DNA of 30,373 nucleotides. Source: a virus. The position numbers and the translations under genes were made by a program. Each line of letters opens with the position of its first letter. Position 1 is the first letter of the stretch. The stretch lies in the IMG/VR virus record IMGVR_UViG_3300007072_000002, positions 1 through 30,373 of that record; one strand, written 5' to 3'. Below are positions 1-30,373 of the stretch, one piece after another. The notes beneath the pieces were generated by a model that was given only the letters and a program-made list of their open reading frames with translations, was not told the origin of the DNA and made no database searches.

Positions 1-123
1 GCGTCGACTTGAGATACTGGTTGGCGTATGCCTGGTTGGTATAGGTCAGCGGCATTTGCCCGTTGACGCGGGGCAGGTTGTACACATGGTAGTCAAACGT
101 CCGCATCGCCCTCCCTGGGACAC
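1..123. repeat. Terminal direct repeat, left copy (pairs with 30251-30373)
   Basis: The first 123 bases are identical to the last 123 bases of the window (30251-30373). The repeat lies inside the endolysin gene, whose frame stays open when the ends are joined. This is what a circular genome, or a circularly permuted one, looks like when assembled as a linear contig. I infer a unique length of 30,250 bp. A genuine short terminal repeat of a linear virion genome is less likely, because it would cut an essential gene. Confidence 0.95.
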
Positions 124-433
124 TCGCCGGTCTGATCTCCATGTCAATCGCAATAGGCCAATCCAGCGGACGGGCTCCCAGGTGCGCCAGGAAATTTGCT
201 ACCTGCGGTGGGTCATCTTGATCTGGCACAGGCACCGTGTAGGCTGTCACCAATAGTCCGGCCGCCTTCGCCCCCTCATAGTCGGCATGAAACCAAGGGT
301 CACGGTAGTAACGCCCAACCGTGCAACGGATGGCAACATAGTGGTAACCAGCTGCATAGATAGCCCCCCAATCGTGCGGCGCTGTGCCATGCTTGTGATT
401 GTTATAGCTAGTATCGAAACCTAGCAAAGTCAT
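1..433 (-). CDS. Endolysin, GH25 muramidase: N-terminal part (gene continues at 30250 leftward to 29793)
   Basis: Peptidoglycan-cleaving lysozyme that opens the host wall at the end of infection. This piece holds the start and the first 144 or so residues; joined to 30250-29793 it gives 296 residues. The glycosyl hydrolase 25 fold is shown by GFDTS near residues 5-9 (catalytic Asp7), GYHYVAIR at 29-36, and the catalytic DxE in AIDMEI (Asp97, Glu99). ATG at 433-431 is chosen because GAGAGG lies nine bases upstream; an in-frame ATG at 442-440 is the alternative. It follows the XhlA-like gene by 13 bases, in the order holin, XhlA-like, endolysin. No signal peptide is seen, so export should depend on the holin. 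Confidence 0.93.
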   Translation of the reverse strand, partial: MTLLGFDTSYNNHKHGTAPHDWGAIYAAGYHYVAIRCTVGRYYRDPWFHADYEGAKAAGLLVTAYTVPVPDQDDPPQVANFLAHLGARPLDWPIAIDMEIRPASVPGRAMRTFDYHVYNLPRVNGQMPLTYTNQAYANQYLKST

Positions 434-446
434 TATCCGCATCCTC

Positions 447-737
447 TCACGGAAACACCACCTGCGCCTGTCCTACAATCAACGCCCAAATCAACGCAAT
501 CACCGAAACCCCCAACAAACTTGCCACTGCCATCATCGCTTTAATGAAGGGCGCAAAAGTCTCAAGTGTTCTCAGGCGGTCTTCATGATCTTTGGCAACC
601 CGCTCAAGCTCAGTAAGCTGTTTGGCTGATAGAGGCACGTTTATTAATACAACCTCAACCTTGCTTCTGAGCTCTTTTAGGTCAGTTTTGATCTCTGCGA
701 TATCCCCCCGCAGCTCAGTGTAATCGTCGTGAGGCAT
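447..737 (-). CDS. XhlA-like membrane-anchored lysis protein
   Basis: A 96-residue protein with a long charged coiled-coil segment (about residues 5-60, rich in E, K and L heptads) followed by one hydrophobic helix near the C-terminus (about 70-92, with VASLLGVSVIALIWALIVG). This layout matches the haemolysin XhlA family found in phage lysis cassettes, which works with a holin at the cytoplasmic membrane. The start at MPHDDYTEL is chosen because it follows the holin stop by seven bases; a longer frame upstream only overlaps the holin gene. The ribosome-binding site is weak, so translational coupling is likely. The family assignment rests on architecture and position, not on a signature motif. 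Confidence 0.7.
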   Translation of the reverse strand: MPHDDYTELRGDIAEIKTDLKELRSKVEVVLINVPLSAKQLTELERVAKDHEDRLRTLETFAPFIKAMMAVASLLGVSVIALIWALIVGQAQVVFP

Positions 738-744
738 GGTAAAG

Positions 745-1026
745 TCAGCCACTAGCCGGCGCACGCTTGCTGATAAACTTGTAATACCCGCTGGCTGCCA
801 GACCAAACGCCGCCGAGGTGAACAGGATCTCCACCGCCTGCCCATAGGGTTGTGGCACAATGCCGATGAGTTGGTATGCGGTCAGAATAACCGCTCCCAA
901 CACCGCCGCCAGCATAGTCACCCGCTTCCCTGACCAGCCCAGCAGCCCCTTCAAAAACTCCACCAGCCCAAACACCAGGGCAATCAACTGTACCCCGCCA
1001 ACCACATATGCTTCTGGATCGAACAT
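745..1026 (-). CDS. Putative holin
   Basis: A 93-residue, very hydrophobic protein with three predicted membrane segments (about residues 9-30, 36-57 and 66-84) and a short basic tail (KFISKRAPASG). Small size, three helices, and position directly before an XhlA-like protein and a GH25 endolysin support a holin, which permeabilises the inner membrane at a set time. A strong AAGGAG site lies about five bases before the ATG. It is the first gene after the stem-loop at 1050-1071 and the promoter near 1131-1158, so it probably opens the late transcript. The exact holin family is not recognised. Confidence 0.75.
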   Translation of the reverse strand: MFDPEAYVVGGVQLIALVFGLVEFLKGLLGWSGKRVTMLAAVLGAVILTAYQLIGIVPQPYGQAVEILFTSAAFGLAASGYYKFISKRAPASG

Positions 1027-1041
1027 AACTTCTCCTTAAAC

Positions 1042-1071
1042 GCAAAACACCCGATGCAAAAATACATCGGG
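1042..1071 (-). terminator. Stem-loop with U-rich tail: terminator or attenuator before the lysis genes
   Basis: CCCGATG (1050-1056) and CATCGGG (1065-1071) form a perfect 7-bp stem with an 8-base loop. Read leftward, the stem is followed by TGTTTTGCG, the form of a weak intrinsic terminator. It stands between the candidate late promoter (1131-1158) and the holin start (1026). It would end early-operon transcripts after the 1166-1426 gene, and antitermination or read-through would be needed for lysis and structural expression. The function is inferred from structure and place only. Confidence 0.55.
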
Positions 1072-1094
1072 CGCACCCTAGCCGAAATCAATTG

Positions 1095-1117
1095 GATTGA
1101 CCCCACACCTGTCAATC
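1095..1117. promoter_or_regulatory. Inverted repeat just downstream of the late promoter (possible operator)
   Basis: GATTGAC (1095-1101) and GTCAATC (1111-1117) form a 7-bp perfect inverted repeat with a 9-base spacer. It begins about seven bases after the expected transcription start (near 1124) of the promoter at 1131-1158. This is a common place for a repressor operator; it could equally be a 5' hairpin in the RNA. Confidence 0.35.
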
Positions 1118-1130
1118 AGCGCTTAAAATG

Positions 1131-1158
1131 ATTATATCATAAAATTTCAAATTTCAAT
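1131..1158 (-). promoter_or_regulatory. Extended -10 promoter for lysis and late genes
   Basis: On the minus strand TGATATAAT (1139-1131) is an extended -10 element (TG, one base, TATAAT). Upstream, TTGAAA at 1157-1152 (15-base spacer), or ATTGAA with a 16-base spacer, could serve as a weak -35. No long gene follows for 105 bases except the lysis cassette starting at 1026. In the circular genome this promoter could feed holin, XhlA-like, endolysin, terminase and all structural genes down to 12814. Found by eye; strength and timing are unknown. Confidence 0.6.
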
Positions 1159-1165
1159 TCCCTTT

Positions 1166-1426
1166 TTAGGGAAGGGTCGGGGATAGGTTGTTCCCCCGCC
1201 TCACCCTCTCAATCAGATCATCAATTGCCTCTTGCCCCGCGTGCCACAACAGCACCCCCCCGCAGGCGCACCACACCTCCATATCCATCGCGCTCTCCAC
1301 CATCAGCCCCCCCATCTCTACGCGTAGCACCCGTATACCGTTCTTACGGAACACGCGCCCCACCACCTGCTTGCACTCCGGGCAGCGTATTGGCTTGCCG
1401 TTCTCCATAGTAGTATCATCCGTCAT
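1166..1426 (-). CDS. Small zinc-ribbon protein
   Basis: An 86-residue protein of unknown role. It has a CPEC pair near residues 15-18 and a WCACGG pair near 52-57, spaced like a zinc ribbon. Such small proteins in phages often bind nucleic acid or proteins, but nothing here fixes the partner. GAGAGG sits four bases before the ATG. It is the last gene of the early operon, overlaps the end of the preceding 44-residue frame by 11 bases, and is followed by the late promoter and stem-loop. Its last residues (NNLSPTLP) are encoded by a G/C-rich tract that looks like an intergenic repeat, so the natural C-terminus may have been altered. Confidence 0.65.
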   Translation of the reverse strand: MTDDTTMENGKPIRCPECKQVVGRVFRKNGIRVLRVEMGGLMVESAMDMEVWCACGGVLLWHAGQEAIDDLIERVRRGNNLSPTLP

Positions 1427-1550
1427 TCATCCTCTCTTTCATCTTTAGGGAGAGGGCAGGATGGGGATTAACCTCGCCACCGCCAGCGCCCCCGTCGCCC
1501 CCACCTGCATCAGCTTCTCTTTCTTTCTGTACTGTATATTCAGTAATCAT
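1416..1550 (-). CDS. Glycine-rich 44-residue small protein (hypothetical)
   Basis: A short frame that starts with an ATGA overlap on the stop of the upstream gene (1547) and ends 11 bases inside the next gene. GGAG lies two bases before the ATG, closer than ideal. The sequence has a charged start (MITEYTVQKEREAD), a GGGDGGAGGG stretch and a tail reading NPHPALSLKMKER. That tail comes from a tract (about 1440-1480) resembling dispersed bacterial intergenic repeats, so the downstream part may be an insertion read through. Tight coupling on both sides supports translation; a function cannot be suggested. Confidence 0.4.
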   Translation of the reverse strand: MITEYTVQKEREADAGGGDGGAGGGEVNPHPALSLKMKERMNDG

Positions 1551-1777
1551 TCTCCACTCAAATATTCTTTTATCCATTCATTATCAGCCCAGGTAACAGC
1601 CGCTTTATCCATAATCAACTTCAGGAACGCCAGGATATGCTCTGGGGATGTAAAGCGTATCCCAATACTTTGATTGTCTCCAATCCAGAATATAATTGTC
1701 ACATGGTCCTCATAGGCATATGCCTCAGGTGCAACATACACAACTTCCGGCAATCGCGGGCGTCTATTCCTGGACAT
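1547..1777 (-). CDS. Hypothetical protein, 76 residues
   Basis: Not recognised. Starting at MSRNRRPRLPEV it has a basic N-terminus, a beta-rich middle (VTIIFWIGDNQSIGIRF) and a helical C-terminal half ending EWIKEYLSGE. No cysteines or membrane segment are seen. The start at 1777 is preferred over a longer frame from 1864 because GGAG lies about seven bases upstream and the longer form would overlap the preceding gene by 100 bases. It overlaps the upstream stop by 14 bases and is part of the early operon. Confidence 0.6.
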   Translation of the reverse strand: MSRNRRPRLPEVVYVAPEAYAYEDHVTIIFWIGDNQSIGIRFTSPEHILAFLKLIMDKAAVTWADNEWIKEYLSGE

Positions 1778-2021
1778 TATGCACTCCAAATATCTGTCTT
1801 GTTCCTTCAATCGCCACAGGTGGCTGTGTGTATCCACTATGTACCCATAGCCATACTTTGCCATAAAACAACATGGACAGTCGCTCTCTCAGGGTTGGTC
1901 GCCAGCACGACACACACATTAATCCATCTGTATAGACTGGCAATGTTCCACATTGTTCATCCGTCCACCCGGCAGGTTTGACAAGGTCTTTATTTGCTTC
2001 TGGAAATTTTATCGGTTTCAT
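1764..2021 (-). CDS. Conserved small phage protein, 85 residues, unknown function
   Basis: The central stretch contains LPVYTDG, CVSCW, LRERLSMLFYGKVWLWV and a QPPVAIE end. I recognise this as a widespread small phage family (pattern C..LPVY.DG..CxxCW....ERL..LF.G.VWLWV...TQPP) without a known role. Two or three cysteines could bind metal. The start MKPIKFPEANKD has AAAAAGGATGG upstream, a usable ribosome-binding site. It follows the hairpin at 2039-2082 and is downstream of the prim-pol gene in the early operon. Confidence 0.75.
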   Translation of the reverse strand: MKPIKFPEANKDLVKPAGWTDEQCGTLPVYTDGLMCVSCWRPTLRERLSMLFYGKVWLWVHSGYTQPPVAIEGTRQIFGVHNVQE

Positions 2022-2197
2022 AATCCATCCTTTTTATCCTTGCCCGTCTCCGGTGGCTTCCCGTTCACCGGAGATGGGCAAGCTGACCAGATTGCCGCAA
2101 TCGCCTATTACACACCTCCCGATGACCATGGAACCGCGGCGTATCCCACGTCATCGTTTTGGGCTGGGGCGCGACCTGCGAATTCACACACATATCA
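2022..2197 (-). other. Gap between prim-pol and the 85-residue gene; possible 31-residue frame
   Basis: This 176-base gap holds a strong hairpin at 2039-2082 and little else. A minus-strand frame from 2129 to 2034 would encode 31 residues (MVIGRCVIGDCGNLVSLPIS and 11 more), ending just before the next ribosome-binding site. It has two cysteines spaced like half a zinc site but no ribosome-binding site before its ATG, and the hairpin lies inside it. I do not call it a gene. Confidence 0.3.
2039..2082. other. Strong hairpin between early genes
   Basis: CTTGCCC-G-TCTCCGGTG (2039-2055) and CACCGGAGA-T-GGGCAAG (2066-2082) form a 17-bp stem with one G/T mismatch position and a 10-base loop. Read leftward it is followed by A-rich sequence, not U-rich, so it is not a classical terminator. 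It may be a processing or stabilising structure between the prim-pol message and the small downstream genes. Confidence 0.55.
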
Positions 2198-3079
2198 TCA
2201 ACATTTTATTTGCTCTCGTAAGATCGCAATTGCATCATCGTTAGACATACTGTGCAATCTGGCAAATAAATTGATCACATCCAGCGGCTTGGGCGTGCAG
2301 CCGGCAAAACAACCGCAAATCTGGCGCTGAGTGTCGATCCAAAAACTGGGATGCCTGTCATCATGCAACGGACACGTTGTCAATAGCCAGTGGTCACCAG
2401 TGGCAATCGTATTGCCAAAAAAGCTCTCGATTGATAAACTTGCCCGGATCTTGTCGATAACACCAGTACCGGGCGGAGCGCTGCGCGGCAACATAGCCAG
2501 GAGCCACGGGTCATCAACAGACCGGGCAACAACCGGGTTAACAACTCCCGCCGGCAAATCCTGATCTGCCAGCACAGCCGCCGGCAACACATCGGAAAGA
2601 TTAGCGACCAAAGGGAAGTTAAAATGCTCAGTAAGGGGGGTATAGACAGCCCCGCTCGGGTGGATCGACCCTGCGCCGATCACATAACCCCCGCGGCACT
2701 TGATATCAATCTTACCGACGCGCCGGGTACGCTCGGGCTTGGGAAGACGAATATAAACATGTACACCCCGGGAAGTTACCACTTTATAAGCCATCCAGCT
2801 GACCCACTCCGGCGGTCCGGGTTGGCTTCTTGCCCACAACAACCATTTAGAGTAATCACTCATATCGTCAAAATCTAAGACGGTTAATCCTTGCCAACCG
2901 GTTATAATCCCTATATTGCGTGGCTTCGCGAACCACCACCGCAATTCTTGCTCAGTAGGGAGTTGGGATTGATATTGCTGCCATCGCAAGAGCGGTCGCT
3001 TGTCACGGTATTTCACCGGGATTACTGCGATCCCCCGGTGAAGAAAGCTTAGTGCAAGGTTTATTGCGGAATTGGTCAT
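2198..3079 (-). CDS. Bifunctional primase-polymerase (AEP/prim-pol) with C-terminal CHC2-like zinc finger
   Basis: Makes primers and probably short DNA strands at the phage origin. The archaeo-eukaryotic primase domain spans about residues 5-170: GIAVIPVKYRDKRPLLRW at 16-33, the metal-binding pair in VLDFDD (Asp69, Asp71), SRGVHVY (103-109), and GGYVIGAGSIHPSG (130-143). A second module at 225-285 has TTCPLHDDRHPSF (Cys236, His239) and CGCFAGC (Cys255, Cys257, Cys261), matching the DnaG/CHC2-type zinc finger. At 293 residues it is compact. It lies just beyond the palindrome-rich region 3098-3190, opposite the VirE-type ATPase, so the two probably form the replisome core. Its ribosome-binding site is weak (AGAG). 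Confidence 0.9.
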   Translation of the reverse strand: MTNSAINLALSFLHRGIAVIPVKYRDKRPLLRWQQYQSQLPTEQELRWWFAKPRNIGIITGWQGLTVLDFDDMSDYSKWLLWARSQPGPPEWVSWMAYKVVTSRGVHVYIRLPKPERTRRVGKIDIKCRGGYVIGAGSIHPSGAVYTPLTEHFNFPLVANLSDVLPAAVLADQDLPAGVVNPVVARSVDDPWLLAMLPRSAPPGTGVIDKIRASLSIESFFGNTIATGDHWLLTTCPLHDDRHPSFWIDTQRQICGCFAGCTPKPLDVINLFARLHSMSNDDAIAILREQIKC

Positions 3080-3097
3080 TGTTGTTCTCTAATATTG

Positions 3098-3190
3098 GTT
3101 ACAGATGTTACATGTAACATCTATTAAATTACTTTTACTGGTAAACTTAATTTAATAGCAGTTACGCGTAACATCTGTAACATCTGTAAC
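3098..3190. other. Probable replication origin: nested palindromes and GTAACATC iterons
   Basis: The only non-coding stretch between the two replication genes is a 93-base inverted repeat. The left arm has GTTAC, then the perfect 18-bp palindrome GATGTTACATGTAACATC (3104-3121), then CTATTAAATTA (3121-3131). The right arm has TAATTTAATAG (3148-3158), the 12-bp palindrome GTTACGCGTAAC (3161-3172) and further CATCTGTAAC units to 3190. The arms match almost base for base apart from CA versus AT and GC versus AT pairs. The A/T-rich centre holds TTTAC-TG-GTAAA. Repeated GTAACATC/GATGTTAC units resemble iterons. The role is inferred from structure and position; it could also be an operator. Confidence 0.65.
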
Positions 3191-3192
3191 AC

Positions 3193-4650
3193 TCATGGCC
3201 CTTTCAATCGTATTCCTGCATAGCCGCGCAGCAAATTCCTTCCGGTTCTAGCAACAAACGGCTTCCCCAGTCCCAACTTAGTCAGCGCTGCTGCCAATTT
3301 GCGCGTATCCAGGTCGAATCCGGTTAGCCCAGCGTTTTTCAGCTCCGCCAAAATATCGAGCGTCGCCATCCACCACTGGTTATTGCCGGGGTCGATCTCA
3401 AATAAACGCTTGATAGTTTCCTCCACCACGTCTACAATCTGATATTGTTGGTTGATTTCCTCCGCCTGGTCCCACTCGTGGGGTGTCAGCTCCCAGGGCT
3501 CGCCGCTTAAATACAGATCGAACGCTTGCGCCCAAACTTGGTCAACATCTATCCGAGTGTAAGACCAGTCGATATTCTCCAGGTGCACCACCATGAAACG
3601 CCGGTTGCCAGTTGGATCGGATAGTAAACCCCCCTCGTTGTTCGCCGTGCCGATGAAGCTAGTGATCACCTGCCCGATCAGATCAAATTTCGCGTACGGC
3701 TTTCGGTCTCTCACGGTCTGTGTGGTCAAAAACGCTTTCAGCGCTTCCCGGTCTGCCCGCCGGGTTGTAGAGCCAAACTCGTTCACTTCCCAGATCCACG
3801 TCCATAGGCGTCTTAATCTACAATCCTTGTCATCTGGCGTGATTGCTCCCTCATGGTAGTACTCCGGCATCGGGCTCGCCAGCCACTTCACAAAATGGCT
3901 CTTGCCGATGCGCTGCCTGCCATCCAGAACTAATACTCTATTTTGTTCACCCGCCATCACCCGCGCTACCGCCCCCACCAGCCAGCGCCGCATCCAGGTT
4001 GCAAAGACGTTGTGCTCATCCCAAAAACAAGCGCATAAATTCCCGATTGGGTCGCCACCGTTAAATTTCAAGCCTGTCAAATAGTCCCGAATCGGATGAT
4101 AACGGTGCAACCAAGCGGCGCCGGTGTAGGCGTCCTCCGCCACACCTACTTCCCACACCCCCACGTCGCGCAATTTGCCTCGGATGATCTTTGCCAGACC
4201 ATCACTCACCGGCACGCCGTTTGCCTCGATCTCGTGGGTGCATAAGTTGTATTTGAATTCATATCCTAATGACTTCAGCACCTGCATATACTGAGCAGTC
4301 TTGCGTTTCTTTCCCGGGCTGGCGGTTTGCAGCCATTGCCGCAATTCAGCTGCCCGGGTGGTAATTGCCCCCAGCACAGCTGCCTGCGCCGCCGGCGGCA
4401 GGTTCTCGATGCTGAGAGCGATAGCATCTTGCACGTTGCCGCCAATTTGGATAATCTGCTCGTGCATGCTCCGCCATGGTTCTGCCCTCGGCGGCAACAA
4501 ATTTGGCGGCTCGCCGCTCGCCAGGCAACGTGCAATTTGCTCCAGCCCATCGATAAATTCCTGCTCTGGCTCATTGGCGTAATATTGTTCCAGGATCTGG
4601 GCGTCGCCCGTATTAATCCCGGCATTGAGCAGGGTGCGTAAGTTCGCCAT
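3193..4650 (-). CDS. VirE-family (SF3-like) P-loop ATPase, putative replicative helicase
   Basis: A 485-residue protein of the virulence-associated E (VirE) family, SF3-like helicases common beside prim-pols in phages and integrative elements. The C-terminal half carries the ATPase: Walker A GRQRIGKS (244-251) after VLVLD, an acidic Walker B-like WIWEVNEF (Glu288, Glu291), and downstream GTANN and TGNRRF (near residue 350). The N-terminal 200 residues are helical and unassigned. It probably loads on the adjacent region 3098-3190 and unwinds DNA for the prim-pol. The start is seven bases after the VWA stop; no clear ribosome-binding site is seen, so coupling is likely. Confidence 0.85.
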   Translation of the reverse strand: MANLRTLLNAGINTGDAQILEQYYANEPEQEFIDGLEQIARCLASGEPPNLLPPRAEPWRSMHEQIIQIGGNVQDAIALSIENLPPAAQAAVLGAITTRAAELRQWLQTASPGKKRKTAQYMQVLKSLGYEFKYNLCTHEIEANGVPVSDGLAKIIRGKLRDVGVWEVGVAEDAYTGAAWLHRYHPIRDYLTGLKFNGGDPIGNLCACFWDEHNVFATWMRRWLVGAVARVMAGEQNRVLVLDGRQRIGKSHFVKWLASPMPEYYHEGAITPDDKDCRLRRLWTWIWEVNEFGSTTRRADREALKAFLTTQTVRDRKPYAKFDLIGQVITSFIGTANNEGGLLSDPTGNRRFMVVHLENIDWSYTRIDVDQVWAQAFDLYLSGEPWELTPHEWDQAEEINQQYQIVDVVEETIKRLFEIDPGNNQWWMATLDILAELKNAGLTGFDLDTRKLAAALTKLGLGKPFVARTGRNLLRGYAGIRLKGP

Positions 4651-4657
4651 TTAGAGT

Positions 4658-5218
4658 TTATGCGTTCAGTAAAAGCTGCTTGGCTTTATCCAGTAGATTT
4701 GTTGCCCGATCTGCCGTCACAATCGCCCCGCCGGCTGCTTTTGCCAGCCGGGCCAGGAATTCGCGGCCGTGGGGTCTATCTTCCGGACCGACAAAAATCA
4801 CATGAATCGTATTTTTGTATTGAACAGCGATCCCTAACGCATCCGACTCGCTATTTGGCTCGCCATCGGAGATGACAATGAATTTCATCCCTGGCACGTC
4901 GGCGATCTTGGCAAATCTAAGCGCCCCGGCTAAATCAGTACCGCCGCCTAAGTATTGCGGTTTTCCGTTTGGGCAGAAGATGGTTGTATCTGAGAAGGCT
5001 AAAACCGCAATTTTCCCTGGCATGTTCTGTTGTAAGCTCGCTAGCTCCTCGCACGCCACACTATAGCGGGAACGCCCGTTGCGGGAATCTTCTGCCGCCA
5101 TGCTGCCGCTCGTGTCAACGATGACGATTACATCGCAGGACAGGAATGTTTCCGCGATGCTCTTGCCCGTGTTTTGGGCAATTGATCCAAGTGATCCGGG
5201 GATGATTGCATTGTTCAT
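4658..5218 (-). CDS. von Willebrand factor A (VWA) domain protein with complete MIDAS
   Basis: A 186-residue, single-domain VWA protein. The metal-ion-dependent adhesion site is complete: DTSGS (Asp35, Ser37, Ser39), GGGTDL (Thr94) and VISDGEP (Asp118). There is no signal peptide or membrane segment, so it should act in the cytoplasm through Mg-dependent partner binding. Intracellular VWA proteins usually assist AAA+ or other ATPase complexes; here the closest ATPase is the VirE-type protein directly downstream. The start at 5218 is set by the ATGA overlap with the zinc-ribbon gene, giving MNNAIIPG; a longer frame is an artefact. Its partner is unknown. Confidence 0.87.
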   Translation of the reverse strand: MNNAIIPGSLGSIAQNTGKSIAETFLSCDVIVIVDTSGSMAAEDSRNGRSRYSVACEELASLQQNMPGKIAVLAFSDTTIFCPNGKPQYLGGGTDLAGALRFAKIADVPGMKFIVISDGEPNSESDALGIAVQYKNTIHVIFVGPEDRPHGREFLARLAKAAGGAIVTADRATNLLDKAKQLLLNA

Positions 5219-5406
5219 CGCACACAGTATTCCTTCCTCGCGCCGCAATACACGCACACGTACACTTCCCATCGTCCGTACTCGATCAACTGGTGGGCTG
5301 TACTCTTGCCGCACCGGTCGCAATACATCCGGTAGTAGTCGATCTTGCGCTTCCTGGCTACTGCTTGTCTCACCATTTCGATGAATTGCACGCTTTCTTT
5401 GCTCAT
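5215..5406 (-). CDS. Small zinc-ribbon protein between J-domain and VWA genes
   Basis: A 63-residue protein with two CxxC knuckles, YCDRC (Cys29, Cys32) and CVYC (Cys51, Cys54), joined by about 18 residues, a typical zinc ribbon, after a basic helical N-terminus (MVRQAVARKRK). Both ends are ATGA overlaps: its start overlaps the J-domain gene stop and its stop overlaps the VWA start. GGAGAG lies six bases before ATG 5406, which decides for MSKES over the ATG at 5412. The coupling implies co-production with both neighbours. It could be a nucleic-acid-binding or J-protein-like cofactor. Confidence 0.75.
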   Translation of the reverse strand: MSKESVQFIEMVRQAVARKRKIDYYRMYCDRCGKSTAHQLIEYGRWEVYVCVYCGARKEYCVR

Positions 5407-6251
5407 ACCCATCTCTCCGTAAATGTGTCATTGCCTGGCTGCCAGCTTGTTACTAAGACCTGTCCCCGGCTATTAACGATATCCTCCCACGCCAGGATTT
5501 TTTGTGTGATAAAACGTCCTACCTGGTCAATTCCCTCCGCCATGATATACCCACAACGCAATGGCGAGCGATACCCGCCAGGAGTCAAGTCCATTGTTTG
5601 CCAATCAACTTTCCTCTTCATCGTGGCTTCCAGCGCCAACCCGGCATCGTAACGGGCGCGCTTGTCTGCGTTGCTCAGGATCTCGTAGGCTTCTTGGATA
5701 CGCATAAAGATCTCGACTGCGTTCTTTTCCTTGCAATAGTCGGGGTGCCATTGCTTCGCCATCCGGCGATAAGCGCGTTTGATCCCCTCGTCGTCGGCGT
5801 TCTGCGATGCGCATAACACCCCATATAACGATTGCGCCGGAGGTCTTTCGTTTTCTTGCACAACGCCATCGAACCACGATCGTAGCACTAGCTCCGGAAA
5901 GACAACTGACCATTCGCCGTTGCAATATCCGTAGGCGCTCCACCCGTCATCTCGCCATTTAGTAATGCCAATATAGCGCACGTCCAGTACACGAGTGTCA
6001 ACAACTGGGGTTGTCACAATTTGCGGCGCTAATATGGCAACCCCGATATACTCAGCCACCCAGTTTGTCAGCGTCTGCCCATGCCGGGGATGCACCAGCC
6101 ATCGCTTGCCATTCGGATCCCAGCGTCGTTCGGCTTGCGGCAGCGCTTTGATTTTCGCCGTCAAGCTTGGCTCATAGCTGCATGTCAGCGCCAGGGTGCC
6201 ATTTTCGATAGTCAGCCGCGCGAATGGCGTGTGCTTGCTGTACCTAGTCAT
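5403..6251 (-). CDS. HARP-like domain fused to a DnaJ (J) domain
   Basis: A 282-residue protein. Residues 10-70 (Y.P.L....K.LP...RWDP..KRWLV) resemble the HARP-type domain found ahead of SNF2 helicases and in phage proteins that bind forked or single-stranded DNA. Residues 141-203 form a J domain with intact HPD (169-171), which in known proteins stimulates Hsp70 (DnaK) ATPase. The C-terminal 70 residues (with LRCGYI, ILAWEDIVN) are unassigned. There is no helicase motor, so this is not a SNF2 enzyme. I infer that it brings the host DnaK to a DNA complex. Start 6251 has GAGG upstream and overlaps the exonuclease stop by 8 bases; the longer frame to 6353 lies inside that gene. Confidence 0.8.
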   Translation of the reverse strand: MTRYSKHTPFARLTIENGTLALTCSYEPSLTAKIKALPQAERRWDPNGKRWLVHPRHGQTLTNWVAEYIGVAILAPQIVTTPVVDTRVLDVRYIGITKWRDDGWSAYGYCNGEWSVVFPELVLRSWFDGVVQENERPPAQSLYGVLCASQNADDEGIKRAYRRMAKQWHPDYCKEKNAVEIFMRIQEAYEILSNADKRARYDAGLALEATMKRKVDWQTMDLTPGGYRSPLRCGYIMAEGIDQVGRFITQKILAWEDIVNSRGQVLVTSWQPGNDTFTERWV

Positions 6252-7008
6252 ACTTACCTCTACACTGCCCCCAAAAATCACAATAAGCTGGGCTGCACTT
6301 CCAGGTTGTGGGATTCTCAGGATAGACATTTCTGGATATCGCTTCCCACACATGCCGGATCATCCCGAACAGCCACATCACCTGTCCTGGTGTATGCTTA
6401 TGCTCGAATATGTCTATCTTGGGCTGTTTTGTCTTCACAATCACATAATGCCTGAAAGTCCATTCGTGATTATGCTCACCTAACTGGTTTAGCGCGGCTA
6501 AGTAAAATAGCGGCTGCGTTTCGCCGGTCGCTCGGTCAGCAGACCACGACTTGGCGGATGTTTTGAAGTCCCCCGGCACACCCGCTAGGTCAATCATGTC
6601 AATATACCCAATCACCGGCACAGGCACCCCCGGCACGCGCAGCTCTACTTTGCGCTCGATCTCAGTTGCTTGTAATTCACTTAGGGCATCGCAGATCGCC
6701 CTGTCGCTCAGTATGCGAACGCCCTCGTTGAAATGTTGTTCCGGGGTGTCTGTGCCCCACACTATCTGCTCGCCCTCTAGAGCCTGGTTCCAGGCTCTTC
6801 CCCAAATACTGAGCAAATCCTCCTGAGTCATAATATTCTCTTCGATGGTCTGGTGCATTGCCTTGCCGAAAATCAGGTCGGGCGTTGAATAGGTCGGGAT
6901 TTTTTCCACATACTTAAAGCGCCAGCTCGCTGGGCATGTCAGATAAGTTGTTATGCTCGAGTAAGACAAATGCTCGATCAGTGATATGTTTGATTGAGTG
7001 GCGCTCAT
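6244..7008 (-). CDS. RecB/Cas4-like PD-(D/E)XK exonuclease with probable Fe-S cluster
   Basis: A 254-residue nuclease of the PD-(D/E)XK superfamily. The order of motifs is SYSSITTYLTCP (Cys25), GKAMHQ (His52), GYIDMID (Asp137), GDFKTS (Asp147, Lys149), a Q-motif ETQPLFYL (Gln165) and a cysteine trio CSPAYCDFWGQC (238, 243, 249). One N-terminal and three C-terminal cysteines match the four that hold an iron-sulfur cluster in AddB and Cas4. In phages such enzymes resect ends for strand annealing. It follows the Sak4-like ATPase gene directly (stop TGA one base before the ATG) and overlaps the next gene by 8 bases. Confidence 0.85.
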   Translation of the reverse strand: MSATQSNISLIEHLSYSSITTYLTCPASWRFKYVEKIPTYSTPDLIFGKAMHQTIEENIMTQEDLLSIWGRAWNQALEGEQIVWGTDTPEQHFNEGVRILSDRAICDALSELQATEIERKVELRVPGVPVPVIGYIDMIDLAGVPGDFKTSAKSWSADRATGETQPLFYLAALNQLGEHNHEWTFRHYVIVKTKQPKIDIFEHKHTPGQVMWLFGMIRHVWEAISRNVYPENPTTWKCSPAYCDFWGQCRGKYD

Positions 7009-7009
7009 A

Positions 7010-7879
7010 TCATATTCTTCTACTTTCTAACACGCTCAAGATCTGCAGTACTTCTTCGTCCGTCGCTGGGATCTTTCCCCCGTTTGCGTTCATGATCACC
7101 TCGGCGTCGTAGGACTCCAGCAGTATTGCCAGTAGGTCATGGTTAGTTTGTGTTTCTGGCTTTTGTACTGGAATTTCTGGTATGGACTCTGTTCCCGAAG
7201 TCAGCCATTCAATCACCGGCAGCATGAATTCCGGACCAGGCTTTTCGATCTTGAGATCGGCTACTGCTGGACAGCGGCTTTTAGAGACTGTCATAATGTG
7301 CGACCAGTCGATGTCACATACCAGGTCGAATTCGTACTCTACGCCGGGCCTCTGCACTGGCGCCATGCCCACCCGCCGTACCACGGTTTTGCCTTGCTCG
7401 TTGATTTCTTGAACATACTCCATCCGGCTGCGCATGGTAGTGATGACGTGGCATGGCGATTGCAGGATACTGTCCACCATACGGTTATGGATTGGAGTCA
7501 CCGTTCTCCATGCAGTGTAATTGTTGCCTGGCGCCCGGTCTTTGATCTCCAACGCCCCTCCAACGCCTTCCCATGCGTGCGAGAGCGAATCGATCACCAA
7601 TACCGCGTAACCCATACGTCCCGCCGCCAGCACTGCCTCGGTGTATCGCTCTGGTGAAAATGTGGTGAGCTCAAGTACATCAAATTCCCAGGGGATTCCA
7701 TCGACAATTTCCCCTGCATATTTAGATGCACTGCCTCTTTCTGTGTCGATCACGGCGATCCTGCCGCCGTTTACCAGCGCGTGGGCGAAGCGCAGCGCCG
7801 TATAGGTCTTTCCCGATCCCGCCGGTCCATCAATTGTCATTCGCAGCCGGCTCTGTCGTCGTGTAGCTTTTCTAAACAT
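7010..7879 (-). CDS. Sak4-like RecA-fold ATPase (AAA_24 type)
   Basis: A 289-residue ATPase with Walker A GPAGSGKT (18-25) and Walker B VLVID (93-97) in a RecA-type core up to about residue 220, followed by a variable tail. This matches the AAA_24/Sak4 group of single-strand annealing proteins used in phage recombination. It sits between an ERCC4 nuclease and a RecB-like exonuclease, which fits. The start at 7879 is preferred because AAGGAG lies at the right distance (six bases after GGAG), whereas ATG 7885 touches it. It overlaps the ERCC4 stop by 8 bases. Confidence 0.85.
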   Translation of the reverse strand: MFRKATRRQSRLRMTIDGPAGSGKTYTALRFAHALVNGGRIAVIDTERGSASKYAGEIVDGIPWEFDVLELTTFSPERYTEAVLAAGRMGYAVLVIDSLSHAWEGVGGALEIKDRAPGNNYTAWRTVTPIHNRMVDSILQSPCHVITTMRSRMEYVQEINEQGKTVVRRVGMAPVQRPGVEYEFDLVCDIDWSHIMTVSKSRCPAVADLKIEKPGPEFMLPVIEWLTSGTESIPEIPVQKPETQTNHDLLAILLESYDAEVIMNANGGKIPATDEEVLQILSVLESRRI

Positions 7880-8630
7880 TCTCATCTCCTTGTATGGCTA
7901 AAAACAATTCTCCGTTATCCTTGGCAAAGAGCTCCAGGCTCTCGCCGTCTTTCAAACCCAGTGCAGCTCGCACTTTGCGCCGGGTGGCGTTGCCCAACGG
8001 ACAACCGATATCCAGGTCGGTTATTCCAGATATAGCCACTCCCGCCCTTCCTCCCGCCCAAGCCAGTATCTCCATCGCTCGTTCCACGCCGATCCCGGGC
8101 AGCGCCGCCAGGATTGCCGCGCTCGGTCCCAAAACCGACGGTATCCGTGGTGGCAATAGCTTCATCTCGATCTCTCGCTTGCGGTATGCCAGGCGGATAA
8201 TGCAGGCTTCAAAGTCCTGGTCTCCCCCGCAAAATACTACGAATACCCCCATTTCTTGAATGCTCAGTAATGCTCCTTGCACTGCGTCCCAGTTCCAGCC
8301 AGTTTGCCGCTCGGTTATTGCCTTGCCGCCTGGTCCGCGGGAAATCTCTCCAGTGATGACCAAATATGGCCATGTAGTCAGCTTGCCGTTAACCTGCTCG
8401 TCTATCCTGGCGTGGCTGATAGCTGCCATCTGCAGAAATAGCCGTTCTTCTCGAAGCGAATTCAGCAGATCATCTGGCGTCTTGCGCTCGATCACCAGCA
8501 AGCAGCCGTCATCTGTCAGCGCATGCACGTCGCCGTAATCCAGCAATGTGATTGTTGTAGGTGCACCGCCGAACATTAACCTTTGCACCCAGTCTGGCTC
8601 GCGACTGTCAATCATCACTGCCTGGATCAT
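7872..8630 (-). CDS. ERCC4 (XPF/MUS81-type) structure-specific nuclease with HhH motif
   Basis: A 252-residue endonuclease. The ERCC4 catalytic signature is complete: DSREP (8-12), YGDV (Asp34), and VIERKTPDD (Glu48-Arg49-Lys50, then Asp53). A helix-hairpin-helix DNA-binding region follows near 168-190 (LAALPGIGVERAMEIL). XPF and MUS81 relatives cut branched DNA, so this enzyme could resolve flaps or recombination forks, or replace a RuvC-type resolvase, since no other resolvase is seen. GGAGG sits six bases before the ATG. It overlaps the small membrane-protein gene upstream by 23 bases. Confidence 0.9.
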   Translation of the reverse strand: MIQAVMIDSREPDWVQRLMFGGAPTTITLLDYGDVHALTDDGCLLVIERKTPDDLLNSLREERLFLQMAAISHARIDEQVNGKLTTWPYLVITGEISRGPGGKAITERQTGWNWDAVQGALLSIQEMGVFVVFCGGDQDFEACIIRLAYRKREIEMKLLPPRIPSVLGPSAAILAALPGIGVERAMEILAWAGGRAGVAISGITDLDIGCPLGNATRRKVRAALGLKDGESLELFAKDNGELFLAIQGDENV

Positions 8631-8727
8631 ACGGCGCCTCCCGAAGCCATTTGATAAGGATTGGTAAGAAAATCAGGACGAATAACAGGTAACTTCCACA
8701 TAATACTGAGCATATTTTGACAATCAT
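8608..8727 (-). CDS. Small single-pass membrane protein, 39 residues
   Basis: A short frame with a clear AAAGGAGC site before its ATG. The product has one hydrophobic helix (about residues 5-26, including VLCGSYLLFVLIFLPILI) and a short acidic tail. It overlaps the start of the ERCC4 gene by 23 bases. Its early codons contain one copy of the GCTCAGTA word (minus strand, 8711-8704). Small membrane peptides in early operons can block superinfection or alter host membranes; nothing here is specific. Confidence 0.5.
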   Translation of the reverse strand: MIVKICSVLCGSYLLFVLIFLPILIKWLREAPYDPGSDD

Positions 8728-8740
8728 ATTTGTGCTCCTT

Positions 8741-8774
8741 TGCCTGCCGACCCGGAGGGAAGAGCCGGCAGGCA
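8741..8774. other. Hairpin in the leader of the small membrane-protein gene
   Basis: TGCCTGCCG (8741-8749) and CGGCAGGCA (8766-8774) form a perfect 9-bp stem with a 16-base loop containing ACCCGGAGGGAAGAGC. It lies directly upstream of the AAAGGAGC ribosome-binding site on the minus strand. No U-tract follows, so regulation or RNA stability is more likely than termination. Confidence 0.55.
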
Positions 8775-8803
8775 GTAAGGAGAATGGGCGAGGCGCACCT
8801 ACG

Positions 8804-8855
8804 CCGCGCCGTTCGGGGGAAATCCCTGTAAGAGAGAGCGGCTAGAACGGCGCGG
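8804..8855. other. Long G/C-rich hairpin over the stop codon of the ssDNA-binding candidate
   Basis: CCGCGCCGTTC (8804-8814) and GAACGGCGCGG (8845-8855) form a perfect 11-bp stem; the distal arm includes the last codons of the upstream gene, whose stop is at 8842. The loop is 30 bases. With the hairpin at 8741-8774 it makes a pair of structures separating the highly translated upstream gene from the nuclease genes. Likely roles are 3'-end protection or partial attenuation. Confidence 0.6.
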
Positions 8856-9540
8856 TCATCTCGGTGATAAGCGCTACGGTTTCAGGCGAGTCAATCGTGA
8901 AATACTTCGCCAGTAGCTTCTGCTCGGCGATCATCGGTGCCAGCTTGGCGCGGATCTTCTCTAAATCTGTCTCGCCTCGGGCTGCGTTCTGAACATAAAA
9001 TCTCAAGAATTTGAACGCTGTCTCTTTCTCTTTGCCGTTATCACTGGATGGCGCAGATGACGTCGCCGGTGCATTGCCATTAAATGCCGCCAGACATTCT
9101 TCGCGCGTGTCGTAAATCGCCAAAAAACGCAGTGTAGTGGCGTTCTTGACTTCTCCGTTTTGATTGGTGTATGTCCTGCCGGTGGGCACAGTTTCCACCT
9201 TGGCGAACTTGCCGTTGATTTCTTGCAGCGTCATTACACCCAGATCGCGCAGGCTGGGTAGCACAATATCTTTCCACTCGCCGAACTCGGCGAGCATGCG
9301 GCGCTCAATCGGCTGTTCGATCTTGCTCTCTTCCAGCGGTGTAAGCAAGAGGTCGATTGCTGTGTAACGCCGCAGAGCGTTGCCTTTTTCATCCGTTTGG
9401 TTTGGGTCATATGGAACTTTGCCAAAACCCTTAACCAACGAACAAGCCCAGGCGTTCACGGAAATTTCTCCGTAATACTCAAAGGCTTGCTCCGGTGGGT
9501 TCATGGCAGCTTCAAATGGATCGTAAGGTTTGGTAGCCAT
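8842..9540 (-). CDS. Putative ssDNA-binding or recombination accessory protein
   Basis: A 232-residue protein, not recognised by motif. The N-terminal 150 residues look beta-rich and the segment 150-165 (APATSSAPSSDNGKEKE) is a flexible linker before a helical C-terminus (about 170-225) ending DSPETVALITEMTAPF. Position directly upstream of ERCC4, Sak4-like and RecB-like genes suggests a ssDNA-binding role; this is inference. It has a strong ribosome-binding site (GGAG nine bases before ATG), in a 28-base leader identical to that of the putative capsid decoration gene, which suggests abundant expression. Confidence 0.5.
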   Translation of the reverse strand: MATKPYDPFEAAMNPPEQAFEYYGEISVNAWACSLVKGFGKVPYDPNQTDEKGNALRRYTAIDLLLTPLEESKIEQPIERRMLAEFGEWKDIVLPSLRDLGVMTLQEINGKFAKVETVPTGRTYTNQNGEVKNATTLRFLAIYDTREECLAAFNGNAPATSSAPSSDNGKEKETAFKFLRFYVQNAARGETDLEKIRAKLAPMIAEQKLLAKYFTIDSPETVALITEMTAPF

Positions 9541-9558
9541 TCTTGTTTTCTCCTTTTC
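9531..9558 (-). repeat. 28-bp translation-initiation repeat, early copy
   Basis: Bases 9531-9558 are identical to 22083-22110. On the minus strand both read GAAAAGGAGAAAACAAGA followed by ATGGCTACCA: ribosome-binding site, spacer, start codon and the first two and a half codons. The two genes served are otherwise unrelated (early ssDNA-binding candidate and late putative decoration protein). It appears that a strong initiation region was copied between operons. Confidence 0.85.
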
Positions 9559-9559
9559 T

Positions 9560-9766
9560 CTAATCTTGGCTCTTACAGTTGTTAAGTAAAGTTTGAATTT
9601 CTTGCAGCGTAATGGCGACCAGCGCCACGCGTCGGATGATTTCAGTTGTTGTCAGTTGCTCTTCCAGGATTGGCATCATTAGCGTTTGGCACTTCGTTAG
9701 CCTGGCGATTGCGTCCATCCTCGCCCACTCAGCGTTGTTCGGCCAGCGCTTTCGATGCGTAACCAT
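9560..9766 (-). CDS. Hypothetical helical protein, 68 residues
   Basis: Not recognised. Mostly helical, with a basic N-terminus (MVTHRKRWPNNAEWARMD) and a central IIRRVALVAITLQEIQ helix. A purine-rich run (GGGAGAGAGGAGGG) lies about a dozen bases before the ATG and GGGG sits directly before it, so initiation is plausible but not ideal. It is separated from the upstream gene by 35 bases and from the downstream one by 19. Confidence 0.55.
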   Translation of the reverse strand: MVTHRKRWPNNAEWARMDAIARLTKCQTLMMPILEEQLTTTEIIRRVALVAITLQEIQTLLNNCKSQD

Positions 9767-9801
9767 CCCCGATACTTCCCTCCTCTCTCCCGATTTGTGA
9801 C

Positions 9802-10095
9802 TTAATCTGATTCTGGGATTAGATTTAAAACAATCCCGCCGATTGCCTGCATCTCGTCCAGCAGCGCGGGGATATTTTTGCAGCCGAATGGTCCTAGATT
9901 TCTACTTAGTATGGAACACATCGCAGCGTCATCGGAGATCCCACGTGTATCGATCACCGGGCAATTTACATGCGGCATCTCGCGGTGCTGAGTAAGCGCT
10001 GTTATGCGTTTGCGCCCGGCAATGATCGCCCAGCTGTCACCGTTGAAAAACGCCACTTGCGCGTTATTGATGATCTCTTCATCGATCAGTAACAT
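9802..10095 (-). CDS. Small ParB-like domain protein
   Basis: A 97-residue protein. The segment WAIIAGRKRITALTQH (about residues 22-37) matches the GxRR-type motif of the ParB/Srx nucleotide-binding fold, followed by CPVIDT and a SILSRNL helix, as in the ParB N-terminal domain. It lacks the HTH and dimerisation parts of partition ParB, so it is a minimal version, possibly a DNA-binding regulator or CTPase/nuclease-like protein rather than a partition protein. No ParA is present. The start at 10095 has GGAG seven bases upstream; the frame to 10158 overlaps the HicA-like gene further. Confidence 0.55.
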   Translation of the reverse strand: MLLIDEEIINNAQVAFFNGDSWAIIAGRKRITALTQHREMPHVNCPVIDTRGISDDAAMCSILSRNLGPFGCKNIPALLDEMQAIGGIVLNLIPESD

Positions 10096-10328
10096 AGGAT
10101 TGCTCCTACGATAGTTACCGCTAACCCGATGCTGATAAAAATCTTTATGATCTTGCAACGTAAGCCCTTGCCCAGGTCACCCGGATGTACTGGCACCACA
10201 CACGAGCCTTTGCTCGTGCTCACGATAAAGTGCGACCCCTTGCCATTGCGCACAGTTGCCCCATGTTTTAGTGCGTGGTGTAAAAAATCATCGCCGTTGC
10301 GGCAAGCGTCAAGCCGATTCTTGCTCAT
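10086..10328 (-). CDS. HicA-like protein with C-terminal membrane helix
   Basis: An 80-residue protein. Residues 10-62 resemble the HicA mRNA-interferase fold: an early helix, GKGSHFIV (with the catalytic-type His near 33), CVVPVHPG and a GLRCKIIK helix. Unlike HicA, which ends here, it continues into a hydrophobic helix (about 63-79, IFISIGLAVTIVGAILC), which should tether it to the membrane. No HicB antitoxin is recognised next to it. It may be a disarmed or repurposed RNA-binding domain. GGAG lies eight bases before the ATG. It overlaps the upstream 50-residue gene by 20 bases and the ParB-like gene by 10. Confidence 0.6.
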   Translation of the reverse strand: MSKNRLDACRNGDDFLHHALKHGATVRNGKGSHFIVSTSKGSCVVPVHPGDLGKGLRCKIIKIFISIGLAVTIVGAILCY

Positions 10329-10461
10329 CGCTTGTCTCCTCGTGAAAGCCGCCCGCCATCTCCCCGCCTACGTCTTCGGTAAAACGCTGGATCAAGTCCA
10401 GCAATGCTTCCGCCTGGTCGCGGGTCATAAAAACTGTGAAGTCAAAAGAATACTCAGTCAT
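10309..10461 (-). CDS. Hypothetical acidic protein, 50 residues
   Basis: A short early-operon frame: MTEYSFDFTVFMTRDQAEAL followed by a helix, a GGEMAGGF turn and a very acidic end. It starts after a GGGGGCGA tract and overlaps its neighbours at both ends (8 bases upstream, 20 bases downstream). Its position just before the HicA-like gene is where an antitoxin could lie, but it does not look like HicB. The function is unknown. Confidence 0.5.
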   Translation of the reverse strand: MTEYSFDFTVFMTRDQAEALLDLIQRFTEDVGGEMAGGFHEETSDEQESA

Positions 10462-10537
10462 TTCGCCCCCAGTCCAGTGCCAGCATCAACAGGCTCAGCG
10501 CCAGGATGAATACGCCAGATGCGATCCACTCAACCAT
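10454..10537 (-). CDS. Small membrane peptide, 27 residues
   Basis: The frame MVEWIASGVFILALSLLMLA plus seven residues is one hydrophobic helix with a short charged tail. The start overlaps the stop of the ribbon-helix-helix gene and its stop overlaps the next start, in line with translational coupling. The ribosome-binding site (GAGCAGG) is mediocre. Small size limits certainty. Confidence 0.4.
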   Translation of the reverse strand: MVEWIASGVFILALSLLMLALDWGRND

Positions 10538-10715
10538 TTTTCGCCTGCTCTTTCTTTTCTTGTTCTTCCCAAAACAGGTCAATTGCCCGCCTCACGCACT
10601 CGCCTTGGGAAATCCCAAGCCGTTTCGCTAAATCGGAAATCCTGGCGATGTGCAGCATACTCAGGGAATAGGTCTTTGTCACCGCATATTGCATTTTTGG
10701 GTCTTCGTTCTTCAT
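10530..10715 (-). CDS. Ribbon-helix-helix (CopG/Arc-type) regulator
   Basis: A 61-residue protein, first gene of the leftward early operon. The pattern MQYAVTKTYSLSMLHIARIS (beta strand then helix) followed by DLAKRLGISQGECVRRAIDLF is the ribbon-helix-helix DNA-binding fold. It probably dimerises and controls the early promoter, perhaps in a Cro-like role opposite the HTH repressor. GAGG lies about five bases before ATG 10715; the frame to 10745 would start inside the operator and upstream of the likely ribosome-binding site, so it is rejected. Confidence 0.8.
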   Translation of the reverse strand: MKNEDPKMQYAVTKTYSLSMLHIARISDLAKRLGISQGECVRRAIDLFWEEQEKKEQAKNG

Positions 10716-10729
10716 AGTTACCTCGGGTT

Positions 10730-10746
10730 GGTGACTATATGTCACC
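10730..10746. promoter_or_regulatory. 17-bp palindromic operator at the early transcription start
   Basis: GGTGACTATATGTCACC is a perfect inverted repeat with 6-bp arms and a 5-base centre. It spans the expected start site of the leftward promoter, where a bound dimer would block early transcription. A half-site (TGTCACC, 10801-10807) lies on the other side of the -35. Candidate binders are the HTH repressor at 10855 or the ribbon-helix-helix protein at 10530. Confidence 0.75.
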
Positions 10747-10756
10747 AGATGGTTAC

Positions 10757-10785
10757 ATTATATATCGTTATTGTTAGTTTGTCAA
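10757..10785 (-). promoter_or_regulatory. Consensus leftward early promoter
   Basis: On the minus strand TTGACA (10785-10780), a 17-base spacer and TATAAT (10762-10757) match the sigma70 consensus exactly. The start would be near 10750, 35 bases before the ribbon-helix-helix ATG. Such a strong promoter needs tight repression in a lysogen, in line with the palindromic operator overlapping the start. Confidence 0.88.
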
Positions 10786-10800
10786 TGGCTGGCAACAAAA

Positions 10801-10833
10801 TGTCACCCATTGGCTTTTCGGTTTGTGACAAAC
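10801..10833. promoter_or_regulatory. Operator half-site and 13-bp palindrome upstream of the repressor
   Basis: TGTCACC (10801-10807) repeats the half-site of the 10730-10746 operator, and GTTTGTGACAAAC (10821-10833) is a perfect odd palindrome containing the same GTGAC core. They lie between the early promoter and the repressor ribosome-binding site (AGGAG, 10841-10845), a natural place for autoregulation. No clear rightward -10/-35 pair is seen by eye. Confidence 0.55.
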
Positions 10834-10854
10834 TATCGCCAGGAGAAAAACGGC

Positions 10855-11253
10855 ATGTTCTCAGAATGGCTTCAAAGGGAGATCAATCAACGTGGGTGGT
10901 CCCAATCAGATTTAGCGCGAAAAGCAGGGATAAAACGTCAAGTAGTTAATCGATACATTAATCAAGAACGATTAACCCCAGATAAAGAAATTCTCATAGC
11001 CATTGCCCGCGCCCTCGACTATCCCCCCGAGGTCGTCCTGCGCGCCGCCGGTATCCTCCCCACTCTCCCCGATTGGCGCTCCGCCGCCGAAGAAATCCTA
11101 GGCTACAAGCTTACTGAGCTCAGTAACTCGCAGATCGAAGAGCTGCTCCAGTATGTCGAGTTTATCCAAAATCGCGACGAGCGTAATCTCGACCGCCGCA
11201 CCAGCTACAAAAAACGGGAGGGGGAAACCCCTCCCGAAACGGTTAAGAAATAG
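10855..11253 (+). CDS. HTH (Cro/CI-type) lysogeny repressor
   Basis: A 132-residue DNA-binding protein. The helix-turn-helix occupies about residues 5-60: WLQREINQRGWSQSDLARKAGI then VVNRYINQERLTP and an IAIARAL helix. The C-terminal half (RSAAEEILGYKLTELS, IEELLQYVEFI) is helical and lacks a LexA/S24 protease domain, so induction would not use RecA-assisted self-cleavage. It is transcribed away from the early operon across the operator region, as expected for a CI-like repressor. ATG 10855 is chosen for the AGGAG ten bases upstream; the frame from 10771 would run over the promoter. A perfect 16-bp palindrome of the GCTCAGTA word lies inside it (11111-11126). Confidence 0.88.
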   Translation: MFSEWLQREINQRGWSQSDLARKAGIKRQVVNRYINQERLTPDKEILIAIARALDYPPEVVLRAAGILPTLPDWRSAAEEILGYKLTELSNSQIEELLQYVEFIQNRDERNLDRRTSYKKREGETPPETVKK

Positions 11254-11276
11254 AACAATTATTCTAAGACGATAAA

Positions 11277-11612
11277 ATGAAACGGTTTTTTCTAGATCAA
11301 GAAGAACTAAATAAAGTTAAGCAAATACGCTTAGCTGGCGACTTAGATCGAGCCGAGAAGATTCTTCTACAGGCCGAGCAGACTCCGGCTACTTGTGATG
11401 AGCTTCGCAAAATTGCATCTATACGCGCGCATGAAGCAAAAAAACAGGGTGATTGGATGAAAGTTATAAACGTCCTTGAAGCATATAATCAGCACGCTGC
11501 TCGCTGGAAATTGCATTGTTTACATATTGTGAATCAAGAGCCGCCGGAACATACAAAAACAGATCAACGTTTGCTGCATGAAGCAAAAACAACATTAAAC
11601 AACAATAGGTGA
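11277..11612 (+). CDS. Hypothetical helical protein downstream of the repressor
   Basis: A 111-residue, highly charged, helix-rich protein (DLDRAEKILLQAEQ; AHEAKKQGDWMKVINVLEAY), possibly TPR-like in its repeat of A/E-rich helix pairs. It is not recognised. It sits 23 bases after the repressor stop on the same strand with only a weak ribosome-binding site, so co-expression in the lysogen is likely. Its A/T-rich codon use differs from the structural genes. Confidence 0.65.
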   Translation: MKRFFLDQEELNKVKQIRLAGDLDRAEKILLQAEQTPATCDELRKIASIRAHEAKKQGDWMKVINVLEAYNQHAARWKLHCLHIVNQEPPEHTKTDQRLLHEAKTTLNNNR

Positions 11613-11705
11613 AAGTAATTGCTCTACTGATAAACGCACTTTGCATTCCACGCTCCACTATAACCGGTAACGCACACCGCAATCCACTCCCCACAGCCCA
11701 GGGCT

Positions 11706-11778
11706 GCCCCCATCGTCTAGGGGACCAGGACGCAGCCCTTTCAAGGCTAAAACGAGGGTTCGAATCCCTCTGGGGGCA
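11706..11778 (+). tRNA. tRNA-Glu (anticodon UUC)
   Basis: A 73-base cloverleaf. The acceptor stem is GCCCCCA (11706-11712) with TGGGGGC (11771-11777) and discriminator A. The anticodon loop is CTTTCAA on a CAGCC/GGCTA stem with one C/A mismatch at its base, reading UUC (Glu). The T arm is GAGGG-TTCGAAT-CCCTC. CCA is not encoded. It is complete, so integration at the host tRNA-Glu would leave an intact gene at one end; it could also serve as a phage tRNA. No other tRNA is seen in the window. Confidence 0.93.
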
Positions 11779-11823
11779 CACGAGCATTGCATTCCACCTC
11801 TTTCAACATGGGATTGTAGTCTG

Positions 11824-11845
11824 CGTTTCAAATTTATGTGAAACG
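11824..11845. promoter_or_regulatory. Inverted repeat before the integrase ribosome-binding site
   Basis: CGTTTCA (11824-11830) and TGAAACG (11839-11845) form a 7-bp perfect inverted repeat with an 8-base A/T-rich loop, directly before GGAGG. It could be an operator or an RNA hairpin that limits integrase translation, or part of the attP architecture. Confidence 0.45.
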
Positions 11846-11859
11846 GAGGTTGCAATCCT

Positions 11860-12813
11860 ATGCTATTATCCGAAGCCCTGGACGGCTACTACCTTAGCCA
11901 CATTGCTGATGGCTATAGCCCACTGACCATGACAACATATCTATCAGCTCTGCGAATTCTGAGTGGCTTTCTACACGATCCCAATATATCAGAAATATCT
12001 GAAACAGACTTAAAACGCTTCTTCGGTCACCTGCGCACAAGCTATGCTCCGGAGCATTCTGATAGCGGTCAACTCTCCACGGCTTCCCTGCATCGCTATT
12101 GGAAGGCTATTCGATCTTTTTTCAAGTGGGCAGATGCCAGTTTTGGAGTTGGTCGTCCTGATGCTGCCTTCAAAATGCCTCGTTATGCAAACAAAGAAAT
12201 TATCCCCTATTCTGAAAACGACGTTCAAAGACTACTGACCGCTTGCCGGCAATCCCGTCCTATTGCAAAAGCAGGTAAGCGAGAATATCATTTCCGGCCT
12301 AATACTGCAGAACGAAATATAGCTATATTGCTTTTGTTCTTGGATACCGGCTTGCGCCCAGGAGAGCTTGCTAGGCTCAAAATCGGCGATATTGATTTAT
12401 CCAGCGGAGAAATTCAGGTCAAGCCCTACAGGAGTGGTAAAACTCGTCCCCGTATTGTGATTGCCTCAGCAAAAACCCGCAAAGCCATCTGGCGCTACCA
12501 GGCTACACGAGGAGAATGTGAAGTGAATCAGCCCGCTTTTTTGACCAATGATGGCTGTGAAATGACTCGTCATACCCTGGGCAGCCTGGTGGCTAATCTG
12601 GGGCGGCGCGCTGGCGTGCCCAATGCTAATCCATATCGTTTTCGTCACACATTTGCTATCGAATATCTTCGCAATGGCGGGGATGTCTTTACTCTCCAGC
12701 GTCTATTGGGTCATGCAACTCTGGAGATGTGCCGCGTCTATCTGCGCCTTGCCCAAACAGATGTGGCGACTGCCCACCGCCGCGCCTCGCCGGTAGACCG
12801 CTGGCGGGTGTGA
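11860..12813 (+). CDS. int: Tyrosine-recombinase integrase
   Basis: A 317-residue integrase. The SAM-like core-binding domain spans about 1-105 and the catalytic domain 115-310. Catalytic residues visible are Arg166 (DTGLRPGEL), Lys194 (RSGKTRPR), Arg262 in the HxxR box, His285 (LLGHATLE) and nucleophile Tyr294 (CRVYLRL). The first position of the HxxR box is Tyr259 (PYRFRH) instead of the usual His. GGAGG precedes the ATG. It should join attP in 11641-11858 with a host tRNA-Glu site. The stop abuts the stop of the convergent tail gene with no spacer. Confidence 0.93.
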   Translation: MLLSEALDGYYLSHIADGYSPLTMTTYLSALRILSGFLHDPNISEISETDLKRFFGHLRTSYAPEHSDSGQLSTASLHRYWKAIRSFFKWADASFGVGRPDAAFKMPRYANKEIIPYSENDVQRLLTACRQSRPIAKAGKREYHFRPNTAERNIAILLLFLDTGLRPGELARLKIGDIDLSSGEIQVKPYRSGKTRPRIVIASAKTRKAIWRYQATRGECEVNQPAFLTNDGCEMTRHTLGSLVANLGRRAGVPNANPYRFRHTFAIEYLRNGGDVFTLQRLLGHATLEMCRVYLRLAQTDVATAHRRASPVDRWRV

Positions 12814-13320
12814 TCACGGCAGCTTGATGACTCGGAAGAACGGCGAATAACGACTCACGTATAACATATCCAAATTTTCCCCGCTGCTTTGGTAACCCAT
12901 CATGGTGAGATAATCACCGGCGTCGAGTTTACTCAGACAGGCAATGGATATCCATGTGGCACCACTGGACTGGGCATTTCGCCCGTCAACTGCCAGGAGT
13001 GTAGCGCCATTTAATTGAATCATAAGCCCACGCATCCCTGTCGTGTTTGCCGCAAATACCAGATGCCCAGTTGCCAGATACCAGCCCCCCAGAGGTGCAA
13101 TAACTCTCTCCGTGTTGATGCTTGTCGAGTGCATCCCGTAAGGATCCGACATTTCGCTGTTGAAAGTCAACGTTTGCCAGTTTCCCGTGTTGGTGTGAAT
13201 GATGTTGGCATTGTTATATACATCACATGCAATCACCGGTTGCTCGCGCGTTTCCAGTTCTGCCAGCTTGCCCTGCAGCTCGTCAATCTCACGTTGTATT
13301 TGTATCAAGATGTCCCGCAT
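12814..13320 (-). CDS. Tail-tip protein with coiled coil and C1q-like domain (putative receptor binding)
   Basis: A 168-residue protein and the last late gene. Residues 1-28 (MRDILIQIQREIDELQGKLA then ELETREQ) form a coiled coil that would trimerise. Residues 40-168 look like a C1q/TNF-type jelly roll: NWQTLTFN, then GGWYLATGHLVFAAN, RGLMIQLNG, and LDAGDYLTMMGYQSSG near the end. Such trimers bind receptors at phage tail tips. It directly follows the Gp37-like baseplate gene (one base between stop and ATG). The distinctive G-x-Y and AGD.. patterns support the fold, but no ligand can be named. Confidence 0.65.
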   Translation of the reverse strand: MRDILIQIQREIDELQGKLAELETREQPVIACDVYNNANIIHTNTGNWQTLTFNSEMSDPYGMHSTSINTERVIAPLGGWYLATGHLVFAANTTGMRGLMIQLNGATLLAVDGRNAQSSGATWISIACLSKLDAGDYLTMMGYQSSGENLDMLYVSRYSPFFRVIKLP

Positions 13321-13321
13321 A

Positions 13322-14413
13322 CTAACCTAATACTCTGAAATTTCCACTTATATCCAATCCGTTTTCGTCAATCTTGATTTCAACTCGGGTTACCAGGACA
13401 TTAAATGAGCTCCCCTGATACTCAACAATCACTACATCACCCAATCCCCACTCGATACCATAACGGATTGAGTCACTGTTACGCAGTGTTCCGTTAAGCT
13501 TAACCTGTGGCTTCCCTGCATTCAGCGCCGAATATGCTTTTGCCTGCACTCCTGTAGTGCTTTTTTCGTTGCGCGCATCGGTAAAAGTTTCGCGCCGATT
13601 CCATGGGCTGCTTTTGACCCTGCTCACATCTTGCACCTCTACAATCACGCGGTTGCTGCCTTCCCCTTGCCCGCCGGCATAGATATAGTTCACTTCATTG
13701 CTCCAATCGTATTCCAGCGATGGATTATCCAGATTCCCCCATGATTTACCGAAATATACTTCTCTGCCGCTCCCTGCTCCACGATCGTTGCTTGGTTGCC
13801 CGGTATAAGTCATAAAAACATAACTGGCACTCGATTGCAAGCTCGGCTGTAAATTGAAAAATAACCGCGTCCCGTTTTCCTCGCTCACCGCGCAGATATC
13901 CAGCAATACTTGCATTAATGGTCGCCATGCAAATCCCTTTTCGATGATGGGCGCGTCGCTTAAATTCGCTCCTACGCTTAATCCGAGAGAACTCAAATTG
14001 CGCCCGGCGCTGGCGTCGCTGCCCAGATTATCCCTCACAATTTCTTTTAAGAGATCATCCGCGTAGCCACTCATGCTTGCCTGGCTGCTGTCTGCCGCAT
14101 ACGCAATGATGCGCCCGGTTAGCAAGTATTCCGGCGTGTAACAGGTGATCTTGACTCGTTCCTGCTCGTTTGCGTCATAATATAAAATTTTCCGAATAAA
14201 ACCAACTGTTTCCAATCTGGCTGACCCGCCGGTTGGAATATAGTCTATTTCAATAACTCGATCCAGCGCTAGAAAGTTTCGGTCAATCGTTGCCGCCGCG
14301 TCAATTGTAAATACCCCTACGCCGTTAACCACCCTGACAATGTGAAGACTGGTGAAATCCTCCAGCAGCTTGTCGCGCACCCCGAGTGGGCTGCACAACC
14401 AGATTTCAAACAT
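13322..14413 (-). CDS. Siphovirus Gp37-like baseplate (Tal) protein
   Basis: A 363-residue protein resembling the siphovirus ReqiPepy6 Gp37-like family, the tail-associated hub protein that closes the tail tip. It begins MFEIWLCSPLGVRDKLLEDF and has the family's beta-rich body, with the RVIEIDYIP and FIRKILYYD strands and a late YGIEWGLGDVVIVEY stretch. It follows the Dit gene as in other siphoviruses. Start 14413 has GGAG nine bases upstream and lies two bases after the Dit stop; the ATG at 14428 would overlap that gene. Confidence 0.75.
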   Translation of the reverse strand: MFEIWLCSPLGVRDKLLEDFTSLHIVRVVNGVGVFTIDAAATIDRNFLALDRVIEIDYIPTGGSARLETVGFIRKILYYDANEQERVKITCYTPEYLLTGRIIAYAADSSQASMSGYADDLLKEIVRDNLGSDASAGRNLSSLGLSVGANLSDAPIIEKGFAWRPLMQVLLDICAVSEENGTRLFFNLQPSLQSSASYVFMTYTGQPSNDRGAGSGREVYFGKSWGNLDNPSLEYDWSNEVNYIYAGGQGEGSNRVIVEVQDVSRVKSSPWNRRETFTDARNEKSTTGVQAKAYSALNAGKPQVKLNGTLRNSDSIRYGIEWGLGDVVIVEYQGSSFNVLVTRVEIKIDENGLDISGNFRVLG

Positions 14414-14414
14414 G

Positions 14415-16844
14415 TTACGCGCTCCCATCGATGCTCTCGTAGCGGTTAACCCATTGCAGGTAGGCTGTTATCGTTGGTGAACCGCTTTGTTGGACATAGA
14501 GACTCAAAAGATTGTCACCTGGCAGCAAGTAAAATTCTGCAAACTCACTGCCGCGTAGAACCTTATTCCAGATATTCCCGTAAATTGATGAAAGCACTTT
14601 GCGTTTACCCTCGCTAAAATCAACGATTACGACTTCACTATCTTGCAGCGCTAGGTCAAACCATAGGGTAGCTCCAGTTGTTTCGTTCTTTAAAAACACC
14701 AGTTTTGCTGACGTCCCGCCCGAACGCTTGATCACCAGGCGCGGGTGTACCCGCGCCGTTCCTGTATTTGTATACAGGTCTGTCTTGCTGTATGTTGCTG
14801 TCCCACTGGTGCCAAAACCGATAAATATGTCACCCCGATACGTTGCGAGTCCAGTCCCGATCGGAGTTCCTGGCAATGTGATGTCCAGGTTTACCCAGCT
14901 GGAACCATTCCACGCCGCCAGCCGGCTTGCCGTTGCTAGTCCACCTGCCGACGTGAAATTACCACTGGCATACAGTACCCCATTTTGGTCAAAAGCCAGG
15001 TTGTAACAATCGCCGCCGCTCAAACCACTCCCCAGCGGGGTGAATGTTTGCCCATTCCAGCGGGCAATTTTACTGCATGATACGCCGTCAGCAGTTGTAA
15101 ACTGCCCTCCAACATACACGTCTCCGTTTGGCGCAACGACAATGGGCATGCCCTGTCCATTGAGACCGGTCCCTAGCCCAGTGTAGGTAGATCCATTCCA
15201 CTTGCAAATACGTGTCAATCCAATAGTTGTAAAACCGCCTGTCAGATATATGTCACCGTTTGGCGCCAGCGCCATCCCCAGCACCGGTCCATTTAGCGTG
15301 GAGCTTAATGATTGCCAGGCGGAACCGGTCCACCTGGCGAAATAATTGACCGTCACTCCGCCCGCCGTCGTGAATTCCCCGCCGACGTATAAATATCCAT
15401 CTTGACCAAACACCATGCAGCGTCCTGCAAGATTTAATCCTGTTCCCAGGGCGCTCCAGTTTGAGCCATTCCACACAGCGATCCGATTTGCCGAAACGCC
15501 GCCTGCGGTGGTAAACTCTCCACACGCGTAAACCTTGCCGTCCGCGCCAATGACAATGTCTTGCACCAAGCCGTTCATCCCAGAGCCGGCCGCGTACCAT
15601 CGGTTATCATCAAAATCATAGTAGGCAATGTAATCCGCGTTCGCATCGCCGTTCCAGTTCAAGAACGACCCACCTACCCAGATCTGTTTCGGGTAGGAGA
15701 AACCCACATTGCTGCCAGATGGAACATTCTTATACGTAATAGCAATCGCCAAGACCGAGATCCCAGTCCCCGGGTTGGTCACTGCACTGGGCGTTATGCC
15801 GCTATTCCACATCTTATCTATCTTGGCTGCCAGGTATCTCAGGGTTGCACTGTCCTGTGTGATTAGGGAAAGAGCACTATCTGCTGTATCATAAAAATAG
15901 GGATCGTACGCCGTCAGGCTTAATGCAATGTCTTGCCATGTCGGTATCAATAGCTTGCTGATTTCTCTGTCCACCACACAGCGCAGCTCAACCTCATTAT
16001 TTCCGCCGTTGTAACGCAACGCCAGTGGTTCATCTCCCGGTGTCAGGTCATGCTTGACCGCATTAATCAAAACCGACCGCCGGCTGTGCTGCTCAGATTG
16101 CGATGATGCCAGCGCTCCCATGCTCAGTAAGAGAGAGCGCGGTACTGCACGCGCCCCCAAATACTCAGCTCCCGGAAGCAACGATCTCTGGCTCACCTGA
16201 TGTTTTGATTCAACCATGCCCGCGCCGCTCACTTCTTTGACAAAAATGTTTAGGTTATCTAGATTGACTACTTGTCCTATCCTGCGGGCTTCCGGCTCGG
16301 TTGTTGATGTCGATCTGTGCGAAGTGCCGTCCCAGTGACAATGCTCGCTGTCGCCATCGAAATAAGTCACGTCATACGCCGAGTTTACACACAGTAACCC
16401 ATCCACATAAAAGGGTGCCGTAGACGCCGAATTGTTTTTTGTGATATACAGACGATTGTTAATGCTCGTCAATCCGGGAGTGTATTGCACGGAGTGACGT
16501 TCCCAGTTACCGGTCGCAACAAATTCTTTGGCTGTGCCTTGTAATGTTCCTGATGAGTTGGCGAAGTATATCCTGTAAGGCACACCAGCCTGACCTTTAA
16601 TGTCCACACTGAAAACATATGGCTGGTCGCCGACAAATGCAATTGGACTGTAATAGACGCCGTCATATGCTCCGCTTGTCGGCGTCACGGTTAAACTATA
16701 TGCGCCGCGCCTGGCAGTACCGATCACTCGCGCAATACTCGCTCCCACAGCTGTGTAATTGAGCGTGCTCGCCTCCACGCTGGGATTCACCACCAGGTTG
16801 GTGATCGCTTTACTATCCGGTACAACAATGCTCCATAATCCCAT
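14415..16844 (-). CDS. Distal tail (Dit) protein enlarged by carbohydrate-binding and beta-propeller domains
   Basis: An 809-residue protein in the Dit position after the tape measure. Residues 12-190 look like a CBM4/9-type carbohydrate-binding domain (NLVVNPSVE, YVFSVDIKGQAG, NWERHSVQYT, APFYVDGLL). The Dit core follows (about 190-320; RRSVLINAVK, YDPYFYD), and the Dit C-terminal part is at about 700-809. Between them, about 395-660, are five or six 40-45-residue repeats with G-x-V/L-Y-x-x-G-x-F-T-T-A-G-G and R-x-A-x-W-x-G, blades of a beta-propeller. Dit is normally about 250 residues, so both additions probably give extra sugar or host-surface binding. It is three bases after the tape measure stop. 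Confidence 0.8.
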   Translation of the reverse strand: MGLWSIVVPDSKAITNLVVNPSVEASTLNYTAVGASIARVIGTARRGAYSLTVTPTSGAYDGVYYSPIAFVGDQPYVFSVDIKGQAGVPYRIYFANSSGTLQGTAKEFVATGNWERHSVQYTPGLTSINNRLYITKNNSASTAPFYVDGLLCVNSAYDVTYFDGDSEHCHWDGTSHRSTSTTEPEARRIGQVVNLDNLNIFVKEVSGAGMVESKHQVSQRSLLPGAEYLGARAVPRSLLLSMGALASSQSEQHSRRSVLINAVKHDLTPGDEPLALRYNGGNNEVELRCVVDREISKLLIPTWQDIALSLTAYDPYFYDTADSALSLITQDSATLRYLAAKIDKMWNSGITPSAVTNPGTGISVLAIAITYKNVPSGSNVGFSYPKQIWVGGSFLNWNGDANADYIAYYDFDDNRWYAAGSGMNGLVQDIVIGADGKVYACGEFTTAGGVSANRIAVWNGSNWSALGTGLNLAGRCMVFGQDGYLYVGGEFTTAGGVTVNYFARWTGSAWQSLSSTLNGPVLGMALAPNGDIYLTGGFTTIGLTRICKWNGSTYTGLGTGLNGQGMPIVVAPNGDVYVGGQFTTADGVSCSKIARWNGQTFTPLGSGLSGGDCYNLAFDQNGVLYASGNFTSAGGLATASRLAAWNGSSWVNLDITLPGTPIGTGLATYRGDIFIGFGTSGTATYSKTDLYTNTGTARVHPRLVIKRSGGTSAKLVFLKNETTGATLWFDLALQDSEVVIVDFSEGKRKVLSSIYGNIWNKVLRGSEFAEFYLLPGDNLLSLYVQQSGSPTITAYLQWVNRYESIDGSA

Positions 16845-16846
16845 GA

Positions 16847-18814
16847 CTACCCCGCTAACGCTTTCAGAAGCGCGAAATCTGTGATGATGTCTCCCCTGTT
16901 GCCCGCCTCGTGGATGGTCAAGTTGTAGTTATAGACCATACTGCCTGTTGCAGCATACAACGCTCGGCTGGCTACGTTCACATTCTTGGTTATCCCAACC
17001 GCCATGCCCGCCATCATATTCTTGCCTATTTCGGCAAACACAGTAGATGGAGATTCGATCCCCAAAAATCCCTTGGCAGCCTCAAATGCCGCTTTAGCTG
17101 CCGCAATGGCAGCTTTCTTGATAATGTCTAGCGCCGCTGTAATGCCATCCGCCACACCCTGGATAATTGACTTTCCCACTGCTTTCCAGTCAGTGTTGCT
17201 GAATTTGTCTTTAATATCCTCGATCAAATTGCCGACAATCATTTTGAGACTATCCCACGCCAGCTTAAATACGCCTTCGATCTGCTGCCACATATCATTG
17301 ACGATTTCCCTCAGTTTCTCGCCGAACAGCCTCCAGTCTCCTTCCTGCGCCGCTTTGAACGCATCGAATAAGGTTTTTACCTGATCTTTAAACCAGTTAT
17401 AGATGCCAACCACTGCATCCCAAATTCCTTGCACTGTCCTCTTGATCTCCTCACCGTGTTGATCCCAGAACAATTTTACGGCTTCTAAAAACTTCGTCAC
17501 GGCTGTTTTTATGATTTCAATCGCAGCATTAAAAGCACTTTTTGCATCCTCCCACAGCTTCCTCACTGTGGCAATCACTTCATCGCCGTGCTCTTGCCAC
17601 CACTGGCGGATGTTGTTCAAAAATCCCTCGATATACGGTTTGATCCATTCGACGATCTCCATTGTCTTGTCGCGGATACCACCCCAGTTGCCAGACCATG
17701 CCGCGCCTAACATGGCAATTACGCCGATGATCAATGTGATTGGGTTAAACAGACTGGCAATTGCGCCTGCGATGGCGACAATCCCCGCCACAATCGCCCC
17801 GGCTGCCAACACCGCCGCTACCGCAATCAACGCCCCGCGAAATTCTTCCCAGTGTTCCTGTACAAACGGTATCAATGTCATATTTACGAAATCACTAATC
17901 TTTGTTGCGATAGTTGATATGCCATTGACTACATCCCAAATTGCATCGACCACTCTCTCGCTCAGTATGTTGGATAACGCCTCCATCACCCCATTGATCA
18001 GCCCACCGCTTTCATAACCTTTCATAAACACATTCACCAGGGTTGTCACTCCCGCTGCAAATGCTTCGATATGCGGCACGATCGGGATAATGACTTTTTC
18101 AAGCAAATCCTGCAGCAGCGGTAGCACCGCTGTGCCAACCCCCTCCGCCACATTACTAAGCGAGTTTTTCAGAATATCCAGTTGCCCGGCAAACGTTTTC
18201 CCCGCCGCCTCCGCGCTCCCGCCGAATTCACGCTGCAACTCTCCCAGGATTAGCTTCTGCGCCCCCATCACATCCCCCGCCGCGACCATCTTTTCGATCA
18301 TGGTCTTTTGCTCTTCGGTAAAACTTACCCCTACGCGGGTTAATGCCGTAATGCCTTTTACAGGATCGTTTAGAGCCTTGCCCAGTTGGATCGCGCTGCT
18401 TTTCAAATCCTGACCAAGTGCCTGGCTCATGTCGAGCATGACTTCGGTTGTATCTGGGAAAACATCTTTGCCGATGTTGGTAAACGTAAGTAAGATATTT
18501 TCTCCAGATAAGATTGCCTCATCTGAGAACCTGGTAACCTTACTGAGCGAATCCGCCAGCCCATTTGCCATGCCCGTTGTCACACCTGCCGCGCCCCCGG
18601 TCGATTCCAGCACTGCTGCAAGCTGCGCTTGCACCTCTTGGGCTTCCATTGCCTCCTTGACTGAGAATGCCAAACCACCCGCCAACGCGCCAGCCGCTGC
18701 AGTCGCCGCGCCTAAACCTATTGTCAGGATGCCCTTGCCGACGCTTCCCAGATCCCGAAAGACCTTGCTGGCTTGGTCATCAGCAGTAATCAGGATTTCG
18801 AGTTTTTCCGTCAC
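16847..18814 (-). CDS. Tail tape measure protein
   Basis: A 655-residue tape measure, which sets tail length; at about 1.5 Angstrom per residue it predicts a tail near 100 nm. It is alanine- and glycine-rich and helical: an N-terminal coiled region, a conserved early block (EAMEAQEVQAQL, LSKVTRFSDEAILSGENIL, MSQALGQDLKSSAIQLGKAL), hydrophobic segments near residue 340-380, then tryptophan-containing helical repeats (WWQEHGDEV, FWDQHGEEI). The start is GTG at 18814, overlapping by one base the TAG of the frameshifted chaperone. Position and composition are typical. Confidence 0.93.
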   Translation of the reverse strand: MTEKLEILITADDQASKVFRDLGSVGKGILTIGLGAATAAAGALAGGLAFSVKEAMEAQEVQAQLAAVLESTGGAAGVTTGMANGLADSLSKVTRFSDEAILSGENILLTFTNIGKDVFPDTTEVMLDMSQALGQDLKSSAIQLGKALNDPVKGITALTRVGVSFTEEQKTMIEKMVAAGDVMGAQKLILGELQREFGGSAEAAGKTFAGQLDILKNSLSNVAEGVGTAVLPLLQDLLEKVIIPIVPHIEAFAAGVTTLVNVFMKGYESGGLINGVMEALSNILSERVVDAIWDVVNGISTIATKISDFVNMTLIPFVQEHWEEFRGALIAVAAVLAAGAIVAGIVAIAGAIASLFNPITLIIGVIAMLGAAWSGNWGGIRDKTMEIVEWIKPYIEGFLNNIRQWWQEHGDEVIATVRKLWEDAKSAFNAAIEIIKTAVTKFLEAVKLFWDQHGEEIKRTVQGIWDAVVGIYNWFKDQVKTLFDAFKAAQEGDWRLFGEKLREIVNDMWQQIEGVFKLAWDSLKMIVGNLIEDIKDKFSNTDWKAVGKSIIQGVADGITAALDIIKKAAIAAAKAAFEAAKGFLGIESPSTVFAEIGKNMMAGMAVGITKNVNVASRALYAATGSMVYNYNLTIHEAGNRGDIITDFALLKALAG

Positions 18815-19271
18815 TATTTACCCAAGTCCTTCTTCTGTTTCTCTGTTCGCATCCTGCTATACTCAGCCCAGCGGAACCACCAAGTGAGTTTGTCTCCGCC
18901 GGCGATTTCCCACGGCGGGCAGCTCCATTCTTCGGCGGCGACCAGGACAGATGCCCATAACGGACCGCTTCCCCCGCCGAAGATAGCGGCAATCAGCCGC
19001 CGCTTATCTCCGGGGGGACCGCTGTCGCTTGCAACTCCTTAATCTTGTCGCCCATCTGGTCAAACGTCGCTTTCAGCTCACCCAGGCTCAGCTTGCCAGC
19101 TAGGGCGAATGCCTCGGCATAATCCAAATATTGCCCGTCATCGCCAATGATGAAGCGCGCTACGAACTCTTTGACCTGCCGCGCTGGTAGTTTCGCCGTC
19201 CCCATTTCGTCCAGCATGATCAGGTCATCCAGCGTTATCCGGTTGGCATCCAGTTTGAGCTTGATTTCCAT
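18814..19271 (-). CDS. Tail assembly chaperone, -1 frameshift fusion (G-T type)
   Basis: When the ribosome slips back one base at 19017-19011 the 92-residue chaperone is extended into a second frame to TAG at 18816-18814, giving 152 residues. The extension reads GDKRRLIAAIFGGG, then ASVLVAAEEWSCPPWEIAGG, then LTWWFRWAEYSRMRTEKQKK. The W..PPWE and WF.WAEY patterns are typical of the T part of tail chaperones, which escort the tape measure during tail assembly. The nucleotide count (458 plus the re-read base = 459) gives whole codons. This frame has no start codon of its own, so it can only be made by slippage. Confidence 0.85.
18993..19271 (-). CDS. Tail assembly chaperone, unshifted form (G)
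   Basis: A 92-residue protein (MEIKLKLDANRITLDDLIML, then acidic and helical, ending VPPEISGG). It is the normal product of the gene when no slippage occurs, and should exceed the fusion in amount. It lies between tail tube and tape measure as in lambda-like siphoviruses, and its ATG overlaps the tail tube stop by one base. Confidence 0.85.
   Translation of the reverse strand: MEIKLKLDANRITLDDLIMLDEMGTAKLPARQVKEFVARFIIGDDGQYLDYAEAFALAGKLSLGELKATFDQMGDKIKELQATAVPPEISGG
19011..19017 (-). promoter_or_regulatory. Slippery heptamer for -1 frameshifting
   Basis: On the minus strand CCCCCCG in frame as GTC CCC CCG fits the X XXY YYZ rule. Slipping by -1 leads into the 152-residue fusion; staying in frame meets TGA 18 bases after the heptamer. 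A G/C-rich stretch follows (GGAGATAAGCGGCGGC) and may form a stimulating structure. Confidence 0.8.
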
Positions 19272-20269
19272 TATGGCACCGTTACCAGTTCATTGACTAC
19301 GACAATGTTGCCGAATGCAGCTTTTGTGGCATTGTATCGACCCCGGAATGTGCCGGTGATGATGTCATTGCCGTCGGCTTCAGCGATCTTGTCAAACTTC
19401 TCCCACTTGCCCGCTAGGTTGATAATCAGAGTCTTGTACGTATATGTCGTCCCAGGGGTTGCCAACGCGCTGCCCTCCGCTTTAAGCTGGATCAGGCGCG
19501 GCGTTTGATTGCGCCAGTTGACCTTCTCAGCAGCGGCAGTAGCGTCGTGCTCGAACGTGATGTCCAGGGTCGCTTCGGGCGGGGTAAGCTTGATGAATGA
19601 GAAATACAGGTTGCCGTCCGCGGTAAATACCGGCATCCAGCCTGTTTTAACTGTAAAGCTGGCTTCTAGTAGGGTATTGGACTTCAGTGTAGCACCAAAG
19701 TTGCCTGTCACTGCATCGATATATAACTTAGTCTTCGAGAACAGGATCTCCTCGACTATCGGCACACTCAACGACGTAGTAAAGGCATTCAGAGCAACTT
19801 GTCGCCCCAACCAGGTGGCACCCATCATCCAAGCTTCACTGGCTTTACCTGTTAGATTCAGCTCAGAGACAAACGCGTATTCCATGCGTTCTGCTTCTTG
19901 GTCATCACCACCCTGAATGGTATACGTCTTGATCGTATTGGCAGTCGCAACCGGCAATGTATAATCGTAAATCTTACCCGATCCGCTGCCATCAGCAACA
20001 CCAGTGCCAATCGCTTTGATACCCGCCTCCAGAATATGTGGCAGCTGCTCGAACGTCGCCTCGACAGATTCAAACTCGATGCTTCCCTGTAGTTTGGGCA
20101 CATAAGACCGGTCCACGCCGGAGATATATCCGATGTCCTCTTCAACAAACTTCGTCTCACGCTGATCTTCTAGTGTTCCCATGCCGCGCCAGATCGTGGT
20201 CGCTGCTACCGGCGTTCCGGCAGTAGCTTCCCTTCCTAACTGGATTTTCCTCAACGCTTTGATGCTCAT
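19271..20269 (-). CDS. Major tail tube protein
   Basis: A 332-residue protein. It opens with MSIKALRKIQLGREATAGTP, followed by TTIWRG, the pattern of the phage tail tube family (repeated start G.E..AGT...A...wrg), and has the beta-rich body expected (SYVPKLQGSIEFE, AEATFEQLP-like segments, ELNLTGKAS). Tube proteins stack in rings to make the DNA conduit. GAGGTGAAG precedes the ATG, with an ATGA overlap on the 78-residue gene. The next genes are the chaperones and tape measure, as expected. Confidence 0.88.
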   Translation of the reverse strand: MSIKALRKIQLGREATAGTPVAATTIWRGMGTLEDQRETKFVEEDIGYISGVDRSYVPKLQGSIEFESVEATFEQLPHILEAGIKAIGTGVADGSGSGKIYDYTLPVATANTIKTYTIQGGDDQEAERMEYAFVSELNLTGKASEAWMMGATWLGRQVALNAFTTSLSVPIVEEILFSKTKLYIDAVTGNFGATLKSNTLLEASFTVKTGWMPVFTADGNLYFSFIKLTPPEATLDITFEHDATAAAEKVNWRNQTPRLIQLKAEGSALATPGTTYTYKTLIINLAGKWEKFDKIAEADGNDIITGTFRGRYNATKAAFGNIVVVNELVTVP

Positions 20270-20502
20270 TCTTCACCTCGCTTGTTTTCTTGTTCCGGCA
20301 GTCGCGCCTTGTTGGTGCTTCCCCCGGCGTTTGCTTTAATCTCAATATACAACCCGGAGCGCAGCAGGAATGACCTCAACGTATCACCCTTATGAATTAT
20401 CAAGCCAAAAGCCTCACTCTTTTCAAGCTCAGTAAGGTCGAAGTCGCTCAAATCCCGCGCCGGTATCCCTGAATAAAAACCTGGTCCAACATATTTCAGC
20501 AT
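20266..20502 (-). CDS. Hypothetical head-tail region protein, 78 residues
   Basis: Begins MLKYVGPGFYSGIPARDLSD and ends with a charged tail (ARLPEQENKRGEE). The early YVGPGFYSGIPARDLS pattern looks like small proteins often found between connectors and tail tube in siphoviruses, of unknown structure. A perfect AGGAGG lies before the ATG, so it is surely translated. It overlaps the tail tube start by four bases (ATGA). Confidence 0.7.
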   Translation of the reverse strand: MLKYVGPGFYSGIPARDLSDFDLTELEKSEAFGLIIHKGDTLRSFLLRSGLYIEIKANAGGSTNKARLPEQENKRGEE

Positions 20503-20510
20503 ATTGCCTC

Positions 20511-20912
20511 CTATACTAATGGCACTTTCACGTCCACTTCAAATCGGTAGCCGATTGTCTCAGCCCCGTTCCATTCCAGCCTGCCAAATGTGCGTCGCAC
20601 TTCAATCACACAACTTACTGAGCCTCCCAGAGTCGGATCGGCGATAAGTTGTTTCAAAAATGCGTCACGCATGCTCATCGCTTGTTCGATGGCTCTTGGC
20701 AATAGCTGCCTGCTCACGTGCAGCTCAGTATAGATGGTGGCCAAATCATCCCCAAAACTTGCCGAGCGGACTACCAATCTGCCCGACCGTTCGTAGCTGA
20801 CTGCAAATGGGAACACGTTGGCGCTTTCAGTTGGAGCGTTTGGTGCCGCCCGCATCCCGCTCAGGCTCATGGCTTTGGCCTGTAAATTTCCGATGGCATC
20901 ATTCAGGCTCAT
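20511..20912 (-). CDS. Putative tail terminator / head-tail joining protein
   Basis: A 133-residue protein with an alpha-beta mixture (FAVSYERSGRLVV, DDLATIYTELHVSR, AIEQAMSMRDAFLKQL, ETIGYRFEVDVKVPLV). Size, place between the connector gene and the tail tube, and the ATGA overlap with the connector gene suggest the tail terminator or a joining protein. The family could not be fixed by motif. Confidence 0.6.
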   Translation of the reverse strand: MSLNDAIGNLQAKAMSLSGMRAAPNAPTESANVFPFAVSYERSGRLVVRSASFGDDLATIYTELHVSRQLLPRAIEQAMSMRDAFLKQLIADPTLGGSVSCVIEVRRTFGRLEWNGAETIGYRFEVDVKVPLV

Positions 20913-21526
20913 AGCGTCACTCGCTGGTATTTCGGTATCTCAAGCAAGCTAGCAATATCCGGATCTAACTTGGTGTAGCGGATTTGCCCCAGTTCCACGT
21001 TTGCCAGTGTGTCTTGATACGCGCCCTGACCGCGCTTGAACCAACGCACGGTTTGAATGATTGTCACCTGTTTAATTTCATCCGGCGCAGAGACCGAAAA
21101 GCCAAACGTACCAATGATCTTCACTGCCCGACGATATGGTGGCCATATTGATTTTGATCCACGTGGATTAATGTCAATCCGCACATATGGTATCCCATCC
21201 AACAGCGCATTATCCGGCCATAGAAAATAGTCGCTAGCTGAGTAAAGGGTATAGCTTGACAAATCCCCGCTCTCTGCCACGCTTACCGAGGTAGGTGCTG
21301 CCGCTAGCTCGTCAATCCATAGTTCATCTGTGCCTGACCCCGTGTAATAACGCGTCTCATCGGTACTCACCGCAAACGCCCCCGGCTTGCGCTTGAGATG
21401 AGCGTCAATTGCCCGGCTAGCAGCAGTGATCAGCCGGTTGACAATCGCATCATACTCAGTATTCCAGAGACCGGTTTGCCCGTCGGTCAGTTGCTCTATG
21501 ATCTCAGCCAGTGTGCAATAAGTCAT
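20909..21526 (-). CDS. Head-tail connector (gp6-like) protein
   Basis: A 205-residue protein. Its helical start (MTYCTLAEIIEQLTD, then IVNRLITAASRAIDAHLKRK) is the gp6-like head-tail connector pattern, which forms a ring below the portal. The middle has TRYYTGSGTDELWIDELA and SVSVAES strands, common in this family. GAGGTGAATC precedes the ATG. It follows the intergenic gap that carries the 27-bp palindrome. Confidence 0.8.
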   Translation of the reverse strand: MTYCTLAEIIEQLTDGQTGLWNTEYDAIVNRLITAASRAIDAHLKRKPGAFAVSTDETRYYTGSGTDELWIDELAAAPTSVSVAESGDLSSYTLYSASDYFLWPDNALLDGIPYVRIDINPRGSKSIWPPYRRAVKIIGTFGFSVSAPDEIKQVTIIQTVRWFKRGQGAYQDTLANVELGQIRYTKLDPDIASLLEIPKYQRVTL

Positions 21527-21705
21527 GATTCACCTCTTCATGGGAACGGTTTTACGATCACCCGGCAAAACATGCCGCGTCTCCGTCCGCCGATGGTAGC
21601 GATGCAGGTCAAGTAATACTCAGTATTAATTGACAGTTTAGAACAATCCAAAGGCGGAGAGGGGGAACGCTCAGTAACGAGAACCCCCCCCCGCCCGCAA
21701 ATCTA
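21527..21705 (-). other. Non-coding gap between decoration and connector genes
   Basis: This 179-base gap interrupts an otherwise gapless late operon. It holds the 27-bp palindrome (21608-21634), a GCTCAGTA copy (21669-21676) and a run of nine C (21684-21692 on the plus strand). A minus-strand frame to a TGA at 21537-21539 encodes a stretch with INTEYYLTCIATIGGRRRGM but has no ATG except very late, only TTG codons without a ribosome-binding site. I regard it as a possible small or broken gene, not called. Confidence 0.5.
21608..21634. promoter_or_regulatory. 27-bp near-perfect palindrome centred on ACTCAGT (putative operator)
   Basis: The two 13-base arms around the central C at 21621 are complementary except at one position pair (GTCAAGTAATACT and AGTATTAATTGAC). 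The core AATACTCAGTATT is fully symmetric. This is the most symmetric relative of the GCTCAGTA word found across the genome and lies in the only sizeable gap of the head-tail gene series, so a dimeric DNA-binding protein is a natural reader. Confidence 0.6.
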
Positions 21706-22092
21706 TTAAGTCAGTCGTTTCTCAACCAGGAACAACCCGCAGAACTGGTAGGTTGGCGAGGTGCCAGTTGTGGTTGCCACCATCCGGATGTAGCGTTTCT
21801 TAGTCCGGAAGTGAATCTCCTGTTTGCTGTCCACAGTGGTCACTTGCGTGAACGCCGCGCCGGAAATGTCCGAGTACCCGGAACCGCCTCCGGTGTCGCT
21901 TTCCTGCACTTTGACATCCAGGGTCGGACTGGTGCCGGAGATCGCGTTCGCAGAGAGGATCGCTTTGATCTCCCGCCCGCCCGGGTTGACATAGCCCATC
22001 AGATCCATGTCGCTGCCGTTGATTGTGGTTGGCGTTGAAACGGCCTGCGCTTGCAGCGTTTCTAGCACTGCTAAGTTTCTCATGGTAGCCAT
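21706..22092 (-). CDS. Putative capsid decoration protein
   Basis: A 128-residue beta-rich protein directly after the capsid gene. The segments LDVKVQESD, SGYSDISGAAFTQV and FRTKKRYIRMVATTTGTSPTY match a small structural protein type commonly encoded next to HK97-fold capsids (V.VQES.......I.GA.F......KRY.R). It probably decorates the head. Its ribosome-binding site and first codons are the second copy of the 28-base initiation repeat, implying high expression. Confidence 0.6.
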   Translation of the reverse strand: MATMRNLAVLETLQAQAVSTPTTINGSDMDLMGYVNPGGREIKAILSANAISGTSPTLDVKVQESDTGGGSGYSDISGAAFTQVTTVDSKQEIHFRTKKRYIRMVATTTGTSPTYQFCGLFLVEKRLT

Positions 22093-22110
22093 TCTTGTTT
22101 TCTCCTTTTC
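22083..22110 (-). repeat. 28-bp translation-initiation repeat, late copy
   Basis: Identical to 9531-9558. It covers the ribosome-binding site GGAG, spacer, ATG and first codons of the putative decoration gene. See the early copy for comparison. Confidence 0.85.
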
Positions 22111-22165
22111 ATCATGATCTCGGAGGGGTGTATGGCTCTACACCCCCCTATCCAGAACTCCGATA

Positions 22166-23530
22166 TTACGATGTGCCTGCCTTCAGCACTTTCATCCGGT
22201 ACGGTTCAGCGCAGTATCCGCCGACGCGCTTGCGTCCCAAAAGCAGGGTCAGATTGGTTTCGGCGTAGATCTCGCTCAGTCGCTGCAGAGAGAACCCCAC
22301 CCGGTCGAGCACGATATACCCCGACAGGTCGCCAAACAGGATCGGGTAGGTGTTTGTCCCAATGTCCGGCATGAACTCATCCACCCTAACTGGCTTGCCC
22401 TTCACGCGCTCCGGCTCATCGCTTGCCAATCCTGCGTTCAGCAGGGTCTGCACGATGGGACGCTTCTGGGCATCCACCAGGTTCTCGACCTCTTTCAGAG
22501 TGCTTGAGTTCATCACCCAGGCCGCGTTTCTCCGATACTGAGCTGGCACCGCATAGTACAGGTTTAACAAGCGCTGGCCAGAATGACCATCGCCCGAGGT
22601 GGTGATCGCGGCGCTGGTGCCGGAGATCACGTACGCTGGTCCATTGGTATTCACTTCTGCCAGGATGCCCATGGGCTTGTTCACACCATTGCCGTTGAGG
22701 AAAACATCGTCCTCGCCCAGAGCGAATGCCTCTGCCATCAAATCTGAGGAGACGCCCAATACATCGAATGCCGCGTCCTCGATCAGATCGTTGGTGATCG
22801 GCATGCTCGCCATCGCCGTGTGCACCGGGATGGTGATCAACCCAAATACCGGGTCGGTCACACGATGTTCACTCGATGACGCCGGCTGCTCGCCGGTCCA
22901 CGTCAGACGCACACCAGAGGTGTACTTGTCATCCGTGGTGTAGTTCACCCGTGGCCATTTTGCCATATCCCGGCTGGTGGTTACCACTCGCGCCAAGCTG
23001 CGGATTGCCGCCAGGGTTGCTACTTTTTTGATCAGCTCTGCATGATAGTCCTCTGGCACCAAAAAGCCGCCGGCGCTGTCAACGCCTGCGGACAACGTCT
23101 TGCGGTCTGACGGACCCAGTTCACCAAATCCCTTACGCAGGTATCCCTCGAATGCCGGGGAGTACTCCTTTGCCTGCACCACAATTGGCACGTGATAACG
23201 CAGGGTTTTCACGCCCACGGGTGTGGCAATCTCCATCTGCCGCCATGCCTTCACATCCACTGCCGGCGCGCCTTCATCAGGACCGGCAGGACGCCAGCCC
23301 AGATGAGCTGCCTGTGGATCACCAGGCCCATTCAAAAACTGGTCACTATCAGCCAGGCGCTCCGCCAGGTTGATCTTGGCTTTGATCTCATCCGCCTGCC
23401 CAAGAATAGTATCGATCTGCCTCGCTGCCTCTTGGGTCATCTGCTCTTCTTTGCCCTTCCATTGCGCAGCCAGCGCCTGGGCTTCAGCGATCTTGGCTGC
23501 GTACGCTTTGCGTAACTGTTCTAGGTTCAT
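22166..23530 (-). CDS. Major capsid protein, HK97 fold
   Basis: A 454-residue capsid precursor. Residues 1-60 form a charged coiled coil (the delta, scaffold-like domain removed by the protease). The HK97 fold follows, with GVDSAGGFLVPEDYHAELIK near 150-170, SRDMAKWPRV, the central ITNDLIEDAAFDVLG stretch, GEDDVFLNGNG and a C-terminal part ending PYRMKVLKAGTS. GAGGTGAAAC lies before the ATG, and the gene is five bases after the protease stop. Confidence 0.93.
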   Translation of the reverse strand: MNLEQLRKAYAAKIAEAQALAAQWKGKEEQMTQEAARQIDTILGQADEIKAKINLAERLADSDQFLNGPGDPQAAHLGWRPAGPDEGAPAVDVKAWRQMEIATPVGVKTLRYHVPIVVQAKEYSPAFEGYLRKGFGELGPSDRKTLSAGVDSAGGFLVPEDYHAELIKKVATLAAIRSLARVVTTSRDMAKWPRVNYTTDDKYTSGVRLTWTGEQPASSSEHRVTDPVFGLITIPVHTAMASMPITNDLIEDAAFDVLGVSSDLMAEAFALGEDDVFLNGNGVNKPMGILAEVNTNGPAYVISGTSAAITTSGDGHSGQRLLNLYYAVPAQYRRNAAWVMNSSTLKEVENLVDAQKRPIVQTLLNAGLASDEPERVKGKPVRVDEFMPDIGTNTYPILFGDLSGYIVLDRVGFSLQRLSEIYAETNLTLLLGRKRVGGYCAEPYRMKVLKAGTS

Positions 23531-23534
23531 TGTT

Positions 23535-24635
23535 TCACCTCATGGTCAAAAATATAGGGTCTCTGGTTGCAATTGCCAGCCTTCGCAGTACCTGCCCAGT
23601 GAGTGCCCGACTTTTTTCATCGTCAGGCGGCTCGGCTGCTAACAGGATCTCCTCCAGCACTTCCAGTGCGTTCTTCAAGCGCTCCAGGTTGCGGGCGCTC
23701 AGCACTCGGCCTTCTTTCAATTCTGGCAGCATCAGCCGCGATAAATACGACCAGCGCACCAGTTTCATTTCCGGGGGGACTTTATCGAATTGCTCATAAT
23801 GCCGCGCGAGGTGCTTGTAAACCGCCTCTACATCACCCTCGGGGATATCTACCCCGCCTCGTGCTCCCATCAATGCCCCCATGGCTGCCGCACAGCCCCG
23901 CCATACTACCTTGCCTACCCCGGTTTTCTCCGCTTTGTGATGTGGCAACTTGCAGTCAGTAAACTTTTCAGGCGGCATAGAGACCACCCACGCATAATGC
24001 GCCGCGATGCGCCGCCTTTCGGATTCTGATAGGTCATCCCAGGATTGCTCAGTAAAATCGGTTAGGCGCGGCGCTGACCATTCTTCACCCTCGTCGGCAA
24101 TGCCCGTGTCCTTATAAGGCACTGCCGCCTTGCTCGCGATAGTGGCATTGTTCGCTCCCCAGTTCACGTCCGATGTGTCCCAGATACGCACCTCGCGCAG
24201 ATTGCGCACCATGAGTTTACGGTCATCATACTCAATTTCCGCGAAGTCATACTTCACCGGGTCATAGCCAATGCTCATCTCTGAAATTGCGCCCGTCCGG
24301 ATCCCCTCCAGGATTTCATCGCCGCGCGGCGTGCGTAGGTATTCGCGCACTACTATCAGCCCGCCAGTAGCATCCGGGTATTCTTTTTTGACCTCATCCG
24401 GCAGCTCCGCCGTGTCAACCTCTCTCAGCTCTCGCACCGCTGCCACCGGCGGTTGCATCATATCGTGCTGCCATAAGTGGCGTACCCTGCCGGCGTTCTC
24501 TTTTATGGTCTTCTTGAAAGCGCCTCTGTGGATGATATCCCAATAAGTATCCACGTTCTCGGTGATCGCTGCCAGCCCGGTCACGGTGCGATCCTGGATG
24601 TCGTTTACCTGTGTCTGAATAGATTTGTATTCCAT
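23535..24635 (-). CDS. HK97-type prohead protease
   Basis: A 366-residue serine protease that matures the capsid. The U9/S78-type catalytic features are seen: His57 in LWQHDMMQPP and Ser121 in EMSIGY, within an N-terminal domain of about 190 residues. The C-terminal 170 residues (with CKLPHHKAEKTG and VWRGCAAAMGALMGARGG near 240-270) are an extension found in some phage proteases, of unknown purpose. GAGGCGACA precedes the ATG. Confidence 0.9.
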   Translation of the reverse strand: MEYKSIQTQVNDIQDRTVTGLAAITENVDTYWDIIHRGAFKKTIKENAGRVRHLWQHDMMQPPVAAVRELREVDTAELPDEVKKEYPDATGGLIVVREYLRTPRGDEILEGIRTGAISEMSIGYDPVKYDFAEIEYDDRKLMVRNLREVRIWDTSDVNWGANNATIASKAAVPYKDTGIADEGEEWSAPRLTDFTEQSWDDLSESERRRIAAHYAWVVSMPPEKFTDCKLPHHKAEKTGVGKVVWRGCAAAMGALMGARGGVDIPEGDVEAVYKHLARHYEQFDKVPPEMKLVRWSYLSRLMLPELKEGRVLSARNLERLKNALEVLEEILLAAEPPDDEKSRALTGQVLRRLAIATRDPIFLTMR

Positions 24636-24642
24636 TGTCGCC

Positions 24643-25050
24643 TCACTTGATCAGATCATGCACTGCCTGTTCGTAGATCTTGACAATCACATCCTTCGCT
24701 TTCATTACTACTCCCTGAAGTGTCCACCAGCGCCCTTTGTGCATCCACGCCTGCGGTCCACGCTTGCCAACCGCCTGGTCGCTGATCACCCACGGGGCGT
24801 AAACGATTGGGGTGCCGATCACCCCAACGATCGTGCTGCCAAGCTCTCTTACCTCAGTTGATATACTGGCACCCATTTTTTCCGTTCGCCGATACGTGCT
24901 CAACGGTGGCGGAGGTGGATACGGCGGCACTTCCGAATGCACGTATAGAATCGCCCTACGCGTTGCCTGGACGAGTGCCGGTTTTATTTCTGTTCCTATC
25001 CGCCCCAGCTCCTTACTCAGCTTATCCATGCCCTTGATTTCAAGTTTCAT
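24643..25050 (-). CDS. HK97 gp10-like head-tail protein
   Basis: A 135-residue protein: MKLEIKGMDKLSKELGRIGT, then a long helix, HSEVPPYPPPPP, STYRRTEKMGASI and the IVGVIGTPIVYAPWV strands ending in WW..... These are typical of the HK97 gp10 family of tail-completion proteins. Its place before the protease is unusual, since gp10 genes normally follow the connector. It overlaps the MuF gene stop (ATGA). Confidence 0.8.
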   Translation of the reverse strand: MKLEIKGMDKLSKELGRIGTEIKPALVQATRRAILYVHSEVPPYPPPPPLSTYRRTEKMGASISTEVRELGSTIVGVIGTPIVYAPWVISDQAVGKRGPQAWMHKGRWWTLQGVVMKAKDVIVKIYEQAVHDLIK

Positions 25051-26243
25051 GCTTGACTTTGCCCATCGTTTTTGGTATCATAAAAGTGGTTCTGGGGTAG
25101 GATGTCGTCTCCTACATCCTCGAGAGAGGTCAAGATGCCGACGTGACGCACGGTGGACGGGACCATAAGCCGGGTTTTCCCGGCTTTTTTCGTGCCGATC
25201 CAGCGCTGCCTGAGCTGTCCACTCTCATCATATAAATATCTCTCACCCGCTCGGAATATGTTGTAAATCGCATGCAGTTGATTGCTCCGCCTGGAGTCTC
25301 TCAATTGAATAACTACCACAAGATAGGGTGGCTCTCCCTCTCTATGCGCCACAGATACAACGTGCGCCATCGTCAAGCCGCTTTTCAGCGAGCGAGGTGT
25401 CATTTCAATAAAATCGGGTCGCTCAATGGCTTTCCTCACCATTGATAGACGAGTATTGATCCAGCGAAAGTCTTCAGGATGTTCTCGCGCAATATACCGT
25501 ACCTGTCCAGGCAAAACCCGCACATCATTTACCTGAAATGCTTCTCCCTTCAAATCAGGCAAAATATCCCCATACTGAAACGAGTTGACTCCCAGCTCGT
25601 ATGCTTTGTCTTCTTTAGGATTAAATGCCGGAATCGTTAACACCACCGGCTGTAAATAACACCTGCACCGCACATGCGCTGGCGGCGCGCTTATCCCATC
25701 AAATCCAGTCTCGTCATCCAGGGCAACTTCCATACCGTCTAATGGCGCGCATATCTCACACACCAGCTCATCTTCGCCGGTCATCCACCGTTTGCCTTCG
25801 ACTATCCCGCTTTCTCGCCAAGTCGCCAGATTGCCCTCAGCAAATGCCCGCGTTGTCTCAGTAACGCCTATCATCTCCGCCCGCACCGGTCCCCACATTG
25901 GCTCCAGCTTTTTGAGCAACACAGGCAATGGCTCACCGCTCCCGATCCACTCACTTAACTCCTGCTGCAAAAAATTCTTGCTGGTCTCTGTAATGCCCTT
26001 CACCAAGTCATAAGTGTATTCTTCCGCCCATTTTTTCACCGCCTCATTCACCAGCCGCCAGTCAACGCCAATACCGATCTCTTCCAAATCTGTTAGCGCC
26101 GACTTTGCGCCCTCTACTGCTGCTTTGCCAATCAACGGCGTTAGCAGCTCAAACAAACGCTCCCGTTCGTCCTCCCAAAACGATGTGTCCGGGAAACGTT
26201 TCGTGTTCACACCAAACAATAACTCAGCAACGCTAAGCGCCAT
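25047..26243 (-). CDS. MuF-like minor head protein with C-terminal toxin-like nuclease domain
   Basis: A 398-residue protein. Residues 1-200 resemble the phage Mu gpF/SPP1 gp7 minor head family, ending in the metal-type signature DELVCEICAPLDG (Cys162, Cys165) and PPAHVRCRC (His190, Cys193, Cys195). Residues 235-398 form an added domain with YIAREHPEDF (His255), a KAIERPDFI segment, HVVSVAHREG and LVVVIQLRD strands, and HVGIL near the end. This pattern resembles the PBECR (Barnase/EndoU/ColicinE5/RelE-like) family attached to MuF proteins, probably injected with the DNA. No immunity gene is recognised nearby. It overlaps the portal stop by 11 bases. Confidence 0.8.
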   Translation of the reverse strand: MALSVAELLFGVNTKRFPDTSFWEDERERLFELLTPLIGKAAVEGAKSALTDLEEIGIGVDWRLVNEAVKKWAEEYTYDLVKGITETSKNFLQQELSEWIGSGEPLPVLLKKLEPMWGPVRAEMIGVTETTRAFAEGNLATWRESGIVEGKRWMTGEDELVCEICAPLDGMEVALDDETGFDGISAPPAHVRCRCYLQPVVLTIPAFNPKEDKAYELGVNSFQYGDILPDLKGEAFQVNDVRVLPGQVRYIAREHPEDFRWINTRLSMVRKAIERPDFIEMTPRSLKSGLTMAHVVSVAHREGEPPYLVVVIQLRDSRRSNQLHAIYNIFRAGERYLYDESGQLRQRWIGTKKAGKTRLMVPSTVRHVGILTSLEDVGDDILPQNHFYDTKNDGQSQA

Positions 26244-27573
26244 CCGCCAGTTCCTTTTTGATTCGTTTGTATTGACCGGTCAAGTAGCCATCCATCGCCT
26301 CGGTGATATCACTCTCTGCAGACCGCCGGCTTTTATACTCAGTCTTACCGTTACTCTTTGCAGACTGCTTGATAGGCACTTCGACAACGGCCATCCCGCG
26401 CAGATACACATTGCCTGCTTTGCCCTTGTCTGGCAATCCAACTTCATCGCAGAATTCGTTCACTGTGATCGCGCCAGCTTTGAGCGCTTCAGTCGCCCGG
26501 GTCCAGCGCATATTGCGCTCTTCTTGTAATGCGTTCACCCGACTGAAGTCCCATTCTATGCTGATATCATCGCCGAATTCTGTTGCGAGTTGATTGATAA
26601 TGACATCCAGGAAGTTAGCGTATAGCGGGATAAGGCTGTCTTCCCACCATGCCCGCCGCGCCTCACCGTAATTTGAGTACGTCGCCCGGTCTAATCCAAT
26701 CTTCGCGCCAACCAGAATTGGCGGTATGTCCATCACCATGCAAATGCGCGCTTCGCTGCGTGCATCTAATTCGCCGAAGCCCATCTCGGCAAACGATAGA
26801 CCGATCCTCTGATACTCAGCGTCCGAGTCCAACACAGCCGGTTCTAGCCAGTGCTCGAATCCGCCGTATCTCTCTCTCCATCGCCGCCGAATGTCAGCTA
26901 CCTGGGTGTCTTGTAGCTTCTGCACGGTTTTTAACAACCCAGGCGGCGCGCCGCCTTTCTCGAAAAACAATCGCACATAATCCGTCACCGCGTTATCCAC
27001 ATCTCCTACCCGGGCTGCTACTGCCACAGGCGGCCAGCCATTGTAGAAATTGATCGGATCAAATAGCTTGAAATCCAACACATCCTCAGGCAGCAACGTT
27101 TGCGGCGACATTCCCGGCGGTGCATATTCGTACCCGCCAATCATAGATTGCGAGCTAGCTAGTGGTTTTACCCAATCTGGGCGCAACGGCCAAAGCTGCA
27201 CCACCTGCCCTGCCCGGCTACGTACTTTTTCAAAGATCGCCCTGCCAGCTAATTTTTGATAAATAATCACCGCTGACCAAAAGTCATATTCACTCATAAA
27301 CGGGTTCGGCTTCTGAATAAGACTTTTAAGTGGGTGTTCTGGTAATTCATTCCCATCGCGCCGCGAATAAACCTTTAGCTCCACTTGAGATGCCGTATTG
27401 GCTGCCTTATTGATACACGAAAATATCAGCTCGTTCTTGCGCCATCCATGACGCACCATGCTTTCGAAGTTAATCTCCGAATAGCTCGGCTGTCCCTCTT
27501 TCCAAGTTTCAACCAAAGTTGCCAATGCCTTCTCACGCCTGCCGGTCAGCCTATCCAAAAATCGCCTAAACAT
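26233..27573 (-). CDS. Portal protein
   Basis: A 446-residue portal of the HK97 family. Recognisable blocks are HGWRKNELIFSCINKAANTA near residue 45, NPFMSEYDFW, the RPDWVKPLAS segment, FFEKGGAPPGLL and MDIPPILVGAKIGLDRATYSNYGEARRAW (shown in part, about 310-340). The start at MFRRFLDR is set by a GGGG site seven to eight bases upstream and an 8-base overlap with terminase. The C-terminal tail is charged. Confidence 0.93.
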   Translation of the reverse strand: MFRRFLDRLTGRREKALATLVETWKEGQPSYSEINFESMVRHGWRKNELIFSCINKAANTASQVELKVYSRRDGNELPEHPLKSLIQKPNPFMSEYDFWSAVIIYQKLAGRAIFEKVRSRAGQVVQLWPLRPDWVKPLASSQSMIGGYEYAPPGMSPQTLLPEDVLDFKLFDPINFYNGWPPVAVAARVGDVDNAVTDYVRLFFEKGGAPPGLLKTVQKLQDTQVADIRRRWRERYGGFEHWLEPAVLDSDAEYQRIGLSFAEMGFGELDARSEARICMVMDIPPILVGAKIGLDRATYSNYGEARRAWWEDSLIPLYANFLDVIINQLATEFGDDISIEWDFSRVNALQEERNMRWTRATEALKAGAITVNEFCDEVGLPDKGKAGNVYLRGMAVVEVPIKQSAKSNGKTEYKSRRSAESDITEAMDGYLTGQYKRIKKELADGA

Positions 27574-29068
27574 GGATACCCCCCATCGCTGACCCATTCC
27601 GCAGATCGTTCCAGCTCCAAAATGCTGCATCAACCAGGTCAAATGGTTTAGTCAACGGGAACCGCCTGAGCGCACGCTCTAAAATCAGATGTGTTCCATT
27701 TACATGCACAATTTTGCCCCGCTCATAGTCTGCCAGCATTTGCAGATTGCGCTCCACCTTGGGGCCATAGCCAGCCCCTGCTTTGTCCCATACCATTAGC
27801 GGCAACCAGGTCAGCTCGGGACGATCCTGCCGGATCTGCTCACACACCCGGTAATATACACTCTGCCAGGTATCCCCGCCCTGGTCAGTCTCAATCCCCA
27901 CGTGATCGAACTGCAACTCGACTGCCTTGAGAATTGCCCTCTTTAGCGCGTCCTCCGGGCTGGTCACCTGCTCCCACGAGAACAAACGATAGATGATCCC
28001 ATCTTCGCCCAATCCATCCGCCTGAATCCCTTGGCTGTCGCTCTGGTCAGTGCTGGTTACTGCCGGATCAACCCACACACAACCCCGTATGAGCACAGGC
28101 AGATCACTCCACTCACAATGCTGAAACTCAATATGATCCCAGATCCCACCTGGCGGTACATCTACCTCGTGCTGCGCCTCTTGCAGAAACGATGTCAATC
28201 CCCAGGTTGTCATCTGTCCCTGGCATATTTCGAGATTCTGCCCTTCCCAAGTCGCCTTGCCAGCCGTAATCACAAACTGCCCACCTCGCTGCTCATACTC
28301 TAATCCTTCCACCGCCGGATACGGTCCGCTGACAATCCGATCAGCGAGCATCTCTGCCCGCCCGTCAACCAGCTGCGCCGCGATGCTGTTGGGGTGTATG
28401 AGGTTTTGAATAAACAGCACTGCACAATCCACACTGCCGGCAGGCAGAAGCGAGGTTGATATTGTTTCGACTTTCTTGCGAGTCGTTGCCAGGCTATCAA
28501 AACGCTCGTCCACGTCATCGAAAATGATCAGGTCTGGGCGCTGGTGCTCCACCTTTGCGCCACGGCTGCCCACATCCAAGCCCAGAGCATCTATCGTCAA
28601 TCCGCTGGCGGTCCGCAGTCGCTCCCGCCGCCAGCCTTTCGACGCCCCATACTTGCCAATCTTGCGTGATGCCAGGAGCGGGTGATAACGTTCCAATTGC
28701 TTGCTTTCCAACATTGCCCCAATAGTCTCTACGTGCTTGTCGGCCTTCTCCTGAGTGGCAGAGACATACCAGATGTATTTGCGGCTTCCTTTAGCTCCCA
28801 CTCGCACACAAGCCAGCTCAGCACTGGATGATTTTGCTCCACCTCTCGGCCAGATTGCCACCAGTGGGCACGGACGCACACCACGCTGTATTCCCTCTAC
28901 CCACTCCCAAAACAACACGTGTCTATCGGCAAATGGCGCGCTGATATACGCCGGGTAGATAGCTTTCAGCCAACCCTGCCAGCTCTCTGGCGCCAACAGG
29001 GTCTTAGTCCCCAGGCGTTTCCTGCGCTCCAGCTCCGCCAACGCTCTGACCTGCACTTGCGAGTACAT
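27566..29068 (-). CDS. terL: Terminase large subunit
   Basis: A 500-residue packaging motor. The ATPase has a Walker A-like IWPRGGAKSSS (about 72-82; the usual G-K-S replaced by G-A-K-S-S) and Walker B LIIFDDVDE (180-188). The nuclease part has VWVDPAVTS (Asp334), IETDQGGDTW (391-401) and a late FDLVDAAFW. The start at MYSQVQVRAL (29068) is chosen for GGAGG nine bases upstream; the longer frame (29113) overlaps the small subunit gene needlessly. Which class (headful or site-specific) is not evident. Confidence 0.93.
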   Translation of the reverse strand: MYSQVQVRALAELERRKRLGTKTLLAPESWQGWLKAIYPAYISAPFADRHVLFWEWVEGIQRGVRPCPLVAIWPRGGAKSSSAELACVRVGAKGSRKYIWYVSATQEKADKHVETIGAMLESKQLERYHPLLASRKIGKYGASKGWRRERLRTASGLTIDALGLDVGSRGAKVEHQRPDLIIFDDVDERFDSLATTRKKVETISTSLLPAGSVDCAVLFIQNLIHPNSIAAQLVDGRAEMLADRIVSGPYPAVEGLEYEQRGGQFVITAGKATWEGQNLEICQGQMTTWGLTSFLQEAQHEVDVPPGGIWDHIEFQHCEWSDLPVLIRGCVWVDPAVTSTDQSDSQGIQADGLGEDGIIYRLFSWEQVTSPEDALKRAILKAVELQFDHVGIETDQGGDTWQSVYYRVCEQIRQDRPELTWLPLMVWDKAGAGYGPKVERNLQMLADYERGKIVHVNGTHLILERALRRFPLTKPFDLVDAAFWSWNDLRNGSAMGGIHV

Positions 29069-29642
29069 GCAGTGGGTCCTCCCCATTTGCGATTCGCGCC
29101 AACTGTTCATCACTCAGTAATGAGAGATCAATGTTCAGTGTAGTCAACCTACCTCCAGTCTCTATCCCGGCTGCCAGTCTTCGCAGCTTCGAAGCCAGCT
29201 CCATCGCGTCAACCAGGAATTTCCCGTTTAGCGCAACTGTCATAATCTCTTTCCCACTTCGATCAACCCGAGTGCTGGTCTTGATAAACCTCGGCCCTTC
29301 TGCCAGGATCGCCTTAGACAATTCCAGCAACTCGCTGCCCACCTGCCATTCGTCCTCTCGCAACTGCGCATGGCGCTGAGCCCACTTGTCATGATCCTCA
29401 ATCGCCCGCAGCTGCTCCCAGGCTGCAACCCGCGCCTGCCACGCGTAGTGTCCTGACCATTTGTCAAGCGTCGGCTTGCGCCTGGTCGGCGGATCAGTCT
29501 GCTGTCGGTATAGCATATGCAACTTTGCCAGACTACGCTTGAACCCCATCATGGCGTAGTCATACAAAGCACGGTTCGCTTTTGCCGATTCGCCATCACA
29601 GCGCGCCAGTGGGTCATCAGGATTAAAAACAAACTCGGTCAT
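29004..29642 (-). CDS. terS: Terminase small subunit
   Basis: A 212-residue protein with ESAKANRALYDYAMMG and LDKWSGHYAWQARVAAWEQL in the first 80 residues, a helix-turn-helix type region known from phage terminase small subunits, then a long helical body and a disordered end. It probably binds the packaging start site on concatemeric DNA. It overlaps the upstream gene by 20 bases and the large subunit start by 65. Confidence 0.8.
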   Translation of the reverse strand: MTEFVFNPDDPLARCDGESAKANRALYDYAMMGFKRSLAKLHMLYRQQTDPPTRRKPTLDKWSGHYAWQARVAAWEQLRAIEDHDKWAQRHAQLREDEWQVGSELLELSKAILAEGPRFIKTSTRVDRSGKEIMTVALNGKFLVDAMELASKLRRLAAGIETGGRLTTLNIDLSLLSDEQLARIANGEDPLHVLASAGQSVGGAGAQETPGD

Positions 29643-29796
29643 CGAAATCGTCGCACTCGTACAACATCAAGCGATACTCTAACCCACGGATGTAATGTCG
29701 TAGCAGGTTGGCGGTTTCTGTATCTGTCTCCTCAATCTTCGCCAGCGCCAACTCGATATCTTCCTTGGTCACCAATTTGGGCTGAGTTTCACTCAT
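29623..29796 (-). CDS. Hypothetical protein between endolysin and terminase, 57 residues
   Basis: A short helical protein (MSETQPKLVTKEDIELALAK and a LLRHYIRGLEY segment). GGAG lies six bases before ATG 29796, which overlaps the endolysin stop (ATGA); a frame to 29841 is rejected. Not recognised; it might regulate lysis or packaging. Confidence 0.65.
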   Translation of the reverse strand: MSETQPKLVTKEDIELALAKIEETDTETANLLRHYIRGLEYRLMLYECDDFDDRVCF

Positions 29797-30373
29797 ACTG
29801 GCTCCGCATAGTATTGACCGTTTAGAACCAGGCACACCCACTTGCCATCATACTGCCCACCCTTGATTTGCAACCATGTTGAGCACACTGGCGCGCCGGC
29901 TTTAATGTCCAGCACCTCAAACTCAGTATGAGAGGGCAAGTTACCTACGTCTGGAAAGTTGGTGCCTGGACCAGACCTTACATTCAAATACGGGGATGCA
30001 GTCACTCGATATTTCAATTTATCACCTCCTGGCGGTTCAGGCATGCTTATTCCAAATTCCGCCCTGAATTGCTCAAGCGTTCCAGGATATTCATCCAGAT
30101 CAACAGTTGGGTCAACTATCCCAGGTATCGTTTCGCTCCATGACCGCTGCCAGATAACGTAATCCTTCCACAGCTTCGGCATAGTCGGCTTGGGGGCTGT
30201 GTTGTATAACCCGCCACTGCCCGGGCTCGCTACCCACAGCCTGGTGCCCAGCGTCGACTTGAGATACTGGTTGGCGTATGCCTGGTTGGTATAGGTCAGC
30301 GGCATTTGCCCGTTGACGCGGGGCAGGTTGTACACATGGTAGTCAAACGTCCGCATCGCCCTCCCTGGGACAC
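29793..30373 (-). CDS. Endolysin, GH25 muramidase: C-terminal part with SH3b domain (start at 433 across the join)
   Basis: The C-terminal two thirds of the endolysin. The 123-base repeat region encodes the same residues as at the left end. After the GH25 domain comes an SH3b cell-wall-binding domain near residues 225-290 (YRVTASPYLNVRSGPGTNFP, VGNLPSHTEFEVLD, WLQIKGGQYDGKWV). The frame is open to the window end and continues to 433 across the join, giving 296 residues. SH3b domains attach such enzymes to peptidoglycan. Confidence 0.93.
   Translation of the reverse strand, partial: VPGRAMRTFDYHVYNLPRVNGQMPLTYTNQAYANQYLKSTLGTRLWVASPGSGGLYNTAPKPTMPKLWKDYVIWQRSWSETIPGIVDPTVDLDEYPGTLEQFRAEFGISMPEPPGGDKLKYRVTASPYLNVRSGPGTNFPDVGNLPSHTEFEVLDIKAGAPVCSTWLQIKGGQYDGKWVCLVLNGQYYAEPV
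30251..30373. repeat. Terminal direct repeat, right copy (pairs with 1-123)
   Basis: Exact copy of bases 1-123. It shows where the circular sequence was opened; one copy should be removed to get the true genome of 30,250 bp. Confidence 0.95.

Follow-up and report, generated by a model that had tools for sequence, protein, structure and literature searches.

A dispersed DNA word with dialects in a phage family, possibly a Chi-like mark read by the host

Short words that recur throughout a genome are normally a property of the host, as is the case for Chi, uptake words and HIP1, and the dispersed words known from phages are mostly repressor sites between genes. Chi is a mark that tames the host nuclease acting on DNA ends; it is GCTGGTGG in E. 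coli and other words elsewhere. We know of no palindromic Chi.

In lambdoid phages Chi is over-represented, with a median observed/expected ratio (O/E) of 2.3, or 3.1 in those without a recombinase, and for coliphages a density of 0.2 per kb is quoted (PMC3784561). The word described here, GCTCAGTA followed by A or T, is likewise a sharp, scattered and phage-enriched 8-base word, but its enrichment and density are far higher, one of its dialects is palindromic, and it is known from phage sequence alone. The stoperators of L5 and other cluster A mycobacteriophages also number 20-30 over a temperate phage genome and drift in spelling among relatives; however, they are 13-mers that lie in promoters or narrow gaps between genes, follow the direction of transcription and correspond to the phage's own repressor, none of which is found here (PMC6550527; PMC9283540). 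The SPBRE element of SPbeta, bound by MrpR, is similarly repeated across the prophage, but in about ten promoter regions rather than as dozens of copies within genes (PMC10516654). Cyanobacterial HIP1 is an iterated 8-base word that is swapped for another in some relatives (alternate HIPs), but it is a palindrome of the host chromosome tied to methyltransferases, while the present word belongs to phages and is asymmetric in one dialect (PMC4390886). Pseudomonas phage tf has 14 nick sites, TACT/RTGMC, a variant of which is used by related phages; their letters are similar to the reverse complement of our word, TACTGAGC, but they occur on one strand only (PMC3517423). The asymmetric motifs repeated in Nostoc phages A-1 and N-1 (43 and 21 copies), described as having an unsettled function, resemble the present sites in that their orientation does not consistently match the genes, but they typically lie between genes (PMC4916379).

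The window, i.e., the whole 30,373-nt stretch analysed, ends in a 123-bp direct repeat, which suggests that the genome is complete, at about 30,250 bp. An earlier note had reported 19 exact copies of GCTCAGTA (12 plus, 7 minus) within 608-29930, and a recount gave the same numbers; the final 6.3 kb (24055-30373) contains no exact copy. The five further copies said to differ in the first base were also recovered, since CTCAGTA occurs 24 times, the extra copies being four ACTCAGTA and one TCTCAGTA. Refinement of the motif retains GCTCAGTA plus A/T and little beyond. No other 8-mer is as frequent in the window as GCTCAGTA; next comes CTCAGTAA with 13 copies, which overlaps it, and then a count of 11; the reversed reading of the pattern, used as a control, has two copies. 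An order-2 Markov model expects 0.96 copies, in agreement with the chance level of about one given previously. When codons were shuffled synonymously within the 39 predicted genes (1000 rounds, the two intergenic copies kept fixed), the mean was 3.3 and the maximum 8, so the count stays abnormal. Certain amino-acid contexts, LLS and DTER among them, do shape some of the site placement, but neither codon shuffles nor permuted or reversed words reproduce the pattern, and with these controls chance, codon usage and protein repeats can practically be dismissed as its source. The copies were rightly described as mostly coding and in several frames: predicted genes hold 17 of the 19, spread over all three frames (6 sense, 11 antisense), and the other two are in the 2399 of 30,373 bases that are non-genic.

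The copy at 608-615 (+) is inside a gene at 447-860 (-), that at 2626-2633 (+) inside the primase-like gene (2198-3079, -), and that at 4289-4296 (-) inside a helicase-like gene (3193-4650, -). The copy at 2950-2957 (+) has its codon column in common with sites in two relatives, G031 and G037, and with an isolated copy in a third, G039. Both copies in the gene at 6244-7008, at 6706-6713 (+) and 6807-6814 (-), are matched by the identical word in the same codon column of G029 and G030. The copy at 8262-8269 (+), in the nuclease-like gene (7872-8630, -), shares its column with G029 and G030 (in the opposite orientation to the gene), G031 and G036. The copy at 8704-8711 (-) is outside the listed genes but falls within a small reading frame that the list lacks. 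Two overlapping copies, 11112-11119 (-) and 11118-11125 (+), form the left and right halves of a 16-bp palindrome, TTACTGAGCTCAGTAA, in the gene of the HTH (Cro/CI-type) repressor (10855-11253, +). The remaining exact matches are at 16122-16129 (+), 17960-17967 (+), 18541-18548 (-), 20427-20434 (+), 20616-20623 (-), 20723-20730 (+), 21669-21676 (+, intergenic), 22536-22543 (-, in the major head protein gene) and 24047-24054 (+). A palindromic spelling, TACTCAGTA, which is dominant in G031, G032, G036 and G037, is found at 21453-21461 and 21617-21625.

Relatives were found through the Sak4-like protein of the recombination module, giving 12 IMG/VR records including the window (the others are named G029-G039). 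The dispersed word belongs to one related family and is found in 10 of these 12 records. Exact GCTCAGTA occurs 19-47 times per record in the window, G029 (32 plus, 15 minus), G030 (16/28) and G038 (23/16), an enrichment of about 20-29 fold, and a further record combines 31 GCTCGGTA with 17 GCTCAGTA. The palindrome TACT(C/G)AGTA is the main spelling in five records, two of them near duplicates, and G033 and G039 are word-free. The window, G029, G030, G038 and G034 thus use a non-palindromic dialect I, at 0.6-1.2 sites per kb, and dialect II is the palindrome, which extends to ATACT(C/G)AGTAT with a C-rich 5' and a G-rich 3' flank. G031 is a mixture of 10 palindromes and 7 GCTCAGTA. When the window, G029, G030 and G038 were pooled (149 copies), only two of the 24 one-mismatch neighbours of GCTCAGTA were clearly raised, ACTCAGTA (23 vs. 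4.1) and GCTGAGTA (25 vs. 5.8), and a third, GCTCGGTA, weakly (13 vs. 5.8); all three are steps toward the other dialect spellings. GCTCAGTA is in other words sharp, short and tolerant of few changes, as a Chi would be. In the word-free records the top dispersed words reach scores of 10.9 (G033) and 9.4 (G039), compared to 21.8 for the word in the window and 13.3 in G031; one candidate in G039, CTGCCGTTA, is confined to a 1.7-kb cluster.

The frequency was also checked in other genomes. Phages whose structural genes are related to those of the window contain GCTCAGTA once or not at all per stretch, and 0-2 times per whole record in the 23 of 48 such loci that were counted in full. Neither of the two outcomes that the earlier note had named as refuting its observation, a normal count after codon shuffling or an equal frequency in other genomes, was thus obtained. 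Other words in terminase or head-protein relatives, AACCTTAA (L021), CACGAGCC (L032) and CTCACCGA (L026), proved to be local clusters or one-sided coding words. Used as a probe for word-bearing phages, TTACTGAGCTCAGTAA retrieved five contigs with 2-4 copies each, two of them within the palindrome itself; two of the contigs are one phage, and apart from one short tail-protein match they are unrelated to the window. A text search for GCTCAGTA gave no phage paper by title among the matches listed. As a separate observation, GAATGCGC in L018 (9 vs. 1.0) and TCCGGCAA in L044 (11 vs. 1.5) are dispersed on both strands and less enriched.

The placement of the sites was analysed with G035, which nearly duplicates part of G036 (100% identity in four compared proteins), excluded throughout, i.e., from the counts of orientation and location, conservation and spacing, codon columns and synonymous placement as well as from the analyses of palindrome flanks and dialect residues. 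For orientation and location, only the 9-base palindrome was counted in G031, G032, G036 and G037. In the nine phages counted, 236 of 254 sites are fully intragenic. Wholly intergenic sites number 2 of 19 in the window (0.8 expected from intergenic length), 2 of 47 in G029 (1.8), 1 of 44 in G030 (2.0), 2 of 39 in G038 (3.2) and 4 of 48 in G034 (2.8). Sense and antisense sites number 6/11, 17/28, 18/25, 20/16 and 17/26 in the same order, which amounts at most to a small bias towards antisense (106 vs. 78), and no blocks of a single orientation were found along the genome. Genic sites in either orientation are what is expected of Chi.

Coding places where the word could stand synonymously are filled in 16 of 56 cases in the window (1.2 expected), 42 of 99 in G029, 41 of 91 in G030, 34 of 73 in G038 and 18 of 32 in G037. 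Between G029 and G030, 33 of 41 sites are kept unchanged against a background of 22%. Taking G029/G030 and G036/G037 as one lineage each and omitting G033 and G039, as was also done for the dialect residues below, 19 coincidences of sites in the same codon column were found between lineages, in 14 columns (the null gave 0.69 on average and no more than 5 in 2000). In one of these, the window and G029 encode identical Ala-Leu-Leu-Ser-Ile residues, and the word runs in opposite directions in the two. Protein constraint explains part of the coincidence, as about 300 permuted words still produced 22 coincidences among 484 sites. The 19 sites of G037 are spaced with a CV of 0.33, and none of 20000 random sets is equally even. 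The word is enriched, conserved in position, put where codons allow an unchanged protein, and present as related spellings in relatives. Codon shuffles, orientation and location counts, site conservation, column coincidences and synonymous placement together give strong support to the selection at the DNA level that the earlier note had proposed; of the readers it suggested, a host factor fits best, and repressor stoperators are opposed by orientation, location and the comparison of repressors.

An L5-like system, in which the immunity repressor itself binds the word as stoperators, would suit a temperate phage with an HTH repressor, and the number and spread of sites are similar to those of cluster A phages, but the expected orientation with transcription, position in promoters or short intergenic spaces and co-variation of spelling with the repressor were each looked for and not found, which makes this reading very improbable. 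The recognition helices differ, by eye, among the dialect I repressors of the window, G030 and G034, and the repressors nearest to that of the window are those of G037 and G031, both dialect II. As phages with one word differ in this helix, and as repressor and integrase genes themselves carry sites, the word is probably read by something other than the immunity repressor. The early control region of the window contains GTGAC repeats and lacks the word, which the earlier note had also set apart from the early operator. Another phage regulator might bind the word as a dispersed operator for transcription or prophage compaction, comparable to stoperators or SPBRE. The palindromic second spelling with its flanks is suited to reading by a dimer, the spelling drifts among relatives like that of cluster A stoperators (PMC6550527), and five of six repressor genes examined hold a site, in the window as the overlapping pair. 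The intragenic position of most sites without clear transcription orientation, the sites in integrase genes, the varying repressor helices and the GTGAC repeats all count against such an operator, and among the 12 records no gene family tracking the word was found; it is rather unlikely. A small protein assigned to the ribbon-helix-helix type in the earlier note, and also by eye here (10530-10745, -), is found in the window alone, no relative being detected in the other 11 records, and was rejected as a common reader. A ParB reading a parS-type centromere was rejected as well, as ParB_N matches occur in 2 of 12 records (G034 and G038, one above cut-off), and so were N6/N4 methyltransferases, whose family matches in two records that are near duplicates of each other.

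A core phage protein could instead use the word in replication or packaging, as a priming site for primase or a tf-type nick site. Four such proteins are found in all 10 word-bearing records: the primase-like protein (12 of 12 records by profile), a Sak4-like ATPase (7010-7885, -; closest to PHROG 1366, whose function is unknown, and also matching PHROG 124, Sak4-like), the nuclease-like protein (of ERCC4 type as judged by eye, without a PHROG match, 12 of 12) and a single-strand-binding-like (SSB-like) protein (8842-9540, -; assigned by position and by eye, no PHROG match, 12 of 12). However, all four also occur in the two word-free records, the dialects are not told apart by the residues of these proteins (ranks 22, 8, 22 and 31 of 35 splits, respectively), and the tf-like letters are opposed by the presence of sites on both strands; a role of this kind is improbable. 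In the exonuclease-like and integrase genes, found in only 6 of 10 word-bearing records, the dialect split is second best of 10 (15 and 40 columns; six phages each), which counts against a host reader. Finally, the word might be a HIP1- or USS-like host word that is shaped by methylation, repair or transformation in the host and inherited by the phages. A density near 1 per kb, largely coding and on both strands, would agree with this, as would the use of alternative words by relatives, known also from cyanobacteria, where a matching methyltransferase is generally present with HIPs (PMC4390886). Dialect II is palindromic like HIP1, but dialect I is not; N6/N4 methyltransferases, the only family searched, are found in 2 of 12 phage records; and neither drift nor repair predicts the even spacing in G037. 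This origin is rather unlikely.

The word is kept at about one per 0.8-4 kb across the family irrespective of gene, orientation and transcription. No phage gene found tracks it: repressors do not follow its spelling, no family follows its presence, and core residues do not separate the dialects. The reader is therefore most likely a host protein, and we tentatively regard GCTCAGTA(A/T) as a functional double-strand DNA word of Chi-like type. The likeliest reader would be an enzyme of the RecBCD/AddAB type that degrades and repairs DNA ends. On meeting the word it might switch from degradation of phage DNA ends to recombination, and copies scattered on both strands would limit the loss from any end. 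Differing hosts could then account for differing spellings and for the two word-free phages. The over-representation of Chi in lambdoid phages speaks for such a reading; the much lower enrichment and density of coliphage Chi speak against it, as does the finding that all 12 phages have their own recombination module, the strongest Chi enrichment being reported for phages without a recombinase (PMC3784561). The mixture in G031 is not what a single host dialect predicts. Tetranucleotide composition correlates with that of the window at 0.42 in G038, which has the same exact word, and at 0.66, 0.58 and 0.60 in G032, G033 and G039, where the word differs; if composition mirrors the host, this argues against a host reader. 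A search of 84,980 species genomes with peptide patterns of the repressor and terminase, which detect close relatives only, was negative. No close annotated relative was found for the terminase, repressor, portal, Sak4-like or helicase proteins, the best match being 54% for the Sak4-like protein, to an Alicyclobacillus phage.

In contrast to the host words and repressor sites known so far, this phage family keeps its word hidden inside genes, far denser than coliphage Chi, with dialects and conserved positions. Its reader must matter to the phage across many parts of the genome, and can now be sought by a direct test, with more than 250 sites, the dialect spellings and naturally word-free relatives available alongside the word itself. 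A word with dialects (GCTCAGTA, GCTCGGTA and TACT(C/G)AGTA), selected about every kb and read by a host protein, may possibly be a phage 'self mark' of a new class, or the first Chi-like word from bacteria in which no such word is known. If it is Chi-like, the recombination word of a lineage would have been obtained solely from the sequences of its phages.

The observation of an enriched, dispersed word is real. The count in the window gives 19 exact copies of GCTCAGTA (plus strand 12, minus strand 7) as well as five further copies with a changed first base, exactly as reported in the earlier note. The chance expectation of about one copy given there agrees with an order-2 Markov model (0.96), and GCTCAGTA is the 8-mer with the highest count in the window. 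Motif refinement added little to GCTCAGTA(A/T). The copies were also said to lie mostly in coding sequence and in several frames; 17 of the 19 are found within predicted genes, six sense and 11 antisense, and all three frames are used. When synonymous codons were shuffled within the 39 predicted genes, keeping the two intergenic copies in place, 1000 runs gave a mean of 3.3 and a maximum of 8 copies. The final 6.3 kb of the window contains no exact copy.

The occurrence of the word among related phages depends on which genes are shared: relatives by structural genes are nearly free of it, while relatives by the recombination module are rich. The fetched stretches of 48 loci (32 terminase-relative viral contigs, 15 major-head-protein-relative contigs and one repressor relative) contain 0 or 1 GCTCAGTA each, and when 23 of these relatives' records were searched whole, 0-2 copies were found, with any copy at all in five. 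Stretches of 22-41 kb from three named phages that carry a Sak4-like homologue contain 0 or 1 copy. Some structural-gene relatives display other repeats. GAATGCGC (9 copies versus 1.0 expected, locus L018) and TCCGGCAA (11 versus 1.5, L044) are moderately enriched and dispersed over both strands, while AACCTTAA repeats form an iteron-like cluster at L021 2130-2241 that is perhaps a replication origin.

A scan with the Sak4-like protein led to two records, G029 (42.2 kb, 47 copies) and G030 (43.0 kb, 44 copies), in which the reversed control word is absent. A second scan, using a three-member Sak4-like alignment as query, gave nine more. Of these, G038 has 39 copies of GCTCAGTA, and G034 has 17 together with 31 of GCTCGGTA. 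In G031, G032, G035, G036, and G037 the dominant forms are ACTCAGTA and ACTGAGTA, that is, the palindrome TACT(C/G)AGTA, with 10 copies in G031, 20 in G032, 8 in G036, and 19 in G037. G031 also has seven GCTCAGTA (0.9 expected) and thus mixes spellings. G033, which by its end repeat looks complete, contains no GCTCAGTA, and G039, a record of 25 kb, contains two; any other dispersed word in these two is weaker than those that the other phages have. A word of one family is accordingly borne by ten of the 12 records, corresponding to seven lineages when near relatives are merged. The density in G038 is uneven, 30 sites being found in the 18 kb with the recombination module and nine in the other 20 kb (L098, L099), which would fit a recent acquisition of part of the genome. 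G039 displays a local repeat, CTGCCGTTA, ten times in 1.7 kb on both strands (L100 10392-12088).

The spellings fall into two main dialects, GCTC(A/G)GTA (dialect I) and the palindrome (dialect II). Among the 24 one-mismatch neighbours in a pool of 149 dialect I copies (the window, G029, G030, and G038), ACTCAGTA (23 versus 4.1 expected) and GCTGAGTA (25 versus 5.8) are clearly raised and GCTCGGTA (13 versus 5.8) weakly, while the other 21 lie between 0 and about twice the expectation. The three raised neighbours are steps from dialect I towards the other dialects. Dialect II extends to ATACT(C/G)AGTAT, with a C-rich 5' flank and a G-rich 3' flank reaching about 8-10 bases past the palindrome. 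At 210 GCTC(A/G)GTA sites from five phages, T is the base following GTA in 52% of cases, with a preference for G at the fifth and sixth base past the word. Comparing flank and core of both dialects, the element common to them is therefore AGTA(T) with a flank leaning towards G behind it.

The suggestion that selection acts at the DNA level is borne out by the codon shuffle, and also by site conservation, synonymous placement and shared codon columns. G029 and G030 are 78% identical in aligned stretches, and 33 of 41 sites are identical between them, against 22% of background 8-mers. The word fills 16 of 56 protein-neutral places in the window, where codon usage predicts 1.2, and 42/99, 41/91, and 34/73 in G029, G030, and G038, and for TACTSAGTA in G037 the figure is 18 of 32 (0.6 expected). 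In each of the five dialect I phages, the reversed control word takes up 0-2 such places. Antisense copies in the window, G029, G030, and G038 avoid the frame that would place a TGA stop in the complement; those of G034 do not, which we ascribe to GCTCGGTA containing no such stop.

Sites of different lineages share an exact codon column 19 times, in 14 columns of nine orthologous genes, while random placement gives a mean of 0.69 and a maximum of 5 (2000 trials). Protein constraint explains part of this, as about 300 permuted words coincide at 22 of 484 sites, compared with 8 of 55 for GCTCAGTA and 19 of 87 for the dialect words. At one column that encodes Ala-Leu-Leu-Ser-Ile throughout, the window reads TACTGAGC, G029 and G030 read GCTCAGTA, and palindromes stand there in G031 and G036; orientation of the word therefore seems to be of no importance. 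The 19 sites of G037 are evenly spaced (coefficient of variation 0.33, largest gap 2.2 kb), and none of 20000 random site sets was as even. Regular spacing was not significant in any of eight other phages tested (p 0.06-0.79).

The window record has a 123-bp direct repeat at its two ends (1-123 and 30251-30373) and thus looks like a circularly assembled, complete phage genome of about 30,250 bp. Directly before the tyrosine integrase gene stands a complete tRNA-Glu (TTC) gene (11706-11779), which is probably the attachment site; in G029 and G030, tRNA-Arg (CCG) genes adjoin the integrases, and the gene at the start of G029 (L065 1-645), next to this pair, codes for what by eye is an MT-A70-like adenine methyltransferase. 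GTGAC/GTCAC repeats at 10720-10850, between the divergent ribbon-helix-helix and HTH repressor genes, are perhaps the real early operator. A HicA-like toxin match slightly below the Pfam cut-off (10086-10328), related to G030 10934-11200, and a small adjoining gene (10309-10461) make up a possible HicAB pair. VWA-like (by eye) and DnaJ-domain genes lie within the replication module (4658-6353); eight of the 12 related phages have them.

The earlier note proposed that the copies are stoperators bound by the phage repressor, and several findings oppose this. The repressor family is present in the window, G030, G031, G032, G034, and G037, but also in the word-free G033 and G039. The recognition helices of the dialect I phages (the window, G030, and G034) differ by eye, and the nearest relatives of the window's repressor belong to dialect II phages. 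In temperate phages the repressor and integrase genes are expressed in the lysogen. Word sites are found inside five of six repressor genes examined (the window, G031, G032, G034, and G037) and in the integrase genes of G029, G030, G032, and G034, though not in that of the window. The repressor-gene site lies about 63-64% into the reading frame in the window, G031, and G037, and in the window it is a 16-bp palindrome made of two overlapping copies. The immunity repressor is thus probably not the reader. Cluster A mycobacteriophage stoperators are described as oriented with transcription, placed in promoters and short intergenic spaces and matched to their repressor (PMC6550527, PMC9283540); those features that could be checked fail in the word.

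Other phage proteins do not follow the word either. No relative of the window's ribbon-helix-helix protein was found in the other 11 records, which speaks against it as a common reader, and ParB and N6/N4 methyltransferases have family matches in just two of 12 records each. Profile searches, iterated from 254 seed proteins of seven phages, gave four families (primase-, Sak4-, nuclease-, and SSB-like) that every one of the ten word-bearing records has; both word-free records have all four too. When the phages were split by dialect, the residues of these families gave no clearer separation than under arbitrary splits (the dialect split ranking 22, 8, 22, and 31 of 35). Helicase-, VWA-, and DnaJ-like genes rank 4, 5, and 14 of 15; a rank of 2 out of 10 is reached both by the exonuclease-like and by the integrase genes, compared in six phages each, and these two are found in only six of the ten word-bearing records. 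Since none of the phage families found tracks the word, the reader would by elimination belong to the host, or else be a phage protein without recognisably related genes.

The proposal that a host factor reads the word is thus favoured, but unproven. Enrichment, conservation, dialects and the lack of a phage correlate are shown; from there we infer that the word would be read by a protein of the host and, among host-read words, that it is most likely a Chi-like one. Protection of DNA ends would fit with evenly spaced copies that are palindromic or lie on both strands. Against a Chi-like reading, all 12 phages carry their own recombination module, the phages do not group by dialect in tetranucleotide similarity, and searching 84,980 species genomes with peptide patterns from two of its proteins gave no relative. 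Chi is not known to have a palindromic form. Chi words are short, sharp and, like the word, over-represented in phages; Bobay et al. give a median O/E of 2.3 for lambdoid phages and of 3.1 for the recombinase-free ones, and a density of 0.2 per kb (PMC3784561). The word is enriched about ten times more strongly than Chi is in coliphages, which also counts against this reading.

Among other systems, HIP1, a palindromic host word that gives way to alternates in some relatives (PMC4390886), is a fair parallel to the dialects. SPBRE sits in promoter regions (PMC10516654), the nick sites of phage tf (TACT/RTGMC) have letters like TACTGAGC but are confined to one strand (PMC3517423), and the 43 and 21 asymmetric motifs of the Nostoc phages A-1 and N-1 are typically intergenic (PMC4916379). 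The word is family-wide, dialect-bearing and position-conserved, which is more than could be seen from the window sequence alone.

Follow-up and report, generated by a model that had tools for sequence, protein, structure and literature searches.

A J-domain protein and a VWA protein that co-occur in a phage replication/recombination module: a candidate two-part accessory co-chaperone

Genes for a J-domain protein, a small zinc-ribbon-like protein and a VWA protein follow one another within the replication/recombination operon of a virus, raising the question of whether they constitute a conserved unit and, if so, on what such a unit might act. The window analyzed here is the whole of a 30,373-base IMG/VR virus record, which carries capsid, portal, terminase and tail genes along with an integrase, and the relatives of this virus are proviruses of Anaerolineae (Chloroflexota). 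A tRNA-Glu (ttc) at 11706–11779, immediately upstream of the integrase gene (11860–12813), is a possible attachment site. The replication/recombination module comprises the following features.

2198–3079, minus strand: primase, a Prim-Pol domain fused to a CHC2-type zinc finger
3193–4650, minus strand: VapE-like helicase/ATPase (PF05272, E = 6e-40), directly downstream of the VWA gene
4658–5218, minus strand: VWA protein, 186 aa, with a complete MIDAS
4865–4867, 4937–4939 and 5102–5116, minus strand: MIDAS codons for D118, T94 and D35/S37/S39, respectively
5215–5406, minus strand: zinc-ribbon-like protein, 63 aa, CxxC...CxxC, optional
5403–6251, minus strand: J protein, 282 aa, with a HARP-like domain, a beta domain, a J domain and a C-terminal beta domain
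6244–7008, minus strand: PD-(D/E)XK nuclease (exonuclease/Cas4-like), upstream of the J gene
7010–7885, minus strand: Sak4-like AAA_24 recombinase
7872–8630, minus strand: ERCC4/XPF-type nuclease
8842–9540, minus strand: conserved first gene of the module

An earlier, sequence-only reading of the window described the three genes as joined by four-base ATGA overlaps, and these are present: the ATGA at 5406–5403 is common to the J and zinc-ribbon genes, and that at 5218–5215 to the zinc-ribbon and VWA genes. The span assigned to the trio, 5215–6251, covers the first two genes, but the VWA gene reaches 4658. The J gene start (ATG, 6251–6249) also overlaps the stop of the PD-(D/E)XK nuclease gene (6246–6244) by 8 nt (ATGACTAG), and a 7-nt gap separates the VWA stop (4658) from the helicase start (4650). 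Gene overlaps of this kind are frequent in phage operons and therefore, taken alone, show only that the three genes are probably co-translated. The adjacent ATPase, previously taken to be of the VirE type, is instead VapE-like by its PF05272 match. Beyond the helicase gene, the primase combines an archaeal-type Prim-Pol domain (5.8e-24) with a DnaG-type CHC2 zinc finger (3.8e-7) in a single protein.

The J domain of the 282-aa protein is recognized by PF00226 (E = 9.7e-21) at residues 142–202 (5646–5828, minus strand), with the HPD motif at residues 169–171 (5739–5747); H169 and D171 do not vary among 37 aligned J proteins, and the best J-domain match in the PDB has a Z score of 13.0 and an rmsd of 1.1 over 72 aligned residues. 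As a J-domain protein, the gene product is expected to recruit host DnaK. The HARP-like N-terminal domain (residues 10–72; 6036–6224, minus strand) has a predicted beta-beta-alpha-beta-beta-alpha arrangement. The Pfam HARP profile (PF07443) matches 9 of the 37 family members (best E = 1.5e-5) and falls below threshold on the window protein itself, and the N-terminal profile of the family has the HARP domain of SMARCAL1 (4o66) as its best PDB match (E = 0.0024). A HepA-related protein also appears at rank 49 in a search of a viral fold library, in a listing that does not give the aligned part. DnaJ is the sole Pfam domain of the window protein, in which no helicase motor is found, so that the proposed fusion of a fork-DNA-type domain to an intact J domain lacking a motor holds, with the HARP assignment made through the family and 4o66. 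By analogy with SMARCAL1 (PMC4035279), the domain suggests that the protein is directed to DNA forks or branched DNA.

In the structural model of the J protein, built from the alignment of 37 sequences (pLDDT 90, pTM 0.66, the latter leaving the domain orientation uncertain), the beta-beta-alpha-beta-beta-alpha N-terminus precedes a beta domain, which is followed by the J domain and then by another beta domain; this last domain carries a near-invariant PLRCG motif. In a fold search with the whole model, J domains filled the list of matches, leaving no assignment for the beta domains. The protein is unlike the canonical class A/B proteins DnaJ and CbpA in that its J domain is internal, with other domains on either side; Pfam gave no DnaJ C-terminal match and the NCBIfam DnaJ cut-offs were not reached. 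The HARP part is missing from the J proteins of four loci (L018, L025, L026 and L027); in the three that were checked, the sequence just upstream of the HARP-less J gene gave no HARP match either. A second, different J-domain protein is encoded in three loci (L039, 4145–4768; L046, 7342–8004; L067, 6616–7281); its gene adjoins the VWA or helicase gene in L039 and L046, overlapping the VWA start in L046, and is near the VWA gene in L067.

The third gene had been read as a VWA protein with a complete MIDAS, and it proves to be one (PF13519, E = 2.9e-6): the DxSxS-T-D residues D35, S37, S39, T94 and D118 are invariant in an alignment of 46 VWA proteins, and metal binding is predicted. The model (pLDDT 88) has the standard VWA fold, with the best VWA match in the PDB at Z 19.1 and rmsd 2.3 over 157 aligned residues, and the family shares a conserved N-terminal motif, GSLxxxA.....S(I/L)AExF. 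The 63-aa product of the middle gene contains C29xxC32...C51xxC54, and a CxxC...CxxC pattern is found also in the L018 relative; it reaches no zinc-ribbon family at its cut-off, the Pfam matches being weaker.

With the VWA profile, viral contigs yielded 59 loci and bacterial genomes, mostly of Anaerolineae, another 10; the J C-terminal profile identified 42 loci. One of these bacteria is a cultured isolate, Ornatilinea apprima, whose genome contains a provirus of this kind (L072) and encodes a full-length DnaK. The usual gene order is first gene, ERCC4 nuclease, RecT-like or Sak4-like recombinase, PD-(D/E)XK nuclease, J, variable genes, VWA, helicase and Prim-Pol, such that J typically closes the block that starts with the first gene, and VWA opens the helicase-primase block. 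After removal of redundancy at 90%, J was detected in 55 of the 66 VWA loci, and in each of the 11 others the sequence upstream is shorter than 6 kb. Where the sequence extends 7.5 kb or more upstream of VWA, which is so for 36 of the non-redundant loci, every locus has J, compared with 28 for ERCC4, 21 for the PD-(D/E)XK nuclease and 22 for the VapE profile.

These relatives do not retain the three genes as a cassette, as had been proposed, and we reject the trio as a conserved unit. The zinc-ribbon-like gene occurs in two genomes, the window and L018, and of the 55 loci with both J and VWA, about one in four has the two side by side: 14 are directly adjacent (the window being scored among them only through an extended VWA ORF call, as the zinc-ribbon gene intervenes), 23 lie within 1 kb, 14 are further apart, 2 are on opposite strands and 2 have the reversed order. 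The opposite-strand arrangements are those of L056 and L060, with L005 as a third case, and the reversed order is that of L075 and L076.

To avoid selection on J or VWA, the ERCC4 profile was used as the anchor, yielding 66 loci. Whole-record scans of 23 ERCC4-anchored records, most of them new to the survey, found both J and VWA in 12, neither in 10 and VWA only in one; of the 10 double absences, three records end shortly after ERCC4 and two belong to distant relatives. With the records in which ERCC4 lies at a contig end (G044, G036 and G047) and the distant ones (G052 and G056) left out, and G042/G043, identical in ERCC4, counted once, 52 informative lineages remain, of which 47 have both genes, four have neither and one has VWA alone. 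The double absences fall in separate places in the tree. All four lineages retain the first gene and ERCC4; in addition, G035 keeps RecT, the PD-(D/E)XK nuclease, VapE and Prim-Pol; G043, which also lacks the PD-(D/E)XK nuclease, keeps Sak4, VapE and Prim-Pol; G038 keeps Sak4, the PD-(D/E)XK nuclease and a Prim-Pol protein; and G034 keeps RecT, the PD-(D/E)XK nuclease and, next to another helicase-like ORF, a Prim-Pol protein. The cleaned 52-row tree requires five changes for J and four for VWA. An independent-pairs test on supported branches gives four pairs, three concordant and none opposite, which is suggestive of agreement and too few for significance. Separation of the two genes is seen in G040, where VWA is kept and J is missing, and in G010, a 30-kb record (L115, L171) with the block from the first gene through ERCC4, RecT and the PD-(D/E)XK nuclease to J, in which no VWA profile match was obtained in the record and no helicase or primase was found in the parts read ahead of the terminase genes.

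The real unit, then, is the J-VWA pair and not the three-gene set. Ordinary linkage would account for the pair if the J protein were a generic folding co-chaperone and the VWA protein an unrelated accessory, with the module inherited as a block. The distance correlation between J and VWA (r = 0.57) is not above that of other module pairs, coevolution beyond the module background was not found by this measure, and the two genes usually lie within 5 kb of each other, such that single exchange events could explain part of their joint absence. However, the pair is kept where the genes are on opposite strands or in reversed order, and both are missing where other module genes remain, which makes simple linkage quite improbable. 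The joint retention and loss of J and VWA points to an uncharacterized use of the host chaperone on viral DNA.

The same genomes bear on the proposal, made in the sequence-only reading, of a chaperone-assisted replisome loader. Its strict form holds that the VapE-type helicase is loaded or released at the phage origin only with J, VWA and DnaK, much as with P, DnaJ and DnaK in lambda; the helicase gene that directly follows VWA in many loci, including the window, would fit this. However, G035 and G042/G043 have VapE and Prim-Pol and neither J nor VWA, and the pair also stands beside unrelated helicases, with VapE, D5/DUF5906, Prim-Pol-D5 and AAA_25 types all represented, so a required loader is quite improbable. 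Because the double-absent phages keep recombinase, VapE and primase genes, the pair is accessory. What stands of the earlier proposal is the J-domain protein, the HARP-type domain, the MIDAS, the module location and the J-VWA association, and remodeling of the lambda kind is possible as an accessory function.

Our preferred reading of two genes with intact HPD and MIDAS motifs that share a module and are present or absent together, held with somewhat less than even confidence, is that J and VWA form a two-part accessory co-chaperone of the phage replication/recombination machinery. J-domain proteins localize and activate Hsp70 (PMC3486835), DnaB is released from lambda P by GrpE-DnaK-DnaJ, and lambda Red recombination with an electroporated oligonucleotide is reduced about 200-fold without dnaJ (PMC3686724). 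By this route, the HARP-like domain would bring the J protein to DNA forks or branched DNA, where the J domain would recruit and activate host DnaK, and the VWA protein would use its MIDAS to dock the client, a protein of replication or recombination. In the VWA protein NorD, activity depends on the MIDAS, which is inferred to bind the target and not the ATPase (PMC9976466). The client complex, such as a helicase-primase assembly that has stalled or one of the recombinase/ssDNA-protein type, could then be loosened or dismantled by DnaK, after which replication or recombination would proceed. J and VWA may be in contact or serve a single pathway; the zinc-ribbon protein is an optional neighbor. 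The more specific picture of a phage-made, DNA-structure-targeted Hsp70 remodeling unit, in which a HARP-J protein and a MIDAS adaptor direct host DnaK to phage forks or recombination intermediates, is tentative and rather doubtful.

An accessory pair is also what would be expected of host-directed functions. The J protein might capture or redirect host DnaK, altering the heat-shock state or shielding phage proteins from DnaK, with its place in the module reflecting early expression only. Phage RB43 offers a precedent in its functional J-domain protein Rki (gp057w), which is expressed early, acts on DnaK and stabilizes sigma32 (PMC3486835). Such a take-over would leave both the HARP-type DNA domain and the co-occurring VWA protein next to the helicase without a role, and we consider it unlikely. 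Alternatively, the pair could shield phage DNA intermediates from a host defense complex, or remodel that complex, as might suit accessory early genes that are jointly present or absent. A distant VWA relative in Oscillochloris sp. ZM17-4 (L077, 9959–10582; 39% identity) is encoded near a CHAT-nSTAND1-FGE protein, a domain set suggestive of a conflict system. PADLOC, however, gives no match for the J, zinc-ribbon, VWA or VapE proteins, and the pair holds its place in the replication module and not in a variable cargo region; counter-defense is quite improbable. Plasmids of Delftia and Xanthomonas also encode distant relatives of the VWA protein (about 32% identity), there among hypothetical genes that gave no Pfam match, and in Gordonia phages the VWA proteins have no annotated J protein encoded nearby.

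The individual elements, namely J proteins in phages, co-chaperones with a VWA domain and the HARP domain, are already known; in the open-access literature searched, we found no description of a HARP-J protein or of a J-VWA pair. Like Rki, the window J protein is phage-encoded, has an intact J domain and is predicted to act on host DnaK, whereas Rki affects sigma32 stability and the window protein has a HARP-type domain, a place in a recombination/replication operon and a co-occurring VWA partner. The proposed remodeling by DnaK resembles that of lambda P/DnaB by host DnaJ-DnaK-GrpE, chaperones that also support Red recombination (PMC3686724), but lambda relies on host DnaJ, whereas this phage brings its own J protein, one that is missing from some phages of the same group. 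SMARCAL1, an annealing helicase, has the HARP-type domain in common with the window protein but carries an SNF2 motor (PMC4035279), which the window protein lacks, its HARP domain being joined to a J domain. The MoxR-VWA pairs (NorQ/NorD, RavA/ViaA and the jumbo-phage MoxR-vWA) are alike in their intact MIDAS and in the VWA protein as proposed client dock, but employ MoxR (PMC9976466, PMC7824862), whereas the ATPase proposed for the window pair is host DnaK. Coupling of the MoxR type was considered and rejected: no MoxR ATPase was found among the module genes scanned, the neighboring ATPases are VapE-like and AAA_24/Sak4-like, and a VWA finger as in NorD is not evident in the predicted secondary structure.

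In lambda, Hsp70 chaperones act on replication complexes through host DnaJ; if the preferred co-chaperone reading is true, a phage-encoded, DNA-targeted J protein with a partner would mean that the chaperone step can be under phage control. The pair would then also be a separable tool for probing the role of DnaK at forks and during strand annealing, with the natural genomes that lack J and VWA as ready comparisons.

Two other components of the module merit mention. The first gene (8842–9540) has no Pfam or PHROG match, and several members of its family terminate in -PF, as does bacterial SSB, by analogy with which a single-strand-binding role is possible. The Sak4-like recombinases, with a Walker A motif, and the RecT-like ones, without it, have unrelated folds and carry a common C-terminal tail of about 40 residues (LxxLxxxYGAExIMxANxGxIPxT), represented by the last 45 residues of the window Sak4 (7013–7147); a tblastn search of the phages collection with the tail consensus gave no match. 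A docking site for J or VWA was considered for this tail and rejected, as the tail is present in G034 and G035, which have neither gene; because it persists in such genomes, the tail probably docks to another protein of the module.
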